A DNA stretch of 64,000 bases from an uncultured Alphaproteobacteria bacterium (GTDB lineage Bacteria > Pseudomonadota > Alphaproteobacteria > Rs-D84), in the NCBI GenBank assembly GCA_947053455.1, contig CAMRSV010000002.1:1-64000 (forward strand). The letters are read 5' to 3'. Of this stretch, positions 1-64,000 are shown piece by piece. Within the stretch, counting starts at the first letter, position 1, and each line of letters opens with the position of its first letter. The translations under genes were made by a program, and so were the position numbers. The notes beneath the pieces were generated by a model, which made no database searches, was not told where the DNA came from, and was given only the letters and a program-made list of their open reading frames with translations.

Positions 1-2
1 CA

Positions 3-119
3 CGATTCCCGACATTTGAAACACTGGACAGGGTACTGTGCGCGACAAAGACCACGTGGCCTGAATTTATCGAAATGATTATGTCTAAAATGCCCGAATC
101 CACCGCAACAACACATTAA
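3..119 (+). CDS. C-terminal end of a gene cut by the window edge, possibly a small HTH regulator
   Basis: The frame starting at base 3 is open to a TAA at 117-119 and gives 38 residues, beginning RFPTFETLDRVLCATKT. The pattern with T-x-E-T-L-x-x-x-x-x-A-T-x-T resembles the last helix region of XRE-family repressors, where a P-x-x-x-T-L-x-x-I-x-x-A-T stretch follows the recognition helix. The gene ends directly before a strong terminator, which supports it as a real 3' end. The N-terminus lies outside the window, so the family assignment is an inference from a short tail. Confidence 0.5.
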   Translation, partial: RFPTFETLDRVLCATKTTWPEFIEMIMSKMPESTATTH

Positions 120-148
120 AAATCCCCGCATACCGCGGGGATTTTTTA
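120..148 (+). terminator. Bidirectional intrinsic terminator
   Basis: An 8-bp GC-rich hairpin (ATCCCCGC / GCGGGGAT) is flanked by an A-run on the left and a T-run on the right. It can therefore end both the partial gene on the left and the convergent gene on the right. Confidence 0.85.
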
Positions 149-161
149 TCACAAATGCAAA

Positions 162-677
162 TTAGTTGTTTGCACTTGCGCGCTTTACTTGCTTCATGAA
201 TGCGCGATATTCATCGCGGCTGATACAGTTGTCGGAATTTACATCCATTACCGTCAACGATTCCATCATTTTCGGGCATGTGATTGTTGTCACATCCAGG
301 CACCCGTTTACAAATTCTGCACGTGGGTGACGCATGTGTTGCGGTTTGCTGAAATACAGCATTTTTGCCGCCGCAAAACCCAGTGCAAAAATAATCAGCA
401 CAATAATCAGTTTTTTGATAAAGCGACCAAACCCACCGCCGGTATGTTCCGCATGGTGTTCGCCGCAATGTCCGCCACATGCACAGTTATTTCCACAACC
501 GCACGCAAATGTTTCCGAGGCTGGCGTTACAATTTTTGTTTCAGCCGTCGCTGCCGTCGCCGTTTTCTTAACCGGTGTCTTTTTCGCCGGCGCCTTTTTC
601 ACAGCGGCCTTTTTTACCGGGGCTTTTTTTGTCGCCGTTGCCTTTGCAGCGGTTTTTTTAACAGTTTTTTGTGCCAT
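162..677 (-). CDS. Membrane protein with histone-tail-like N-terminus, Cys/His cluster and EF-hand loop
   Basis: The chosen start is 677 because an AAGGAAGG-type ribosome binding site sits just upstream; an earlier in-frame ATG at 716 lacks one. The 171-residue product has four parts. Residues 1-47 are Lys/Ala/Thr-rich AKKA- and VKK-type repeats like histone H1 tails. Residues 58-78 form a Cys/His-rich cluster (six Cys, five His). Residues 90-109 are a transmembrane helix. A C-terminal domain carries a canonical EF-hand loop at 145-156 (D-x-N-x-D-x-x-I-x-x-D-E). By charge the basic tail should be cytoplasmic and the calcium loop periplasmic. I do not recognise the family. A role tethering DNA to the membrane, or in metal sensing, is speculation. 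Confidence 0.75.
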   Translation of the reverse strand: MAQKTVKKTAAKATATKKAPVKKAAVKKAPAKKTPVKKTATAATAETKIVTPASETFACGCGNNCACGGHCGEHHAEHTGGGFGRFIKKLIIVLIIFALGFAAAKMLYFSKPQHMRHPRAEFVNGCLDVTTITCPKMMESLTVMDVNSDNCISRDEYRAFMKQVKRASANN

Positions 678-754
678 TTTTCCTTCCTTTTTGGTTAGCA
701 ATTCAATTGTATTCATTATAAAGTTTTAAGTAAAGAGAAATTTAATCAAATGCG

Positions 755-781
755 AAAAAATCCCCCAATCGGGGGATTTTT
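755..781 (-). terminator. Intrinsic terminator of the HU gene
   Basis: A hairpin of five G-C pairs plus A-T pairs (AATCCCCC / GGGGGATT), followed on the minus strand by a run of six T, lies 20 bases past the HU stop codon. Confidence 0.85.
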
Positions 782-800
782 AATTTCGAAATCAATCGAT

Positions 801-1073
801 TTAGTTCAACGCATCTTTCAATGCTTTGCCCGGTTTGAATTTCGGCTGTGTGGATGCCGGAATCTTGATAGCGGCACCAGTCTGCGGGTTGCGGCCAGTT
901 GTGGCTTTACGTTTTGCAGTTGTGAATGTACCGAAACCGACCAAGCGAACTTCGCCCTTCTTTTTCAGAACTTTGGTTACAGTGTTGATGAATGCATCCA
1001 AGCAGGAAGCGGCTGTTGATTTTGTAACGTCAACTTCGTTAGCGATTGCTTCGATCAATTGCAGTTTGTTCAT
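801..1073 (-). CDS. hupB: DNA-binding protein HU
   Basis: This 90-residue protein has the full length and order of the HU/IHF family: an N-terminal helical dimerisation part starting MNKLQLIEAIA, the GFGTF turn near residue 47, and the beta-arm motif R-N-P-Q-T-G with K-I-P-A, which inserts in the DNA minor groove. It compacts the nucleoid. HU rather than IHF is favoured because it is a single gene with an HU-type arm. A GGAG ribosome binding site precedes the ATG. It has its own promoter, a long structured leader and its own terminator, so it is a single-gene transcript. Confidence 0.96.
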   Translation of the reverse strand: MNKLQLIEAIANEVDVTKSTAASCLDAFINTVTKVLKKKGEVRLVGFGTFTTAKRKATTGRNPQTGAAIKIPASTQPKFKPGKALKDALN

Positions 1074-1245
1074 ATGTTTCTCCTTTCATAAATTTATTAA
1101 GGTGTCCCGCAGTCCACAGGCAATGTCTTTGGAATCTCTGTGTAACCGTGGGCTTTGCATTTTTATTTTTCACAACCGCCCGTATTCCAAGGACATTGCC
1201 CGTCCTGCTTACCCGAATCGTAGAGAATTCGGCCTTTTAAGTCAA
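1074..1245 (-). promoter_or_regulatory. HU promoter and structured 5' leader
   Basis: On the minus strand a TTGACT box (1245-1240) and a TACGAT box (1222-1217) are 17 nt apart, predicting a start near 1210 and a leader of about 137 nt. Bases 1184-1200 and 1119-1135 are complementary over 17 positions with one mismatch, so the leader can close into one long hairpin just upstream of the ribosome binding site. No family was recognised. Confidence 0.6.
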
Positions 1246-1305
1246 GAGCATAATTAAAAAATCAAAAATTTTAATATTCTTGACAAATTTGCCAAAATAA
1301 CATAA

Positions 1306-1782
1306 TTAGCGTGATACCGCATCCGCACGTACCGCACGCGCACCCGGTGTATTGTTTTCACATAAAATCCATTCACCCTGCGCCCCTGCGATATGCACTG
1401 TCTTGAAATGGTTGGGCGTTGCCGCAACAATTATAACGATAACACCCGCCCAGAACAGCATCTTGGTAAACTGCCACGGTTTTGAAAAAGAATCACGCTT
1501 GAACTTGTCCGCAATCAGGTTTTGATACAGCGCCCACCCCCATGCAAACATCAGAACAATTGTCGCAAAGAAAAATCCGATTGTTATATAATATAAAAAT
1601 GGACGTATTGCGGTGGCGGCCTGATTCCAGATGGAAGACTCCGCGGGGCATACGTACAATTCTTGGCCGACAAATGCCGCAGGCACAGTTATAACATCGC
1701 CACCACCCATCGTCAGTCCAAACGTCGCCGCAATCGCAATCGCAGCAATCATCATAATTGCACCCATTAACATCGGCTTCAT
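1306..1782 (-). CDS. Hypothetical three-helix membrane protein
   Basis: The 158-residue product has hydrophobic segments at about 5-26, 60-85 and 105-123, with basic residues (KFKRDSFSK) between the last two. A periplasmic stretch between helices 1 and 2 contains one Cys, and the short C-terminal tail contains another, so a disulfide is possible. A GGAGG motif precedes the ATG at 1782 at normal spacing. The gene stands alone between the HU leader and a divergent glycosyltransferase. I do not recognise the family. Confidence 0.75.
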   Translation of the reverse strand: MKPMLMGAIMMIAAIAIAATFGLTMGGGDVITVPAAFVGQELYVCPAESSIWNQAATAIRPFLYYITIGFFFATIVLMFAWGWALYQNLIADKFKRDSFSKPWQFTKMLFWAGVIVIIVAATPNHFKTVHIAGAQGEWILCENNTPGARAVRADAVSR

Positions 1783-1833
1783 TTTGCATGCCCTCCACTT
1801 AACAAGTGCATTATATCACAAATAACTAATCAA

Positions 1834-1862
1834 TTGCAATTTTAGAAAGTTTTATTTAGAAT
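1834..1862 (+). promoter_or_regulatory. Sigma70-like promoter placed for a leaderless transcript
   Basis: TTGCAA (1834-1839) and TAGAAT (1857-1862) are 17 nt apart. The ATG of the next gene begins exactly 8 nt after the -10 box, where transcription would be expected to start. No ribosome binding site is visible. Confidence 0.5.
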
Positions 1863-1869
1863 TTACATA

Positions 1870-2670
1870 ATGTTTGACCGCAAAATCAATCTTGTTGTGG
1901 GGCTAACCACTTTTGATACGCAATGGTTGCGCGTGTCGGTGCCGGCACTGGCAAAGTTGCGGCAAAAAATAATGCTGATTATTTATAATGACAATCCATG
2001 CGTACGCGTCACGCGGCGTCAAATTCGGCGCCTGGGGTATCGGGGTGCGCTGCGCGTGATTAATGGGGACAAAAATCTAGGGACAATGTGGGCGCGGTGC
2101 CGTATCGCGGATGCGGTGCGCGAAATGCGGCGGCGCCCCGAATGGATTACGTTTGTTGATGACGATGACATTTTAACCAATGCCGTTGTACCAAATGTTG
2201 CGGACAATGTATTCGCAGTTATTCAGGATTCGGTCGAATTTCATGGGCGCGTGGCGGATTTACTGCGTATTTCCCAATGCCCGGGCACCATTAACTGTAT
2301 GGATGAAAATATTGTACGCACGCGACCAAATGTCGGATTTGCCGGAATGATTGTGCGAACATCCGCCATGATTTATTTCGCAGACAAGATGCGCGACGCA
2401 TGGGGCGCCATCGCTAAAATTGACGCCGAATATGACTTTCGCCCACCCGCAGACATCGCCATGTGGACATTGGTGCAGCGCGCAGCACGCCAAATTAATC
2501 CAAACGCCACCCTGATTTATATGGACGGCGTGAATTATGTAAAAAACAATCTGGACGCAGGGGCTGTAAAATATGGTCTGACGCCGAATACGGGGCGCGG
2601 CGCGGATGCACGGGCGGCGCGCATTATTGCACGTTATACAGAATTGTTTGATGCGGCATCGGCCGCATAA
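1870..2670 (+). CDS. GT-A fold glycosyltransferase (family 2-like)
   Basis: The 266-residue protein begins with the Rossmann-like strand of GT-A enzymes (KINLVVGLTTF). It continues with a YNDNP turn and a D-D-D-D acidic motif near residue 98 that matches the metal/nucleotide-sugar binding DxD. It is not a canonical GT2 because the N-terminal P-x-Y/F-N motif is replaced. No transmembrane segment is seen, so it is probably cytoplasmic and acts on surface glycans. It has no ribosome binding site and probably a leaderless mRNA. Acceptor and donor are unknown. Confidence 0.65.
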   Translation: MFDRKINLVVGLTTFDTQWLRVSVPALAKLRQKIMLIIYNDNPCVRVTRRQIRRLGYRGALRVINGDKNLGTMWARCRIADAVREMRRRPEWITFVDDDDILTNAVVPNVADNVFAVIQDSVEFHGRVADLLRISQCPGTINCMDENIVRTRPNVGFAGMIVRTSAMIYFADKMRDAWGAIAKIDAEYDFRPPADIAMWTLVQRAARQINPNATLIYMDGVNYVKNNLDAGAVKYGLTPNTGRGADARAARIIARYTELFDAASAA

Positions 2671-2760
2671 TAAAAAATTCACATTTTCAAAATATTATGA
2701 TTGCATGGCGCAAATAATGTTTATAAAATTGCACCGACAAAATAAAAAGGCATATATAAA

Positions 2761-4839
2761 ATGGACTATAATTCAATCCGCAAATCATTTTTGAACTATT
2801 TTGAATCCAAGGGTCATAAAATCTTACCGTCGGCATCACTGATACCGAACGACCCGACACTGTTGTTCACGGTTGCCGGCATGGTTCCGTGGAAGGGTAT
2901 TTTGCAAGGAACCGAGTCTGCATTTGCCCCACGCGTCGCAGATGTTCAGAAATGCATCCGCGCGGGCGGCAAGCATAATGATTTGGAAGATGTCGGCATG
3001 GATGGTCGTCATCATACATTCTTTGAAATGCTAGGGAACTGGTCGTTCGGCGATTATTTCAAGGAAGGCGCGATTGAAATGTCGTGGGAACTGCTGACGC
3101 GGGTATTCGGGTTGGAACCGGAACGCATCGTCGTCACCACGCACATCAGCGATGACGAGGCAACCGCCATCTGGAAAAAAATAACGGGCAAGGATGCAAT
3201 CCGCCTAGACAAAGACAACTGGTGGTCGGCGGGCGATACCGGTCCATGTGGGCCGTGCACCGAAATGCACTATGACTTTGGCGCGGATTTACCAGGTGGC
3301 ATGCCTGGTTCACCGGACGAAGACGGTGGCCGCTTTGTTGAAATCTGGAACGATGTGTTTATGCAGTATGACCGTGATGCAAACGGTAATCTGACCGAAC
3401 TGCCAAAGCAAAATGTTGATACCGGTGCAGGGCTGGAACGCCTGGCGTCGATATTACAGGGCGTGCATGACAATTACGATACGGATTTGTTCCGTCATCT
3501 GATTTCCGCGACCGAAGACATCGTTGGCGTTAAAAAGACCGCGGAAAACACCCAATCATTCAAGGTTATCGCAGACCACCTGCGGTCGGTGGGATTTGCC
3601 ATTGCGGACGGCGTTCTGCCCGGCAATTCCGACCGCGGATATGTAATTCGCCGCATATTGCGCCGCGCAATGCGCCATGGACAGATGCTGGGGCATCGGG
3701 GGGCGTTGCTGTCGAAATTATATCCGGCGCTGATTACTGAAATGGGTGATGCGTATCCGGAATTGGCACGCGAAGAAAAACGCGTGGTTGAAATTATTCA
3801 AAACGAAGAAAATGCGTTTGCAGACATGCTGCAAAACGGCATGAAATTATTGGATGCAGAACTGCCGAAACTAAACAACGGTGTTTTACCGGGTGCGGTC
3901 GCGTTCAAGTTATTTGACACATACGGATTCCCGCTGGATTTAACCCAGATGATTTTGCGCGATAAAAACATTGATGTTGACGTCGCCGGGTTCGAGGCCG
4001 CCATGACCGAACAAAAGGAACGTTCGCGTGCCAATACCAAGGGAACAAAAGTTTTATGGGAATCGAAGACCGAATTGCCTGCAACCGACGACAGTGCGAA
4101 ATACGCACCGGTGGCGGATATGCAGTCACGTGTATTATCTATTTTGCACAACGGCGAATTTGTTAAGGCGGCAAATTCCGGTGACGAAGTGGAAGTTGCG
4201 CTGGATAAAACCAATTTCTATGGCACCCAGGGTGGCCAGGTTGGTGACGCCGGTGAAATTTTGCGTGACGGCGCCCCAGTCATGACCGTGACCGAGGCCG
4301 CCCGCGCCGACAACATCGTAATTCACAAAGGTACATTGACCTCGGATTTATCGGTGGGCGATACGGTTGTAACCAAGATTAACGATACCATGCGCCAGCA
4401 AACGGCACGTGCGCATACGGCGACCCACCTGCTGCAGGCGGCATTGCGTCATGTTTTGAACGAAGATGTCGAACAACGTGGTTCCAAGGTATCGCCGGAT
4501 TCGGTGCGATTTGACTTCTCGTTCGGGCGCGCAATGACGGCGGACGAAAAACAGGCGGTCGAAGACCTGGTTAACAAATGGATTGCGGCCGATATGCAGG
4601 TTTCGCACGAAGAAATGGGCATTGAAGATGCGCGCGCGCGCGGTGCGATGGCACTGTTTGGGGAAAAGTATGGTGATACCGTAAAGGTTATAACGGCGGG
4701 CGATGTTTCGTGTGAACTGTGCGGCGGAACACACGTGCACCACACGGGCGAAATATTAAAAGCCAAGGTGAACAAGGAAAAATCCATCAGCAGCGGTATA
4801 CGCCGCATAACGATGTCGGTCGGCACACAGGCAGACTAG
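2761..4839 (+). CDS. alaS: Alanyl-tRNA synthetase lacking the C-terminal C-Ala domain
   Basis: The class II catalytic core is at residues 1-235 (motif 1 region with TLLFTVAGM; GRHHTFFEMLGNWSFGDYF). The tRNA-recognition domain follows, and then the editing domain with its zinc-type motifs HTATH near residue 549 and C-E-L-C-G-G-T-H near 650. The protein stops after G-I-R-R-I-T at 692 residues. Typical bacterial AlaRS is about 870 residues and carries a further DHHA1/C-Ala domain, which helps bind the tRNA elbow and dimerise. The stop is followed at once by a terminator, so the short form looks genuine and not like a frameshift. The start follows an AAAAAGG motif. Confidence 0.96.
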   Translation: MDYNSIRKSFLNYFESKGHKILPSASLIPNDPTLLFTVAGMVPWKGILQGTESAFAPRVADVQKCIRAGGKHNDLEDVGMDGRHHTFFEMLGNWSFGDYFKEGAIEMSWELLTRVFGLEPERIVVTTHISDDEATAIWKKITGKDAIRLDKDNWWSAGDTGPCGPCTEMHYDFGADLPGGMPGSPDEDGGRFVEIWNDVFMQYDRDANGNLTELPKQNVDTGAGLERLASILQGVHDNYDTDLFRHLISATEDIVGVKKTAENTQSFKVIADHLRSVGFAIADGVLPGNSDRGYVIRRILRRAMRHGQMLGHRGALLSKLYPALITEMGDAYPELAREEKRVVEIIQNEENAFADMLQNGMKLLDAELPKLNNGVLPGAVAFKLFDTYGFPLDLTQMILRDKNIDVDVAGFEAAMTEQKERSRANTKGTKVLWESKTELPATDDSAKYAPVADMQSRVLSILHNGEFVKAANSGDEVEVALDKTNFYGTQGGQVGDAGEILRDGAPVMTVTEAARADNIVIHKGTLTSDLSVGDTVVTKINDTMRQQTARAHTATHLLQAALRHVLNEDVEQRGSKVSPDSVRFDFSFGRAMTADEKQAVEDLVNKWIAADMQVSHEEMGIEDARARGAMALFGEKYGDTVKVITAGDVSCELCGGTHVHHTGEILKAKVNKEKSISSGIRRITMSVGTQAD

Positions 4840-4843
4840 CCAT

Positions 4844-4870
4844 CATCCCCGCGGTATGCGGGGATTTTTA
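4844..4870 (+). terminator. Intrinsic terminator after alaS
   Basis: The hairpin ATCCCCGC / GCGGGGAT with an 8-bp stem is followed by TTTTTATTTTTT. It also overlaps the last codon of the convergent HTH gene. Confidence 0.85.
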
Positions 4871-5104
4871 TTTTTTGTTTCCGGCGGGTGCATCATAATA
4901 TGGATTGGGTAAATCCAGCCCGCGATTTGTTGCACTAATAAAACAGATAAGTTGTATGATACTTAAATGGACATTACCGGTTCGAAATCGTTCAAATTCA
5001 GATTCCGACATACATAAATTTGTTGCCATTCCCCAATCAGATAAATTTAATTCACGCTGAATTTGTAATATTTGGTCGCGAATTGACCGTCGCGATTCAG
5101 ACAT
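4868..5104 (-). CDS. Small HTH (XRE-like) protein linked to RNA element A1
   Basis: This 78-residue protein has predicted short helices with the pattern QIQxELNxxDxxxxxxLCMxxxExxRFxxGxxxxxxxQLICFISATxRxLxLP. The same pattern recurs in the protein at 57632-57850, so the two are paralogs. Size and spacing of helices fit a minimal XRE/lambda-repressor-type DNA-binding domain without an effector domain. A GGGGGAT ribosome binding site precedes the ATG. The gene begins 37 nt after the terminator of structured RNA element A1, with no promoter between. Control by that RNA is therefore likely. DNA binding is inferred from fold-like pattern only. Confidence 0.75.
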   Translation of the reverse strand: MSESRRSIRDQILQIQRELNLSDWGMATNLCMSESEFERFRTGNVHLSIIQLICFISATNRGLDLPNPYYDAPAGNKK

Positions 5105-5140
5105 TTTTCAATCCCCCATGTTTGCATTTAATTAAAAACA

Positions 5141-5307
5141 AAAAACCACTGGAAAACTTTCAAGTGGTTGGAGGTTCAGAACAATCATTACGAATTGCGT
5201 GATTAGAGAACTAACCACCCTCCAACCACATGCGATTGGAGAATTTTCGTATTCTTAATACGCGTAATGATGGGTTCTGAAGCCCAATTGTCGGAATTCC
5301 CGACAAC
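5141..5307 (-). ncRNA. Pseudoknotted terminator-coupled RNA element A1
   Basis: The minus-strand promoter is TTGCAT (5342-5337), 17 nt, TATAAT (5319-5314), giving a start near 5307. In order, the RNA has: a 5' hairpin (5306-5288); a GGG/CCC hairpin with loop TTCAGAA; a segment ATCATTACG; strand A (GGTTGGAGG); a perfect 8-bp hairpin; CGTAATGAT; TTCTGAA; strand A' (CCTCCAACC, 5174-5166); and a terminator CCACT/AGTGG with T6. Loop TTCAGAA pairs with TTCTGAA and ATCATTACG pairs with CGTAATGAT. Both helices cross A-A', which makes a pseudoknot. This copy lacks the conserved AT-rich loop seen in most siblings. It precedes a small HTH gene. Confidence 0.8.
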
Positions 5308-5343
5308 ATTGTTATTATAATATATGCACAGCTCAAATGCAAT

Positions 5344-5520
5344 AAAAAAACCCAGGTTACCTGGGATAAAAAACGGTTGGAGTTTCAGAACAACCATTAC
5401 GAATTGCGGGCTTATTCAATATATTCGCCACACTCCAACCTGCATAGTTGGAGATGTGTCGCCATCTCATGCGCGTAATGGTCAGTTTCTGAATACTAAC
5501 AAAAGCAACACGCCTTTGCA
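5344..5520 (-). ncRNA. Pseudoknotted terminator-coupled RNA element A2 (tandem to A1)
   Basis: The promoter is TTGCAT (5555-5550), 17 nt, TATAGT (5532-5527). Loop TTCAGAA pairs with TTCTGAA, ACCATTACG pairs with CGTAATGGT, and GGTTGGAGT pairs with ACTCCAACC. The second helix differs from A1 by a compensated base pair. The conserved loop GAATATATTGAATAAG is present between GGC and GCC. It ends at its own terminator, CCCAGG/CCTGGG with T7 (5365-5344), and A1's promoter begins right after. About 50 bases of its promoter and 5' end are nearly identical to those of element E3 at 58.5 kb. It has no gene of its own. Confidence 0.8.
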
Positions 5521-5561
5521 TTAAGTACTATATCCTAAATTTACACAATATGCAATAAATA

Positions 5562-5709
5562 AAAATACTTGATTTTTGTCCGAAAACACTATAAACTGGG
5601 CGTCGCTGGGTAACCAGAACTGATTAAGGCACGGTGCATTTGGTCCCGATGCTGATAAGGATTCTGTTAAATATCCGGCACCTAAAAAACCAAAACAAAG
5701 GATATAAAA
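5562..5709 (+). promoter_or_regulatory. rpsD promoter and 5' leader
   Basis: TTGATT (5569-5574) and TATAAA (5590-5595) are 15 nt apart. The resulting leader of about 105 nt contains GC-rich segments that can pair locally. Ribosomal protein S4 is known to repress its own mRNA in other bacteria. I cannot show such a site here. Confidence 0.4.
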
Positions 5710-6342
5710 ATGGCAAGAGCTGGTGCAAAACGTAGCACTCGTAAACTGAAAATCGGCCGCGCATTAGGCGTTAACCTGTGGGGTCAGGCCAAATCTCCGT
5801 TTAACAAACGTAAATACAAACCCGGTCAGCATGGGCCGACATCTCGCGGGGGAAATTCTTCCGATTATGCAAAGCAGATGCGCGCCAAACAGACACTAAA
5901 GGGTTACTATGGTAATGTTGGCGAAAAGAAATTCCGCGCATATTACCTGGAAGCTGATAATATGAAGGGCGACACACCGGAAAACCTGATTGGTTTGCTG
6001 GAACGCCGTTTGGATGCGGTTGTGTATCGCGCAAAATTGGCACCGACAGTATTCTCTGCCCGCCAGTTGGTTAGCCACGGACACATCTATGTCAATGGCA
6101 AACGCGTAAAAATCGCCTCTTATCAGGTAAAACCGGGCGATGTCATCACCGTCAGTGAAAAGGCAAAACAAATGCCGTTGGTCGTTTTGGCGCTGGAATC
6201 GGCGGAACGCAACGTGCCGGATTACATCACGGTCGACAGCACGAATTTCACCGCGACATTCGTTCGCGTGCCGGCATTCGCCGATGTTCCATACCCGGTT
6301 CAAATGTCGCCGGAATTGGTCGTCGAATTCTATTCCCGTTAA
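5710..6342 (+). CDS. rpsD: 30S ribosomal protein S4
   Basis: The 210-residue protein is full length for S4. The central part carries the S4 RNA-binding domain ([17 protein letters not shown], then [17 protein letters not shown]). S4 nucleates assembly of the 16S 5' domain. The N-terminus lacks the four-cysteine zinc site found in some lineages. An AAAGGA ribosome binding site precedes the ATG. Upstream lie the two tandem RNA elements on the other strand. The gene has its own promoter and terminator. Confidence 0.97.
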
Positions 6343-6360
6343 TCCGGAAATACGAAACAC

Positions 6361-6387
6361 AAAAACCGCAGTCCATCTGCGGTTTTT
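6361..6387 (+). terminator. Intrinsic terminator after rpsD
   Basis: The hairpin AACCGCAG / CTGCGGTT is followed by TTTTATTTTTT. Confidence 0.85.
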
Positions 6388-6472
6388 ATTTTTTATACGA
6401 AAAAATTATTGACAAATATAATACTATGTGTTACTTTTCGTAAAAATATTAATGTACCAAGGTAAATTTAAA

Positions 6473-6910
6473 ATGGAACCAAAAACAAATAATTTATTTT
6501 ATAGCCAAATGCTGAACCATACCGATGTGGATTTTGACACATTGGTAAAATGCGGCATAAAGTTACATATTAATAAACAAAATAACAAATTTGTCCGGGC
6601 TATTGATATACGTCAGGTTACTTCTACGGCGCTTATAGACAAGACGTTTGTAAACCTTTCCCAAAAAGAACGCATTAATTACGCGGTAAAATACATGCTT
6701 GGCCTGTACATTGATTTCGCAAAGGCGTACGCAATTGATAATAATATCGCAATTGAAAAAACATTGAAAGTTATACGCTTTAGATTATGGCAAGCCGACA
6801 TGGACCGCGATGCCGAAGAAATAATTGCAAATGCCGCGCTGCTTATGCAAACAAATATATTGAAAAACATAAAAAGCCAGATAAAAAATATAAATCAAAA
6901 CATAATATAA
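6473..6910 (+). CDS. Hypothetical 145-residue protein
   Basis: The start at 6473 has an AAGG motif about 10 nt upstream. In-frame ATGs at 6428 and 6452 are possible but have weaker signals. The product is charged and soluble, largely helical by composition, and rich in Asn, Ile and Lys. A TTGACA box at 6411-6416 with a TTACTT-like -10 box 16 nt downstream may drive it. The AT-rich codon use differs from rpsD and trpS on either side, so recent acquisition or relaxed selection is possible. I do not recognise it. Confidence 0.65.
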   Translation: MEPKTNNLFYSQMLNHTDVDFDTLVKCGIKLHINKQNNKFVRAIDIRQVTSTALIDKTFVNLSQKERINYAVKYMLGLYIDFAKAYAIDNNIAIEKTLKVIRFRLWQADMDRDAEEIIANAALLMQTNILKNIKSQIKNINQNII

Positions 6911-7012
6911 GATTATATTGCCATCTGATAAATATTTTAAGCGCAATTCATTTTGCGCTTTTATTTTCATAATAAAGGAACTAAAATTCAAATCAGAAAA
7001 AAGGTTGTTATC

Positions 7013-8005
7013 ATGTCGGAAAAAATCGTATTAACCGGAATTAAGCCCACCGGTACGCCGCATCTGGGGAACTATGTCGGCGCGCTAAAGCCATTGATTG
7101 AAATGGCAAAAACAAACAAAACATTTATGTTTATCGCGGATTTGCACGCGTTGAATATAATTCGCGACCCAAAACTGATAAAACAGCATACATATGAAAT
7201 CGCGGCAATTCTGATGGCGCTGGGGCTGAATTTGGAAAATGCGGTTCTGTTCCGCCAATCAGACATAGTAGAGGTTTATCAACTGGCAACCCTGCTAATG
7301 AATGTGACGCCCAAGGGCTTGATGAACCGCGCCCATTCGTACAAGGCCGCAATGGATAAAAACGCTGCGGCGGGGCTGGATTCGGATGCAGGGGTCAATA
7401 TGGGGCTGTACACCTACCCTATTTTAATGGCGGCGGACATTTTGCTGTACGGTGCGGACGAAGTGCCGGTCGGCGCCGACCAGAAGCAGCACGTCGAATT
7501 CGCGCGCGACATTGCAGGGTACTTTAACCACACATATGGCGAAACATTCAAAATGCCCGAACCCATAATTGGCGAAAGCACCGGAATCATACCGGGGCTC
7601 GATGGTCGGAAAATGAGCAAATCATACGACAACATAATTCCACTGTTTGCAAATACATCGGAATTAAAAAAGAAAATCATGCGCATCATAACCGACAGCA
7701 AACTGCCCGAAGAGCCAAAGGATCCGGAAACTTCGACCATATTCCAATTATATCGGCATTTCGCAGATGGAGCGGAAATTGCAGAACTGCGCGAAAAATT
7801 TACTGCAGGCGGCATGGGATACGGCACCGCCAAAACAATTTTATTCGAAAAAATAGATTCTGTTTTGTCGGCGCCCCGTGCGGAATATGAACGCTTAATG
7901 GCAAATACGGCTGAAATTGATGCGGTATTAAATGCCGGTGCGGCGCGCGCCCGTGAATCGGCCGCGAAAACATTTGAACGTGTTCGCCGCGCAATGCTGG
8001 GATAA
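7013..8005 (+). CDS. trpS: Tryptophanyl-tRNA synthetase
   Basis: This class I synthetase of 330 residues charges tRNA-Trp. The HIGH-type signature is P-T-G-T-P-H-L-G-N near residue 15, and the KMSKS loop is G-R-K-M-S-K-S near residue 199. Between them lies the D-Q-K-Q-H motif used in tryptophan and ATP binding. The start at 7013 matches the family N-terminus (MSEKIVLTGIKPTG) and follows an AAAAAAGG motif. The longer in-frame extension from 6953 lacks homology. The length is normal. Confidence 0.96.
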   Translation: MSEKIVLTGIKPTGTPHLGNYVGALKPLIEMAKTNKTFMFIADLHALNIIRDPKLIKQHTYEIAAILMALGLNLENAVLFRQSDIVEVYQLATLLMNVTPKGLMNRAHSYKAAMDKNAAAGLDSDAGVNMGLYTYPILMAADILLYGADEVPVGADQKQHVEFARDIAGYFNHTYGETFKMPEPIIGESTGIIPGLDGRKMSKSYDNIIPLFANTSELKKKIMRIITDSKLPEEPKDPETSTIFQLYRHFADGAEIAELREKFTAGGMGYGTAKTILFEKIDSVLSAPRAEYERLMANTAEIDAVLNAGAARARESAAKTFERVRRAMLG

Positions 8006-8028
8006 TTAACCAAGGAAAGGAGAAAAAA

Positions 8029-8766
8029 ATGAAAAAAACACTTATTTGGACGGGCAGCGTAATTGGCGCAGCCGCGGTATTGGCGCTGATATTCGGCGCA
8101 ATGGAACGCGACAACACACCACGCACGATTTCGGTGACGGGCGAATGCCTTACCACCGCGCCCAAGGACAGAACGGCAATCACCCTGCGCGTGACCACAC
8201 TGGATAAATCGGCGGCCGTGTCCATGAAATCTGCATCGAACAAAATCGCCGAAATTACAAATTATCTTAAAACACTGGATGTGAAAATGCAGACGACGGA
8301 TTTCAATTCGTACGAAAAGACCGAATGGGATAGAACGGCGCAAAAATCCGTACCACTGGGGATTGAAACTACAATCGCCGTAGAAGTATCGGCATCCAAC
8401 ATTGAAACGATTGAAAAAATACTGACCCGCTTTGCCGGACAACCGAATGTGTATTCTGAAAACCTGCGCATGTTTACCAGTACGGAAACATTAAAACCAA
8501 TAATGGAAGAATGTCTGGGTGCGGCCGTTGAAAACGCACGCAGCCGTGCAAACGCATTGGCGGCGGGCGACGGACGACGCGCCGGCAAAATGGTTGCTGC
8601 CGAATATGGCGCATCCGCCGCATCTGTTGCACGCCCGACGGCAAATTTCCTACGTAGTGCAAAAATGGCCGTGACCGAAGATGCCGTTGCATATTCCGCC
8701 GGTGGCATCGTGGCCCAGGACACGCAAATAACCGTCAACGTATCGGCCGTGTTTGAAATAAAATAA
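8029..8766 (+). CDS. SIMPL-domain (DUF541) periplasmic protein
   Basis: The 245-residue protein has an N-terminal membrane anchor or signal helix (residues 5-23) and then the SIMPL/DUF541 fold, recognised by R-T-I-S-V-T-G-E near residue 33 and the repeated alternating V-x-V strands through to the C-terminus. Such proteins (YggE/BP26-like) form periplasmic oligomers, sometimes linked to oxidative stress. A strong AAGGAG site lies 8 nt before the ATG, and trpS ends 23 nt upstream, so the two are probably cotranscribed. xerC starts 5 nt after its stop. Confidence 0.85.
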   Translation: MKKTLIWTGSVIGAAAVLALIFGAMERDNTPRTISVTGECLTTAPKDRTAITLRVTTLDKSAAVSMKSASNKIAEITNYLKTLDVKMQTTDFNSYEKTEWDRTAQKSVPLGIETTIAVEVSASNIETIEKILTRFAGQPNVYSENLRMFTSTETLKPIMEECLGAAVENARSRANALAAGDGRRAGKMVAAEYGASAASVARPTANFLRSAKMAVTEDAVAYSAGGIVAQDTQITVNVSAVFEIK

Positions 8767-8771
8767 TCCGC

Positions 8772-9707
8772 ATGTATGAAGCCGTCGCCGAGTTTATAAA
8801 TTATCTGACGCAGACCAAGAACTATTCTGCGCACACGGCGGCGGCATACAAACGCGATTTAGACGATTTTCTGCATTTTTATCAGGACTTTGCAGGCACA
8901 AACATAACAATCCGTGAAATTACACAGGCCGACACTGTATGCTTTCGCGCATGGATGGCGTCGCGCGCGCGGCGGGGTATGGTGCATAAATCAACCGCAC
9001 GCGCATTATCGTCATTGCGCGCATTTTACAGATTTTTGGATAAAGCCCACGGGATAAAAAATTCATCAATCGGGCTTATTTCATCGCCCAAGGTGCCGCG
9101 CAAATTATCCAAGGCGATTGAAACAATTGATGTTGAACACATGAACAACGCAGTGCGCGAATTAAACGCCGACAACCCAGAAATTGCGGCGCGCGATTGG
9201 GCGCTGATTATGTTGCTGTTCGGATGCGGCCTGCGAATATCCGAGGCGTTAAATCTGCGCAATCGTGATGTTCGGGGGCGCCCCGCGGCACTGCGCATAC
9301 TGGGCAAGGGAAACAAGGAACGCATGGTGCCGGTATTGGAACCCGTATATGATGCAATTGAAAAATATATGAATGTGCGCACCGGCGCGGTGGGCGCCGA
9401 CGATGAAATATTCCGCAGTGTGCGTGGATTGCCCATGTCACCACGAATGGCGGAAAAAGTTGTGGAAAAACTGCGCATTTATCTGCAATTGCCAGATTAT
9501 GTCACACCGCATGCATTGCGTCATACATTTGCAACGGCACTGCTGGCGGGCGGCGTTGATTTGCGTAGTCTGCAGGAATTGCTGGGGCATTCATCATTAT
9601 CCACGACACAATTGTACACCAAGGTTGACATGTCGGAAATAATGAAAATATACAACCATGCCCACCCGCGTGCGGAAAACAACGCAGATGCGGATACAGA
9701 ATCCTAA
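8772..9707 (+). CDS. xerC: Tyrosine recombinase XerC
   Basis: The 311-residue protein has an N-terminal SAM-like DNA-binding domain (residues 1-100) and a catalytic domain with R in G-C-G-L-R-I-S-E-A-L, H-A-L-R-H near 253, H in L-L-G-H-S-S near 277, and the nucleophile Y in T-Q-L-Y-T-K. XerC with XerD resolves chromosome dimers at dif. The GCGLRISEAL wording fits XerC better than XerD. It follows the SIMPL gene closely, so it is in the trpS operon. It is a housekeeping recombinase and not evidence of an island. Confidence 0.9.
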   Translation: MYEAVAEFINYLTQTKNYSAHTAAAYKRDLDDFLHFYQDFAGTNITIREITQADTVCFRAWMASRARRGMVHKSTARALSSLRAFYRFLDKAHGIKNSSIGLISSPKVPRKLSKAIETIDVEHMNNAVRELNADNPEIAARDWALIMLLFGCGLRISEALNLRNRDVRGRPAALRILGKGNKERMVPVLEPVYDAIEKYMNVRTGAVGADDEIFRSVRGLPMSPRMAEKVVEKLRIYLQLPDYVTPHALRHTFATALLAGGVDLRSLQELLGHSSLSTTQLYTKVDMSEIMKIYNHAHPRAENNADADTES

Positions 9708-9747
9708 ATAAATTTGCATCCACTAATTTTTATGATATAATGCACAA

Positions 9748-9915
9748 CGCAAAGGGAAACCGGCGCATGGGTATGATAACCCATCCAGTGTGTCTGAAAA
9801 GACATTAAATAAAACTCCATTGGTTGGAGGGTCGTGAATATATTGAATAAGCGACACTATCACTGGTAGTTATCATCCTCCAGCCGTTTGGTTTTTCCAA
9901 ACGGCGTTTGTTTAA
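9748..9915 (+). ncRNA. Pseudoknotted terminator-coupled RNA element B
   Basis: The promoter is TTGCAT (9714-9719), 16 nt, TATAAT (9736-9741). Hairpin ATGGGT/ACCCAT carries the loop ATGATAA, which pairs with TTATCAT, and CCAGTG pairs with CACTGG. GGTTGGAGG pairs with CCTCCAGCC. The conserved loop GAATATATTGAATAAG sits between GTCG and CGAC. The element ends in a strong hairpin CCGTTTGG/CCAAACGG at 9885-9905 with an imperfect T-tract. An extra pairing, ACTCCAT with ATGGAGT (9924-9930), could mask the ribosome binding site of the HTH gene that follows 31 nt later. Confidence 0.8.
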
Positions 9916-9935
9916 CCAAAAACATGGAGTGAAAA

Positions 9936-10262
9936 ATGGCTGCATTAACAATGAAGGCATGGCAAATCGGACAGGCATTAAAATATGCACGCAAGAGCAT
10001 ATCTATGCTGCACGATGATACGGCGCGTATGCTAAAAATAACACGCGAAGAACTAACATTATTTGAAAATGGCGAGGTTGAAATCCCAAAGCACATATTG
10101 GAAACGATATTTGCCCTGGGGCTGATGATGATGCACACACGCGCAATGCAGGTGGATTATCATCACATGGCGCGCCAATGGCGACATATGCATACCAAGG
10201 TGATTGACCTGCAGAAAAAGGTGCAAAAAATTGATAACACGCCAAATCCTGCGTTGCAGTAA
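9936..10262 (+). CDS. Small HTH (XRE-like) protein linked to RNA element B
   Basis: The 108-residue protein contains a five-helix XRE-type domain: IGQALKYARKSISML is followed by DTARMLKITREELTLFENGEVEIP. In this domain A-R-M-L-x-I-T-x-E-x-L-x-x-x-E-N-G matches the helix-turn-helix and the loop of lambda/434-like repressors. The remainder is a charged helix with possible coiled coil. It differs from the two shorter HTH paralogs at 5 and 57.7 kb but has the same setting, directly after a structured RNA with terminator. GGAG precedes the ATG. A role as a transcription regulator is inferred. Confidence 0.8.
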   Translation: MAALTMKAWQIGQALKYARKSISMLHDDTARMLKITREELTLFENGEVEIPKHILETIFALGLMMMHTRAMQVDYHHMARQWRHMHTKVIDLQKKVQKIDNTPNPALQ

Positions 10263-10267
10263 AAATA

Positions 10268-10290
10268 TCGCCCCATTCGGGGCGGTTTTT
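10268..10290 (+). terminator. Bidirectional terminator between HTH gene and rnj
   Basis: Hairpin CGCCCC/GGGGCG is flanked by TTTTT on the right and, on the other strand, by ATATTTTTA. Confidence 0.75.
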
Positions 10291-12127
10291 ATTTCAAAAT
10301 GAAATGTACACTATACTGCGGCTTTTTATCCGGCCCCAGCGCCGCGCGAACAACCTTGTTCGACGCGACCTGCACCGCACGGGTCAAATTATCACGGTCT
10401 TTGCGTTCAGATTTGGTTAGCGCATCTATTGCCTTGGTAATTTCAATCTGAATCTGACGCTTCATAAACCCGGTGTCGTCGGTTTCAAAGATACCGGCAC
10501 TGGACACCTCCGGCGTGCCTTTTAAGAATCCGCGCTTGTCCACGGGTAATGTTACAAACACAGCGCCGTTGGTCGCAATTTTCTTGCGGTTCTTGTACAC
10601 CTGGTCATTTGCGCTGCGTTCGGTTTCGCCCTCCATAACGACAAAACCAGTTTCGATTGTTTCACTAACATATGGTTCTGCGCCATCGCCCAGGGCAACC
10701 ATTTCACCGTTGTGAACAACCATCATGAATTTTGCACCGCCGCGTTCCATCGCCATTTTACCGTTCAACATTTCGTTGATATAATCGCCGTGCATCGGAA
10801 CGGACACCTGGGGGTGCACCATGTCATAAAAACGTTCCAATTCTGGGCGGCCGGCGTGCCCACTGGCATGCAAATGGTCTGTATCAAATATCGTGTGCGT
10901 TTTGATACCCATACGCGCCAGTTTATTATACAGGTACGAAACATCCTGTTCGCGTCCCGGGATAATGATAGAACTAAACAAAACCGTATCTGTCGGTTGC
11001 AGTTTCATTTCCTTTACATGACCGCGGCAAAGACGTGTCAACATTGCAAACTGTTCCCCTTGGGACCCGGTTAAGAATATTGCTTGCTTTTCTGCCGGTA
11101 AATCCTTTATTTCACTGAACAAATACACATCATCTTTGTTCAAGTAGCCCATTTCGATTCCCATTTCACGAAATTCCGGCAATCCAACATACGGTACCGG
11201 GTTCGGATTACTGCGCTCCTTTATCGCGGCGACGCGACCGGCGGCGTGGGCGGCCTCGGCAAACATTTTCATGCGTGCAATCGAACGTGAATAGCCCGTC
11301 ACAATAACGCGTCCCGGCGCATTTTTCATTAGTTCTGTAAAGGTATCACGAACCTCTATCTCGGTCGTTTGTTTTGATTGGCGCGATGCGGATGTTGAAT
11401 CACACATACAGGCCAATAATTTTGGGTCAGACCCTATTTCACGCAGACGCGCAAAGTCTGTCGGAATTTCAACCGGATTATCATCGTTGAATGTCCAGTC
11501 ACCCGTATGCAAAATCTTGCCAGCGGGCGTCTTGATGATTAACATCTGCGCCTCTGGGATTGAGTGCGTGACATGGAATGTTTCAACTTCAAACGGTGCC
11601 AAATCCAACGTGGCGCCATTATGGTCAAATTCAACAATGTCCTTTTTCGGATTAAAGTCCAATTCAATTCCACGGAATGTTTCGCGCAAAATCTTCGCCG
11701 GAAAACGCGTGCAATAAATCGGCTTTCTAAATTTCGGCCAAATATATTTTAGCGCCCCAATATGGTCTTCGTGACCGTGTGTTATTACAAAACCAACAAC
11801 ATCCTTCTTGCGCTTTTCCAACCATGTCGTATCGCAGTATTGAACGTCACCGGCGCCGATTTCCTCTTCTAAAAAGCCCATGCCGCAATCAACGACCAAA
11901 TATTTGCCCTTGTATTTATAGACATACATGTTCTGGCCGACATGTTCCAATCCGCCCAGCGCCATAAAATAAATCTTTTCATCGTTTTTATCACCCTCGT
12001 GGGCGGGCACATTGGCTATTTTTGTTGGCTTTTTCGGGGCTGTGCCATTTGCCTGTTTCTTTGGTGCGTCCGGCCGTGGTGCCGCCACAGACGCAGGCGC
12101 ATCTTTCTTTTCTCTAACTTTTACCAT
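10289..12127 (-). CDS. rnj: Ribonuclease J
   Basis: The 612-residue protein belongs to the metallo-beta-lactamase/beta-CASP RNases. After an unusual 50-residue Lys/Pro/Ala-rich N-terminal extension, the MBL motif H-G-H-E-D-H lies near residue 113, followed by H-T-G-D-W near 206 and the beta-CASP region. The C-terminal domain with H-A-S-G-H-A completes the site. It has 5'-to-3' exonuclease and endonuclease activity in RNA decay and rRNA maturation. A separate RNase E/G gene at 58.6 kb means that both decay systems are present. The ATG follows AAAGGATATGTAA. Confidence 0.93.
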   Translation of the reverse strand: MVKVREKKDAPASVAAPRPDAPKKQANGTAPKKPTKIANVPAHEGDKNDEKIYFMALGGLEHVGQNMYVYKYKGKYLVVDCGMGFLEEEIGAGDVQYCDTTWLEKRKKDVVGFVITHGHEDHIGALKYIWPKFRKPIYCTRFPAKILRETFRGIELDFNPKKDIVEFDHNGATLDLAPFEVETFHVTHSIPEAQMLIIKTPAGKILHTGDWTFNDDNPVEIPTDFARLREIGSDPKLLACMCDSTSASRQSKQTTEIEVRDTFTELMKNAPGRVIVTGYSRSIARMKMFAEAAHAAGRVAAIKERSNPNPVPYVGLPEFREMGIEMGYLNKDDVYLFSEIKDLPAEKQAIFLTGSQGEQFAMLTRLCRGHVKEMKLQPTDTVLFSSIIIPGREQDVSYLYNKLARMGIKTHTIFDTDHLHASGHAGRPELERFYDMVHPQVSVPMHGDYINEMLNGKMAMERGGAKFMMVVHNGEMVALGDGAEPYVSETIETGFVVMEGETERSANDQVYKNRKKIATNGAVFVTLPVDKRGFLKGTPEVSSAGIFETDDTGFMKRQIQIEITKAIDALTKSERKDRDNLTRAVQVASNKVVRAALGPDKKPQYSVHFILK

Positions 12128-12344
12128 TTACATATCCTTTGCTTATGGTTCAACATTTGCGCAGCCGCCAAATTCATTGCCAATAAAGAAAATTTCTTTA
12201 TTCGTAGTGAATCCGCGGCCACGCGGCAACGCCCCACAGGGTAAATTTTATTTTTAATACACTTGGGGACTTTATTTTGACGCAACGCGGCGTCTAAATT
12301 TACACATCACATTTAATGATACTATTTTATCGGCTAAATGCAAG

Positions 12345-12367
12345 AAAAAACGCCCCAAACTGGGGCG
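12345..12367 (-). terminator. Intrinsic terminator of the cold-shock gene
   Basis: On the minus strand CGCCCC / GGGGCG is followed by TTTTTTCTTG, 4 bases past the stop codon. Confidence 0.8.
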
Positions 12368-12371
12368 AATA

Positions 12372-12713
12372 TCATGATTTCTTCCAAAATGCGAATCCGC
12401 GGCGCGGTTTTTCTTCGCGCGACTTGCGATCCTGGGTTTCGCGGCGGCGTTCCGCACGACGTTCGTGGAAACGACGGGCTGATTCCTCGTCACGCTGAAT
12501 TAATTCCAATTCAACAACGGATAATTTATCGTTGCGTACCTCTTCTGTGAAAGAAACAATATCGTTTTCATTCAAAAATCTGATGCCGGCAGCCTTTAAC
12601 GCACTGGAATGAACAAATACATCATCCGTATTACCATTTTCGTTCGGCGCATCTGGTGTAATAAACCCGAAGCATTTCTTGCCATTGTACCATTTTACTT
12701 TTCCTTGACGCAT
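12372..12713 (-). CDS. Cold-shock domain protein with basic C-terminal tail
   Basis: Residues 1-70 form an S1-like cold-shock domain with RNP1 K-C-F-G-F-I (13-18) and RNP2 D-V-F-V-H-S (about 30-35). The remaining 43 residues are an Arg/Glu/Lys-rich tail (RRFHERRAERRRE and so on). A typical CspA is about 68 residues, so the tail is extra and may add RNA affinity. It should act as an RNA chaperone. The ATG has only a weak GGAC-type site. A leader of roughly 100 nt with a small GACGA/TCGTC hairpin lies upstream. Confidence 0.9.
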   Translation of the reverse strand: MRQGKVKWYNGKKCFGFITPDAPNENGNTDDVFVHSSALKAAGIRFLNENDIVSFTEEVRNDKLSVVELELIQRDEESARRFHERRAERRRETQDRKSREEKPRRGFAFWKKS

Positions 12714-12857
12714 AATCGTGTCCTTATGTTATGCTGGTTATGGTTCCGTGAAACATCCCGAAACCTGATTTAATTGTGACGAAATCGTCTCTCAAAAGCA
12801 AGCAAATAAGCGTGGCCGGCAATAGTTTGATTTCCTAGGAAAATCGCGGTTGCAAAC

Positions 12858-12886
12858 AAAAAAATACGCCGCATGGCGTATTTTTT
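12858..12886 (-). terminator. Intrinsic terminator of the lysS operon
   Basis: The hairpin ATACGCC / GGCGTAT is followed on the minus strand by seven T, directly after the stop of the RelA/SpoT-like gene. Confidence 0.85.
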
Positions 12887-12887
12887 A

Positions 12888-14291
12888 TCACTTTTTATAA
12901 TAGCGCTGAATTTCCTTCATTACAAAGTTAAACAACTTTCCCGCCATGTTATCGGCCGGAACCTGCCAGTCATTTTCGTTATAAGGCATCGCCGCCACCA
13001 GTATAAATTCGGTCATAAATCTAAATATCTCATACTTCTGGGCGGGCGTCAGTTTTGATGGCGCGTTTGTTATATCAAATATTTCGTTTTTTATCGCATC
13101 ATCAAGCTTGGCCATTATGCGTTCGACAACATTTGTTGGATAATGCATGGCGCATTTTTTCGGAAATCCGTCAAACATGCTGGTATTGCCGCCCTGGCTG
13201 TAGAGAATATTCCAGCCAACGCGTTCAAACAATTCCCCCAAACACCGGCAAACCATCAAGTTATATTCTTTCGTTCCAATATTGTGTATCGCCGCGACAT
13301 CAATATCACCCGGCGCTTCATTTTTGCCACGAACCGTTTCATATTTGGCATGCGTTTGCTTTTCAAATTCGAAAAACGTACGCACTTGGCATATGATTTC
13401 CATGGGGACAACCATATCTGCGGTGCCAATATTTATAACCAGTTTCGCATCACGATAATTACGCGGATTATCAATATTATAAAAATCATCGCGCACGGAC
13501 AAAATACGTTCCGGCATCATTTCACGCACCCGTTCGATAAAGGTGCGCGCTTGGGGCACCAAATCAAACAGGCATTTCACGCGCCACACATCCTGCAGGC
13601 GCATACGCGGCCGCTTTACCTTATCCAGGGCACGAACCAATTCAACTGCGATATTTTCATGTCCACGTCCAATAAGCGACAAAACCGTTTCAGACGGGGT
13701 TGATGTATATTTTTCATTCAGTTTTTTACGTATTTTGTTCGAAATCGCCTGGGCGGATGCCTCGCGGTCATGCGATGCGATTACACGATATACGGTATCG
13801 CAAACCTCGTCCACGTATTTCGAATAATATTTTCCTGTAATTTTATCCAGTGCCCTGTCCACTTTTTTCTGGGCACCGACAATTACCGTGACAATAGATG
13901 ACACAGCCAGGTTAATTTTATGACCGCGCCCGCTGGTAAAAAACTGATTACGCATCGGGTCCATATCCAAACGATGATTAACAATATATGGAAACAACGG
14001 ATTAATATCGACAATCGTCATTGCGTCACCAACCGCAGAATCGGTTGCATAATCATATTGACGCACCGACGATTTGGGCGCACCAAAGCACTTTCCCAGA
14101 AAGAAAAACACTTCACGCAGCCATTCCATACCATCGCGATAAAGTATCGACATGTACTTTGCGGCATCGTCATTAATACGGCCGGATGCACGCGCAGCCT
14201 CTATTGCGGCTAAATTTTTTTGGTCATTTTCGCGTGTTATATCAAATGCATAGTTTTCCGGCCACGGTCGTGGCATATATGTTTTGTTCAT
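12888..14291 (-). CDS. Divergent RelA/SpoT-like nucleotidyltransferase domain protein
   Basis: The 467-residue protein is not recognised as a whole. Its central part (about 235-340) follows the layout of the (p)ppGpp synthetase fold. The segment LQDVWRVKCLFDL stands in the position of the D-x-x-G-x-R motif. It is followed by N-Y-R-D-A-K-L-V-I-N where the family has Y-x-S-L-H, and then by E-I-I-C-Q-V-R-T with H-A-K-Y-E, matching E-I-Q-I-R-T and H-W-K-Y-K. No HD hydrolase or TGS domain is seen. It begins 13 nt after lysS ends and shares its terminator, so the two form an operon. Several catalytic residues are replaced, so activity is uncertain. Confidence 0.5.
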   Translation of the reverse strand: MNKTYMPRPWPENYAFDITRENDQKNLAAIEAARASGRINDDAAKYMSILYRDGMEWLREVFFFLGKCFGAPKSSVRQYDYATDSAVGDAMTIVDINPLFPYIVNHRLDMDPMRNQFFTSGRGHKINLAVSSIVTVIVGAQKKVDRALDKITGKYYSKYVDEVCDTVYRVIASHDREASAQAISNKIRKKLNEKYTSTPSETVLSLIGRGHENIAVELVRALDKVKRPRMRLQDVWRVKCLFDLVPQARTFIERVREMMPERILSVRDDFYNIDNPRNYRDAKLVINIGTADMVVPMEIICQVRTFFEFEKQTHAKYETVRGKNEAPGDIDVAAIHNIGTKEYNLMVCRCLGELFERVGWNILYSQGGNTSMFDGFPKKCAMHYPTNVVERIMAKLDDAIKNEIFDITNAPSKLTPAQKYEIFRFMTEFILVAAMPYNENDWQVPADNMAGKLFNFVMKEIQRYYKK

Positions 14292-14304
14292 GTCAAATCA
14301 TCCG

Positions 14305-15771
14305 TTATTTCATTATTGGGAATAATATAACGTCACGCAACGTCGGCGCATCCGCGATGATGGAAAAGAATCTGTCAATCCCCAGCCCCAGACCTGAAAT
14401 CGGCGGCATACCGTGTTCCATCGCCCGCAGAAAATCTTCGTCGACATCAAACGCTTCGTCGTCGCCGGCGGCTTTATTTTTCGCCTGCTCTTCAAATGCG
14501 GCACGTTGTACAATCGGGTCGACCAATTCTGAATATGCCTTTATCAATTCCGCCCCGCATACAATCAGCTGGAATATATCAATACGGCGGCTATCATTGT
14601 TATTACGCCGCGCCAACGGTATCAAATACGCCGGATAATTATGCACAATCGCGGGTTGTATGATTTGGTCGCGTATTTTGCGCTTGAACACATAATCGAC
14701 AATCGCGGGGACAGACTTTAACGGTTCTAGTTCATCGGCGCCGAACATACCCGCCGAAACCAATTGCGCCTTTAATGCATCGGTATCCTTGAATTCTAGA
14801 ATATCAACCCCCAGCAAATCATTCATGCGCGCGGTGTAATCGATTTCTTCGTACTTTGAAAAATCAAGTTTCTGACCTTGATACTCAATCTGCAGAGTGC
14901 CACGCAAATCCATGATAATTTTTTGAATCATGCGCCATGAAAAATCAATATTCATGTGATAATCCCAATATGCCGCATACCATTCCAGCATGGTAAATTC
15001 CTGCAGGTGCATGGCATCCATGCCTTCGTTGCGGAAATTCTTGCCCAGTTCATACACGCGGTCAAAGCCGGCGGCAATTGTCTGCTTTAAGAACAATTCC
15101 GGTGCAATTCGCAGATAAAAATCCGCATCCAACGCATTGTGATGGGTCACAAACGGGCGCGCGGCGGCACCACTGGCAACAACCTGCATGATGGGGGTTT
15201 CCACCTCTACAAAACCGTTATCGTTTAGATATTCACGTATCAGGCGCAGCATGCGGAAACGCATTTTCATTGTGCGGCGTGTGTCTTCGTTTGATATTAT
15301 ATCCAAATAACGCTGGCGATATCTGGTTTCCATATCGGTCAGGCCATGAAACTTTTCCGGCAACGGACGCAGTGCTTTTGATAAAATGTCATACTTTGCG
15401 ACCTTTACCGTTAGTTCGCCCGCCGTCGTGTGGTATATTTCACCATCAATTCCGATAAAGTCACCCAAATCGACATTGGATTTCATAAACTTATACTGTT
15501 CCTCGCCCAGTTCTTCGCGTGACATAGAAAACTGAATTTCGCCATCAATATCATATATGCGACCAAACATCAGTTTACCCAACCACCGCAATGCGGTCAC
15601 ACGACCCGCAATTTTGACATGCGCACCATCGGCCAATTCGCGTGCAGCCACAATCGTATGCGTGCGGTCAAATTTATCCTTCCATACGACACCGTCACGG
15701 GCGCGGATATTTTCCGCCTTTTGCAGGCGGGCTTCCAATTCATTGCTAGACAAGGTTGTGTTTTCAGACAT
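14305..15771 (-). CDS. lysS: Lysyl-tRNA synthetase, class II
   Basis: The 488-residue protein has an N-terminal OB-fold anticodon-binding domain (about 50-150) and a class II catalytic domain with motif 2 (F-R-N-E-G-M-D near 245) and motif 3 near the C-terminus (G-L-G-L-G-I-D-R). Length and order are normal. Many alphaproteobacteria use class I LysRS instead, so class II here is a lineage marker. AGGGGAAAG precedes the ATG at 15771. It is the first gene of a two-gene operon with the RelA/SpoT-like protein. A possible leader-peptide attenuator lies just upstream. Confidence 0.96.
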   Translation of the reverse strand: MSENTTLSSNELEARLQKAENIRARDGVVWKDKFDRTHTIVAARELADGAHVKIAGRVTALRWLGKLMFGRIYDIDGEIQFSMSREELGEEQYKFMKSNVDLGDFIGIDGEIYHTTAGELTVKVAKYDILSKALRPLPEKFHGLTDMETRYRQRYLDIISNEDTRRTMKMRFRMLRLIREYLNDNGFVEVETPIMQVVASGAAARPFVTHHNALDADFYLRIAPELFLKQTIAAGFDRVYELGKNFRNEGMDAMHLQEFTMLEWYAAYWDYHMNIDFSWRMIQKIIMDLRGTLQIEYQGQKLDFSKYEEIDYTARMNDLLGVDILEFKDTDALKAQLVSAGMFGADELEPLKSVPAIVDYVFKRKIRDQIIQPAIVHNYPAYLIPLARRNNNDSRRIDIFQLIVCGAELIKAYSELVDPIVQRAAFEEQAKNKAAGDDEAFDVDEDFLRAMEHGMPPISGLGLGIDRFFSIIADAPTLRDVILFPIMK

Positions 15772-15793
15772 TTTCTTTCCCCTGGTTTAATCT

Positions 15794-15938
15794 AAAAAAC
15801 GGACGCATAAAAAGTGCGTCCGTCATGAATTCTGATGGTCGCACATGCGTTTATAAAAATTTTTTCAAATTTAACATAAGCCTGTGTATTTACCTTTTAA
15901 GTCGGCTAATATTATGACGAAAAAATATAAAAAGTAAA
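15794..15938 (-). promoter_or_regulatory. lysS promoter and candidate transcription attenuator
   Basis: TTTACT (15938-15933) and TAATAT (15914-15909) predict a start near 15902. The leader encodes a short peptide with two consecutive lysine codons (15877-15851). It then contains ACGCATGTGCG (15850-15840), which can pair with CGCAC and ATGCGT inside a following terminator. That terminator is ACGGACGCA/TGCGTCCGT (15823-15799) with a T6 tract at 15799-15794, only 22 bases before the lysS ATG. This is the layout of classical amino-acid attenuators. Confidence 0.55.
15851..15877 (-). CDS. Candidate lysS leader peptide MLNLKKFL
   Basis: An 8-codon frame runs ATG-TTA-AAT-TTG-AAA-AAA-TTT-TTA-TAA, with an AGG motif just before the ATG. 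Stalling at the AAA-AAA pair would free the adjacent ACGCATGTGCG segment to block the terminator stem. Two Lys codons is fewer than in well-known leaders, and the frame is very short. Confidence 0.4.
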   Translation of the reverse strand: MLNLKKFL

Positions 15939-16023
15939 GGATTATTTATCGGACTATAATACTAATGATTATTCCACAGGAATTATTAAAATGCCCTTTG
16001 TCTTTTATAAGGAGTCAGAGCCC

Positions 16024-16773
16024 ATGACAAATCGGCATAAGAAAATAATATATATATGCGCCGCGGTCGCAGTTTTGGCGATAATAATATTTATCATAAC
16101 ACGTTATATTATATCGCAACGCCCGTTTGTATATGCGGGCACACTTGAAACAACCAAGGTAATTGTTTCCGCACGTGTTGCCAGCGATATTTCACACATC
16201 ACCGTATCCGAAGGTGACACTGTATCCACCGGCGACGTTATAGTGGAACTATCATGCGATACATACAAAATTTTGGCGCGCCAAATTGACAACGACTATA
16301 ACCGGGCGACAGCTCTGTTGGACAAAGGTCATCTGTCCCAGGCAGAATATGATATACTTGCCCGCAACAAACAGGACAATGACCTAAAACTGACCTGGTG
16401 CCAGGTTGCCGCCCCAATAGACGGAATGGTTACAAATAAATTCCGCGAAGTTGGTGAAATCGTCGCACCGGGCGCGGCCATGTTTTCAATTTCAAATCCG
16501 TATGATATATGGGCATATTTTTATGTGCCGTATGAAATGCTGCACAAACTTCGCGTCGGACAAATTGTTACCGGCACCCTGCCAGAGGCGCCCGACATGT
16601 CTTTCCCCGGACGTATTATAAAAATCAGCGAAGAAGCCGAATTTACCCCGAAAAATGTTCAAACACGCGAAGAAAGAACCCGCCTGGTCTATGGGATAAA
16701 AGTGCAATTTAAAAACCCGGATTTAATATTGAAATCCGGCATGACAATAGAGAGCACACTGCTTGATGAATAG
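16024..16773 (+). CDS. HlyD-type membrane fusion protein of an ABC exporter
   Basis: The start at 16024 follows AAGGAG; the in-frame ATG at 15991 does not. The 249-residue protein has an N-terminal transmembrane helix (about 8-28), then half of the biotinyl/lipoyl fold (A-G-T-L-E-T-T-K-V-I-V-S-A-R-V). A short helical segment follows, then the second lipoyl half with C-Q-V-A-A-P-I-D-G-M-V and a beta-barrel. The coiled-coil hairpin is only about 35 residues, shorter than in YbhG or EmrA. It bridges the inner-membrane pump to TolC. It heads a six-gene operon; a TATAAT box lies at about 15955. Confidence 0.88.
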   Translation: MTNRHKKIIYICAAVAVLAIIIFIITRYIISQRPFVYAGTLETTKVIVSARVASDISHITVSEGDTVSTGDVIVELSCDTYKILARQIDNDYNRATALLDKGHLSQAEYDILARNKQDNDLKLTWCQVAAPIDGMVTNKFREVGEIVAPGAAMFSISNPYDIWAYFYVPYEMLHKLRVGQIVTGTLPEAPDMSFPGRIIKISEEAEFTPKNVQTREERTRLVYGIKVQFKNPDLILKSGMTIESTLLDE

Positions 16774-17500
16774 CAAAATTGAAATAAACATATCCGACGT
16801 GTCAAAGGCGTTTCGTCTGACGCCTGCATTACGCAATGCGTCAATGCGCTTTCATGATGCGACCATTTACGGCCTGATTGGGCCGGCAGGTGCGGGAAAA
16901 ACGACACTGTTTCGATTGATGCTGAATCTGATGAAATGCGACACGGGCAAAATCACATACCGCGCCGAAAACCGCGACACAACATTTGAACAAATACGTG
17001 AACGCATCGCATACATGCCGCAAAGCCAGAGTTTGTACGCCGACCTATCTGTTGATGAACATTTGGATTTCTTTAGGCAACTTTATGGAATAAACGACCG
17101 CGAGTACAAGAAAAAGAAAAATGAATTGTTACATCTGGCGCGGCTGGATAAATTTTTGACGCGGCCGGCTGGGAAACTTTCGGGCGGAATGTATAAAAAA
17201 CTGGGGCTGATATGCGCACTGCTGCGGTCACCAGAAATAATGATACTTGACGAGCCCACCAATGGCGTCGACCCGATAAGTCGCCGCGAATTCTGGGAAT
17301 TGCTGCACGATGCACAGACGCGCGGAATCATGATTATTTTAAGCACAGCATACATGGACGAAGCCGAACGATGCGATGAAGTCATTTTAATGGAACAAGG
17401 CCGCATTCTGGATACTGGCGAGCCGAAATCTTTGCTGATAAAAAACGGGGCGAAAAATTTTGACGATGTATTTTTAATGCGCGGAGGTGAAAAAAAATGA
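16766..17500 (+). CDS. ABC transporter ATP-binding protein 1
   Basis: The 244-residue ATPase has Walker A G-P-A-G-A-G-K-T near residue 38, the signature L-S-G-G-M near 137, and Walker B I-M-I-L-D-E-P-T. The ATG at 16766 overlaps the end of the membrane-fusion gene, and an upstream TTG is less likely. The family is the ABC-2 type drug/polysaccharide exporters (YbhF/CcmA-like). It has no fused transmembrane domain. With the next gene it probably supplies the two different nucleotide-binding sites, as in the two halves of YbhF. Confidence 0.92.
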   Translation: MNSKIEINISDVSKAFRLTPALRNASMRFHDATIYGLIGPAGAGKTTLFRLMLNLMKCDTGKITYRAENRDTTFEQIRERIAYMPQSQSLYADLSVDEHLDFFRQLYGINDREYKKKKNELLHLARLDKFLTRPAGKLSGGMYKKLGLICALLRSPEIMILDEPTNGVDPISRREFWELLHDAQTRGIMIILSTAYMDEAERCDEVILMEQGRILDTGEPKSLLIKNGAKNFDDVFLMRGGEKK

Positions 17501-18408
17501 AAGACGCAATTGTCGACGTGAAAAATCTGTTTGTGCGCTTTGGTGATTTTGTTGCGGTACGCGATGTATCATTTACTGTTTCACGCGGAACAATTTTTGG
17601 TTTCCTGGGGGCGAATGGTGCGGGAAAAACAACAACGATACGCGTGCTGTGTGGCCTACTGCCGGCATCGGATGGACGCGTAATAATTGATGGAATTGAA
17701 TTTACGCCCAAACACGCAAATGACATAAAATCGCGCGTCGGATATATGTCCCAGCGATTTACGCTATATGATGACCTATCCGTTGCGGAAAATTTTGACT
17801 TTGCGGCCGCATTGCGCGACATACCACATGACACATACATGGCGCAACGCGAAAAACTGCTGAACTTTATCAAATTCAACCATTCGCCAAAACAAATCGT
17901 CAAAAGTTTGCCCGGTGGCATAAAACAGGAAGTTGCACTTTGTGTTGCATTGTTACACGACCCGGAAATAATATTTTTAGATGAACCAACGGCCGGTGTT
18001 GCACCGGCGGCCCGCAAGAGATTCTGGGAATTGATACGCGAACTGGCCGCGCATGGAAAAACGGTATTCGTCACAACCCACTACATGGACGAAGCGGAAA
18101 ACTGCGACCGTATCGCATTGATGCGCGCCGGCGAAATAATCGCATCGGAATCGCCAAAAAATCTGAAACACCAGACATTCGGCGACACCCTTTACAACTT
18201 TACGCCACGCGTAAAAAATCCGATTATGCCGCCAAGTGAAATACTGGACATAATGGAACCATACGGCCGTCATTATCACATCAGATTTCGTGACGGGATC
18301 AACGCAAGCGCACAAATAAAAAAATTCCGTACGGATTTCGAAATAAAAAAAATATCGCCATCGCTGGAAGATGTGTTCATCCGCCTGGTCGAGGGACAAA
18401 ACCGATGA
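17497..18408 (+). CDS. ABC transporter ATP-binding protein 2
   Basis: The 303-residue ATPase has Walker A G-A-N-G-A-G-K-T near 41. The signature is changed to L-P-G-G-I near 136 (usually LSGGQ). Walker B I-I-F-L-D-E-P-T is followed by a C-terminal 80-residue extension of the kind found in ABC-2 exporters. The start overlaps the previous stop as ATGA, so translation is coupled. The degenerate signature in this subunit and the LSGG form in its partner suggest an asymmetric heterodimer. Confidence 0.92.
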   Translation: MKDAIVDVKNLFVRFGDFVAVRDVSFTVSRGTIFGFLGANGAGKTTTIRVLCGLLPASDGRVIIDGIEFTPKHANDIKSRVGYMSQRFTLYDDLSVAENFDFAAALRDIPHDTYMAQREKLLNFIKFNHSPKQIVKSLPGGIKQEVALCVALLHDPEIIFLDEPTAGVAPAARKRFWELIRELAAHGKTVFVTTHYMDEAENCDRIALMRAGEIIASESPKNLKHQTFGDTLYNFTPRVKNPIMPPSEILDIMEPYGRHYHIRFRDGINASAQIKKFRTDFEIKKISPSLEDVFIRLVEGQNR

Positions 18409-19529
18409 AGAAATTTTCCGCGGCGCGTGCGCGCGCAATCTTTGCCAAAGAATTTAAGCACATTTTGCGCGATCCGTTCACATTGATAATGGCGGCTGCG
18501 CTGCCGCTGCTGATTGTGTTAATTCTAGGCAATTCAATCGAGTTTAACATACGGTCAATCAAAATGGGATATTTTGATGCCGACCAAACAACAAGTTCGC
18601 GACAACTTGTGGACGCATTCGGCAGTTCAAATTATTTCAAGCCATATAAAATCCCAACCCCGGACTACGGCTTTGATGACATATTGGCGGAACGGGCACG
18701 CGCGGTATTGGTTGTACCACCCAATTTTGAACGCGAAATGGCATCCGGCCGCACAGCCCACGCCCAGGTTATATTGGACGGCGCGGACAACTCGTCAATC
18801 ATGGCGATTATGAATTATATGGCCGCAATAAATAAAAATGCACAGCAAAAAATTAGTGGTATGCCGTCCTATATGACGCGCAATCCCCTGTCATTTAAGA
18901 CACGATATTTGTTCAATCCGGAATTAAATTCGCGCTGGTTTTCCGTGCCGGGACTGGCCGCCGTAATAATAGCATTGGTTGCGGTAATGCTGACCACACT
19001 AACAATATGCCGGGAATGGGAACGTGGGTCTATGGAAATGCTGCTATCCACACCGGCAACAACATTAGAAATCATACTGGGCAAGGTAACACCATATGCC
19101 ATTTTGAGCTTTATCGGATTTATACTGGTATTTGTTGTTGCACGTATCTTATTCGGGGTTCCATTCGTCGGCAGTTATATAATACTGATTCTGGCAACAA
19201 CGCTGTTTATAATCGGATACTTGTCAATGGGTCTGCTGATTTCCGTTTCAACACATAAGCAGGATGTCGCCATTCAATTTGCATGTATTGTCGGACTGTT
19301 GCCGGCATTGGTATTGTCGGGCTTTATATTTCCGGTTGAATACATGGGTCGCGGCTACCGCATTTTATCGGCAATATTTCCCGCCCGATTTTATATCGAT
19401 ATATCACGCGACCAATTCCTAAAAGGCAGCCATATCGGCGCCCTGTGGCCGTCGTTTGCCGCAATGGCGATAATCGCCGTTGTGATTTTAATTGCATGTA
19501 TAATTCGATTCAAAAGGAGTCTGGAATAA
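18405..19529 (+). CDS. ABC-2 type permease 1
   Basis: The 374-residue membrane protein has one N-terminal helix (about 25-45), a large periplasmic loop of about 130 residues, and then five C-terminal helices between about 180 and 370, the standard ABC2_membrane_3 (YhhJ/YbhS) plan. The E-W-E-R-G-S-M-E coupling motif near 205 is typical. The ATGA overlap with the ATPase stop couples translation. It pairs with permease 2 to form the export channel. Confidence 0.92.
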   Translation: MKKFSAARARAIFAKEFKHILRDPFTLIMAAALPLLIVLILGNSIEFNIRSIKMGYFDADQTTSSRQLVDAFGSSNYFKPYKIPTPDYGFDDILAERARAVLVVPPNFEREMASGRTAHAQVILDGADNSSIMAIMNYMAAINKNAQQKISGMPSYMTRNPLSFKTRYLFNPELNSRWFSVPGLAAVIIALVAVMLTTLTICREWERGSMEMLLSTPATTLEIILGKVTPYAILSFIGFILVFVVARILFGVPFVGSYIILILATTLFIIGYLSMGLLISVSTHKQDVAIQFACIVGLLPALVLSGFIFPVEYMGRGYRILSAIFPARFYIDISRDQFLKGSHIGALWPSFAAMAIIAVVILIACIIRFKRSLE

Positions 19530-20620
19530 TGCGACGCCTGCTGGGGTTTTTCAAAAAAGAAATTATTGCACTAGTGCGTGACCCGGTGTTGCTGATTGCG
19601 GTAATGATAATGCCCGCGGTACAATTGGTGGTATACAGCGGCGCCATCACGCTTGAGGCAAACAACCTGCGCCTGGCGGTGGATAGTGCACCAAATGATT
19701 TCATAATGGAAAAGATTTACAATCACGCGATTGGCTCTGGCTGGTTTGTGCGCGCACATGACACATCAGATGACTGTATTTCCAGCGTACAAAGCGGCCA
19801 CGCAGACGTTGCAATCGTTGCACCAAGTGATGGATTAACACGCGGCGCAATGCGCGGCGACGGCGAAATCCAAATTCTGATTGATTCAATGAATATTCTA
19901 AAAGCACAGAGTATCGAAGCCTATCTGCAAGGTGTGGTTTTATCCACAATGCGCGAATTAAATATGGCACCAAATGCCACTCCATTAGAGTTTGATTTGC
20001 GCATTTTATTCAACCCACAATTGAATACACGATGGTTTATGGTGCCGTCAATGATTGCAATTTTGGTATTTTTATCACTACTAATACTGATAACTATATC
20101 AATAACCAAGGAAAAGGAAAGCGGCACAATTGAAACCCTTGTGGCGGCGCCGGTATCAAAATACGATATTATTTTAGGTAAAGTTCTGCCGTATATTGCG
20201 GTTACTTTTTTAATAATGCTGTCAATTCTGTTGGTGGGATTGATTGTATTTAAGATACCATTTATCGGATCAGGATTTGCGTTTGTAATCGGTTATTTTA
20301 TGTTTTGCGTGCCGGCATCTGGAATTTCCGTATGGCTATCAGATTATACCCGCACCCAGCAGCAGGCGCTTTTGGGTGTTGTGATTGTGGCGTTCTTGAT
20401 GCTGATGCTGTCCGGGGCTATGATTCCTACGGAAAACATGCCGCGCCTGTTGCAATATATCAGTTACATAAACCCGTTAAGTCATTATGCATATATGGTT
20501 CGGAATATTATTTTAAAAGGTTCCGACATCGCGTATTTTTGCAAACAATGTGCATACATGCTGGCCGCGGGCACGCTAATATGGTTTTTCGCATTGCGGA
20601 AATTCAAAACAACCTTGTAA
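19529..20620 (+). CDS. ABC-2 type permease 2
   Basis: The 363-residue protein has the same plan as permease 1: an N-terminal helix, a periplasmic domain and a C-terminal helical bundle, with the motif E-K-E-S-G-T-I-E near 195. The ATG overlaps the previous TAA (TAATG). The longer in-frame extension upstream lies inside permease 1 and is rejected. It is the YbhR-like partner; substrates of related systems include drugs and cations. Confidence 0.92.
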   Translation: MRRLLGFFKKEIIALVRDPVLLIAVMIMPAVQLVVYSGAITLEANNLRLAVDSAPNDFIMEKIYNHAIGSGWFVRAHDTSDDCISSVQSGHADVAIVAPSDGLTRGAMRGDGEIQILIDSMNILKAQSIEAYLQGVVLSTMRELNMAPNATPLEFDLRILFNPQLNTRWFMVPSMIAILVFLSLLILITISITKEKESGTIETLVAAPVSKYDIILGKVLPYIAVTFLIMLSILLVGLIVFKIPFIGSGFAFVIGYFMFCVPASGISVWLSDYTRTQQQALLGVVIVAFLMLMLSGAMIPTENMPRLLQYISYINPLSHYAYMVRNIILKGSDIAYFCKQCAYMLAAGTLIWFFALRKFKTTL

Positions 20621-20635
20621 TACGGTAACGAACTT

Positions 20636-21916
20636 ATGAAAAATTATTTTGTTATAATGCTTGCAATTATCACGGTGCCAATGTCGGCCGATGCGGATAT
20701 ATATTCGGCATTGAAATCAGTATATGAAACAAACCCGGTCATATCGGCTGCCCGAACAAATGTAAGCGCGGCACAGACAGACGTTAGCCTGGCAAAATCT
20801 GAATCACATCCATATATCGGTGCCGCCGCAAATGCCGGCATTGCACGAACGCAACTTATGGGTGAAACATTTGATTACAACCCAACCCAAATTGGTATAG
20901 AAGCACAACAAAATATTTTCCAAGGATTTTCCACACTTGCGCGGATAAAGGGTGCAAAAGGTCTGCTGGCCGCGGCGCGTGCGGATTTATACGCCACCGA
21001 ACAGGATGTCTTTCTGGATGCAATAAACGCATACATCGGCGTACTGCAGGCGGCAGATGTATTAAAACTGAACAAAAACAATCAGCACGTTTTGAAAGAA
21101 TACTATGACTACTGTACGGATTTGGAAAGCGTTGGACGCCTAACAAAGACAGACGTTTCACAGGCGTCTGCACGACTTGAAATGGCAAAATACGCCGTGG
21201 CCGACGCCCAGGCAAAATACGACAACAAATTGGAAACTTTTAGACGCGTATTCGGCAAAACCCTGTCGGGGTACACTGATGTTGATTTAGAACGTGTGCA
21301 GCATTTGTTTCCAACGTCAATCTCCGCCGCAGAGGAAGATGCGTTAAAAAATCACCCCGTGTTAATTGCGCTGGCGGCACGCGAAAACGCAGCGCGTGAA
21401 AATATAATGATTGCGCACAAGAGCATATTGCCATCTGTTGACGTCCGCGCCAGTGCAATGCAGGTTGATGATTTGCCATATGTCGACCGTGTGCGCGACC
21501 GGCGCGTCGGGGTATATCTGAAATTACCGTTGTATGACCGCGGAACAGCATTTGCAAACGCCGACAAAGCACGCCATACAGTAAATGAACTCGGTGATAA
21601 AATTGTAAACGCACGCCGCATCGTGATTGAAAAACTGCGTCATGCATGGAATACTTATGACGCGCAAAATTATGCCATACGCGCCGCAGAATCTGGAATA
21701 CATGCGAACAAAATGGCACTTGATGGCACCCGTGAAGAACAAAAACGCGGACGACGCACCGTACTGGATGTACTTAACGCCGAACAGGAATTGCTAAATA
21801 CCCAGGTGGCACTTGCCAATGCAAAACATGCACAGGTTGCGGCATTTTTTGCGGTGTTGTCGGCCGCCGGGCAATTAAACGCAACAAATCTGGGAATTAT
21901 TGATATTGAAGAATAA
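20636..21916 (+). CDS. tolC: TolC-family outer-membrane efflux protein
   Basis: The 426-residue protein has a signal peptide (cleavage likely after ADA, about residue 20) and two internally repeated OEP domains of long helices and short strands (Y-x-T-N-P-x-I near 30 and K-N-H-P-V-L near 235). It forms the trimeric tunnel for the pump encoded just upstream. It is the last gene of the operon, 15 nt after permease 2. Fifteen bases later the convergent fucosyltransferase-like gene ends, and no terminator is seen between them. Confidence 0.93.
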   Translation: MKNYFVIMLAIITVPMSADADIYSALKSVYETNPVISAARTNVSAAQTDVSLAKSESHPYIGAAANAGIARTQLMGETFDYNPTQIGIEAQQNIFQGFSTLARIKGAKGLLAAARADLYATEQDVFLDAINAYIGVLQAADVLKLNKNNQHVLKEYYDYCTDLESVGRLTKTDVSQASARLEMAKYAVADAQAKYDNKLETFRRVFGKTLSGYTDVDLERVQHLFPTSISAAEEDALKNHPVLIALAARENAARENIMIAHKSILPSVDVRASAMQVDDLPYVDRVRDRRVGVYLKLPLYDRGTAFANADKARHTVNELGDKIVNARRIVIEKLRHAWNTYDAQNYAIRAAESGIHANKMALDGTREEQKRGRRTVLDVLNAEQELLNTQVALANAKHAQVAAFFAVLSAAGQLNATNLGIIDIEE

Positions 21917-21932
21917 ATCCCCAGACGTCCGA

Positions 21933-23004
21933 TTATTTAAGAAATAGTTTTTTATACAAATAATCATCCATATTGGCATATTCCAAAGAACGGAAAAAGT
22001 TTTCCTTAATAGCCGGCAGACGCTGTATATAATCATTTGGAGTACACTGTTGCAAAATCTTTGGTAGATTATCAAAATCATTTTCAGATATTGTAATTAT
22101 TCCATCTGGGTTAAAAAATTTATCAATTTTACGAGCCCCCAGATAAATCGGCACAGTCATGGATGCAAAACAATTGACAATCTTTTCTGTAAAAAATAAA
22201 TCTGTTACTTCGTTTTCTATTGCAATAGAATATCTATAATTCGCCAAACTGTCCGCAATCGGAATCATTGACCCACCATCAAAAGTTCCGAATGTATCTG
22301 CTAAATTTTCTTCCTTGCACTTTTTAGCCAATGCTATTCGAAAATTATGCAGCGCACACATTCTCTTATCGGATGAAACTATTGATATGTTTTTAGTTTT
22401 ATGCCGATATCCTTGTTCATCAAGAGTTCCACCCCCCCCCTAGGTCTCGTGGGAATACACCATACCATAACTGTGCACAACCTGGCATGAAAACAGCATT
22501 ATTTAATTTATCCAACAACCTATCATCATAAGTCAAAATTGCATCAAAATCCTTTTCCAATCCCGGATGTAAATCAAATATTTTATATGTTTCCGGCACA
22601 ATACCAGATGATTCCAACAACCAACCAAAACGCTTTTTCGGATTCCCCATTGTTTCCAACATCGCACCATGCGTATAAAAATGAACAGGTAAAGCAATAT
22701 TGAATCTATCCCATAAAAAATATTGCGATTGATATACATAGGGAATATGCGCACTGCACCCATCGCGCAGGAAAAACATATCCATCTTTCTACCATCCTT
22801 GTTGTATATATCTGGGATATCACCTTTAATCGCAGAAACAGGATTATATATAGGGCAATATATTTTTCCATACTTTTTAGAATCAGTATAATTAATTAAA
22901 ACTACCTTTGTTTTTTTACGTTTTCCATACGATATTATTTTTTTTCCAAAAAACAAAATATGGCGCCGGCCATTTTCACAATACTGTTTGGCAAAAATTT
23001 TCAT
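21933..23004 (-). pseudogene. GT10 (alpha-1,3-fucosyltransferase-like) gene, out of frame at a G9 tract
   Basis: Two frames together make one GT10 protein. The upstream part (23004 to about 22420) ends in P-R-D-L-G-G-G-W-N-S and a stop just after a run of nine G. In the other frame the sequence continues G-T-L-D-E-Q-G-Y-R-H-K and then gives the donor-binding region: I-S-I-V-S-S-D-K-R, N-Y-R-Y-S-I-A-I-E-N-E, F-T-E-K-I-V and P-I-Y-L-G-A. Losing one G or gaining two would restore about 357 residues. That is the behaviour of a phase-variable gene in the OFF state, though a sequencing error in the homopolymer would look the same. The likely start at 23004 has a GAGG site. Confidence 0.75.
22432..22440. 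repeat. Homopolymer C9/G9 tract inside the GT10 gene
   Basis: There are nine consecutive C on the plus strand. On the coding strand the tract follows codon 187 and puts the downstream part out of frame. Confidence 0.95.
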
Positions 23005-23263
23005 CACAACCTCGTTAATATGCAGATATAACAAAACTATATACCATAATAAATATAAATTGTAACTTCATTTTTAGTAATTTCTTTTGACATATTTATT
23101 TCTTGATTTTTAATTAAAATTATGATATAGTATATTTTGTTCCCCATAAGAAGTGGGACTTTTTTTATTACTGCGCACTGCGCGGTTTTTATTTTATGTC
23201 CGTGCCGCCCGCCTGGTTTTCAGTCGCTGCGATAACGCGGCAACTGAACCAAAAGGATTACAA

Positions 23264-23734
23264 ATGACAAAATCTAGACAGGTGCAGCTGCGGCGCGGCA
23301 CGGCAGCACAACATGAAACATTTATCGGCGCAGAAGGGGAAGTCACGGTCGACACTACAAATCACACCCTGCGTGTTCACGACGGTATCACCCCGGGCGG
23401 CAATATCGTTAGTTCAAATCAGATAATTTCAGATAACTTTCTTGTACCGGATTATTCAAACGCAATTACATTTAATTTTACAAGCCTTAATACCGCACCA
23501 GAAGACGGCTTTTTTGAGATAAGTGGCCTAGCTTATTTTCCTGTAAATCTTACAATTAAATTGAACGATATAGAAAAAACATTTGCCAGCAGTTCAAATA
23601 ATGGATATTCGTGCACAGGGTATATGATATTGCCCGTAAAGGCTGGCGACACAATACAAGGATTGACATGCCATAACAATAACGGGCATATATCATTTCT
23701 TCCAATCAGAAAAACGCAGTCCCCACAAGAATAA
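23264..23734 (+). CDS. Phage tail-fibre-like protein with an Mtd-type N-terminal domain
   Basis: The 156-residue protein starts at the ATG at 23264; a longer frame begins upstream without support. Residues 3-48 (R-Q-V-Q-L-R-R-G-T-A-A-Q-H then G-E-V-T-V-D-T-T-N-H-T-L-R-V-H-D-G) match the hyaluronidase/Mtd N-terminal domain of phage tail fibres and spikes. The rest is a beta-rich domain ending in a V-K-A-G-D-T-I segment like jelly-roll receptor-binding tips. No other phage gene is nearby. It sits alone on the plus strand inside a minus-strand glycan locus, so it may be a domesticated surface adhesin. Confidence 0.7.
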   Translation: MTKSRQVQLRRGTAAQHETFIGAEGEVTVDTTNHTLRVHDGITPGGNIVSSNQIISDNFLVPDYSNAITFNFTSLNTAPEDGFFEISGLAYFPVNLTIKLNDIEKTFASSSNNGYSCTGYMILPVKAGDTIQGLTCHNNNGHISFLPIRKTQSPQE

Positions 23735-23763
23735 TTTAAATGGGGCGGAACAAATTTGTTAGA

Positions 23764-24324
23764 TTATTTCTGCGTTGAATGGATTGTTTCCGCTAATTCT
23801 ATTATTTTTCTTGATCTATCTTTGTAATATTTCGCGGGGATGCCCATATTTATGCTCCATTCCCGCGTATTTTCACGCACAAAAGACATTGCGCCAACGG
23901 CACTACCAACACCGAAATTCACACCGGGCATAACCACTGTACCAGACCCCAGCTGTACAAAATCGTTTAAAACAATCGGTGCAAAACACACATTGGTTAA
24001 ATTTTCCGGAACCATAGGAGAAATCATATAATTTCCAGAAAAATCATCACTTGCGCTAAATAAAGTGCAACGCGGTGATATTCCACAAAAATTTCCAATA
24101 GTAATTCCCCCACGTCCATAAAGAGCACTATATGCGGAAATATGAACGTAATTTCCAATTTTTATATTGCCGGACAATATGCAAAAATCATCTATTCTAA
24201 CATTATTTCCAATATAAATTGACCCGGCGCCATATATTGAACATTTTTTTGAAATCATAACATTATCACCAACAGATGCGAAACCAATTTTCTGCAAATC
24301 TTCCGTTGTATAGAAACTATTCAT
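23764..24324 (-). CDS. Left-handed beta-helix acyltransferase
   Basis: The 186-residue protein has repeated hexapeptides (I-G-N-N-V-R, I-G-N-Y-V-H, I-G-N-F-C-G and so on) building a left-handed beta helix. It resembles the WbbJ/galactoside O-acetyltransferase class, but the usual His is not obvious. It would transfer an acetyl group from acetyl-CoA to a sugar in the cytoplasm. It is the last gene of the glycan operon, 18 nt after the fusion gene upstream, with an AAGGAG site. Confidence 0.85.
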   Translation of the reverse strand: MNSFYTTEDLQKIGFASVGDNVMISKKCSIYGAGSIYIGNNVRIDDFCILSGNIKIGNYVHISAYSALYGRGGITIGNFCGISPRCTLFSASDDFSGNYMISPMVPENLTNVCFAPIVLNDFVQLGSGTVVMPGVNFGVGSAVGAMSFVRENTREWSINMGIPAKYYKDRSRKIIELAETIHSTQK

Positions 24325-24342
24325 TATAATTCTCCTTGTTTT

Positions 24343-25743
24343 TTAATCCGGCAGGAAAAAGTCAATACTATTACCTTTTTTCTGCATGTAATAATCATAA
24401 TCTTTGGACACGTGTCCTATGTCCAACGCCTGATACCCACATTTTGCTAAATCATAGGCCAATACCGTCGCAGTGGGTCCCAATATAATTAAAATCAGCT
24501 TGTCTTTATCATGCTGTTTCACTTGCTTTAATATATCATTATATTCCGAAAATGCGTCCTTGCTGGGGGCAAAAACATATTCAAGGCTTTTTACATTATC
24601 AAATATATTATAAACGTGTTTGTCACGAATACCTTGTCCTTGAACCAAGACGACGTCACGATTGTCCCATATTTTACGCAATTTAGCATAATGGGCATCA
24701 TAATCCATATTTTTATAAACCATATACATACAGCTTATTTCTGTGGCATAGTATTGTTTCCCTGGCCTGGTAATGGAATCCAAATATTGCCGATTGCTTG
24801 GTAAATAGTTTTTTACCCATTGCGAATTTTTTACGTCAATCAACGAATTAAAAAAATGCCAATTTGTTGCAATCATAATATTTTCATCATCCGAATCCCA
24901 TACCTCTTTTAAGCGTTGCAATAATACGGGTTCCATTTTTTGAAAATCTAAATCGCCCGCTTCCTGCATCAGGCGAAATTCCCCGTCGCCAAATCTGCAC
25001 AAAGAGCATCTATCTCGAATTATTTTGTCCACTGTTTCATCAGGGGTTGCAACAGTTACCCCCCCCCCGGCGCCATCATTGCAACAATATTCGTACCCAT
25101 ATGAATCCCATGTAATATTCTCTTTTATAATTTTAGCGGGATTTCCAGCAATTGCACAATGTGGTTTTTCAAATCTGCCCGAAACAATGGCACCATATCC
25201 AACCACACAATCATCTGCAATAATCGTATTTTTTAATATGGCGGCCCTTGTGCCAATCCACACATGATTTCCTATGTTTATCTCTTTTACAAAATTTATA
25301 ATTTTGCGAGAATTCAAATCAAAAATCGGGTGTGCATCGGTTCCCAGAATTGTTACATCAAACGCAATCATGCAATCGGAACCGATATGGCATTTTGAAC
25401 CACTGTTAAATGTTGAATATGACATTGTTTCAATACTGGTTCTGGCACCGATTGAAAATTCACAGTTTTTAACTGGCGCAAAATTTTTATGATTTTGACC
25501 TATTAATATATTTAGATGCCCACTTAAAGAAATATCTTCATCAATTGTCACCACATTATTGTCGCCAAAGATTGAAATACTTATACGCGATTTTGCCGAT
25601 AAAAAACCGGCCTTTATTGTAATTGTATTATTTTTACCATTTATATTCAGCAAAACTTTTGGCTGCAACTGTTCTGGAATATTTATATTATTATGCGAAA
25701 CATCTGGTTCAGTGTCATGTTTCAGCTTTTTAAACAAACGCAT
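24343..25743 (-). CDS. Acetyltransferase / GT-D (DUF1792) glycosyltransferase fusion with a G10 linker
   Basis: The N-terminal domain (about residues 30-220) is a left-handed beta-helix acetyltransferase with hexapeptides and the G-N-P-A-K-I-I end. A glycine linker at about 226-228 is encoded by ten consecutive G. The C-terminal domain (about 235-466) has the C-R-F-G-D-G-E-F motif and layout of the GT-D/DUF1792 glycosyltransferases (SP_1767 type). At this tract length the frame is open across both domains. A change of one base would leave only the acetyltransferase. This suggests a phase-variable switch between a two-domain and a one-domain product. Confidence 0.82.
   Translation of the reverse strand: MRLFKKLKHDTEPDVSHNNINIPEQLQPKVLLNINGKNNTITIKAGFLSAKSRISISIFGDNNVVTIDEDISLSGHLNILIGQNHKNFAPVKNCEFSIGARTSIETMSYSTFNSGSKCHIGSDCMIAFDVTILGTDAHPIFDLNSRKIINFVKEINIGNHVWIGTRAAILKNTIIADDCVVGYGAIVSGRFEKPHCAIAGNPAKIIKENITWDSYGYEYCCNDGAGGGVTVATPDETVDKIIRDRCSLCRFGDGEFRLMQEAGDLDFQKMEPVLLQRLKEVWDSDDENIMIATNWHFFNSLIDVKNSQWVKNYLPSNRQYLDSITRPGKQYYATEISCMYMVYKNMDYDAHYAKLRKIWDNRDVVLVQGQGIRDKHVYNIFDNVKSLEYVFAPSKDAFSEYNDILKQVKQHDKDKLILIILGPTATVLAYDLAKCGYQALDIGHVSKDYDYYMQKKGNSIDFFLPD
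25059..25068. repeat. Homopolymer C10/G10 tract inside the fusion gene
   Basis: There are ten consecutive C on the plus strand. On the coding strand they encode the Gly linker between two enzyme domains. Confidence 0.95.
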
Positions 25744-25762
25744 TGCAATATCCTTTTTATTA

Positions 25763-27589
25763 TCAACCCTTGTTAGCCATGATATATTTATTAATGCTAT
25801 CGGTATGAGCGTAATTTAAATATTTATCTACATACCGCAAGATGTTTAGCATTTTTTGCTGATATTCAAGTTGCCTGGCGGCGTTGGAAACGCCTTGCCC
25901 TGATATATTATACTGTGCGGTAACCTTGTTAATTACTCGTATATCACCAAAGTGAGCATGTATTAGAAAAACCGGAAAATCAATTACAACGTGGTGCAAA
26001 AGCCAATCCGGCAAAGTGTTTGCAACCATCTTCCATCTTACCATCGCCGTACATGATGCAATAAAACGACAATTTAACAAATCATCAAAATCATATGTCT
26101 TTTTTCGCGCCATATTTCGGGGCATATATTTTTTTACCTTAAAAACAAAATCCGGCTTTTCATCATCCACATAGTGAAATTTTACATCGGTGCAAACAAT
26201 GCTACAATCTGGGTGCTTATTTAATATATCAACCTGCATTTGAAGTTTATTTGGATCGGTCCAACAATCATCACCGTCACACCATGCAACATACTGACCA
26301 CGAATTCTGCGTAATGCCGAAATTGCGTTTTCAGCAACACCTTTATTTTTTGGATGCAATATAGGTGTAATAATATCCGGATACTTTTTGGCATATTCAC
26401 GAATAATATCCGCCGTGCCGTCACTGGAACCATCATCAGAAATGATAAATTCAACTGGACAATTAACTTTTTGACTTATAAACCCGTCCAAAGTTTTGCG
26501 TATAAACTTCTCTTGATTATAAGTTAGGCATATCACAACAACTTTATTGTCCCTGCCAACCTTTCCATACTTGTCACGCCATGCACACAAAGAAAACCGT
26601 CTACGAAAAAACAACGGGAATTTAAGCAAATTATAATACTTTCGCTGATTTTGAAATGGGGTACATGGCGTCACATAGGTTGATATATACTGGCACCAAT
26701 CCTTTACAAAAGGTGTTTTCAACAAATATTCCAGCCAAATTTCACTTTTAACTATGCCGGGCTCCCGCCAGGGTTTAAATTGCGTCGCAAAATGCAATTG
26801 AATTGGCGCCGCCATAGCATCTTTTATTTCTTTGGCACTATAATGGGGATCGGAATCATAATTTTCTTCGTATCTAAATAAATCATAACAGTAACTGCAT
26901 ACCAACGCGTCTAACGGCAAAAGAATTTTATCTTTTTCAGGTACAACCAGATTTATAACATCCTGTTCAGGTTGAACCAGTCTTTCACTGTTTTCATTTA
27001 AAAATTGTATTAATTTATTTTCAATAATACTATTGTCCCGCCGCATGTATTCCAAATTAAATATCAAATATCCACCACACAAACTTAATCTGTCTCTTTC
27101 CTGTTTTGTAAAATTATCAGCATATACATTATTATAAAAATCTTCAAGATAAGAACCACGTGGGGCAATCGGATAAACCCCGGCGACACAAAAATCATCA
27201 TTATCAACAACGTCCATATAATGCTTGGATATATCGCCGGTAAACACCACATCAACATCTGTGACTATTATTTTTTTATGTTGCGGAAACAAATTAGCGA
27301 CCAACAACTTGTACAACATCTCTTTTGAATAATGCCCCTTACTTTGCAGGCTTTGAAATTCTTTATCAAATTTGCCGTTCATATTCAAAAATTCAAGGCG
27401 GGCATTTTTAAAACCAGAAATTGTTTGCAGCAGTTTCGCCTGATTTTGTGTTGAAATATCGGTATGACATACATATATTGTGTAATTGTAATTCTTGTCC
27501 GAATTTTCCAACATAGAATACATTGCCACGGCCGCCGCAATGACATAGTTGTTATCAAAACACAACATTATTGGAATATCTTTATTCAT
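25763..27589 (-). CDS. Two-domain glycosyltransferase (GT8 plus GT2)
   Basis: Residues 1-290 are a GT8 domain (I-M-L-C-F-D-N-N-Y, with the D-V-D-V metal motif near 103 and H-F-A-T-Q-F-K-P-W late). Residues 350-600 are a GT2 domain (V-V-V-I-C-L-T-Y-N-Q-E, D-D-G-S-S-D-G-T-A-D-I-I, W-C-D-G-D-D-C-W). Such pairs usually add two successive sugars. The GT2 half is closely similar to the neighbouring gene, which suggests local duplication. The ATG lies 5 nt after a G7 run that serves as ribosome binding site and overlaps the preceding gene's end. Confidence 0.88.
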   Translation of the reverse strand: MNKDIPIMLCFDNNYVIAAAVAMYSMLENSDKNYNYTIYVCHTDISTQNQAKLLQTISGFKNARLEFLNMNGKFDKEFQSLQSKGHYSKEMLYKLLVANLFPQHKKIIVTDVDVVFTGDISKHYMDVVDNDDFCVAGVYPIAPRGSYLEDFYNNVYADNFTKQERDRLSLCGGYLIFNLEYMRRDNSIIENKLIQFLNENSERLVQPEQDVINLVVPEKDKILLPLDALVCSYCYDLFRYEENYDSDPHYSAKEIKDAMAAPIQLHFATQFKPWREPGIVKSEIWLEYLLKTPFVKDWCQYISTYVTPCTPFQNQRKYYNLLKFPLFFRRRFSLCAWRDKYGKVGRDNKVVVICLTYNQEKFIRKTLDGFISQKVNCPVEFIISDDGSSDGTADIIREYAKKYPDIITPILHPKNKGVAENAISALRRIRGQYVAWCDGDDCWTDPNKLQMQVDILNKHPDCSIVCTDVKFHYVDDEKPDFVFKVKKYMPRNMARKKTYDFDDLLNCRFIASCTAMVRWKMVANTLPDWLLHHVVIDFPVFLIHAHFGDIRVINKVTAQYNISGQGVSNAARQLEYQQKMLNILRYVDKYLNYAHTDSINKYIMANKG

Positions 27590-27590
27590 A

Positions 27591-28589
27591 TTATCCCCCC
27601 CTTACACTTATAAAAACCAACATTAACATCATAACCGCAATAACAACTATCAAGCGATTTAACCATGTTTTATATTTTTTATATTTTCTAGACACATCAT
27701 CAAAAACATAATTCGCAGCCGAGTGATATGCCGCCGAATCCACATCATATATTTTTTGCAGGCAATCAAACTTGTTCCGCCTGACAAATGACTGGATTGC
27801 CAATCCCACAAGATAATTCAATTCACCCGTCATATTTACATTAAACTGTTGTTCAACGGCACGAAAAAAATTAATAACTTTGAATGTGCATATGTCAAAC
27901 CATTTATCTGACTGATATGCGCCATTCCAAATCCCACCGGAATGCTTTCTATAAACAGACATTATATCCGGCAAACAGTAAATATAACCCGTCTGGGCAT
28001 GCAACAAATGCAAAAACCAATCCCCGGGCAAAATATCCGCCGGGAATAAATCTTCATTGCCACTTAAACGCCATCTGTAAACAACTGAATTTGTTTGAAT
28101 AAAATTATGTTTAAGCAAATCACTTAAATACAGTTTTTTCCTATTAAACCTGTATTTTGACGTTGGGAAAACACTGTCTGGACAGGTGTCATCTTGCCAT
28201 ACCACACGAACCGGATGGAAACATATTGAACAATCCGGATGCGCATCCAGAAAATCAACCTGTTTCTGAAGTTTTTCCGAATCCGTCCAATAATCATCAC
28301 CTTCATTTAACGCCACATATTCACCAAGAACACGCGGAAACAAAAAATCCTTTAACGGTGAACGCCCCTTTGAAAATTGATTTTCTGTCTGGAATATAGG
28401 CCTTATAATATCTGGATATTGTTTTGCATATTCACGAATTATGTCCGCAGTCCCATCAGTAGACGCGTCATCATGAACTAAAACCTCAAATGGGAATGTG
28501 GTTTTCTGCATAACAAAACCATCCAAAGCCTGGCGTATGAATTCTTTATGATTGTATGTTATACATAAAATTGAAACTTTTGGTTTCAT
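27591..28589 (-). CDS. Glycosyltransferase family 2 with C-terminal membrane anchor
   Basis: The 332-residue protein has the GT2 start V-S-I-L-C-I-T-Y-N-H-K-E-F-I-R-Q-A-L-D-G-F. D-D-A-S-T-D-G-T-A-D follows near 42, then N-E-G-D-D-Y-W (the DxD-like site) near 95, and a C-terminal hydrophobic helix (about 308-328). It is very similar to the GT2 half of the next gene. The last codons include a run of seven G (27601-27595) that doubles as the next gene's ribosome binding site, so a length change there would alter both. Confidence 0.9.
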   Translation of the reverse strand: MKPKVSILCITYNHKEFIRQALDGFVMQKTTFPFEVLVHDDASTDGTADIIREYAKQYPDIIRPIFQTENQFSKGRSPLKDFLFPRVLGEYVALNEGDDYWTDSEKLQKQVDFLDAHPDCSICFHPVRVVWQDDTCPDSVFPTSKYRFNRKKLYLSDLLKHNFIQTNSVVYRWRLSGNEDLFPADILPGDWFLHLLHAQTGYIYCLPDIMSVYRKHSGGIWNGAYQSDKWFDICTFKVINFFRAVEQQFNVNMTGELNYLVGLAIQSFVRRNKFDCLQKIYDVDSAAYHSAANYVFDDVSRKYKKYKTWLNRLIVVIAVMMLMLVFISVRGG

Positions 28590-28604
28590 CCCTTAATCCA
28601 AGTA

Positions 28605-29363
28605 TTATGTTATATGATACTTTTTATATAGTTTATGTCGTATATTATGACATGGAATTATTTTTATACAATATCTTAATGCCAATATTTTCATCCGTTT
28701 TTTAATTGGCATGTTTAATGTGTAGCGCCTGCATATAATTTTTTTCAAAACAGAATTATCCACCATCCAGCTTTCCGCGCCAATAGATGCATTCTGATAA
28801 TTTGCCACAATTTTTATAAAATCATTCGTGTCGGCAACAACTTTATAATTTCCGTGCGGCATATTTATATCACTTGCAATATATAGCAAATCTATCTGGC
28901 ATTGCGGCCATTTTGCCTGTATAGGTTCAAGAAATTTTTTAATTTGCGCATTTGACAAATTTTCCGGTTGCGACGGAACCTCGGAATAAACAATTAAAAC
29001 TTTTTTACTTTCGCATATCTGGTTCAAAAGCCTGTGAATTCTACGCCGATATTTATCATTTACACATTTGTAAGACACGGCCACATCAATTCCCGCCGGA
29101 AAGTCATGATTAAATGTTAAATCGTTATATTTGTTGTGATAAGCATCACATTTTATACTGCGTTCAGAATGTGCGTATTCCAAATCCCCCAATTCTATAA
29201 ATCGCTTGAATTGAGAAAGCAATATACCCATGCGGCCGCCAAAATCACTACCAAAAAGCCAGTCAAATGGATAACTGTTTAATTGCAAACCACAACTTCG
29301 TAATAAAATGCTATTATGGCATGCGGCTCCCAATCCAAAAATTAAGTCGTATTTGCGTTTCAT
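28605..29363 (-). CDS. DUF1796 putative papain-like cysteine peptidase family protein
   Basis: The 252-residue protein opens with I-F-G-L-G-A-A-C-H-N-S and then S-Y-P-F-D-W-L-F-G, the hallmark of DUF1796, which is annotated elsewhere as a putative papain-like cysteine peptidase. The family is common in surface polysaccharide clusters with unknown role. A conserved H-x-F-P in the middle (N-H-D-F-P) may be the His partner. It lies 5 nt after the aminotransferase gene and is cotranscribed. The catalytic role is only inferred. Confidence 0.8.
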   Translation of the reverse strand: MKRKYDLIFGLGAACHNSILLRSCGLQLNSYPFDWLFGSDFGGRMGILLSQFKRFIELGDLEYAHSERSIKCDAYHNKYNDLTFNHDFPAGIDVAVSYKCVNDKYRRRIHRLLNQICESKKVLIVYSEVPSQPENLSNAQIKKFLEPIQAKWPQCQIDLLYIASDINMPHGNYKVVADTNDFIKIVANYQNASIGAESWMVDNSVLKKIICRRYTLNMPIKKRMKILALRYCIKIIPCHNIRHKLYKKYHIT

Positions 29364-29368
29364 GGTCT

Positions 29369-30457
29369 TTAACGGATTTTATTTTTTACAGTTGATTTTA
29401 CTATATCAGCGATACGTTCAACATCTGAATTCTGCAAGTCAGCGTATAATGGCAAACATGCAATTCTTGATGAAATACTCTCCGAAACGGGGCATTTGTG
29501 ACCTTTAAGATAAGGCAATTTATTCAAACTAGGGAAAAAATAACGTCTTGGGAATATATCTTCTTTCTGAAGCGCAGAAAAAACATTTTCCAGCTCATAT
29601 TCATTCTTAAACACTACTGGATAATACGCATAGTTGTACTGTAAATCTGCCTGTTTTTTTGGTCGTCCAACACTATTCAATAAAATATTATCATACAAGT
29701 CACTTACGCGACGACGTTCTTCAATAATTTTACCGATATATGGAAAATTGGCAAGTCCCATTGCCGCATGCATTTCTGACTGCTTTCCATTAATGCCCAA
29801 CATATAATGGTTGTCCATATTATGTCCAAATCGTTTCTGTAGTTCAAGTTTATCAGAAACATCTTTGTCGCGAACTATGCATGCCCCGCCTTCAACTGTA
29901 TGAAATAGTTTTGTCGCATGGAAAGAGCACGTTGACACATCGCCATAATCTAACAATGACTTTCCCTTATATTTAGATGCGAATGCATGTGCACCATCAT
30001 AAATTACTTTTAAACCATAATTGTCTGCAATCTGCTGAATTTTATCAACATCACATGCATATCCAAAAACATGTACTGGCATAATCGCACGCGTACGCGA
30101 TGTAATCTTTTTCTCAATCTTATCTACATCAATTGTAAAATTATCGCCCTCTATATCACAAAAAACAGGTTTGCATCTTTGCCATAGAATACTAGAAGCT
30201 GTTGCAACATATGAAAACGGCGTAGTTATTACTTCACCATCATTAATACCCAATGCTGAAAGCGCAAATTGTAGCGCAATTGTGCCATTTGTAACATAAT
30301 GAAAATTTTCTACCCCCAATAAATCTCTCATTTTCTGTTCCAGTTCACGTACAAATGGCCCCTGATTAGTTAATATACCACAATCGTATATTTTTTCTAT
30401 ATACTTTATATATTCATCCCTAGGAGGCATAAAAGATTTTGTCACAAAAATAGGCAT
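29369..30457 (-). CDS. DegT/DnrJ/EryC1 family sugar aminotransferase
   Basis: The 362-residue PLP enzyme is the usual length. The key region S-F-H-A-T-K-L-F-H-T-V-E-G-G carries the PLP lysine near 186, and T-N-G-T-I-A-L near 61 and D-x-A-H-A near 157 complete the cofactor pocket. Such enzymes make 3- or 4-amino-dideoxy sugars on nucleotides (VioA/DesI-like). No matching dehydratase is in the window, so the keto-sugar must be made elsewhere. It would provide an amino sugar that the acyltransferases of this locus may then acylate. Confidence 0.9.
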   Translation of the reverse strand: MPIFVTKSFMPPRDEYIKYIEKIYDCGILTNQGPFVRELEQKMRDLLGVENFHYVTNGTIALQFALSALGINDGEVITTPFSYVATASSILWQRCKPVFCDIEGDNFTIDVDKIEKKITSRTRAIMPVHVFGYACDVDKIQQIADNYGLKVIYDGAHAFASKYKGKSLLDYGDVSTCSFHATKLFHTVEGGACIVRDKDVSDKLELQKRFGHNMDNHYMLGINGKQSEMHAAMGLANFPYIGKIIEERRRVSDLYDNILLNSVGRPKKQADLQYNYAYYPVVFKNEYELENVFSALQKEDIFPRRYFFPSLNKLPYLKGHKCPVSESISSRIACLPLYADLQNSDVERIADIVKSTVKNKIR

Positions 30458-30487
30458 AAATTAATACTCCTTATAAAACTATAATTG

Positions 30488-31342
30488 TTATTTCCAGCAA
30501 ACCTTTAAAATAGGCAAACAACCAAACAACCAAACATAATTACGTTTGATTTTTATCAGCGGAATTATCCCAAACAAGCGTAATCTAAATACCGTTATAT
30601 TCTTTTCATCAGAATGCAACATTTGATGATAATAATATGGGTATTCATTTCGTATCTCATACAGTATGGTGCGGGTCTTTAACGCCATTAACTTACACTG
30701 TTTTATTGTTGTACGCTTTTCATGGCTGCGGTAACGAACCATGGTTTCTTGTATATTATAAAAATGAGTGACCCCCATTAAACGTGCCCATAGCTTATGA
30801 TCTTCGGACGGGGAATAAAATTCCTCATATTTTATTTTGTTGGTATCTAAAATTGATTTGCGTATCATTGAAGCACTGTGCGCAACACAACAATCACGCG
30901 TCAGGAACGTTTTTATATCAACATCATGTTCCGGTGTGTGCAAAATATTTTTCACAACATCACCGTTAAAATATTCCATAAATCCGGAAACAACGCCAAC
31001 GTCCGGATTTGCATCCAGATATGCAACTTGCTTTTCCAATCGCGTCGGCATCGATATGTCATCATGGTCAAATATCGCCATGTATTCCCCGCACGCCAAA
31101 TCTAATAATCTGTTGCGTGACGCACTAATGCCCATATTATGTGTATTCTTTATATATTTAATGCGATTGTCTTTGTATGATGCAACAATTGTATCAAGTT
31201 CAGTATTTTCAGGACTGTCATTCAGTATCAAAAATTCAAAATCCGTAAATGTCTGATTTAGTATTGATGCGATACATTCACGCAAATGTTCCGGATTTGT
31301 GTTATATATTGGCGTCAGTACAGATACCTTTGGCGGTTGCAT
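30488..31342 (-). CDS. Glycosyltransferase family 2
   Basis: The start at 31342 is chosen because AAGGG lies upstream; the longer form begins with TTG. The 284-residue protein has P-K-V-S-V-L-T-P-I-Y-N-T, then L-I-L-N-D-S-P-E-N-T and the metal motif F-D-H-D-D near 100. It adds a sugar to a growing surface glycan. It is the first large gene of the operon that runs leftwards to 23.8 kb. Confidence 0.9.
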   Translation of the reverse strand: MQPPKVSVLTPIYNTNPEHLRECIASILNQTFTDFEFLILNDSPENTELDTIVASYKDNRIKYIKNTHNMGISASRNRLLDLACGEYMAIFDHDDISMPTRLEKQVAYLDANPDVGVVSGFMEYFNGDVVKNILHTPEHDVDIKTFLTRDCCVAHSASMIRKSILDTNKIKYEEFYSPSEDHKLWARLMGVTHFYNIQETMVRYRSHEKRTTIKQCKLMALKTRTILYEIRNEYPYYYHQMLHSDEKNITVFRLRLFGIIPLIKIKRNYVWLFGCLPILKVCWK

Positions 31343-31390
31343 CTTGTTTTGTCCCTTATTGCACAAAAATATGATGATGGGATATCAAAA

Positions 31391-31489
31391 TTAGCAACAT
31401 AGAAACGCCAATTCCGACAGTTTTTCGATACGCTGCCCCACCAACATACAAATCAAAAAGGTTAAAACACCGTACAATTCAAACGGCAT
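31391..31489 (-). CDS. Possible 32-residue membrane peptide at the head of the glycan operon
   Basis: The frame begins ATG-CCG-TTT at 31489, 9 nt after an AAAGGGG site, and ends at 31391. The product is MPFELYGVLTFLICMLVG followed by a short charged tail. It could be a single-span peptide. It lies between the operon promoter and the first glycosyltransferase, about 50 nt upstream of that gene. Support is the site and position only. Confidence 0.4.
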   Translation of the reverse strand: MPFELYGVLTFLICMLVGQRIEKLSELAFLCC

Positions 31490-31516
31490 TTGTAAGCCCC
31501 TTTCAATTTGCTCATA

Positions 31517-31544
31517 AGCTTAACAAAAATCCAAGAAAAGTCAA
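31517..31544 (-). promoter_or_regulatory. Likely promoter of the glycan operon
   Basis: Minus-strand TTGACT (31544-31539) and TAAGCT (31522-31517) are 16 nt apart, just upstream of the small peptide frame and the first glycosyltransferase. Confidence 0.45.
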
Positions 31545-31639
31545 CATTATTTATTATACTTTTTTAACACTGATTTTTTTCCTATAAAATGACGCCGCAT
31601 TTCATGCAATTTAACATAAAATTTGAAACTTTGTTGCGC

Positions 31640-31712
31640 ACAAAGAGATGGCGCACCCTCGCACTCCCCATTGGCAAGATCCGCGGCTGGCCAACTTCGC
31701 TACGCTCGCTTC
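31640..31712 (-). pseudogene. Strongly degenerate tRNA-Gly-like remnant
   Basis: It contains GCGAGCGTAGC and the altered D-arm GTAGCGAAGTTGGCCAGCC, shared with the copy at 31763-31845, followed by a TTGCCAA that could be the anticodon loop. The T-arm no longer folds. It is read as the most decayed copy of a tandem tRNA series. Confidence 0.35.
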
Positions 31713-31728
31713 TCGCTTTCCTGAAAAT

Positions 31729-31755
31729 AAAAAAATCCGACATTTGTCGGATTTT
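31729..31755 (-). terminator. Intrinsic terminator after the tRNA-Gly pseudogene
   Basis: AAATCCGACA/TGTCGGATTT is followed by seven T on the minus strand. Confidence 0.8.
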
Positions 31756-31762
31756 AAAACTT

Positions 31763-31845
31763 TGGTGCGAGCAAAGGGGCTCGAACCCTCGACCTCAACC
31801 TTGGCAAGGTTGCGCGGCTGGCCAACTTCGCTACGCTCTGCTCGC
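31763..31845 (-). pseudogene. tRNA-Gly(GCC) pseudogene
   Basis: The 3' half, from the anticodon stem with GCC to the encoded CCA, is identical to the intact gene at 31896-31972 over about 52 bases. The D-arm is different (GTAGCGAAGTTGGCCAGCCGC) and its stem cannot pair, and a few extra bases follow the acceptor strand. It is therefore a partial duplicate with a broken D-arm and probably not functional. Confidence 0.7.
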
Positions 31846-31851
31846 TTGCTC

Positions 31852-31884
31852 AAAAAAAACAGTCCCGTCAAATAACAGGACTGT
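31852..31884 (-). terminator. Intrinsic terminator after tRNA-Gly
   Basis: AACAGTCC / GGACTGTT hairpin with eight T on the minus strand. Confidence 0.8.
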
Positions 31885-31895
31885 TTCTGAATATC

Positions 31896-31972
31896 TGGTG
31901 CGAGCAAAGGGGCTCGAACCCTCGACCTCAACCTTGGCAAGGTTGCGCTCTAGCCAACTGAGCTACGCTCGC
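31896..31972 (-). tRNA. tRNA-Gly (anticodon GCC)
   Basis: The cloverleaf is complete over 77 nt. The acceptor is GCGAGCG with TGCTCGC and discriminator A, the D-arm is GCTC/GAGC, and the anticodon arm is CAACC/GGTTG around CTTGCCAAG. The T-arm is GAGGGTTCGAGCCCC-like and CCA is encoded. It reads Gly GGC/GGU codons. Confidence 0.92.
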
Positions 31973-32016
31973 ACTGCAGGGATAATTCTTACATATATTT
32001 TTACCTATTGCAAGTA

Positions 32017-32301
32017 TTATTTTTGTTTTATTTTTCCAACGCCATAATACCTTATTGAATCCAATGCAAATTGCCGCTGCTGCAGTTCAAGTTCCTTTTG
32101 GCGGATATTTAATTCACGCTGCTTTAGCTCATTATTCACATAAATTCCATTCGCAATTGTCAACAGTGCAAATGTTGATAAAACCGCTGCACACGATATT
32201 ATAGACAGACGTACGCCGCTTACATGCACATCTAATGTTTCTTTTATACGAACACCGACATCTGGCATCTGTTCAATAACAGTGTGTATGCGATCCATCA
32301 T
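32017..32301 (-). CDS. Hypothetical membrane protein with C-terminal coiled coil
   Basis: The 94-residue protein has one transmembrane helix (about 32-52) and a following charged helix, NNELKQRELNIRQKELELQQ, with heptad spacing. It begins 23 nt after the larger coiled-coil membrane protein ends and is probably cotranscribed with it. Family unknown. Confidence 0.65.
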   Translation of the reverse strand: MMDRIHTVIEQMPDVGVRIKETLDVHVSGVRLSIISCAAVLSTFALLTIANGIYVNNELKQRELNIRQKELELQQRQFALDSIRYYGVGKIKQK

Positions 32302-32323
32302 TTTGGACCCTTTTTACATTCTA

Positions 32324-33310
32324 TTATAACCATTTCCACGGCTGCAGAATCTTTAATAGACTGTATGCCGTGCGTTTGTCGACATATGTGTGACCACAAC
32401 GTGGGCAAACTGCAAACGGACGCAACATAGCCTTGACCTTTTTGAACAGCATGAACCAAACCAACAGCCCCAGCAACCATGCCGCCGCAACCAGCCCCCA
32501 TGCAACATAACCAAAGTATTTGTTTACAGTTCCGGTAATTACATTTATTACATCCACATTCGATTTTTCCAAATCGTTATAGATTTTTGTAGCAACCGGC
32601 CATGATGATGGACGCCATGGATAAACATGTTCAACATTGTAACGGGTCAGCAATGTCGTCCCCAGCCCCCCGGTATTTTTATCCAACTGTTTTTTGATTG
32701 CTTCGTCAATCATCTTGTCGAATTCCAGTTGCAACGTGGATGTCAAATCCTTTTCCACCTTGTCCAATTTTTCATTTACCAATGCAGTGGTGTTATCAAC
32801 CTTTGCAATGGCGGAATCTGCCTTGGCCACACTGTCATCAACTTTGTTCAGCGCCTTGTCAATGCCGCTGGTATTAACACCTAGTTTACCCGCAACCCCA
32901 GTCAGCTTTTTTACCCCCGCTGTTTTTTTCGCGACGGCGGTATTTGCCTGTTTCGCCTTGGCCGTGGTTTCAGAAACCTTGTCAACAGCGTTTGATGCCA
33001 TCTTTACCTTGTCCACTGCAAATGCAATTGGCTTTTCCAAGTTAATCGCATCTTTTATCCCATCAAGCAGTTGTTCATACTGTTTTACAATATTTTGCTG
33101 CAAATCAAAGAACATGGACACAACGATTGATTTCTTTATCGGTTGGGAATATTTGTCCTTTACATGCAACGGCGCAATGATAACAAACGACAGCCACAAT
33201 ATCGACACAATCGCAAACACGCGCTTTGTCCATGTGATAAAAGAAGTCTTTTTTGCGACGGTTTTTGCGCCACCGTGGTCAATTACTTCTACTTGTTTTT
33301 TCTTGGGCAT
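32324..33310 (-). CDS. Hypothetical two-helix membrane protein with zinc-ribbon-like end
   Basis: The start at 33310 has an AAGGAG site; the longer form does not. The 328-residue protein has a basic N-terminus, a helix at about 25-45, and an extracytoplasmic Ala/Lys/Val/Asp-rich coiled-coil region (KVDDSVAKADSAIAKV and similar heptads, about 90-190). A second helix lies at about 262-285. The C-terminal tail contains C-P-R-C-G-H, half of a zinc ribbon. The layout suggests a periplasmic spacer between two membrane passes. I do not recognise the family. Confidence 0.7.
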   Translation of the reverse strand: MPKKKQVEVIDHGGAKTVAKKTSFITWTKRVFAIVSILWLSFVIIAPLHVKDKYSQPIKKSIVVSMFFDLQQNIVKQYEQLLDGIKDAINLEKPIAFAVDKVKMASNAVDKVSETTAKAKQANTAVAKKTAGVKKLTGVAGKLGVNTSGIDKALNKVDDSVAKADSAIAKVDNTTALVNEKLDKVEKDLTSTLQLEFDKMIDEAIKKQLDKNTGGLGTTLLTRYNVEHVYPWRPSSWPVATKIYNDLEKSNVDVINVITGTVNKYFGYVAWGLVAAAWLLGLLVWFMLFKKVKAMLRPFAVCPRCGHTYVDKRTAYSLLKILQPWKWL

Positions 33311-33369
33311 ATAAAACTCCTTTTTTTGATAATATAACTTTAATAAATTATTCACATGAAATGCAACAT

Positions 33370-33686
33370 TTATCTAATCTTGTCATTGAATTGAGAAATA
33401 TATTCCGACACATACTGCAAAAACGCCGCATACATTTTGGTTTTTGCCTGGTGCGCCATTATCTGATTGATGGCTCCATGATAAAAATCTGCCCGCGCGG
33501 GGTCATCAAACGCATATATTTCTGTGTGCGGTATCAAATCATAAGTGCGTCCATGGCTCAAATTAGAAACAAGTGCATAAACATAAAACTGTTTTCCTGC
33601 ATTCTTGCGTGCGGTGGCGAAATAAATTTTATCCCTGTCATTTAAAATATGTACAGGTTCTTGATACGGTGTTAATTTTATTTCCA

Positions 33687-33687
<1 letters not shown>
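33370..33687 (-). CDS. Hypothetical 105-residue protein in the queuosine operon
   Basis: The soluble protein has mixed alpha/beta composition. A strand-rich first half (H-I-L-N-D-R-D-K-I-Y-F-A) precedes helical D-D-P-A-R-A-D-F-Y-H-G-A and a C-terminal helix. Its first base overlaps the tgt stop by one base, so it is the last gene of queA-tgt-x. The function is unknown. Confidence 0.65.
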
Positions 33688-34802
<1,115 letters not shown>

Positions 34803-35822
34803 TTATGCCCCCTTTTTGAATAATAGGCAACAATCCCCGTATGAGAAAAACCGGTATTTTTCCGCAACTGCATGCGAATATGCGCGCTTCATTTCATCTA
34901 ACCCCGCGAATGCAGACACCAACATAAATAGCGTTGATTTCGGCAAATGAAAGTTTGTCAGCAGAACATCCACGGCACGGAATTTATAACCCGGCGTAAT
35001 GAATATATCCGTTGTTCGACAAAACGGCGCAACGCGCATACCAGGCGCAGCATCTGCCGCCGCAGATTCCAATGTACGCATTGATGTTGTGCCAACCGCG
35101 ATAACACGCGCTGCATTATTAATAATTTCAGCCTGCCCGGGTGTTATGCATGCCCATTCGCTGTGCATTTTGTGCTGTGATAAATCCTCGGTCTTAACCG
35201 GCATCCAGGTACCCGCCCCGACATGCAGGGTGACGTTAACAATTTGGGCACCACGCGCACGAATTTCGTCCAACATTTCATTTGTGAAATGTAATCCAGC
35301 CGTCGGTGCCGCCATGGAACCGGTGGGACCAGCGTACACGGTCTGATATCGTTCGCGGTCTAAATCCTCTTGTGCGCGTTTCATATAAGGTGGCAATGGC
35401 ATTTTCCCAACGCGTTCCAACACGTCAAACAAATTGTCGCAATTGAATTGTAGTTTAAGTCCGCTGTCATCATCACGCGCCAAGACGGTCGCAGTTGTCC
35501 CGTCATCCAGCGTGAGTGTCACGCCAATTTCAATTTTGTTAAATTTTTTGCACAGTCCCCACCACGTACCGTCATCCGCCGCCGTATGCAGGGTAATTTC
35601 ATGTCCAGACGCCATAAATCGCGCGGGGATAACACGCGAATTGTTAAATACGACCACATCGCCTGGGCGTAAAAATTCGATAAAATCGCGCACGCAGAAA
35701 TCTGAAATTTCGCCATTGTTCGCAACCAGCATGCGTGATGCATCGCGCCGCGGCGCCGGATGCGACGCAATCAATTCCGGTGGCAATTCAAAATCAAAAT
35801 CAGATGTGTGTAACATTGGCAA
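34803..35822 (-). CDS. queA: S-adenosylmethionine:tRNA ribosyltransferase-isomerase
   Basis: The 339-residue protein is the normal length for QueA, which converts preQ1 in tRNA to epoxyqueuosine. The N-terminal F-D-F-E-L-P-P-E-L-I-A-S-H-P motif and A-P-T-A-G-L-H-F-T with H-V-G-A-G-T-W-M-P-V are diagnostic. It is the first gene of the operon. The lipoprotein-like gene starting at 36233 ends 4 nt upstream and may be cotranscribed. Confidence 0.96.
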   Translation of the reverse strand: MPMLHTSDFDFELPPELIASHPAPRRDASRMLVANNGEISDFCVRDFIEFLRPGDVVVFNNSRVIPARFMASGHEITLHTAADDGTWWGLCKKFNKIEIGVTLTLDDGTTATVLARDDDSGLKLQFNCDNLFDVLERVGKMPLPPYMKRAQEDLDRERYQTVYAGPTGSMAAPTAGLHFTNEMLDEIRARGAQIVNVTLHVGAGTWMPVKTEDLSQHKMHSEWACITPGQAEIINNAARVIAVGTTSMRTLESAAADAAPGMRVAPFCRTTDIFITPGYKFRAVDVLLTNFHLPKSTLFMLVSAFAGLDEMKRAYSHAVAEKYRFFSYGDCCLLFKKGA

Positions 35823-35825
35823 TGA

Positions 35826-36233
35826 TTATTTTGTTTTTTCCATTACCTTACGGATTGCCTCGCTTTGCAACTGTTTTTTTTGCATTGCCTCTTCTTCACA
35901 TATTATGTCGTTCAAAGTACGACCATTAATAGTTCCAACACGCGAATATTCTCGGTTTTGATAACCAAGCCTAGTGTTTCTAACCTCACTATTCCATACA
36001 CTATTAAAGCCGGAAAATGACAAAGTATCTCCTATATTTACCCGTCTATAGTATTTGGTTCCACTTGCGCGACCATCAAATTTAATCAACAATGTATCTT
36101 GTGAAGACTTAACATTTGTAAGAACTATTTTATTATCAGCTTTGCCGATAACAACGCCATTTTGCGTGCATCCACCGAACACCACCGGTGCACCAAACAT
36201 TACTGTTGTAACAATTTTATGTTTCAAACTCAT
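35826..36233 (-). CDS. Putative lipoprotein, paralog of the next gene
   Basis: The 135-residue protein has a signal peptide with a lipobox-like V-F-G-G-C near residue 21. After it come a beta-rich domain with V-N-I-G-D-T-L and an I-N-G-R-T-L-N-D-I segment. The upstream gene at 36247-36630 shares the plan (I-N-V-G-D-T-L, V-N-G-K-S-F-N-E-L), so the two are tandem paralogs despite low identity. Role unknown; probably envelope. Confidence 0.65.
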   Translation of the reverse strand: MSLKHKIVTTVMFGAPVVFGGCTQNGVVIGKADNKIVLTNVKSSQDTLLIKFDGRASGTKYYRRVNIGDTLSFSGFNSVWNSEVRNTRLGYQNREYSRVGTINGRTLNDIICEEEAMQKKQLQSEAIRKVMEKTK

Positions 36234-36246
36234 ATTACTACCTTAA

Positions 36247-36630
36247 TTATTTTATTTTCGGCGTCACCATACGCATAACGCTATCTAATATAGATTGTTC
36301 TTTTAATTCATTAAAACTTTTACCATTTACAGATTCAATATTATCAATGTTATTTTTTTCGCCGCGGCGATTGGCTACAACCAAGCGTTCATTTACGCTT
36401 CGGTGGCATTTTAGTGTATCGCCCACATTAATCGTATAATACTGATAATATCCGGGTGCATCAGGCACAAAGCAAATCATATGCCGGTTTTCCGGATTGC
36501 CAACTTCATGAATAATGATTTTGTAATTTATCTTATGGTCAACAATAAATTTGGGCGAAGTATCCTCGCATCCCGTCAACATTGGCGCCACACATGTCGC
36601 CGCCATTAAAATTTTATTTTTTATATTCAT
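36247..36630 (-). CDS. Putative lipoprotein, tandem paralog
   Basis: The start at 36630 gives good spacing to an AAGGGG site; the ATG at 36636 is too close. The 127-residue product has a signal peptide with lipobox M-L-T-G-C near residue 20. The mature part contains Y-Y-Q-Y-Y-T-I-N-V-G-D-T-L and ends with helix-forming residues. It lies 16 nt after era and 13 nt before its paralog, so era and both lipoproteins may be one transcript with queA-tgt. Confidence 0.65.
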   Translation of the reverse strand: MNIKNKILMAATCVAPMLTGCEDTSPKFIVDHKINYKIIIHEVGNPENRHMICFVPDAPGYYQYYTINVGDTLKCHRSVNERLVVANRRGEKNNIDNIESVNGKSFNELKEQSILDSVMRMVTPKIK

Positions 36631-36652
36631 TTGCATCCCCTTTTATATGATT

Positions 36653-37546
36653 TTATTTCTTGAATTCCAAGCCTTGATCTACATAGTTTTCCGCACGGTT
36701 TTCCCAATCTGATTCCACGCGCACAAACAAATGCAGACGCGCATTTACACCCCATTGATTCTGAATATCATGACGGGCGCTTGTACCTATTTGTTGTAAC
36801 TGTGCACCACCGCGACCAATTACAATTTTCTTGTGTGCATCGCTTTGAACAACGATTTTCTGATAAATATCTAAAACGCCATCGGAATCAACATCTACTT
36901 TTTCGGTAACAACATTAATGTGATACGGCAACTCTTGGTGAATATATTTATAAATCTTTTCACGCGTCAATTCGGACAGATACAGATTATCCGGCACATC
37001 AACACTATCTGCTGCGTCAAACAGATATGGCCCCGCCGGCATAACCGCCGCCAATGCGTCCAGCATTCCCGCAACCCCATCATTTTTTAGCGCAGAAATC
37101 ATAAATATCTCGCGCCAATCGGCCATTTGGGACAATTCCGCCGCAATTGGCAACAAATCCTGTTTTTTTATGGCATCGGCTTTATTTAATGCAACAAACA
37201 AATTCGGTCTATTCTTTATTTTTTCAATCAAACCACGGATTGTGTCCGTCACGCCCTTTTGCGCATCCAAAATAAGCAACACCGCATCCGCGTCCGACAA
37301 CGCATCCATGGCTGCCCCCACCATTGCACGATCCAGCCGTCGCGCAGGCTTGAATACACCCGGCGTATCAACAAATATCAATTGACGGTCGCCGACCATT
37401 TTTACCGCACGAAAATTTGTACGTGTGGTTTGAACCTTGTGCGACACAATTGATACCTTACGCCCCATAATTTGATTTAATAATGTGCTTTTGCCCGCAT
37501 TTGTGGGGCCTATAATTGCAATAAATCCGGAATATGTCTGTTTCAT
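36653..37546 (-). CDS. era: GTPase Era
   Basis: The 297-residue GTPase has G1 G-P-T-N-A-G-K-S-T near 11, the switch region with T-T-R, G3 D-T-P-G near 57, G4 N-K-A-D near 120, and a C-terminal KH domain (V-I-G-R-G-G-A-Q-L). Era helps mature the 30S subunit and binds the 16S 3' end. The start at 37546 (MKQTYSGFIAIIG) matches the family; an upstream in-frame ATG at 37558 is possible. Neither has a clear ribosome binding site. Confidence 0.94.
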   Translation of the reverse strand: MKQTYSGFIAIIGPTNAGKSTLLNQIMGRKVSIVSHKVQTTRTNFRAVKMVGDRQLIFVDTPGVFKPARRLDRAMVGAAMDALSDADAVLLILDAQKGVTDTIRGLIEKIKNRPNLFVALNKADAIKKQDLLPIAAELSQMADWREIFMISALKNDGVAGMLDALAAVMPAGPYLFDAADSVDVPDNLYLSELTREKIYKYIHQELPYHINVVTEKVDVDSDGVLDIYQKIVVQSDAHKKIVIGRGGAQLQQIGTSARHDIQNQWGVNARLHLFVRVESDWENRAENYVDQGLEFKK

Positions 37547-37642
37547 ACTTTGGAACATAGCACAGTTTTTAAAAAAGTAAATAAAAAACCTTGCAAAAGT
37601 TGTACTTTATTTTATTATTTGTCCACAAATAAGGATTTGCTC

Positions 37643-38656
37643 ATGAAAACCACTGATAATGATATGAACACAGGATTTGGTGAAAAATGGAATTTGCGCT
37701 TTATGAATTTGGCCAAACATATATCAAATTGGTCCAAGGATGAAAGCACAAAGGTCGGATGCGTTATTGTAGGACCGGGCAAGGAAATCCGCAGCCTGGG
37801 TTACAATGGTTTCCCACGTGGCGTTGATGACACGATTGCCGAACGCCAGTTACGTCCGCTAAAATACGAATATTACGAACACGCCGAACGAAATGCGATA
37901 TATAACGCCAACCTGTCGGGCAGTGCGCTGCGTGGATGTACACTTTACGTAACATTGCCGCCATGCCCCGACTGCGCCCGCGGAATAATCCAGTCCGGAA
38001 TCCGGCATGTCTATTTCCTGAAACAGGAAGAAAAAAACAACAAAAATTTATCCGGCTGGCGCAAGAATATTTGCCTTTCATTGGAAATGTTTGACGAGGC
38101 GGGCGTCAAATATACATCATTAAACCGTGAAAACGGGATATGCGATGTCCCGCTGAAAAAGCTGTTCAATCTAGTGCCGCAGTATAAATTGGATAATGTG
38201 TCGAACATCACAATTAACAAGTATGGCCACAATCATCAGATATCAATGTGTATCGAAGAACTGGGCGAATTATCAACGGAGCTGCTGCTGAACAATTCTG
38301 CTAAAAACACAGCGGCGGAAACCGCAGATGTATACATAACGTTAAATCACATAACATACGGGTATGACATCCGTAAATCGGTTATCACCGCGCGCAACAA
38401 CAAGATACAAAACCCACAATATCTAACACGGGATGATGAACGCCTGATATCATTTTTTGCATTACAAAAAGAACTGCTGAAAAACATCAACCGCGGCTTT
38501 GATAACATCCCAGAAATCATAAACAGAACCGCCGATGCATATGTTGCACTGATAAAATCTATTGTGGAACGCAATAATATGGTTCAGGTACGAAAAATCA
38601 TACAATCTAAAATCGAACGAACAATTGAACGTGTAAAAACTGAAAAAGCTAAATAA
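37643..38656 (+). CDS. dCMP deaminase fused to a MazG-like domain
   Basis: The start at 37643 has AAGGA 8 nt upstream. The N-terminal domain (about 1-165) is a zinc deaminase: H-A-E-R-N-A near 79 and P-P-C-P-D-C-A near 107 supply His, Glu and two Cys. It would turn dCMP into dUMP. The C-terminal part (about 190-300) has C-I-E-E-L-G-E-L-S-T-E and A-A-E-T-A-D-V-Y-I-T, the E-E-x-x-E and E-x-x-D pattern of MazG-type nucleotide pyrophosphohydrolases. Together they could both make dUMP from dCMP and break down a triphosphate. A deaminase-MazG fusion is uncommon to my knowledge. Confidence 0.8.
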   Translation: MKTTDNDMNTGFGEKWNLRFMNLAKHISNWSKDESTKVGCVIVGPGKEIRSLGYNGFPRGVDDTIAERQLRPLKYEYYEHAERNAIYNANLSGSALRGCTLYVTLPPCPDCARGIIQSGIRHVYFLKQEEKNNKNLSGWRKNICLSLEMFDEAGVKYTSLNRENGICDVPLKKLFNLVPQYKLDNVSNITINKYGHNHQISMCIEELGELSTELLLNNSAKNTAAETADVYITLNHITYGYDIRKSVITARNNKIQNPQYLTRDDERLISFFALQKELLKNINRGFDNIPEIINRTADAYVALIKSIVERNNMVQVRKIIQSKIERTIERVKTEKAK

Positions 38657-38679
38657 AAACCGGCGTTATGCCGGTTTTT
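38657..38679 (+). terminator. Intrinsic terminator
   Basis: AACCGGC / GCCGGTT is followed by TTTTATAAA. It lies between convergent genes. Confidence 0.75.
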
Positions 38680-38684
38680 ATAAA

Positions 38685-39431
38685 TTAACGTTCCATATCA
38701 TTTGTTTTCTTGTCTAATTTTTGCGTCCATTCGTTGTCCGGGAAATTCGTACGCAGCATTTTGGAAAATCCTGCTGCCTGCTCCGGCAGGCCGATTGCCG
38801 TATAACACTCGGTCAGGCGGTACATCGCCTCTGGCGTCATAACGGTTTCTTGGGCGTCGGTAACAACCGATTGCAGACGACTAATTGCGCTGGTCCAATT
38901 TTCGCGCGCCATATCGCGCCGTGCGGAATACATAATCTTGCCCGCGATATAGTTCTTCAAAATAATTATTTTGTTTTTCGCATTTTCGGCATATTCAGAT
39001 TTCGGAAACCGTTCAACCAATTGTTCAAACTGGGCCAGCGCATAGACCGACATTCCCGGCTCGCGCCGGACATCGCTTACCTGGCGATAATAACACATGC
39101 CACGCAAATACAGGACATATGGCACATCGCGATTCCCCGGGTGAAATCGCATAAAACGGTCAGCCGCTAAAATCGCCCCGGCAAAATCATCATCCATGTA
39201 ATAAGAATACGCCGCCATAACCAGCGCATCGGCCGCCCATGGACTGGACGGGTATTGCGTTTCCGCCCGCAGAAAATCCGCCGCCGCGGCATCATAATTC
39301 TTTTTGTTAAATTCATTGTACGCCTGGGTATATATATCATCAAGCGGCTGTTCCGGGGCAATCTTCGTTTCCCCACCGCCGCATCCGGCCACCAGGCCAC
39401 ACACCGCAATTAACATCAGTATCTTTTTCAT
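38685..39431 (-). CDS. bamD: Outer-membrane assembly lipoprotein BamD
   Basis: The start at 39431 has an AGGA site; the longer frame extends into murJ on the other strand and is rejected. The 248-residue protein has a lipoprotein signal with V-A-G-C at about 16-19, followed by five TPR-like repeats (Y-N-E-F-N-K-K-N-Y-D-A-A-A-A-D-F and so on). BamD is the essential lipoprotein of the BAM complex that inserts beta-barrels. The length is normal. It is divergent from murJ. Confidence 0.9.
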   Translation of the reverse strand: MKKILMLIAVCGLVAGCGGGETKIAPEQPLDDIYTQAYNEFNKKNYDAAAADFLRAETQYPSSPWAADALVMAAYSYYMDDDFAGAILAADRFMRFHPGNRDVPYVLYLRGMCYYRQVSDVRREPGMSVYALAQFEQLVERFPKSEYAENAKNKIIILKNYIAGKIMYSARRDMARENWTSAISRLQSVVTDAQETVMTPEAMYRLTECYTAIGLPEQAAGFSKMLRTNFPDNEWTQKLDKKTNDMER

Positions 39432-39443
39432 TATAATCCTGCC

Positions 39444-39473
39444 TTGATTTTGTGTTTCAAATATGAGTATAAT
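39444..39473 (+). promoter_or_regulatory. Promoter of murJ, placed for a leaderless transcript
   Basis: TTGATT (39444-39449) and TATAAT (39468-39473) are 18 nt apart. The ATG at 39481 begins 8 nt after the -10 box. Confidence 0.5.
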
Positions 39474-39480
39474 CGAAACC

Positions 39481-40941
39481 ATGAAACTAGGCAAACATAT
39501 TTTCGGCGTTGGCGCCATGACCGGCATCAGCCGTATATTTGGATTTATTCGCGACATGCTGATTGCGCGCGTACTCGGGGCGGGACGGTTAAGCGACATA
39601 TTTCTGGCGGCATTCAAGTTGCCGAATTTATTCCGTGATTTGCTGGGCGAAGGGGCATTGTCCGCTATATTCATCCCCATGTACACAGATTTGAAAAAAG
39701 ACGATGAATTTGCCAAGAATGTTTTTTCATGGCTAATTACCGTATTATTGGGCATAACCATAGTATTTGAGATACTCATGCCATTGATTGTATGGATATT
39801 GGCTCCCGGATTCGACGCAGAGCCGGGAAAAATGGAAATGACCGTACTAATTTCCAGAATAATGTTCTTTTATGTAATATTCGTGTGTGGTTCGGCATTC
39901 TTGTCTGCGATACTTAACGCGTTTTCAAAGTTCTTATTGGCTGCGTTTATGCCGGTTATGCTGAACATAATGCTGATATGCGCATTGTTGCTGGCGTCTA
40001 CATGGACTGGTGGTATGGCACTGTACCTTATGGCGGGGACGGTTGTTCTGTCGGGGGTCGTGCAATTTGCAATTTTGTGGGCACGGGTACGGGCACGACA
40101 CTTTGGCCTGCGCATTATCCGCCCCAGGTGGACACCCGGAATCAAACATCTGTTTCAGCGTCTGGGTATCAGTATTGTCGGAAATGGATTTTATCAGATT
40201 ACGATTATAATCGGCACACTGATTGCCAGTTTCCAAAATGGCGCTGTATCATGGCTGTATTACGCCGACAGAATTGTGCAATTACCTTTTGCAATGATTG
40301 GATTGGCGGTGGGAACGGTGCTGATGTCGTCAATTTCAAACGCATTGGCGGAAAACAACATGCGCAGTGTTCATATTCAGCAGAATTCTTCGATGCGTCG
40401 GTCAATGATGCTGATATTACCGTGCGTGGCGGGTCTTTTTGTGCTGGCGCAGCCAATTATAAAATACCTGTTTGAATACGGTGCGTGGACAACATCTGCA
40501 ACTTCGGCGGTGGCCGCAGCCATCATGATTCAGGTATTCGTCCTGCCGGCGATGCTAATCAGCCAGATTTATAGCAAAACGCTATATGCCGCCCAAGATG
40601 TCAAGACACCTGTAAAAACCAGCATGATTTCACTGGCGACGGCGGCAGTGATTTATTTGGCGCTGTTTCCGATACTGGGCTATTTGGCGATTCCCACCGG
40701 TGTTGTGGTCAGCGGATATCTTAAAAACTACCTGCTGGGGCGGGCATGCAAAAAACGCGGTCTGTTTAAAATGGATATGCGTTCAGTTCGCGCCATTGCG
40801 GCATTCGGACTGCTGGCCGCGGTGATGGGTGTTGGGCTGTGGTTTGTCCCAATTGACAGCATTTGGACAATGCTGGCGGCAATTGGCGTATATGGGATAA
40901 TATACCTGCCGATTGCATACGTTATCGACCGGAAATTATAG
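39481..40941 (+). CDS. murJ: Lipid II flippase MurJ
   Basis: The 486-residue polytopic protein has about 14 transmembrane helices. The N-terminus G-A-M-T-G-I-S-R-I-F-G-F-I-R-D-M and D-I-F-L-A-A-F-K-L-P-N-L-F-R-D-L-L-G-E-G-A-L-S are diagnostic. The start at 39481 is favoured over 39463 because it agrees with the family N-terminus and with the promoter position. MurJ flips lipid-linked peptidoglycan precursor across the inner membrane. It has no ribosome binding site. It is divergent from bamD. Confidence 0.95.
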   Translation: MKLGKHIFGVGAMTGISRIFGFIRDMLIARVLGAGRLSDIFLAAFKLPNLFRDLLGEGALSAIFIPMYTDLKKDDEFAKNVFSWLITVLLGITIVFEILMPLIVWILAPGFDAEPGKMEMTVLISRIMFFYVIFVCGSAFLSAILNAFSKFLLAAFMPVMLNIMLICALLLASTWTGGMALYLMAGTVVLSGVVQFAILWARVRARHFGLRIIRPRWTPGIKHLFQRLGISIVGNGFYQITIIIGTLIASFQNGAVSWLYYADRIVQLPFAMIGLAVGTVLMSSISNALAENNMRSVHIQQNSSMRRSMMLILPCVAGLFVLAQPIIKYLFEYGAWTTSATSAVAAAIMIQVFVLPAMLISQIYSKTLYAAQDVKTPVKTSMISLATAAVIYLALFPILGYLAIPTGVVVSGYLKNYLLGRACKKRGLFKMDMRSVRAIAAFGLLAAVMGVGLWFVPIDSIWTMLAAIGVYGIIYLPIAYVIDRKL

Positions 40942-41011
40942 ATAAAATAAAATTTGAAACCGGGGCTTTTTTATGATAAAATATAAATATTAAGAATGTA
41001 AGGAGTCCCAC

Positions 41012-41914
41012 ATGACAAAAAAAGTAATATCACTGGCGGTTTTGACTGCTGTGCTGACGGGGTGTATGAACAATAACGGCACAACGACCGGTACGGGCGG
41101 ATATGGTTCCGACGGCTTTGGCGAAGAAGTGCTGGTTACCACACCGAACGAAACGCAGACTTTGAATAACACATACCTGATGGCGCCGGCGCCGAAATAT
41201 TATATCGGCAACGCATACAAAGTTGAAGACGTTCAGTACATTCCAGTCGAAGATTTGACCTATAATCAAACCGGCGTGGCGGGTATTGTGCCGATTGAAT
41301 TGAACGGCAGCAAGACCAGCAACGGCGAAACGTTTGATATAACCCAAATGCTGGCGACCAGCAAAACGCTGCCTCTGCCGACAATTGCAAAGGTTACAAA
41401 TTTAGATAACGGTCAATCTGTGATTGTTCGTGTAAACAACCGCGGTCCGTTCGTAAATACCCGCATTATGGATTTGTCACCGGCAGCGGCGGCAAAAATC
41501 GGCATGAATGGCCAGACCAAGGTTCAAATTCAGGTTTTGCCAGAACAGTCAATTGCAGTTAAAAATGCAACACTGGGCGCGAACACCACATTCCAACAAA
41601 CCGAAACAATTGAAGTGACGCCGACCCAGACGATTGAAACAACCACAACAACCGTCACAACACCGGCTGCCACTGGTGATTACAGCGTACAATTGGCGGC
41701 ATTTTACGCCGAAGACAGTGCAACAGCTCTGGCCAACCGTATGAAGGCGTATGGCGATGCCACGGTTGTCAAAGAAGGCGACATGTACAAAGTTCGTATT
41801 ATAAATCTGGATGCATCCCAGGCACGCAGCGTTATCGACACACTGCGCAATAGCGAAGGCATGGCGCCAGGCTTGTTGAAAAACGGCCGCTGGATTAATG
41901 CAGATAGCATTTAA
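41012..41914 (+). CDS. rlpA: RlpA-like lipoprotein (DPBB plus SPOR domains)
   Basis: The 300-residue protein has a lipobox L-T-G-C at residue 18. A low-complexity Asn/Thr/Gly stretch is followed by a double-psi beta-barrel (about 130-175, V-R-V-N-N-R-G-P-F-V-N-T-R-I-M-D-L-S) and a C-terminal SPOR domain (about 222-295, Y-S-V-Q-L-A-A-F) that binds denuded septal glycan. RlpA is a lytic transglycosylase acting at division sites. An AAGGAG site precedes the ATG. Confidence 0.93.
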   Translation: MTKKVISLAVLTAVLTGCMNNNGTTTGTGGYGSDGFGEEVLVTTPNETQTLNNTYLMAPAPKYYIGNAYKVEDVQYIPVEDLTYNQTGVAGIVPIELNGSKTSNGETFDITQMLATSKTLPLPTIAKVTNLDNGQSVIVRVNNRGPFVNTRIMDLSPAAAAKIGMNGQTKVQIQVLPEQSIAVKNATLGANTTFQQTETIEVTPTQTIETTTTTVTTPAATGDYSVQLAAFYAEDSATALANRMKAYGDATVVKEGDMYKVRIINLDASQARSVIDTLRNSEGMAPGLLKNGRWINADSI

Positions 41915-41938
41915 TTTGTAAAGCATCCATCAAAAATA

Positions 41939-41968
41939 AATCCCGCAAATGCGGGATTTATTTTTTTA
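41939..41968 (+). terminator. Intrinsic terminator after rlpA
   Basis: AAATCCCGCA / TGCGGGATTT is followed by a long A/T-rich tract with TTTTTTT. Confidence 0.85.
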
Positions 41969-42019
41969 ATATATGCGCCACAAATTATATGCAAATATGT
42001 TCATAGAATATAAAAACCA

Positions 42020-42208
42020 CTATAGATATATCCCCGGCGCGTTATACCACAACGTTACATTGAAATTCTTTGACCTGATTTTGGCGGCACGTCGTTTTAA
42101 TTTTCGCAATACGCCACGTTGCCGCAACATTCGAAAAGCCATAGTTCCAGGTGTCACCGGTTGTAAAAAATATTCATCATACTGCAAACGATCCTTTTTA
42201 TGGTGCAT
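42020..42208 (-). CDS. Hypothetical 62-residue basic protein
   Basis: The frame begins ATG-CAC-CAT at 42208, where it overlaps the stop of an upstream open frame (TAATG). It encodes a basic product with F-R-M-L-R-Q-R-G-V-L-R-K-L-K-R-R. A fair AAAAAGG site lies inside the coding start, so the evidence for translation is limited. It is not recognised. Confidence 0.4.
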   Translation of the reverse strand: MHHKKDRLQYDEYFLQPVTPGTMAFRMLRQRGVLRKLKRRAAKIRSKNFNVTLWYNAPGIYL

Positions 42209-42424
42209 TATTTTTTATCATCTAAAACCATAAAACCTTTGTCTGACAAGCATTTGAACAAATAATCGCGGGTAAGTTCACCCAGAAGGATTCCCTCGGC
42301 ATATAATGCCTGTGGGGGAAACCGTGACGGCTCGATTACACTTTGTTTATCTCGCCTACTTGTTTTCGAACCAGGGTTCTCATCCTGGGATGCACAGCAT
42401 AAATTAAAACCGGCGCAACCGCCG
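42208..42424 (-). other. Remnant open frame and att-like duplicate of the tRNA-Arg 3' end
   Basis: Directly downstream of tRNA-Arg the minus strand stays open for about 70 codons without a start codon and ends at 42208 (…G-E-L-T-R-D-Y-L-F-K-C-L-S-D-K-G-F-M-V-L-D-D-K-K). Within it, the 15-mer GAATCCTTCTGGGTG (plus-strand copy near 42277-42292) repeats the last part of the tRNA gene. This is the layout left by integration or excision at a tRNA 3' end. The frame is probably the tail of a lost gene. Confidence 0.45.
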
Positions 42425-42435
42425 GTTTGAATTTA

Positions 42436-42512
42436 TGGCGCACCCAGAAGGATTCGAACCCTCAACCTTCTGATCCGTAGTCAGATGCTCTATCCAATTG
42501 AGCCATGGGTGC
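42436..42512 (-). tRNA. tRNA-Arg (anticodon ACG)
   Basis: The 77-nt cloverleaf has acceptor GCACCCA paired with TGGGTGC and discriminator G. The D-arm is GCTC/GAGC, and the anticodon arm is TCTGA/TCAGA around CTACGGA. The T-arm is built on GGGTTCGAATCC and CCA is encoded. ACG (edited to ICG by TadA) reads CGU, CGC and CGA. Confidence 0.93.
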
Positions 42513-42602
42513 AACAGTGTTATATTCTATATCAATTTATTCAAATTGCAAGAAAAAATAAAACTATTTGTAAAATAATTACAAATGCAGTATAATATGT
42601 TT

Positions 42603-42780
42603 GATGTGCACAAAACGCACATCGGGGTGTCGAAACCCATAAGTTATAGTGTCCGAGGGGACAATAAACGCCTCCAATCTAGTCAAGGTTGGAGGGTGGT
42701 GATATATCAAAATAAGCCCACTATTTCCTATAACTTAATAGTTTCGAACCTCCAACCACCATTTGTTTGGTGGCATTTTG
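42603..42780 (+). ncRNA. Pseudoknotted terminator-coupled RNA element C
   Basis: The promoter is TTGTAA (42568-42573), 17 nt, TATAAT (42591-42596). In order there are: a 5' hairpin GATGTGC/GCACATC; hairpin GGGT/ACCC with loop GTCGAAA; the segment TAAGTTATAGTG; an alternative hairpin CCTCCAAT/TTGGAGG; strand A GGTTGGAGG; conserved loop GATATATCAAAATAAG; CACTAT…TATAACTTA; TTTCGA; strand A' CCTCCAACC; and a terminator-like hairpin CCACC/GGTGG. The loop pairs with TTTCGA, and the long segment pairs over 12 bp with a 4-nt bulge. The secreted-protein gene starts 25 nt after the last stem. Confidence 0.8.
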
Positions 42781-42797
42781 TGCTAAAAGGAGAAATG

Positions 42798-43763
42798 ATG
42801 AAAAAATCTTTTATACTGGGAGGCATAATGTTACCCATGGTGGCATTTGGGAATAATATATCCATGGATGAAACACAATACATTATATCAAGTGCCGAAA
42901 AATTATTAAAAACTACCCGTGTTTTATGCAGCGGCATTTCAGATGAGTTATCACAAGTTTCCGGTGTTGCCAAGACTGAAACGGCTATAAACGCTGTTGG
43001 GGCCGCCGCGGGTGGCGGTGCGGTGTATGCCGGACTAAAAAAATCGCAATTGGACAAAGAAATTGAAACATTAATGGATAAAATGTGCACCGGTGGCGGA
43101 TGTTCTGCAAACGGTATAAAATCAATGTCAGATGATGATTTCGTAGAAAATGTTCTAACATCGATGGCGAACATGTCAAAGTTGTCCGATGAAATTGCAA
43201 ATGCGGAAAAGAAATCGAAAACTTTGGGAAATTGGCGTACGGGACTGATGGCGGGAAATACAGCAACAAATATTGCATCGTCAATTGTGGCGGGAATAAA
43301 TATGAATCAATCTGATTTGGTGCAACATGTTATGGCCTGCAACAATTCTTTGACACATTTAGAACAAGCTTACAATAACTTACTGGTAAGTGGGCTAAAT
43401 CCATATGAAACACCGCTGATGATTAAAATTAACAAAATTAAGAATAATTGTGGTGAAATTGATCAAAAAGATATTTTAAAAATAGAAAACTCAATGGCCG
43501 GGGTTGTGGGGATAGGTGCAGCGGGTTCAATCGCTGGTGTCGTCGGCACCGTTGTAAGTGCCAAGGCAAATTCTAATAAAATTCGTAATGACACAAGCGA
43601 AACCGGTCGGCACAAAGAAAGAAATTTAAATACGACCGCAAATGTAATGGCTGTTGCCGGAACTGGGACCAGTATAGCCGGCACGGCAAGCAATGCGATA
43701 ATGATATCGAAAATAAAAAAATTAATTAAACGGGCGCAATATTGCGAGGAGGTTTTACAATGA
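42798..43763 (+). CDS. Secreted protein with glycine-zipper segments, downstream of RNA element C
   Basis: The start at 42798 has AAGGAG at 5 nt; the adjacent ATG at 42795 is too close. The 321-residue product has a signal peptide (cleavage likely after AFG). Glycine-rich hydrophobic stretches (A-V-G-A-A-A-G-G-G-A-V-Y-A-G and V-G-I-G-A-A-G-S-I-A-G-V-V-G) resemble glycine zippers, and there are several pairs of Cys (MCTGGGC). It could insert in or line a membrane. The next gene starts in the overlapping ATGA, so the two form a coupled pair. Family unknown. Confidence 0.7.
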   Translation: MKKSFILGGIMLPMVAFGNNISMDETQYIISSAEKLLKTTRVLCSGISDELSQVSGVAKTETAINAVGAAAGGGAVYAGLKKSQLDKEIETLMDKMCTGGGCSANGIKSMSDDDFVENVLTSMANMSKLSDEIANAEKKSKTLGNWRTGLMAGNTATNIASSIVAGINMNQSDLVQHVMACNNSLTHLEQAYNNLLVSGLNPYETPLMIKINKIKNNCGEIDQKDILKIENSMAGVVGIGAAGSIAGVVGTVVSAKANSNKIRNDTSETGRHKERNLNTTANVMAVAGTGTSIAGTASNAIMISKIKKLIKRAQYCEEVLQ

Positions 43764-44500
43764 AGCAAATATTATCTGTCTTATCTATTTTATGCGTGTT
43801 GGCTCCATTCGCTGCATTAGCAGATGCGCCAAGTAAAATAATCGCGTCTGGGAATGAGTTTTTTTCATGGACGACCGAATTTATGAAATATATTAAAGAT
43901 TATAAAGAACTGTTGGATGTTGCATATGGAATATGCCAAAAGACAAAAGATTATATATCAAATAACAATATAACACTGCGATACGAAGGCGTCGAATATG
44001 ATAGCGACAGGATGTTGAACTGCGACATCGCGACGCAACCAAATGTCACCCAAGAAGAAATAGAAAGCCTGATGCAACGCTGCGGGATGGTCGCCATAAT
44101 GATTATAGAAAATGGCAAAAACGCCCGCGCCGCCGCATTGGCAAGCGATTCACACAAAGCACCAAAAGAACGCCTGATTGCAAATATTGCGAAACGGCAA
44201 TGCGCGCGATTTAACCCGCGCACCGTGACAAATATTGATATATCTTGTCGTATTGATACGGTCACACGATGCCTGGTTAAGGAAACCATAGGCGAACCGG
44301 GTTATGATGATACAACATACCCGACATGTTGCATTGTATCAGACCGATTGGTTGATGAAATCAATATTGATTCGGATGGCAACGCGACTATAAAAACAAC
44401 GGTTTCATACGCAGATTTTACAAAGGTTGCACATGATGCGATGCTTTCCAACAAGGCAGATAAATTAACACTTGATAACTTTGACGATAAATGCAAATAA
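43760..44500 (+). CDS. Secreted cysteine-containing protein, partner of the preceding gene
   Basis: The 246-residue product has a signal peptide ending near A-L-A-D-A (residue 23) and seven or more Cys in the mature part (including T-C-C-I). A C-terminal half is rich in Asp/Thr, with D-I-S-C-R-I-D and S-D-G-N-A-T. GGAGG precedes the ATG at 43760, which overlaps the previous stop (ATGA). Both genes are probably controlled by RNA element C. Family unknown; periplasmic or outer surface by signal. Confidence 0.7.
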   Translation: MKQILSVLSILCVLAPFAALADAPSKIIASGNEFFSWTTEFMKYIKDYKELLDVAYGICQKTKDYISNNNITLRYEGVEYDSDRMLNCDIATQPNVTQEEIESLMQRCGMVAIMIIENGKNARAAALASDSHKAPKERLIANIAKRQCARFNPRTVTNIDISCRIDTVTRCLVKETIGEPGYDDTTYPTCCIVSDRLVDEINIDSDGNATIKTTVSYADFTKVAHDAMLSNKADKLTLDNFDDKCK

Positions 44501-44525
44501 AAAATCCCCCAAATGGGGGATTTTT
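44501..44525 (+). terminator. Bidirectional intrinsic terminator
   Basis: AAATCCCCC / GGGGGATTT with A-run before and T-run after, between convergent genes. It overlaps the tdk stop codon. Confidence 0.85.
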
Positions 44526-45102
44526 AACGCTGCTTATTCTTCAGGCCGTGATATATTTGATTAAAATGCATTCGGCACACGGATTTATAGTTTGAATCGC
44601 CGACACAAATCTGGTCGCCGCCCCGGATTACATTGCCGTCCGCATCAAATCGTAAATGATGTGTTGCAAAGTGCATACATTCCGGAATCATACACGATGT
44701 TTCTGCCTGATGCAATTTTGCCCCCACTTCTACCAAGCGGGCAGATGTGGGAAACAATTTTTCATTACTATCCACCATAAGACCATAACATATCACCAGT
44801 AAACCTTTGATATCTGCAATTCGCACCAGACAATCAATATCACTGGGCGCAAAAAATTGTATTTCATCAACCAATATAACTTTTGTTTTCGGCGCCGGTT
44901 CATAATTGTCAAAAGATTTTAATACCAATGCTTCGGCTTCATCTTTGGTTGCACGCGATTTAACTGTTGTAGAACGTGTATCGCTTAACGGTTTTATTAT
45001 TTCAACCGGGATGTTTTTAAGTTGAAAATTATGCGCCGTCATAATCAACATAGCAGACTTTGCCGATTGCATAACGCCATAATGAAAATGTAATTTTGCC
45101 AT
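44524..45102 (-). CDS. tdk: Thymidine kinase (type II)
   Basis: The 192-residue enzyme phosphorylates thymidine for salvage. The P-loop region is H-F-H-Y-G-V-M-Q-S-A-K-S-A near residue 12 (in many TK1 enzymes G-x-M-x-S-G-K-S). The Walker B-like D-E-I-Q-F-F near 94 is present, as is a Cys-rich lasso (C-M-I-P-E-C). A in place of G in the P-loop is a small change. GGGGGTG precedes the ATG. Together with the dCMP deaminase fusion at 37.6 kb it feeds dTMP supply. Confidence 0.92.
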   Translation of the reverse strand: MAKLHFHYGVMQSAKSAMLIMTAHNFQLKNIPVEIIKPLSDTRSTTVKSRATKDEAEALVLKSFDNYEPAPKTKVILVDEIQFFAPSDIDCLVRIADIKGLLVICYGLMVDSNEKLFPTSARLVEVGAKLHQAETSCMIPECMHFATHHLRFDADGNVIRGGDQICVGDSNYKSVCRMHFNQIYHGLKNKQR

Positions 45103-45201
45103 TTCGCACCCCCTTTCTGAAACCGACTTTGGTCATAGCAAATGGTTCCTGTTATAAATTCAAATTTTCGCCCCTATTATAATCAAAAAGTGGTCTATGT
45201 C

Positions 45202-46347
45202 ATGAGAAAAATATTTATGCTATTTTTTATGGTTTTAGGTCTGGGGGCACATGCGGCAAACGCGGGCGTATCGCGACAATATCTGGCGGATGCCGGGAAA
45301 GCATGGGCGGCGGCATTAAGCGGGGTTGGTAGCAACAGCAGCGAAATTGCACGGCAATTGTCACAATACCACAACAGCGACCTTGTAAGATTTAACGAAT
45401 TAATCGGTATTATTGCATATAACGACACAGCACTTGCGATATACGAGGCCACAAAACATCTGGACATGGCATATTCGGTAATATCACGCCCAATGGCGGC
45501 ACGCCGAACAACATGCGCAAATAATTTATCCAACTGCGCGGTTCGACGCCGCACATTAAGTGCAGAAATAGAACTCTTTGCATCAACTGCAGACTTTGAT
45601 TCTGATGCAAACGGTGACTTTACAATTGACGGCACGGGTCTGTCCATTAGAGCCAAAGGCTACGCCGCAGACGGGTTCGCATTCGGGGTTGGGTACACCC
45701 ACAGTTCCGCCGACACACGCGATAATCCAGTCTATAACGATGCAAAGGGAAACAGCGTAACACTGTTTGCACAATATTTAGCGGAATCGGGGCTCTTTTT
45801 GAATATAGCGGCTGTTGGCGGACACATCAGTTGGGAAACCGACAAAACAATTGCCGCAATCCGTGACGACGGTGTTTATGATGCTGATTTCTGGTCGGGG
45901 CAAATCGTCACAGGCATTCAATTATCGCGGGGACCTTTGTTCTTTGCACCACGCATGGACGTGCGTTATGCACACTTGAAATCAGACGCCCATACAGACG
46001 GCGCCGCGCAGAGTTTTGACCGTTGGCGATATGATGTACTAACCGCCGGGCTAGACTTGGAAATGGGCGCAAATTTTGCTGTGAACGGTTTTGTCGTACG
46101 TCCTAATATAACGATTGGCGGTGGATATGATATTATCAGTCATGCCGACGATAATATCACCGTGCAGGTTATTGGAAATCAAAGATACGATATACCTGTG
46201 GAACGACCCGCACGCGCCGCACTACGGGGCGGACTGGGCATTGGGGTATACGGCGCGTCGTTTGCCATAACGCTGGATTATAAATTGGATTCGCGGTCTG
46301 ATTACATGGCGCATACGGGAATGCTGAACGCAAAGATTGCGTTTTAA
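45202..46347 (+). CDS. Outer-membrane beta-barrel (autotransporter-like) protein
   Basis: The start at 45202 gives a good signal peptide (MRKIFMLFFMVLGLG, cleavage near A-N-A). The 381-residue protein has an alpha-helical first part (about 25-110), then about 12 alternating beta strands (L-S-I-R-A-K-G-Y-A-A-D-G-F-A-F-G-V-G-Y and so on) and ends in A-K-I-A-F, a terminal Phe as used for BAM recognition. This matches the autotransporter translocator fold, with a very short passenger. A longer frame upstream is rejected. The ATG has no clear ribosome binding site. Confidence 0.82.
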   Translation: MRKIFMLFFMVLGLGAHAANAGVSRQYLADAGKAWAAALSGVGSNSSEIARQLSQYHNSDLVRFNELIGIIAYNDTALAIYEATKHLDMAYSVISRPMAARRTTCANNLSNCAVRRRTLSAEIELFASTADFDSDANGDFTIDGTGLSIRAKGYAADGFAFGVGYTHSSADTRDNPVYNDAKGNSVTLFAQYLAESGLFLNIAAVGGHISWETDKTIAAIRDDGVYDADFWSGQIVTGIQLSRGPLFFAPRMDVRYAHLKSDAHTDGAAQSFDRWRYDVLTAGLDLEMGANFAVNGFVVRPNITIGGGYDIISHADDNITVQVIGNQRYDIPVERPARAALRGGLGIGVYGASFAITLDYKLDSRSDYMAHTGMLNAKIAF

Positions 46348-46380
46348 CAATTAGAAAAAATATGCTATAATACACGCGTT

Positions 46381-47175
46381 ATGAAATATGACTTAATGCG
46401 TGTTTTTATTTACGTTACGCTGGTTGGTTTTTGCGGCGGCCAATCTGTTGCGGCCGGGTTACTTAAACCGGTAAAGTTTGCGACAACATATGCCGACCTG
46501 CCCTTTGCGGTGCGAATGGAAAATGAACGCGCCGGGTTTGAGGACTGGGAACCCGAATATGACGCAAATGGACGTTGTATCCGCGGATGCGCATACCAAG
46601 GCATGAACATAGAAGACGATTTGAAGGCAATGGAACGCCAAACGCAGATTGCAGTCGCCCAGATGAATCAGGACACATCGCAAATCACGCATCCGGCGCC
46701 ATCGATGGATGTTACGAAACAACCGGCTGTGATAACACCGCAATGCACGCCGTCAAACCCGGCAATTGCGCCTGGGCAAATTTACCCCAGCGGGGAACCA
46801 TTAATCGGACGACACACAATAACCTCTCAATACGGTGATAGAATTCATCCTGTCACAAAAATCCGGACACCACACCGCGGAATTGACTTTTCCGCCCCCA
46901 TCGGAACAGATGTTTTTTCACCGGCAACCGGCACTGTTGCATCTGTTTGGTCGGACAATACATGTGGGCGCGGCATTCGTATAACGCATTCTGGCGGCTT
47001 TGAAAGCGTTTATTGCCATCTAAATTCACAATTGGTAAAGGTGGGCGATACGGTAAATGCTGGTTGCCGCATTGGACAAAGTGGTAATACCGGCCGCACC
47101 ACAGGCGCACATTTACATTATGGGATAAAGCATAATGGAACCTATGTAAATCCCAATAAATTCATCGGTCGATAA
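46381..47175 (+). CDS. M23 family zinc endopeptidase (peptidoglycan)
   Basis: The 264-residue protein has a signal peptide (about 1-24), a linker region of about 130 residues, and a C-terminal M23 domain (about 160-262). The zinc residues are H in H-R-G-I-D-F (with D) and the G-A-H-L-H-Y motif near 245. M23 enzymes cut peptide cross-links in the wall. The ATG is 9 nt after a TATAAT (46366-46371), so the leader is almost absent and no ribosome binding site is seen. A second M23 protein is at 48.7 kb. Confidence 0.9.
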   Translation: MKYDLMRVFIYVTLVGFCGGQSVAAGLLKPVKFATTYADLPFAVRMENERAGFEDWEPEYDANGRCIRGCAYQGMNIEDDLKAMERQTQIAVAQMNQDTSQITHPAPSMDVTKQPAVITPQCTPSNPAIAPGQIYPSGEPLIGRHTITSQYGDRIHPVTKIRTPHRGIDFSAPIGTDVFSPATGTVASVWSDNTCGRGIRITHSGGFESVYCHLNSQLVKVGDTVNAGCRIGQSGNTGRTTGAHLHYGIKHNGTYVNPNKFIGR

Positions 47176-47176
47176 T

Positions 47177-47554
47177 TTATTCGTGATGTTTTTGTTTCAT
47201 GAATTGTACATGAAAACTGCCATTATTTATCGGGGCAAAAGAATAAATGTATGGCGCCAATATGCTTTCTGTGGCCCATTGTGGGAATTTTTGATGCAAG
47301 ATTCCACTGGCGCCGGTAATAATCGTTGCGGTTCGTGTGCCTGATTTTGCGACCCGCATAATCGCGTTCCACGCCTGTTCTTCGGTATATTGGTGCAAAT
47401 CAATGGCGACATGCTTTGCCGCGACGGCGCGTTTGGCGGGTATTAATTTCCCCAAACACAGATTACGCCGCACACTCTGATTTACCGCACGCGTATCAGG
47501 CGTAAATTTACATGACGCCATTTGTTCAATATCTGCATCCGACAACTGTTTCAT
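47177..47554 (-). CDS. Small Smr-domain protein
   Basis: The 125-residue protein has the Smr core: I-D-L-H-Q-Y-T-E-E-Q-A-W-N-A-I near 50 (the family's D-L-H-G-x-T-x-x-E-A), I-I-T-G-A-S-G-I-L near 80 (usually G-x-G-x-G), and the ending G-S-F-H-V-Q-F. Smr domains nick or bind nucleic acids, and stand-alone forms are linked to ribosome rescue or mRNA decay. The usual HGxG is replaced by T-G-A-S-G. It is convergent with the M23 gene with only one base between them. Confidence 0.8.
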   Translation of the reverse strand: MKQLSDADIEQMASCKFTPDTRAVNQSVRRNLCLGKLIPAKRAVAAKHVAIDLHQYTEEQAWNAIMRVAKSGTRTATIITGASGILHQKFPQWATESILAPYIYSFAPINNGSFHVQFMKQKHHE

Positions 47555-47613
47555 AATTCTGGAATAATAATACGAATAAAAATATATTCCAGTAAATATG
47601 GCAAATTTATAAT

Positions 47614-48021
47614 TTATTTTATGTCCCTAAAAATCGCGTTACGCAACTGTTTATTAGACACAATGTCACGCGCGCAAAAACTGGCACACCAATTTTGGCA
47701 TTCGTTTGCATAAACATAACTGCGCAAAAATACATACTGCGACCGAAATGGACTGGATATTCGGCACCAGCAGCCAATTGCATCGTCCCCATCTTCGGGT
47801 GCGGTCAAAATTTCGGTCTGCGTATATGCGGGCGCCTCAACATCATTGCAAACGCCGACACCCTTTACCACCAATTCATCCGTGCCATTATCGCATAATG
47901 CAGCCCAGTTATCACCAGAATATTCCGAATTTTTACATTTTATTTCCGGCGGCAATATTTTGGCGCACAACGCCGCATGCGAAACAAACGCCAGACCAGT
48001 GGCAATCATTAGATATTTCAT
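47614..48021 (-). CDS. Secreted cysteine-rich protein downstream of RNA element D
   Basis: The 135-residue product has a signal peptide (cleavage near A-L-C-A, about 20). It has about ten Cys in the mature part (C-D-N-G, G-V-C-N, G-C-W-C, N-E-C-Q-N-W-C-A-S-F-C), implying several disulfides. It starts 27 nt after the terminator of RNA element D, with AAAGGGGAAA as ribosome binding site. I do not recognise the family. The setting matches those of the secreted genes at 42.8 and 62.0 kb. Confidence 0.7.
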   Translation of the reverse strand: MKYLMIATGLAFVSHAALCAKILPPEIKCKNSEYSGDNWAALCDNGTDELVVKGVGVCNDVEAPAYTQTEILTAPEDGDDAIGCWCRISSPFRSQYVFLRSYVYANECQNWCASFCARDIVSNKQLRNAIFRDIK

Positions 48022-48039
48022 TTTCTATTTCCCCTTTGG

Positions 48040-48255
48040 TTAAAGAACAAAACCACCAAAAAGGTGGTCGGGAAGTTAGAAAAATCATAAATCAGAATGA
48101 TCCCGCTGGTCTTTGGGCGATCCCTGTTGTATAACCAACGGCCTCCCGACAACGTGCCGGGCAAGCACGGGAACATCCCGTGGCATTGGATACGGTGCAC
48201 TGCACCGCTGATTTATGGGATTTTCTACGTCCCGAACCCACATCCCTGCAGGTTC
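48040..48255 (-). ncRNA. Pseudoknotted terminator-coupled RNA element D (divergent copy)
   Basis: The promoter is TTGTAT (48290-48285), 17 nt, TATACT (48267-48262). A 5' hairpin GAACC/GGGTTC is followed by GGGA/TCCC with loop CGTAGAAAA. The loop pairs with TTTTCTA and ATAAATCAG pairs with CTGATTTAT. Strand A GTCGGGAGG pairs with CTTCCCGAC, and a competing hairpin CCCG/CGGG lies upstream. The final stem CCACC/GGTGG with TTTTG is the terminator (48048-48070). The AT-rich conserved loop is replaced by a longer arm (CCGTTGGT/ACCAGCGG) and extra hairpins are inserted, so this is a distant member. Confidence 0.7.
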
Positions 48256-48341
48256 AATAAAAGTATAATTTATATTTACCGCAAATACAAGAAATATAAA
48301 ATTCCTTGAAAATAATTCAAAAAAATTATACACCGTAAACT

Positions 48342-48647
48342 ATGAAATCTGAAAATAATATTGATATAAACCAACTGCCGGGAACGGAATTTCAACATGA
48401 TATTTGGCGCGCACTAATGAAAATACCACGCGGGACGGTACGAACATATGCCCAACTGGCCAAAATGTCGGGGCACCCGAACGCCGTGCGCGCCGTGGCC
48501 AATGCTGTTGGGAAAAATCCCATGCCACCCACCATTCCATGCCATCGCGTCATACGCAGTGATGGCAAAATCGGCGGCTATTCCGCCCCGGGTGGGATAA
48601 GGCGAAAAATTGAATTACTTAAATCAGAGGGCATTGAACTTCCATAA
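48342..48647 (+). CDS. ogt: Small O6-alkylguanine-DNA alkyltransferase
   Basis: The 101-residue protein is only the C-terminal catalytic domain of the MGMT/Ogt family. It has the active-site P-C-H-R-V near 64, the G-T-V-R-T-Y-A-Q-L start and R-A-V-A-N-A-V-G-K-N-P. The Cys is kept, so it should repair alkylated guanine, unlike the Trp-bearing ATL proteins. It is shorter than usual (about 160-180 residues). No ribosome binding site is seen; a TATACA box lies 9 nt before the ATG. Confidence 0.85.
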   Translation: MKSENNIDINQLPGTEFQHDIWRALMKIPRGTVRTYAQLAKMSGHPNAVRAVANAVGKNPMPPTIPCHRVIRSDGKIGGYSAPGGIRRKIELLKSEGIELP

Positions 48648-48676
48648 AAAATCCCGCAAATGCGGGATTTTTTTAC
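48646..48676 (+). terminator. Bidirectional intrinsic terminator
   Basis: AAATCCCGCA / TGCGGGATTT with A-run and T-run, between convergent genes, overlapping the stop of the M23 gene. Confidence 0.85.
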
Positions 48677-49935
48677 ATTTGAATAAACAAGTTCGGATTT
48701 TCAGCCAATTTTTCAATTCCGCCATCCAATACCTTGCGATATTCCAAGAATTTTTTCTTATCCGCACTACCTAAATTACTAATTGCAGGTAATTTTACTG
48801 TCAACGGATTTACATGCTTGCCATTTTTGATTATTTCATAATGCAAATGCGGCCCCGTAGATAATCCGGTCGAACCAACATATCCAATTGTCTGTCCCTG
48901 GCGCACATTGGTGCCCACGGTGACACCCTTGGCAAAGCGAGACATATGCGCATAAAGCGTTTCATAAGACCCATTGTGGCGCAATTTTATATAATTGCCA
49001 TGTCCATTGTTGTACCCGCGTGCAACAACACGTCCCGCACCCGCCGCCGGAATTGGTGTACCGGTAGATGCACGGAAATCAACCCCCTTATGCGCACGTG
49101 TATACCCCAGCACCGGATGCTTGCGCCGGCCGGAAAAACTGCTGGTAACCTTGGCATTGTTAATCGGCGTACGCTTTAGTGATTTTATTGCACCATTACC
49201 ATCTTCATCATAATATCCGGACGCACCGTCAGCCTTTTTGAACCGATACATGCGCACATTGCCGCGTAATGCATCAAACGACACCGCCAAAACGCGACCA
49301 TTATCAACCTTTTGATTATCGGAATAATTTTCCTCATACACGACCCAGAATTTTTGCCCCGCGCGCACATCACGTTCAAAGTCCATTTCAAACGCCAGCA
49401 AATCATATACGTCCGCCAATATGCCCGCCGGTATTCCTGCACGCATCCCCGCCAGATAAAAACTATCACCGTCCAATATTTCACCAGTATGATAAACCGC
49501 GCGCGTATCAGGTGTAATATCAACTGTATTGCACTGCCATTGGCCGTCGGTATTACGTGACACCTCAACCCGGCGCCACGGAGACGGAATTATTGCAAAT
49601 CTGGTCGCAGGCGCATCTTCGTTGTCACGTATAAATTCAATTTTATCACTCTGCGCACGCAGGGTTGTAATATCGGCATCTTTCTTTAAAATTTTTGCAA
49701 TCGCATCCACATCGGAATATGTCAATCCCTGTTCCGTCAACAATTTAGACAACGTATCGCCATCCGCCACCTGAACCGTAATGATTTGTGAATCAGATTT
49801 GGAGCAATTTGGCGCCACGCGCGGCGCACGATGCGTCAGAACGACAATTATCGCAGCCACACTTAATGCCGCAGCCACACCCAAAATAACCCATGTTAAT
49901 ATACGTAAATTAAGAATATCTTTTGCTTTTTTCAT
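48673..49935 (-). CDS. M23 peptidase with OapA-like LysM region
   Basis: The start at 49935 (MKKAKDIL) is favoured because it is 8 nt past a TATAAT box. The 420-residue protein has an N-terminal helix (about 10-32) and a LysM-like region (V-A-D-G-D-T-L-S-K-L-L, about 55-100). A beta-rich middle follows, then a C-terminal M23 domain with H-K-G-V-D-F and G-P-H-L-H-Y-E-I-I-K-N-G-K near 385. It is the usual plan of MepM/YebA-type endopeptidases that cut cross-links during growth. Upstream in-frame starts are possible. Confidence 0.92.
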   Translation of the reverse strand: MKKAKDILNLRILTWVILGVAAALSVAAIIVVLTHRAPRVAPNCSKSDSQIITVQVADGDTLSKLLTEQGLTYSDVDAIAKILKKDADITTLRAQSDKIEFIRDNEDAPATRFAIIPSPWRRVEVSRNTDGQWQCNTVDITPDTRAVYHTGEILDGDSFYLAGMRAGIPAGILADVYDLLAFEMDFERDVRAGQKFWVVYEENYSDNQKVDNGRVLAVSFDALRGNVRMYRFKKADGASGYYDEDGNGAIKSLKRTPINNAKVTSSFSGRRKHPVLGYTRAHKGVDFRASTGTPIPAAGAGRVVARGYNNGHGNYIKLRHNGSYETLYAHMSRFAKGVTVGTNVRQGQTIGYVGSTGLSTGPHLHYEIIKNGKHVNPLTVKLPAISNLGSADKKKFLEYRKVLDGGIEKLAENPNLFIQM

Positions 49936-49971
49936 GGAATCCATTATACTATTTTTATGCAAACAAATCAA
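49923..49971. promoter_or_regulatory. Overlapping divergent promoters, both placed for leaderless transcripts
   Basis: On the plus strand TTGCTT (49923-49928) and TATACT (49945-49950) are 16 nt apart, and the prmC ATG begins 7 nt after the -10 box. On the minus strand TTGATT (49971-49966) and TATAAT (49948-49943) are 17 nt apart, and an ATG at 49935 begins 8 nt after the -10 box. The two -10 boxes overlap. Confidence 0.55.
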
Positions 49972-50727
49972 GCCTTCACAATTTTACAAAATGCCGGCGG
50001 TGTTCGTGCAGCGCGCATTATCACAGAAAATCAACCAAAATTAACGACTTTTACCGTATGGCGAATGGCAAAAAAATTACGGCGCGGTGTTCCGGTTGCA
50101 AAAATCATTCATCGCAAATGGTTCTATGGTTTACCGTTTTATACAAATGCGCACACTTTGGATCCACGGCCGGATACGGAAACGCTTGTATCGGCGGTAA
50201 TTTCAGATATTACCCCCGGGCAATCCACCAAAATCCTGGATCTTGGCACCGGCACCGGATGTATAATTGGCGCAATCATTAAAAATATTGCCGATGCACA
50301 CGGTGTTGCTGTGGAAAAATCATGGCGCGCCGCACTCGTTGCAAAACGAAATTTTCGCGATTTGAAAATATTTGACCGGGTAAAAATCCGCCGTGCGTCT
50401 TTTACAAAACAAAATGCAATCCGTGAAAAGTTTGACGTTATAGTGTCCAATCCGCCATATATTGCAATTGGCGATGCGCGCGTGGATGCGGGTGCACTGC
50501 ATGACCCAAAATTGGCTCTTTACGCGACGGACGGCGGATTTGCAGCATACCGTGAAATTGCAAAAAATGCGCGCAAATGGATACGCGCAAATGGAAAAAT
50601 ATATTTGGAAATTGGTATTGATATGGGTGCGTCGGTTCGTGAAATATTTGAATTAAACGGGTGGAAATTTATCCGGGGCGAAAATGATTTAAGCGGTACC
50701 GAACGCGTGCTAATATTTCAATTATAG
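49957..50727 (+). CDS. prmC: Peptide chain release factor N5-glutamine methyltransferase
   Basis: The 256-residue SAM methyltransferase has motif I D-L-G-T-G-T-G near residue 92 and the catalytic N-P-P-Y near 165. It methylates the Gln of the GGQ motif in release factors 1 and 2. The N-terminal helical domain is shorter than in E. coli. There is no ribosome binding site; the promoter position suggests a leaderless mRNA. Confidence 0.93.
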   Translation: MQTNQAFTILQNAGGVRAARIITENQPKLTTFTVWRMAKKLRRGVPVAKIIHRKWFYGLPFYTNAHTLDPRPDTETLVSAVISDITPGQSTKILDLGTGTGCIIGAIIKNIADAHGVAVEKSWRAALVAKRNFRDLKIFDRVKIRRASFTKQNAIREKFDVIVSNPPYIAIGDARVDAGALHDPKLALYATDGGFAAYREIAKNARKWIRANGKIYLEIGIDMGASVREIFELNGWKFIRGENDLSGTERVLIFQL

Positions 50728-50744
50728 GTCAATTTGGAACTAAT

Positions 50745-51458
50745 TTAATCCTTGCAACATTTGTGCCCACCACAACAATCCCCACCGTGGCAACAATGCC
50801 CACGCCCACATTCATTAGCCACAAAATACGGATTTTCACGCTTTAACATTTCAATTGTTGAATTCATTCCGTGTCCAAACACAACAAATGTATCATCTGG
50901 CAAATTCATTTCACGCAAACGCGCAATTGTTGCACGCAGCGCGCACATATCGCCGCCCGGCAAATCGCACCGGCCGACCGAATCCGCAAATATTGTGTCA
51001 CCTGCAATTAAAACCTTAAAATCCGGGAAATGAAACATCATGCCGCCCACACTGTGCCCGGGCGCGGCAACGGCGTGCATCCAAACCCCAGGCAGTATTT
51101 CAAATTCACCCGCCGGCAAATCGTTCGGACGCGCCGCCGACACATCAATTGCCGGCAATTCAAAATATTCCAGCAGTTCCGCGCCCCACCCTAGCAATAA
51201 ATTATCACGCGCATTCAAAAACCACGGGATATTATGCGCGGCGGCCAATTCCGGCGCCGCAGAAATATGATCCGGATGTCCGTGTGTAGAATATACTGCA
51301 CGCAGATTAAGTTTCCGTGACACCAATAATTCATTCCATGCGTCCGCACGCCCCCACGCGTCAAATATAACTGCATCCGAGCCACATGTCACCAATACGG
51401 AATTCGTATTTTCTGGCGCCATGCGCAGCACTTCAAAACTCGGCGAATTATTTTGCAT
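50745..51458 (-). CDS. Metallo-beta-lactamase-fold hydrolase with Cys/His-rich tail
   Basis: The 237-residue protein has the MBL motif T-H-G-H-P-D-H near 60, then H-S-V-G near 135 and a D in I-A-G-D-T. It is glyoxalase II-like. The last 22 residues are unusual: N-E-C-G-R-G-H-C-C-H-G-G-D-C-C-G and on, with seven Cys and several His, resembling a metal-binding tail. The start overlaps the ftsH end by 11 nt, so it is translated as part of that cluster. Confidence 0.88.
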   Translation of the reverse strand: MQNNSPSFEVLRMAPENTNSVLVTCGSDAVIFDAWGRADAWNELLVSRKLNLRAVYSTHGHPDHISAAPELAAAHNIPWFLNARDNLLLGWGAELLEYFELPAIDVSAARPNDLPAGEFEILPGVWMHAVAAPGHSVGGMMFHFPDFKVLIAGDTIFADSVGRCDLPGGDMCALRATIARLREMNLPDDTFVVFGHGMNSTIEMLKRENPYFVANECGRGHCCHGGDCCGGHKCCKD

Positions 51459-53397
51459 TTGTTGACTTTGCTTTCTTTTTTGTTGGCGTATTCTTTTTTA
51501 TGGCCAAATCTGCCGCCTTTTCTGCGGATGCCTTTTTCTTTGTTTTTCCCAAAACAATTTCACGAATCTCGGCCCCGGTCAGGGTTTCACGCGCCAGCAA
51601 TTCGTTCGCCAGTTTTTCAACCGTAGCCCGGTTGCGGGTCAGCAATCTTTTAGCGTCACTGTACGCGGCGTCCATCCATGCGCGAATTTCCGCATCGACC
51701 ATTTCTGCGGTCTTTTCCGATGCGTTTTCCAACGCGCCGCGTGCGCCGAACGTATTGACCTGATTCACTGCCGCCAAACCAATTTTTGGCGACAGACCAG
51801 CCGTCGTTATCGCATACCGCGCCAGACGCGTCGCCATGGCAATGTCTCCTTCGGCGCCGGTGGTGATTTTATCCGCACCAAAGAATATTTCTTCGGACGC
51901 GCGTCCCGCCATGTACATGGACAAATTAGCCCGAATTTCTGCAATTGTTAATGAAACCTTGTCATCAATCGGCAATTGCTGAACCATGCCGAGCGCCCGC
52001 CCACGTGGGATAATCGTCGCCTTGTGTATAGGGTCAGAAACGTCCGCATACATTGTACTAACAAATGCATGCCCCGCCTCGTGATACGCGGTAAGTTTTA
52101 TATCCTCTGCACGCATTTTGCGAATTTTACGCGGCCCCATTATGATTTTATCACGCGCCTCCTCTACGTCGGCCTGGGCAATTTCCTTGCGACCACCACG
52201 CACCGCGTGCAGCGCAGCCTCGTTCAACAGGTTTTCCAAATCTGCCCCTGAAAAACCGGTTGTTCCGCGCGCCAAATCCTGCATGTTTACATCCGTACCA
52301 ATTTTTACGCGCTTTGCATACAAATCCAGAATTTCCCGTCGTCCCGACAAGTCCGGCAAATCAATATGCACCTGGCGGTCAAATCGACCGGGTCGCAGCA
52401 GCGCCGGATCCAGCATATCTGCACGATTTGTCGCACCAATAACAATTATTCCGGTATCATTTGAAAAGCCGTCCATTTCAATCAACAATTGATTCAATGT
52501 TTGTTCACGGTCTTGGTCGTTGTATGAATGTTGACTGCGGCGTTGTCCGATGGCATCAATTTCATCAATAAATAATATGCACGGCGCATTACGCTTTGCC
52601 ATTTCAAATATTTCCTTTATCTTGGCAACGCCTAGTCCCACGATAATTCCCGAAAAATCACTGCCCGATGCGGCAAAGAATGGAACATTCGCCTCACCTG
52701 CGATGGCACGCGCCAATAGTGTTTTTCCCGTTCCCGGCTGCCCCGACAGCAGGACACCACGCGGAACGCGGGCACCAACCGCCTTGAACTTTTCCTTGTT
52801 TTTCAGGAAATCCACAATTTCGGCTAATTCCTGTTTTTCAGAATCAATGCCGGCGACATCTTTGAATGTTGTTTTTGGCTTTCCGGTGGTGATTTTTGTT
52901 GGGTTTTGTTGTGCCAGCCCCCGCGTAATACCGCCCGCACCGCCACGCAGACCGCGGAATATCCACCATATAAAGAACACACCCATCAAAATCGGAATCC
53001 ATGTTCCCAGATAATCAACCCATGATTTAGATGTATCAATTGAAATCTTTGCGCCATTTTCCGCCAATTTAGTCAGGCTTGCCGGGTCATACGCAATTGT
53101 TGCGGTGTATTTTGTTCCGTCACGCAATGTACCCACTGCATCGTTACCGCGAATTGTCATCGTATCTATATCTTTCGCACGGCGCAAAACATCAGAAAAC
53201 GACAGTTTCATCGGTGCCGATGTGGCGCCGACACCGTCAAAGGCATTTGACATCTGCATATGCACGGCCGGCGTCGCCACAAATGACCGCGCCAGCATTG
53301 CACCAAACATCAGCACAAACAGCAGCAACCAAACCGAACCACCGTCACGTTTTTTCTTGTTATTGATATTATTAAATATTTCTTTTGTTTTTTTCAT
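51448..53397 (-). CDS. ftsH: ATP-dependent zinc metalloprotease FtsH
   Basis: The start at 53397 has a GGAAGAG site. The 649-residue protein has two transmembrane helices (about 22-42 and 115-135) flanking a periplasmic domain. The AAA domain has Walker A G-Q-P-G-T-G-K-T near 203 and Walker B I-D-E-I-D-A-I. The zinc protease motif is H-E-A-G-H near 427. The Lys/Thr-rich C-terminus is typical. It degrades misfolded membrane proteins. The tilS end overlaps the start by 26 nt, as in many alphaproteobacteria. Confidence 0.97.
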   Translation of the reverse strand: MKKTKEIFNNINNKKKRDGGSVWLLLFVLMFGAMLARSFVATPAVHMQMSNAFDGVGATSAPMKLSFSDVLRRAKDIDTMTIRGNDAVGTLRDGTKYTATIAYDPASLTKLAENGAKISIDTSKSWVDYLGTWIPILMGVFFIWWIFRGLRGGAGGITRGLAQQNPTKITTGKPKTTFKDVAGIDSEKQELAEIVDFLKNKEKFKAVGARVPRGVLLSGQPGTGKTLLARAIAGEANVPFFAASGSDFSGIIVGLGVAKIKEIFEMAKRNAPCILFIDEIDAIGQRRSQHSYNDQDREQTLNQLLIEMDGFSNDTGIIVIGATNRADMLDPALLRPGRFDRQVHIDLPDLSGRREILDLYAKRVKIGTDVNMQDLARGTTGFSGADLENLLNEAALHAVRGGRKEIAQADVEEARDKIIMGPRKIRKMRAEDIKLTAYHEAGHAFVSTMYADVSDPIHKATIIPRGRALGMVQQLPIDDKVSLTIAEIRANLSMYMAGRASEEIFFGADKITTGAEGDIAMATRLARYAITTAGLSPKIGLAAVNQVNTFGARGALENASEKTAEMVDAEIRAWMDAAYSDAKRLLTRNRATVEKLANELLARETLTGAEIREIVLGKTKKKASAEKAADLAIKKNTPTKKKAKSTNAK

Positions 53398-54358
53398 ATC
53401 TCTTCCTAAAACTTGTTTTTGCCCCTTCTGGCACAATCAAAATTTTACCGCCCAGACGCCGCACCGTACAATGCCCCAACGTAAATTTGCAATCGTGTTG
53501 CAATTTATCTAGTGCGATATTTAACGAATTCAAGCGCGGTCTGTACTCATCCCCCCCTATTTTTTGAATAAGCGTTCCCAGCAACTTTAGTCTAATATCC
53601 ATGCCCTGGTCAAACAGAAAAGAATCAGAAAACATTGCATACCCATCATGCATAACATGTGCGACATGTTCGTCAATGTCCGTATCAATCGCGTCACGCA
53701 CCCGCCCCAGATTTTTTATAGCCAGTAATATTCTATCGTCGCTGATTCCTAGCTTTTCAGACAACATATGACGATTTTTACGAATTTTAACACGCGTGTA
53801 CTTCTCGTCATCATTCATTTCATCGCAAAAATATTTTATGGCGTTATCATCGCAATATTTTTTCAGTTCTGTGCGCGATACCTCTAATAATGGTCGCACG
53901 ATTTTCACCCCGTCGCGAAATGTCACCGTCTGCATCGCAGATAGCCCGGCAAGCCCGCTGCCCCGTCCCAGATTCATCAGAAATGTTTCAATCTGGTCAT
54001 CGGCCTGATGCGCGACAAAAAGCGCATCTATGTCATTTTCACGGCAAAAATCCGTCATAAATTTATATCGTGCGGCACGTGCCGCGGCCTCTAGGCCTGA
54101 CGACGGCTTTGCGCCGGCCCATTTGAACACATGGCATGGAATCCCCAGTTCCGCACACATATGTTGAACATAAGCGGCCTCGGTATCGGCGGCGGGACGC
54201 AACCCATGATTTACATGCAATGCAACCACATCCGCCCCAACACGCCCCAACCAGCATAGCAGGCACACCGAATCCACACCACCAGATATGGCCACGGCAA
54301 TTTTCTGGTCGGTGTAATTATGCATAAAATCAACAAACTTTTTATTCATCGTCGCCAT
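53372..54358 (-). CDS. tilS: tRNA(Ile)-lysidine synthetase
   Basis: The 328-residue ATP-PPase has the PP-loop S-G-G-V-D-S near 25 and then H-V-N-H-G-L-R. The region A-H-Q-A-D-D-Q near 118 is typical. It adds lysine to C34 of the AUA-reading tRNA-Ile. The C-terminal TilS domains found in some bacteria are reduced. The start is 54358 or 54349; neither has a strong site. ftsH follows and overlaps. Confidence 0.93.
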   Translation of the reverse strand: MATMNKKFVDFMHNYTDQKIAVAISGGVDSVCLLCWLGRVGADVVALHVNHGLRPAADTEAAYVQHMCAELGIPCHVFKWAGAKPSSGLEAAARAARYKFMTDFCRENDIDALFVAHQADDQIETFLMNLGRGSGLAGLSAMQTVTFRDGVKIVRPLLEVSRTELKKYCDDNAIKYFCDEMNDDEKYTRVKIRKNRHMLSEKLGISDDRILLAIKNLGRVRDAIDTDIDEHVAHVMHDGYAMFSDSFLFDQGMDIRLKLLGTLIQKIGGDEYRPRLNSLNIALDKLQHDCKFTLGHCTVRRLGGKILIVPEGAKTSFRKRYEKNKRNI

Positions 54359-54398
54359 ATTTTATGCTATAATTCGCAAAAATAAAGGGAAAAAGAAA

Positions 54399-54959
54399 AT
54401 GGCGCAAAAATTAAAATCAATCGCGGTATATTGCGGTCATCAATTCGGGAACAAACCGGATTTTGCGCGTGATGCGGCAAAAATCGGCGAAATGTTGGCA
54501 AAAAACGGGATAAAAATGGTTTTTGGCGGTGGCAACGTCGGATTGATGGGTACGGTGGCCAGCGCAGCATTGGCCAACGGGGGCCACGTGACGGGCATAA
54601 CAACACATGATGTTGTCGCAAAACAAGAACCCATGCACGACGGCATAGACGAATTTGAAATCGTTGGCGGCGTAAATGAAAGAAAGCAGAAAATGTTTGA
54701 ATTATCCGACGGTTTTATAATTCTGCCAGGTGGGACGGGAACCTTAAATGAATTAACCGACATAATGACGATGCAGCAAATTGGCGAAACGAAAAAGCCA
54801 TTGTTCTTTATGAACACAAAAAACTTCTGGGGGCCATTTGCGCGCCTGCTAGTTCATATGAAGCAATCCGGATTTTTTGTCCACCCCGAAGATTACAACA
54901 TGCAGGGCGCCACAACCCCCGAAGAATTAATGGAACTGGTTTTGAACTATCGCGATTAA
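54399..54959 (+). CDS. LOG family protein (TIGR00730)
   Basis: The 186-residue Rossmann-fold protein has G-G-G-N-V-G-L-M-G near 45 and P-G-G-T-G-T-L-N-E near 110, the signature of the Lonely Guy family. Some members release bases from cytokinin riboside monophosphates; the bacterial role is often nucleotide breakdown. AAAGGGA precedes the ATG. A TATAAT lies at about 54370. It is convergent with the DUF167 gene with a short overlap. Confidence 0.9.
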   Translation: MAQKLKSIAVYCGHQFGNKPDFARDAAKIGEMLAKNGIKMVFGGGNVGLMGTVASAALANGGHVTGITTHDVVAKQEPMHDGIDEFEIVGGVNERKQKMFELSDGFIILPGGTGTLNELTDIMTMQQIGETKKPLFFMNTKNFWGPFARLLVHMKQSGFFVHPEDYNMQGATTPEELMELVLNYRD

Positions 54960-55177
54960 TACTCAATAACCTTGTCGCGGGATGTGAGCCCACGAATGAT
55001 TTTAATGCTGGTTTTCGGTACATCCAAATGCCGAGCCAGCATTTTTATCACCGCCGCATTCGCGTCGCCATCCGCGGGCGCGGCGGTTGTATAAACGCGC
55101 AATGTGCCGTCTGTGGCGCTTTCCACCGCATTGCGACGCGCACGCGGAATAACCCTAATATTTATTCGCACAGGCAT
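54956..55177 (-). CDS. DUF167 (YggU) family protein
   Basis: The 73-residue protein matches DUF167: I-x-V-I-P-R-A-R-R-N near 10, then L-R-V-Y-T-T-A-A-P-A-D-G-D-A-N-A-A-V-I. Length and motifs are typical. The start overlaps the end of the HIT gene upstream by 16 nt. Confidence 0.85.
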   Translation of the reverse strand: MPVRINIRVIPRARRNAVESATDGTLRVYTTAAPADGDANAAVIKMLARHLDVPKTSIKIIRGLTSRDKVIEY

Positions 55178-55542
55178 TTCACCATTTTACCCAGTTCCAC
55201 CGTCTTTTCACCAGCCATCAAGTGCATATGGAAATGAAACACAGACTGCTTTATAAACGGGGCATCCGCACCGGCATTAGCCAACGCGTTAAAATTCGCA
55301 TCAATCCCTAAAATTTGCGCCGTTTTGGCAAAGCATTCCCAGAATCCGGCCTGGGCAGATGCCGGGGCATGCGTCGCAAAATCTAAAATGTTTTCATATT
55401 CGCCCTTGGGTATAATAAGCGCATGCTTTGAAAACAATGGATTTATATCATGAAAACTTAACGCAAAATCGTTTTCATATATTTTATTGCACGGAATTTC
55501 ACCGCGAATTATTTTTGCAAACACATTTTCTTTGTCATACAT
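55162..55542 (-). CDS. HIT family nucleotide hydrolase
   Basis: The start at 55542 has AAGGGGA upstream. The 126-residue protein has F-A-K-I-I-R-G-E-I-P-C near 6 and the histidine triad H-F-H-M-H-L near 105, as in HinT-type enzymes that cut nucleoside phosphoramidates. It is divergent from groES. Confidence 0.92.
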   Translation of the reverse strand: MYDKENVFAKIIRGEIPCNKIYENDFALSFHDINPLFSKHALIIPKGEYENILDFATHAPASAQAGFWECFAKTAQILGIDANFNALANAGADAPFIKQSVFHFHMHLMAGEKTVELGKMVKCLCE

Positions 55543-55602
55543 ATTTATATTCCCCTTGTCCGTATGTAAAAACAATATTACACTGTGGTTATAAAATCAA
55601 GC

Positions 55603-55631
55603 CTTGAAATGCGCGACCGACGCATTATATT
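55603..55631 (+). promoter_or_regulatory. Promoter of groES-groEL, heat-shock type possible
   Basis: CTTGAAA (55603-55609) and a TATATT box (55626-55631) are 16 nt apart. The CTTGAAA element fits the sigma32 -35 consensus, while the -10 is closer to sigma70. No CIRCE inverted repeat for HrcA was found. Confidence 0.5.
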
Positions 55632-55656
55632 AAACGCAAGAGCCAAGGAGAAACAC

Positions 55657-55941
55657 ATGTTCAAACCATTACACAATTATGTATTACTGGAAAGAATCGA
55701 AGAAGAAAACAAAACAGCGGGCGGCATCATAATCCCGGACAACGCACGTGAAAAACCATCACGTGGTCGCGTGGTTGCATGCGGCGACGGCACAACGGAA
55801 AACGGCGTTAAAATCCCTATGTCGGTAAAGCCTGACGACACGGTTCTGTTTGCGAAATGGGCATCCAGTGCAAACGAAGTCAAAATAGACGGCAAAGACT
55901 ATGTATTGATAAAGGAAACCGATATTTTGGGAATTTTATAA
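55657..55941 (+). CDS. groES: Co-chaperonin GroES
   Basis: The start at 55657 follows AAGGAG and matches the family start MFKPLHNYVL. The 94-residue protein has the mobile-loop G-G-I-I-I-P near 25 and the roof beta-hairpin. It caps the GroEL ring. A longer upstream frame is rejected. Confidence 0.96.
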   Translation: MFKPLHNYVLLERIEEENKTAGGIIIPDNAREKPSRGRVVACGDGTTENGVKIPMSVKPDDTVLFAKWASSANEVKIDGKDYVLIKETDILGIL

Positions 55942-55965
55942 AATTCAAAAGGAAAGGAATAGAAA

Positions 55966-57585
55966 ATGGCAAAAGATATTGTTTTTAATACGGACAAACT
56001 GGCTGCAGGCGTTGATAAATTGGCCGACGCGGTAAAAATCACCATGGGTCCCAAGGGGCGCACAGTCGTAATAGACAAGTCATACGGCGCACCCGTCGCA
56101 ACCAAAGACGGCGTTACCGTGGCCAAGGCGGTATCATTAAAAGACCCGGCCGAAAACATCGGTGCACGCATGGTTCAAGAAGTTGCGAAAAAGGCCGGCG
56201 ACGATGCCGGTGACGGCACCACAACGGCGACCGTTTTGGCACAAAAACTAATCCGCGAAGGGCGCCGCGTTATCGCCGCGGGTATGAACCCCATGGACAT
56301 CAAACGCGGAATTGACGTTGCAGTTGCGGCCGTTGTTGATGATATTGACGCGCACGCCCGCCCGGTAAAAAACAGCGCCGAAATCGCCCAGGTTGCGACG
56401 ATTTCTGCCAATTCCGATGCAGACATTGGTAAAAAAATTGCCGATGCAATGGAAAAGGTTGGCAAAGAAGGCGTCATCACCGTTGAAGAGGCCAAGGGAT
56501 TGGAAACCGAAATTGATGTTGTAGAAGGCATGCAATTCGACCAGGGATTCATGTCGCCCTATTTCGTGACAAATAGTGAAAAAATGCTGGCCGAGCTGGA
56601 CGGTGCGCAGATTTTGGTGTCTGAAAAGAAAATCACGGGGTTGCAGGCGTTGCTGCCGATACTGGAACCAATTGCGCAATCGGGCCGGCCGCTACTGATT
56701 ATTGCCGAAGACGTTGAATCCGAGGCATTGGCAACATTGGTCTTGAACCGGTTGCGTGGGGGATTAAAAGTATGCGCGGTCAAGGCACCGGGCTTTGGCG
56801 ATAGACGCAAAGAAATGCTGAAAGACATCGCGACGGTCACCGGCGCAACGGTAATATCCGATGATATGGGCATGACATTTGAAAATATTTCAATGGATAT
56901 GCTGGGCACAGCCAAGAAAGTTGTTGTCAGCAAAGATTCAACATTACTGGCGCACGGCGGCGGTGATAAAAAGGCGATTGCGGCGCGCGCGGATGAAATT
57001 CGCGTGGCGCTATCGAACACAACCAGCGAATACGACCGTGAAAAATTGTCGGAAAGACTGGCCAAATTGGTCGGCGGTGTCGCAGTTATAAAGGTTGGCG
57101 GCATGACCGAGGTTGAGGTTAAAGAAAAGAAAGACCGCGTTGACGACGCATTGGCGGCAACACGCGCCGCGGTGGCCAGTGGCATCGTCGCGGGCGGCGG
57201 CGTGGCATTGGTTCGCGCGGTCAAGGCACTGGAAAAATTAAAGGGCGAGAACACAGACCAGAATGTCGGAATTGACATTGTGCGTCGCACGCTTGTTGCG
57301 CCATGCGCCCAGATTGCAGAAAACGCGGGCGTATCGGGCGAAATCGTTGTTGGCAAGGTTATGGAAGCCAAAGATTACAATTTTGGCTATAACGCACAAA
57401 CCGGCGAATACGTCGACATGATGAAGGCGGGCATTATCGACCCGGCCAAAGTCGTCAAGACCGCAATTGCCGCCGCCGCCAGCACGGCGGGCGTAATGCT
57501 GACCACAGGATGCGTAATGTCGGAAATTCCCGAAGAAAAACCGGCCACCCCACAAATGCCGGGTGGCATGCCGGGCATGATGTAA
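55966..57585 (+). CDS. groEL: Chaperonin GroEL
   Basis: The 539-residue protein is full length. Equatorial residues T-M-G-P-K-G-R-T near 30 and D-G-T-T-T-A near 87 bind ATP. The C-terminus ends in G-G-M-P-G-M-M, the usual Gly/Met tail inside the ring. An AAAGGAAAGGA site precedes the ATG, 24 nt after groES. Confidence 0.98.
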
Positions 57586-57606
57586 TATAAATGCCCTATA
57601 ATTTAT

Positions 57607-57629
57607 ACCGCCCCGGATTGGGGCGGTAA
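57607..57629 (+). terminator. Terminator-like hairpin after groEL
   Basis: A 9-bp stem TACCGCCCC/GGGGCGGTA without a clear T-run, between groEL and a convergent HTH gene. Confidence 0.5.
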
Positions 57630-57631
57630 TA

Positions 57632-57850
57632 TTATTCATTAAAATACGGTGGTAAATGCAATGAACGATGCGTTGCCGATATAAAACAAATCAATTGAAA
57701 TGTACTGGGGGTATATCGACCGCTTATGAACCGTTGATATTCTGCGTCCGTCATACAAAGCGCGGTTTGCGCAATATGGTCGGGGATGTTTAATTCGTCT
57801 TGGATTTGACGGACCTGTTGATATAGTTTTAGCGCAGGTTTTCTTTCCAT
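57632..57850 (-). CDS. Small HTH (XRE-like) protein linked to RNA element E1
   Basis: The start at 57850 is chosen for its GGGGGAAA site; a longer frame begins at 57883 inside the RNA terminator. The 72-residue protein is a paralog of the one at 4868-5104, sharing L-C-M-T-D-A-E-Y-Q-R-F and Q-L-I-C-F-I-S-A-T. It starts 32 nt after the terminator of RNA element E1. The three tandem RNA elements upstream are all in the same direction. Confidence 0.75.
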   Translation of the reverse strand: MERKPALKLYQQVRQIQDELNIPDHIAQTALCMTDAEYQRFISGRYTPSTFQLICFISATHRSLHLPPYFNE

Positions 57851-57881
57851 GCCTAATTTCCCCCATATTTTGAAATCAAAC

Positions 57882-58056
57882 AAAAAACCACTAGAAAACT
57901 TTCAAGTGGTTGGAGGTTGAGAACTATAATTCTCGGAAAATAGTGCCACTTATTTATATATATCGTGACCCTCCAACCTGCTGGTTGGAGATGTTTTTTG
58001 TCATCACTGACACCGAAAATTGAGATTCTCATATCTCAAATAGTATACTACTATCA
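57882..58056 (-). ncRNA. Pseudoknotted terminator-coupled RNA element E1
   Basis: The promoter is TTGCAA (58090-58085), 16 nt, TAAAAT (58068-58063). Hairpin TTGAGAT/ATCTCAA carries the loop, in which TGAGAA pairs with TTCTCA and AATT with CGG continues the helix. GGTTGGAGG pairs with CCTCCAACC. The conserved loop GATATATATAAATAAG lies between GTCAC and GTGGC. The terminator CCACT/AGTGG with T6 (57882-57908) is almost the same as in A1. An HTH gene follows 32 nt on. Confidence 0.8.
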
Positions 58057-58147
58057 CTTGTAATTTTAACACACAGGAATCAAATTGCAAACAATTTATT
58101 ATCCATTGGATTGCCACGCCACCCGGCGCCCCACAATGACAAATAAA

Positions 58148-58319
58148 AATCATCAAAAAACTTTCATGCAGTTGGAGGTTAAGAACTATAATACTCAATA
58201 GTGCCTGTTATTCAACATATTCACAGGCCTCCAACCACAAATATGATTGGAAGATTGTTTCGCCATCTCATGCGTATACGAACAGGTTATGAAGCCTGGT
58301 GACAAAACTCTTGTCACTG
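58148..58319 (-). ncRNA. RNA element E2, mismatched or recombinant copy
   Basis: The promoter is TTGATT (58353-58348), 16 nt, TATGTT (58331-58326). The 5' hairpin is GTGACAA/TTGTCAC, and CAGG/CCTG carries loop CTTCATAA. The partner segment reads TTCTTAA, not the expected TTATGAA, so the loop pairing is broken. The middle P3 stem GCCTGT/ACAGGC is perfect with loop GAATATGTTGAATA. The 5' half resembles element E3 while the 3' half resembles E1, which suggests recombination. The terminator is degraded (GCAT-like, no clean stem). Confidence 0.65.
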
Positions 58320-58374
58320 TTGAATAACATATCACAATTTTATAAAAAATCAAATATAAAGAATTGAAAAATTA

Positions 58375-58523
58375 TTTAGGTTGGAGCTTCATAACAATCG
58401 TATAAATTGCATGACTTATTGGATATTCGTCATACTCCAACCCATATAAAGTTGGAGATGTATCGCCATCTCATGCGTATACGAACAGTTTATGAAGACT
58501 GGCAAAAGCAACACGCCTTTGCA
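58375..58523 (-). ncRNA. Pseudoknotted RNA element E3
   Basis: The promoter is TTGCAA (58558-58553), 17 nt, TATAGT (58535-58530). CAGT/ACTG carries the loop CTTCATAA, which pairs with TTATGAA, and CGTATA pairs with TATACG. GGTTGGAG pairs with CTCCAACC. P3 is a strong stem TATGAC/GTCATG around GAATATCCAATAA. No clean terminator follows; only an AT-rich stretch leads to the E2 promoter. The 5' region is shared with element A2. Confidence 0.75.
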
Positions 58524-58577
58524 TTAAGTACTATATCCTAATTATTCAGAATTTGCAATAAGTAAAAACCAAGGGCA

Positions 58578-58607
58578 AAAAATCCCCGCGACCGCGGGGA
58601 TTTTTTT
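58578..58607 (-). terminator. Intrinsic terminator after rne
   Basis: AATCCCCGCG / CGCGGGGATT followed by six T on the minus strand, 8 nt past the rne stop. Confidence 0.85.
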
Positions 58608-58614
58608 GTTTTAT

Positions 58615-60408
58615 TTAGCCGATTATTTTCTGCCATATGGTTTTCTTTTTCGGCTGTTTCTTGCGGCGGCGGCGCGGCGCATTCATTGTTGTTTTTTTCG
58701 CATCCGCATGCTGCACATTTTTCTTTTTAACGTCGGTTGACGGTGCATGCGCGGTCAACAATTCTTCCGTTTTGTTCTGTTCCGGGGCAACACGCTGAAT
58801 TGAATACTGGTCAATATTCATCAGGCTATCATCACCCACAATTACGATTTCGGTTTCGAACTTGGCCTCCATTTCTGCCAATTCCGCACGCTTGTGATTT
58901 AGCAGATACACCGCCACATCCGTCGGTACGGTCATGATGATTTTCTGCGCGGCCTTGGCCAACAATTTTTCCTGTAGATGACGGAACATTATTATTGCGG
59001 CGGTCTGAATACTGGGCACAACACCCGCCCCCATGCAGTACGGGCACTGAACATAAGACGATTCCATAAAACTACTGCGCAGTCTTTGGCGCGACAGCAT
59101 CAAAACCCCAAAATTATTAATCTTGGCCACCTGGGTGCGTGCACGGTCGCGTTTCATAACCTCGCGCATTTTTAGTTCCAGTTTGCGATTGTTGCGTTCT
59201 TCCTCCATATCAATAAAGTCAATCGCGACAATACCCGCCAAATCGCGCAGGCGCAGTTGCAGGGCGATTTCCTCGGCTGCCTCCAAATTGGTGTTAAGCG
59301 CCGTTTGCTCAATATCCTTTTCCTTAATCGCGCGCGATGAATTAACGTCAATTGTAACCATCGCCTCGGTCTGATTTATAACCAATGAGCCGCCCGACGG
59401 CAACTGAACGTATGGACCGTGCAGACCCTCTAACTGCTTTTCAACGCCGGCCTTTACCATTAATGGAACGCCTGCATCCTTGTAATTCACCAATTGTTTG
59501 CGCGGGGCGCGGCCGTACATTTGCTGAAAATATTGTTTCGCGGCTTCAAACGCCTCTTCGCCCTGGATAATTAATACATCATCCTTGTCCGACAGGAAAT
59601 CGCGCACAACGCGACGCAGAAGCGAATCTTCGGTATGAATAGTTACCGGCGCAACCGATTCCAATGTGGTCTTGCGAATTTCATTCCACAAATTGACCAA
59701 GTAATCATAGTCCGCCGCGATATCCGCCGCCGACGCGCCAAACGCCGCCGTGCGCAGGACAACCGTCATTCCCTTTGGAATTTTTAACCCGTGCAGAATT
59801 TCACGCAAACGCGCGCGTTCGGGTTTGTCCGAAATCTTTTTGGAAATACCGTAACTGTTACGCTTGCGGGAATTGGGCATCAATACCGCAAACCGTCCCG
59901 CCAATGACAGGTACGTCGTCATGGACGCACCCTTTTGACCGCGTTCTTCCTTCACGCCCTGAACCAGCAAGATTTGTTTCGGCTTAATAACATCCTGAAT
60001 TTTGAATTCACGCGCGCGCTTGGCAAATTCCTTGTTGTCTTCGCCGGCACTCTGGTCATCATATTCGGCGACTTCGTCCCCTTCGTCATCGGGGTCATCA
60101 TCATCGTCAACGATGTTGGCATGCGCCAATTCCAGTAATTTTTTCTTTTGCTCGGCCGTTACCTGATAATATTCGGGGTTGATTTCCGAAAACGGTAAAA
60201 ATCCGTTCTTGCCCGAACCGTAATCAACAAACGCCGCCTGCAGCGATGGTTCAACACGAATTACTTTTGCAAGATAAATATTTCCCTTTATCTGGGGCTT
60301 GGTCGTGGTTTCAACATCAAAATCAGAAACACGATTTGTTGCGGTATCCACAACAACGACGCGTGTTTCCTCCGGGTGGACTGCATCCACATAAATTTTC
60401 TTTGACAT
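58615..60408 (-). CDS. rne: Ribonuclease E/G family endonuclease
   Basis: The start at 60408 (MSKKIYVDAV) has AAAGGA; the longer frame from 60495 is rejected. The 597-residue protein has the S1 domain interrupted by an acidic insert (D-D-D-D-P-D-D-E-G-D-E, about 90-110). The catalytic D-V-N-S-S near 340 and the zinc-link C-P-Y-C-M-G-A near 435 follow. It ends in a basic tail rather than the long RNase E scaffold, so it is RNase G-sized to short RNase E. With RNase J at 10.3 kb both decay pathways exist. Confidence 0.94.
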   Translation of the reverse strand: MSKKIYVDAVHPEETRVVVVDTATNRVSDFDVETTTKPQIKGNIYLAKVIRVEPSLQAAFVDYGSGKNGFLPFSEINPEYYQVTAEQKKKLLELAHANIVDDDDDPDDEGDEVAEYDDQSAGEDNKEFAKRAREFKIQDVIKPKQILLVQGVKEERGQKGASMTTYLSLAGRFAVLMPNSRKRNSYGISKKISDKPERARLREILHGLKIPKGMTVVLRTAAFGASAADIAADYDYLVNLWNEIRKTTLESVAPVTIHTEDSLLRRVVRDFLSDKDDVLIIQGEEAFEAAKQYFQQMYGRAPRKQLVNYKDAGVPLMVKAGVEKQLEGLHGPYVQLPSGGSLVINQTEAMVTIDVNSSRAIKEKDIEQTALNTNLEAAEEIALQLRLRDLAGIVAIDFIDMEEERNNRKLELKMREVMKRDRARTQVAKINNFGVLMLSRQRLRSSFMESSYVQCPYCMGAGVVPSIQTAAIIMFRHLQEKLLAKAAQKIIMTVPTDVAVYLLNHKRAELAEMEAKFETEIVIVGDDSLMNIDQYSIQRVAPEQNKTEELLTAHAPSTDVKKKNVQHADAKKTTMNAPRRRRKKQPKKKTIWQKIIG

Positions 60409-60614
60409 TTTGTAATCCTTTGTTTTGTGATGCGTATGCAATGGAAACAACCCGTCCCCGTGGGGCGTCCAAGCCCATGCCAAGAGAAGGCGCAATGATG
60501 ATAAACAGCGCGTCGCGGATTATTGAAAAAAGTGATAGTATAAACACCTGTATTAACCCCATGTCATACGACAAGGTTAAGCATAGCACGCCCCACCACG
60601 CAAAGGCAAGGTAT

Positions 60615-61637
60615 TTATTTTCCGGTCTTTTTATTTTTGCGAACTGGGATTCGGGGAATTTTTTCCTTGGCCTCGTTAATCCAGCGACGCATCCGCGCCC
60701 GCAGCCAGTTTTCATATATAAAGAACAGCCCGCCAACCCCGATTAATGGCAACACGTAATATATTATGCGATACGCCAACAATGCACCAAAAACACTTGC
60801 CTTGTCAATGTCGGTCGGCAATGCAATTAGGAAAATACTCTCAAACACACCGATGCCGCCGGGAACCTGGCTGAAAACGCCGGTGGTCTGCGCAATTACA
60901 AACAATCCGATAAATGTTCCAAACGGAATTGCCCAAAACGGCCGCAGGCAGAAATACAGCACCAAACCTGCCAAAACACTGTCCGTGATACCCAAAAGCA
61001 TTTGAATGATGGCCATTTGGGTTGTGGGAATCTCAAACCGAACAGTGCCGATTTTTACACTTTTACCATGAAAGAACACAGTCATTGCAAAATATGCCAA
61101 TATTGCCGCTGCACATGCGATAAATAGCGTATTAATACCGACACTGGCGCCCATGGAATTTTCAAACACATGACGCGGCACCAGAAAATATCCCATAACA
61201 ACAATCGCCGAACATCCCAGAAAATAAGTAAAACCGGATATGGTCAACATTTTTAAAATATCGCCCCCCCGAATTCGCCAACGGGTGTAAAGGCGATATC
61301 TAATCGCGCCACCAGAGACAACAGCATGCCCGGCATTATTGCTGATTGCAAAGCCCAACATCCCGGCCAGCATCCATTTCCACCAAGAAACCTTTTGATT
61401 TTCACCAACATAATTCAATGCCAGATAATCATACAGCGCCAATGCAAAATATCCCGCCAAACACGCCAGACACGCCCCCGCCAGATTAATCAGCGGAATA
61501 TCAGTAATTGCATGCCAAATGTCAGCCAAACTGTATGAATGCAATTGCCACCATAGCATACCTGCCGCCAGAATAAAAAAGAAAATCCCCGAATAACTAA
61601 TAAGTTTTTTTAGAATCCGCTTTGTCTTTGCCGACAT
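60615..61637 (-). CDS. YbhN/UPF0104-type membrane protein (LPG synthase transmembrane region-like)
   Basis: The start at 61637 has AAAAAGGA upstream. The 340-residue protein has about eight transmembrane helices and the motifs N-N-A-G-H-A-V-V-S-G-G-A-I-R-Y-R near 98 and P-G-G-I-G-V-F-E near 265, typical of the flippase-like part of MprF (AglD/UPF0104). No synthase domain is fused. It may move lipids across the membrane. Two hundred bases separate it from rne. Confidence 0.85.
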   Translation of the reverse strand: MSAKTKRILKKLISYSGIFFFILAAGMLWWQLHSYSLADIWHAITDIPLINLAGACLACLAGYFALALYDYLALNYVGENQKVSWWKWMLAGMLGFAISNNAGHAVVSGGAIRYRLYTRWRIRGGDILKMLTISGFTYFLGCSAIVVMGYFLVPRHVFENSMGASVGINTLFIACAAAILAYFAMTVFFHGKSVKIGTVRFEIPTTQMAIIQMLLGITDSVLAGLVLYFCLRPFWAIPFGTFIGLFVIAQTTGVFSQVPGGIGVFESIFLIALPTDIDKASVFGALLAYRIIYYVLPLIGVGGLFFIYENWLRARMRRWINEAKEKIPRIPVRKNKKTGK

Positions 61638-61737
61638 ATAAATCCTTTTTAGCGTAGTCAAGGTTAGCAATAATATATTAAAATGCAAAGACAAAAAACA
61701 CTTTACAAATAAGGGCATTATAAATTATTATCTGCAT

Positions 61738-61938
61738 GTCACGGAATTGTTTCGTGGCGGGGCCTGATAACCCCATTCTGTGCGTCCGAACAATTATTCG
61801 GCGGTATGCGCCATTTTTGCTCTGACGATAAACAAAAAGCTCCTGGCTCATGGTCAGGAGGGTTGCGAATATAAAAATAAGCACGCAATTCACAGAATTG
61901 TTATCAGCCTCCTGACCATCATTAATTGATGGTTTTTT
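61738..61938 (+). ncRNA. Pseudoknotted terminator-coupled RNA element F
   Basis: The promoter is TTTACA (61702-61707), 18 nt, TATTAT (61726-61731). The 5' hairpin CACG/CGTG is followed by GGGG/CCCC with loop CTGATAA, which pairs with TTATCAG; ATTCTGTG pairs with CACAGAAT. A = GGTCAGGAGG and A' = CCTCCTGACC show covariation against the other copies. A competing hairpin CTCCTG/CAGGAG lies upstream of A. The conserved loop GAATATAAAAATAAG is present. The terminator CCATC/GATGG with T6 ends 24 nt before a GTG start. Confidence 0.85.
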
Positions 61939-61961
61939 GAGTGGTAAACTAGGGGGAAGAT

Positions 61962-62612
61962 GTGAAAAAAATATTGTTTTTTTGTATATATGCAATGAGC
62001 GCGCTGACTACAAACGGCCTTGTTGCGGCGGATTATACATCTAGTGGCACACGTGTACCAGATGATGACTATATTTATTTCAGCGACGGTTACATGTGTT
62101 CGGACACATCTATTAATTCTGTTTCAAATCCAAATTCATTCAAAATTCTTACCGATGGCCAAACACTATACGATTCACAAAAGCGCGAATTGCTGTTATG
62201 TTGTGAATTCTATGGATATTGGGTCAGCTATGGCAACGTTCAGTCCCTGCCGGCCATCCCAACATGCGGAACGAAATATAATTGGGTAAGCTTGGGCGCC
62301 AATCGCTATTGCCAGGCGACAATGAAATCAACATATGACAGATGCGATAATTTGAATGGTTCCGGCGTTATTCCCAGTTCCAATGCCACGGGCGCATGCC
62401 AATATTCCAACGGGACATGCACAACATTTACGCATTGTGGACGCGGATATTATAAAGACGGAAACACATGCATCCAATGTCCCGATGGTGGCACAACATC
62501 TGGGTATACAAACAACGGGATAACCGCATGTAAGCTGCAATCCGGCACCAATAGCGCGGATGCGACCGGAACCTTTCTTATCTCTGGCGGCAGTTGCCCC
62601 TACTTAAGCTAA
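61962..62612 (+). CDS. Secreted Cys-rich surface protein downstream of RNA element F
   Basis: The 216-residue product starts with GTG (AGGGGGA site) and has a signal peptide (cleavage near L-V-A-A, about 23). It has about 13 Cys; the C-terminal half contains C-G-R-G-Y-Y-K-D-G-N-T-C-I-Q-C-P-D-G-G-T-T, the repeat type seen in large Cys-rich surface proteins (C-x-x-G-x-Y-x-x-G-x-x-C-x-x-C-P). Probably exported and disulfide-bonded. Confidence 0.7.
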   Translation: MKKILFFCIYAMSALTTNGLVAADYTSSGTRVPDDDYIYFSDGYMCSDTSINSVSNPNSFKILTDGQTLYDSQKRELLLCCEFYGYWVSYGNVQSLPAIPTCGTKYNWVSLGANRYCQATMKSTYDRCDNLNGSGVIPSSNATGACQYSNGTCTTFTHCGRGYYKDGNTCIQCPDGGTTSGYTNNGITACKLQSGTNSADATGTFLISGGSCPYLS

Positions 62613-62665
62613 ACCGAACTTTATTTATTGAAACATAAAAGTCTATATCCTTTTGACAAAACTAC

Positions 62666-62693
62666 TTGACAAATCATATTTTTGGGATATTAT
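62666..62693 (+). promoter_or_regulatory. Sigma70-like promoter
   Basis: TTGACA (62666-62671) and TATTAT (62688-62693) are 16 nt apart, 26 nt before the next ATG. Confidence 0.6.
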
Positions 62694-62719
62694 GCCTAGT
62701 ACGTTAACAAGGTGTATTT

Positions 62720-63463
62720 ATGTTCAATAAATTAAGAATGAAAATGGCCGCGCGTCGTGTAAAGCGTCAAAATGAACGCCGTGCCAAGAAAAAGGCCCAA
62801 AACAGCCAAATCGCAACGAAACATTGTGGCATTGGGGCATTGTGGATGCGTATCTGCAAAATCGATTTTATTGGTTTACTGAATCTGGCGTTGTTGTTGG
62901 TAATCATCGCGATTTTCTCTGTGCTGATTATTGATAATTTGAATTGCCACCGGCCGCGATTGATTGTGGCTGAAAAAAACACGCCGAATATGGAATACAA
63001 TATTACTAATACCCGGAAACCACAAAAAACACCGGCGCCTACTATGCGCACGGTTAAACCGCGTTCACAGACAAAATCACTGCCGATACTTCGCGATGCC
63101 ACGACACGCATGTATACGACTGAACCTGTAAATATTGTTCCCGTAAAAAAGGACGCCGTTATTGAACAACAGACGGTACGAAACAATAAAAATATTTATG
63201 GCGACACAATTATTGATGGTCGCGGCACAGCGCATATTTTACGCACAGGCGATACGGTCAACGGTAACCTATATTTACAAAACATGCGTAAATATACACT
63301 GCCTTGCGGGGTTACGATTCGCGGCAATTTGTTTCTGCGTGACCTAAATTTGCTGCAGTTTTGCGGGGAATTCACAGTTACTGGGAATATTTATGTAAGT
63401 CCGCGTTCATCGTTCGGACCTCTGCCGCGAACCGCACACATTGGCGGCCATCTGATATTCTAA
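62720..63463 (+). CDS. Hypothetical membrane-anchored protein with beta-helix-like C-terminus
   Basis: The 247-residue protein has a basic N-terminus (RRVKRQNERRAKKKAQ), one transmembrane helix (about 50-72), a Pro/Thr/Lys linker and a C-terminal domain. The C-terminal domain repeats N-G-N-L-Y-L, R-G-N-L-F-L, T-G-N-I-Y-V and G-G-H-L-I-F, spaced for a right-handed beta-helix like bactofilins or polymer-forming proteins. An AAGG site precedes the ATG. Family unknown; possibly an envelope scaffold. Confidence 0.7.
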   Translation: MFNKLRMKMAARRVKRQNERRAKKKAQNSQIATKHCGIGALWMRICKIDFIGLLNLALLLVIIAIFSVLIIDNLNCHRPRLIVAEKNTPNMEYNITNTRKPQKTPAPTMRTVKPRSQTKSLPILRDATTRMYTTEPVNIVPVKKDAVIEQQTVRNNKNIYGDTIIDGRGTAHILRTGDTVNGNLYLQNMRKYTLPCGVTIRGNLFLRDLNLLQFCGEFTVTGNIYVSPRSSFGPLPRTAHIGGHLIF

Positions 63464-63482
63464 TATTGCTTCTGTTAGGCTC

Positions 63483-63512
63483 AAAAGACCGTGCACATGT
63501 ACGGTCTTTTTT
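63483..63512 (+). terminator. Intrinsic terminator
   Basis: AAAAGACCGT / ACGGTCTTTT followed by TT, 19 nt past the stop codon. Confidence 0.85.
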
Positions 63513-63570
63513 AATGGATTTGAAAAATTTGATATGTTATAATTCCCAATATCCAAACAAAGGGAAACAA

Positions 63571-63825
63571 ATGAAAACTTTTGATAAAATATTGAATGTA
63601 TTAACACGTAATATCGGATACACGATTGTACTGGTCGTGGCGATAATCCTGTTTGTATATTTTTCAAATGGCCTGATTGAAGGGGCAATTACTGCCCTGT
63701 CCGCATTAGTGGGTTATGCGTGCATATTGCAACTGCATCGCGATTATAAGCGTGCCAATGCACCACGTGCCGTACCGGCGAAAAAAGCAGCCACTAAAAA
63801 GACCCCGGCAAAAAAGAAAAAATAA
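63571..63825 (+). CDS. Small two-helix membrane protein with Lys/Ala-rich tail
   Basis: The start at 63571 has AAAGGGA. The 84-residue protein has two transmembrane helices (about 14-31 and 35-55) and a tail ending P-A-K-K-A-A-T-K-K-T-P-A-K-K-K-K. The tail resembles the N-terminus of the protein at 162-677 and histone H1 tails. Role unknown. Confidence 0.75.
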   Translation: MKTFDKILNVLTRNIGYTIVLVVAIILFVYFSNGLIEGAITALSALVGYACILQLHRDYKRANAPRAVPAKKAATKKTPAKKKK

Positions 63826-63843
63826 TAACATTTGTAATAAACT

Positions 63844-63873
63844 AAAAATCCCCACATATTGCGGGGATTTTTA
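63844..63873 (+). terminator. Bidirectional intrinsic terminator
   Basis: AAATCCCC / GGGGATTT with A- and T-runs, between convergent genes. Confidence 0.8.
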
Positions 63874-63902
63874 TTATCATTACGAAACAATTAATTAAAT
63901 TT

Positions 63903-64000
63903 TTATTTTGTTTCCGTATTCGGAACCACAGGTTGCGCGGCATCTGCGTTTTCCTGCATAATTATTTCCTGGCGCAGCTCACTTTGATTACGGGACATAT
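63903..64000 (-). CDS. C-terminal end of a gene cut by the window edge
   Basis: The minus strand is open from the right edge to a TAA at 63905-63903. The last residues are SRNQSELRQEIIMQEN followed by a Pro/Thr-rich tail. An ATG near the edge may be the start or internal. No family call is possible. Confidence 0.5.
   Translation of the reverse strand, partial: MSRNQSELRQEIIMQENADAAQPVVPNTETK

What the first reader, a model, noticed from the sequence alone, without database searches (positions are those of the whole stretch)
5141..61938. A nine-copy family of pseudoknotted, terminator-coupled RNA elements, apparently undescribed
Nine elements share promoter, 5' hairpin, hairpin P1 with a 6-7-nt loop, closing helix A-A', stem P3, and in seven copies a P3 loop close to GAATATATTGAATAAG; most end in an intrinsic terminator. 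Positions: 5141-5307, 5344-5520, 9748-9915, 42603-42780, 48040-48255, 57882-58056, 58148-58319, 58375-58523, 61738-61938. The P1 loop pairs with a segment next to A', crossing A-A'. Loop and partner change together: TTCAGAA/TTCTGAA, ATGATAA/TTATCAT, TCGAAA/TTTCGA, TAGAAAA/TTTTCTA, TGAGAA/TTCTCA, TTCATAA/TTATGAA, CTGATAA/TTATCAG. Only the 58.2-kb copy breaks the rule. Such compensation is strong evidence of a selected RNA fold. I know of no family with this layout, but I could not search.
Basis: seen in the sequence. Interest (0 to 1): 0.96.

Follow-up and report, generated by a model that had tools for sequence, protein, structure and literature searches.

The report
Fifty-copy pseudoknotted gene-switch RNA leader
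A knotted RNA fold stands at the start of some thirty genes in a tiny-genome gut bacterium, where it is predicted to switch those genes on or off, and it is likely the long form of an RNA (sRNA-Xcc1) that had been catalogued only by its second half and described as a free-standing small RNA.

Summary
The nine elements are real (three on +, six on -). They belong to a family of at least 52 copies in this 915-kb genome, probably a Candidatus Enterousia species. Of 37 testable final copies, 32 precede a ribosome-binding site and ORF. Covariation supports P1, L1:L1', A:A', P2, P3, P4 and b:c. Strand c covaries with b, overlaps the terminator in this genus, and in other orders matches the Shine-Dalgarno region. 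That is riboswitch-like wiring; trigger and polarity are unproven, and I favour folded = ON.

It is not wholly undescribed. Rfam's sRNA-Xcc1 (RF02221) matches the 3' half of some members end to end, below the gathering score. Conversely, of 37 RF02221 loci examined, 31 carry L1 and 31 carry A upstream, and 29 precede an ORF (phage antirepressors, SymE among them), whose Shine-Dalgarno region repeats strand A in 15. The published trans-acting sRNA-Xcc1 thus looks like half of a cis-acting switch. GGDEF and RelA/SpoT were not found in six genomes of the genus, arguing against cyclic-di-GMP or ppGpp as trigger.

The parts
9766..9885 (+). E9 core, P1 to strand c
   Evidence: R1 110 bits; alignments
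9773..9779 (+). E9 L1 (ATGATAA); pairs with L1' 9870-9876
   Evidence: sequence; covariation
9785..9790 (+). E9 strand A (CCAGTG); pairs with A' 9861-9866, the loop of P4 (9856-9859 / 9867-9870)
   Evidence: covariation
9815..9819 (+). E9 strand a (CTCCA), rival of c for b
9822..9830 (+). E9 strand b (GGTTGGAGG); pairs with a or with c
9836..9851 (+). E9 P3 loop GAATATATTGAATAAG, conserved AAUA..AAUA motif
9870..9876 (+). E9 L1' (TTATCAT)
9877..9885 (+). E9 strand c (CCTCCAGCC), the switch strand
9883..9913 (+). E9 intrinsic terminator; its 5' arm begins with the last 3 nt of c
9936..10262 (+). gene led by E9: 108-aa XRE-like HTH protein
   Evidence: weak HTH_19 match, below the curated cut-off; start 50 nt after c
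42622..42757 (+). E42 core
   Evidence: R1 102.8 bits; RF02221 28.9 bits over 42687-42765
42798..43763 (+). gene led by E42: 321-aa protein with a signal-peptide-like N terminus (by eye)
61759..61917 (+). E61 core; strands a, b and c all changed together (CTCCTG / GGTCAGGAGG / CCTCCTGACC)
   Evidence: R1 56.1 bits; R3 79.2 bits
61962..62612 (+). gene led by E61: 216-aa protein with a signal-peptide-like N terminus (by eye), GTG start
5375..5500 (-). E5b core, first of a tandem pair
   Evidence: R1 122.2 bits
5166..5287 (-). E5a core, second of the pair
   Evidence: R1 107.4 bits
4868..5104 (-). gene led by E5a: 78-aa small HTH-like protein (by eye)
   Evidence: start 61 nt after c; no Pfam match
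58379..58503 (-). E58b core, first of a tandem triple
   Evidence: R1 111.2 bits
58170..58299 (-). E58a core, middle copy; L1:L1' and A:A' broken, weak terminator
   Evidence: R1 104.4 bits
57908..58040 (-). E57 core, last of the triple
   Evidence: R1 101.3 bits
57632..57850 (-). gene led by E57: 72-aa small HTH-like protein (by eye)
   Evidence: no HTH match in Pfam
48066..48234 (-). E48 core, divergent copy: helices kept, AATA motif absent
   Evidence: helices by eye; not found by R1, R2 or R3
47614..48021 (-). gene led by E48: 135-aa protein with a signal-peptide-like N terminus (by eye)

Best explanation
Each element with a gene behind it looks like that gene's leader, and its pseudoknotted core likely competes with a terminator hairpin (in relatives, with the Shine-Dalgarno region) for shared strands, so that a folded core would leave the gene ON and a free strand would turn it OFF. 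Shown by sequence: a promoter-like box, the double-pseudoknot fold, the three-way complementarity a/b/c, overlap of c with the terminator, a nearly constant distance to a start codon, the same core with other expression platforms in relatives, and the RF02221 relationship. Inferred: that a:b and b:c exchange during transcription, that folded means ON, and that an unknown small ligand rather than a protein, tRNA or temperature sets the balance. The family is a sister branch of sRNA-Xcc1, whose 88-nt 'sRNA' is then likely the 3' half of the same kind of leader.
For: Fold: 23 column pairs beat a null that redistributes substitutions on the tree (137 copies, 30 nulls). They lie in L1:L1', A:A', P2, P3, P4, a:b and b:c, plus one new contact (columns 7-96). 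P1, P4, b:c and 7-96 were not in the R1 structure used to align. Cells paired 94.0% against 69.3% in shuffles; covariation 0.583 against 0.158, and at most 0.074 when slid (a:b version). Switch: b:c is 9/9, G-U allowed, in 163 of 181. The terminator stem takes the last 3 or 4 nt of c in 127 of 160 non-tandem copies of the genus, against 24 of 810 random 69-mers; for 2-5 nt, 146 of 160 against 52 of 810. Leader: TATAAT-like box in 163 of 178, random 24%; start codon 40-60 nt after c in 138 of 156 unique proteins, random positions 7.3%; in this genome 32 of 37 testable final copies lead an RBS-supported ORF, 30 of them at 40-61 nt. Other platforms: in 48 elements of other orders the Shine-Dalgarno region matches L1'/c over 7 or more nt in 15, swapped 7.7%. 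In 29 RF02221 leaders it matches A' over 7 or more nt in 15, swapped 2.4%. The terminator and both Shine-Dalgarno pairings use strands that the folded core occupies, hence folded = ON. Relationship.
Against: No expression, probing or ligand data. By nearest-neighbour energies b:c (median -15.5 kcal/mol) beats a:b (-11.8) and the terminator (-10.3) taken one by one, but not their sum, so the default state is not settled. 18 of 179 non-tandem copies overall and 5 of 37 in this genome have no RBS-supported ORF within 90 nt. Of 26 upstream tandem copies only 16 have a terminator overlapping c by 3 or 4 nt and 8 have no overlap; such copies also suit an sRNA. 5 of 160 have no terminator-like site, and the terminator rule alone is loose (326 of 810 random stretches pass). 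Within the same order outside the genus the Shine-Dalgarno test is null (4.38 against 4.40). E48 lacks the loop motif. Pair 8-119 is significant but only 59% paired. Alignments made with R1-R3 lean towards their own structures, and the 48 and 37 relatives tested are not independent of one another.
Confidence: 0.72

Rival explanations
1. Independent trans-acting small RNAs, as published for sRNA-Xcc1: promoter, structured RNA, terminator, with targets elsewhere.
For: Own promoter-like box and terminator; tandem copies without a gene between them; an 88-nt sRNA-Xcc1 was mapped by RACE (PMC2996969, passages read), and seven Xylella copies, five of them clustered, were treated as sRNAs (PMC12189769, passages).
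Against: Nearly constant spacing to an RBS and gene; c/terminator overlap; complementarity with the adjacent gene's Shine-Dalgarno region; the loops that would bind targets are used by internal covarying pairs. A terminated leader would itself look like an sRNA.
Confidence: 0.12
2. A cis leader, but triggered by a protein, an RNA or temperature rather than by a small ligand.
For: The targets seen (surface proteins, small HTH regulators, phage antirepressors) do not point to one metabolic pathway.
Against: None direct; the conserved AAUA/AAUA internal loop is compatible with either.
Confidence: 0.35
3. A cis leader with reversed polarity: the folded core is the OFF state, or the core is a constitutive stabiliser.
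For: Energies do not settle the default state.
Against: The terminator and both Shine-Dalgarno pairings use a strand that the folded core occupies, so folding should free the gene (inference).
Confidence: 0.15
4. Repetitive or mobile DNA without function at the RNA level.
For: Local duplications, such as 83 nt at 88% identity between the 5-kb and 58-kb arrays.
Against: Compensated changes over 96 L1 and 157 A sequences cannot come from copying.
Confidence: 0.01

Closest known systems
sRNA-Xcc1 (Rfam RF02221), an 88-nt sRNA of Xanthomonas, in integron cassettes
   Same: Stem b:c, P3 with AAUA..GAAUAA internal loop, P4, linker L1' and c, in the same order and aligned end to end. Most of the 37 loci examined also carry L1 and A upstream, and 29 a gene downstream.
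   Different: The Rfam model begins at b and holds no P1, L1, A, P2 or a. The passages I could read treat it as a trans-acting sRNA, though PMC12444791 notes that it lies upstream of symE and suggests a divergent regulatory mechanism. The Shine-Dalgarno region mimics A, where this genus has a terminator overlapping c. The only window element searched with a relaxed threshold, E42, scores 28.9 bits (gathering 53).
Transcription-attenuating riboswitches in general
   Same: Leader position, anti-antiterminator / antiterminator / terminator strands, tandem copies, more than one expression platform on one core.
   Different: No ligand known; about 52 copies in a 0.9-Mb genome; targets not from one metabolic pathway.
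c-di-GMP riboswitches (GEMM; recalled, not from a call)
   Same: Many copies per genome and pilin, surface and regulator targets (recalled).
   Different: No Rfam match at gathering score in the window; GGDEF domains not found in 6 of 6 genomes of the genus searched.

Membership tests
sRNA-Xcc1 (RF02221) | score at or above the gathering cut-off of 53 bits | tested here: not met
   Window: no hit at gathering; E42 28.9 bits when searched alone; nine loci of the genus no match at E up to 1. Distant relatives 33.8-41.4 bits. A separate locus of the same genome, C1:189038-189127, does pass with 55.5 bits.
sRNA-Xcc1 (RF02221) | order of elements b, P3 with AAUA loop, P4, linker, c | tested here: met
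   End-to-end model matches 1-87 in 6 of 11 distant loci given and E42. One R1 element of this genome (C13) and two R2 elements of G120 also match (30.9-39.7 bits).
sRNA-Xcc1 (RF02221) | homology in the other direction: its loci carry the 5' half | tested here: met
   Of 37 loci, L1:L1' of 7 or more in 31 (swapped 10.7%), A:A' of 7 or more in 31 (11.3%). R3 in full length at E below 0.005 in 16 of 36 outside the own genome; 20 of 36 not.
sRNA-Xcc1 (RF02221) | trans-acting, gene-free sRNA | tested here: inconclusive
   29 of 37 RF02221 loci sit 23-65 nt before an RBS-supported ORF, 8 do not. Trans action cannot be tested here.
riboswitch | leader of a coding gene with an expression platform | tested here: met
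   by sequence only:
riboswitch | binds a ligand directly | not testable with these tools
   needs in-line probing or similar
c-di-GMP or ppGpp-sensing RNA | the genome can make the ligand | tested here: not met
   GGDEF 0 of 6 and RelA/SpoT 0 of 6 genomes of the genus (74-96% complete); 7 of the 8 other genomes searched have each
any other Rfam 15 family | match at gathering score over the element itself | tested here: not met
   window at gathering and 32 loci with relaxed thresholds: other families at gathering score match only beside the element

The most novel reading that the evidence does not exclude
The window elements and sRNA-Xcc1 are two branches of one ancient cis-acting riboswitch class, unrecognised because Rfam holds only its 3' half: one double-pseudoknot core with three expression platforms (terminator on c, Shine-Dalgarno on L1'/c, Shine-Dalgarno copy of A). 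It answers one still unknown signal shared by gut-symbiont surface proteins, small HTH regulators, SymE genes and temperate-phage antirepressors, and in this genome it reaches about one copy per 18 kb.
Probability: 0.55. Interest if true: 0.95.

Novelty: new variant of a known kind. Interest (0 to 1): 0.86.

Why it matters
It would turn a plant-pathogen sRNA and its phage and integron relatives into cis-acting gene switches, give an orphan riboswitch candidate over two hundred natural variants with built-in covariation, and show a minimal-genome gut symbiont running some thirty surface, regulator and unknown genes by one RNA. The ligand question becomes directly testable in vitro.

Tried and rejected
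Plain MAFFT alignment of the cores misplaced E61, so it was left out of the R1 seed, as was E48. c-di-GMP was tested because pilin, porin and regulator targets resemble that regulon (recalled); it was dropped for this genus because GGDEF was not found. ppGpp was dropped likewise. A Shine-Dalgarno platform within the genus is small in size (mean run 4.49 against 4.27, though 0 of 200 shuffles reach it), and the test is null for other families of the order. Phage origin: the pattern occurs in 3 IMG/VR contigs, two of them with phage tail genes, which does not explain 52 copies in one genome. A phylum sample with R2 found only the genus itself (2 of 249), whereas RF02221 found 58 of 398, so R2 alone understates the range; samples over 40 genomes are scored with stricter filters. 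Rows dropped: 8 of 144 complete ORFs before the Pfam scan, 4 of 35; two reverse-strand artefacts and four rows of the genus. The signal-peptide count (73 of 156 against 76 of 345) uses a crude rule of my own.

Full report
What was checked. Three read on +, six on -. Aligned in the right orientation they share one plan: promoter-like box, 5' hairpin, P1 with loop L1, strand A, P2, hairpin a:b, P3 with a GAATATATTGAATAAG-like loop, hairpin P4 whose loop is A', strand L1', strand c and, in most, a terminator.

Number and range. A covariance model from seven copies (R1) finds 52 places at E below 0.001 in the 915-kb genome. A model rebuilt from 137 copies (R2) also finds 52, all below 1e-9. E48 is found by neither. 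Of the 53 with E48, 12 are upstream members of tandem arrays and 41 are final copies. 32 of 34 other species of the genus carry it; three reach 40-44 copies (strict filters). With R2 at E up to 0.01, 13 of 18 genomes from other genera of the order have it, some weakly, and 0 of 6 from outside the order. A class sample gives 13 of 289, three of them this genus; one further family gives 17 of 22; a phylum sample gives 2 of 249. Passages of PMC12306168 describe Rs-D84 as reduced-genome bacteria that appear to be obligate symbionts or parasites, most genomes being from animal guts.

Fold. L1:L1' is 7/7 Watson-Crick in 150 of 181 unique copies against 2.8% with swapped partners, over 96 L1 heptamers. 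I redistributed the substitutions of 137 aligned copies over the tree 30 times: 23 column pairs have E below 0.05. They are six in L1:L1' (one of them, 8-119, only 59% paired), six in A:A', four in P3, three in P2, one each in P4, a:b and b:c, and one new contact, column 7 with 96. R1 was built with L1:L1', A:A', P2, a:b and P3, so those lean on the model; P1, P4, b:c and 7-96 do not. Pair counts: 94.0% of cells paired with b:c in the structure, 92.9% with a:b; shuffles and slid structures are far lower. L1:L1' encloses A:A' and crosses P1; A:A' crosses P4. Each hairpin's loop therefore pairs with the tail that follows the other hairpin. In 83 copies from outside the genus the same pairings hold (L1:L1' of 6 or more in 81, swapped 7.8%). 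In many of these the P3 loop opens into an internal loop with an AAUA on each strand; AAUA occurs at least twice in the P3 region of 75 of 83.

Switch anatomy. Strand b is complementary to a and to c, and all three change together, as in E61. b:c is 9/9 with G-U allowed in 163 of 181. A terminator-like site follows 155 of 160 non-tandem copies of the genus, but 326 of 810 random stretches pass the same loose rule; what stands out is that its 5' arm begins inside c, with an overlap of 3 or 4 nt in 127 of 160 against 24 of 810. Of 26 upstream tandem copies 16 show that overlap and 8 none. A TATAAT-like box lies upstream in 163 of 178, most often about 31 nt before P1, random 24%. An RBS-supported start codon follows c at 40-60 nt in 138 of 156 unique proteins; random positions give 7.3%. 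18 of 179 non-tandem copies have none within 90 nt; in this genome 32 of 37 testable final copies have one. In other orders the Shine-Dalgarno region is complementary to the L1'/c junction (mean run 5.79 against 4.34 swapped, 0 of 200 shuffles). Three same-order relatives have no terminator overlapping c but a TTGGAGG that c could cover (L192, L205, L213), yet over 21 such relatives the test is null. One core with several expression platforms is how riboswitches behave. That the folded core means ON is inference.

Genes. Of 136 downstream proteins scanned from the genus and its order, the commonest Pfam matches are helix-turn-helix domains (HTH_31 in 23), then Ephrin_rec_like (5) and outer-membrane beta-barrels (3); the table does not say how many match nothing. 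My crude signal-peptide rule gives 73 of 156 against 76 of 345 background ORFs. In other orders 31 proteins include porins, surface antigens, pilins, HTH and Bro-N. GGDEF and RelA/SpoT were not found in 6 of 6 genomes of the genus searched, 74-96% complete.

Relation to the known. At gathering score the window has only tRNAs, and nine loci of the genus gave no RF02221 match at E up to 1. With relaxed thresholds RF02221 sRNA-Xcc1 matches the 3' half of 6 of 11 distant elements end to end, and E42 searched alone. Its model is exactly b, P3 with AAUA/GAAUAA loop, P4, linker, c. In a phylum sample RF02221 occurs in 58 of 398 genomes, above the cut-off in 40. I examined 37 loci (the 30 handed out, 7 phage or plasmid). 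Upstream of the Rfam stretch 31 carry an L1 of at least 7 nt and 31 an A of at least 7 nt complementary to L1' and A' (swapped 10.7% and 11.3%). In 30 of 37 the A hit starts 7-16 nt after the L1 hit (read from the printed positions). 29 of 37 precede an RBS-supported ORF by 23-65 nt; 15 of 29 have a Shine-Dalgarno region that repeats A over at least 7 nt (swapped 2.4%). The genes include Bro-N, P22_AR, Rha, KilA-N, AntA and SymE proteins. R3, whose seed holds none of these loci, finds 16 of the 36 outside the own genome in full length at E below 0.005. One element of this genome (C13:1989-2154) is found by both R3 and RF02221, and two elements of a sister species (G120) by both R2 and RF02221. 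PMC12444791 (passages) states that sRNA-Xcc1 lies upstream of symE in Xanthomonas cassettes and suggests a divergent regulatory mechanism. I had no named Xanthomonas record.

Print. Searches of the held library for sRNA-Xcc1 (18 papers) and for sRNA-Xcc1 with riboswitch (6 papers) list no title or opening of an abstract that treats it as a cis leader; I read passages of five of these papers (PMC2996969, PMC12444791, PMC12189769, PMC6557892, PMC11701678). Chen et al. 2011 is not held. Most subscription papers and preprints were not searched.

Verdict. A real, large family that by sequence is cis-acting; sister branch of sRNA-Xcc1 rather than a member by Rfam's own cut-off; wired like a riboswitch, with ligand and polarity unproven.

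Noticed in passing
window 58170-58299: E58a, the one rule-breaker, looks like a mosaic of its neighbours: 5' half 83% identical to E58b, 3' half nearest to E57 (76%) among six copies compared. Recombination between paralogues would break L1:L1' and A:A' together.
   Followed up: partly
window 48066-48234: E48 keeps the helices by eye but lacks the AAUA motif in P3 and is not found by the three covariance models.
   Followed up: partly
L316 (G000:C1:189038-189127), L318 (G000:C5:41687-41779): The same genome also holds copies of the sRNA-Xcc1 type that R3 does not find, one above Rfam's cut-off.
   Followed up: partly
L281-L317, between A and b: Many RF02221 loci have an ACCCG(T/A)CAG-containing hairpin followed by a T-run, like an internal terminator, inside the leader before the Rfam stretch (by eye).
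   Followed up: no
L278, L279 (IMG/VR contigs): Copies of the element on contigs with phage tail sheath, tape-measure and tail proteins, possibly prophage cargo genes with this leader.
   Followed up: partly
window 58615-60495: The tandem triple lies directly downstream of an RNase E/G gene on the same strand.
   Followed up: no
alignment A7, consensus columns 7 and 96: An unplanned covarying contact joins the base before L1 to the base before P4; 110 of 136 copies form a standard pair.
   Followed up: partly
window 31763-31972: Two adjacent tRNA-Gly (gcc) genes, a local duplication with 92% identity over 64 nt.
   Followed up: no
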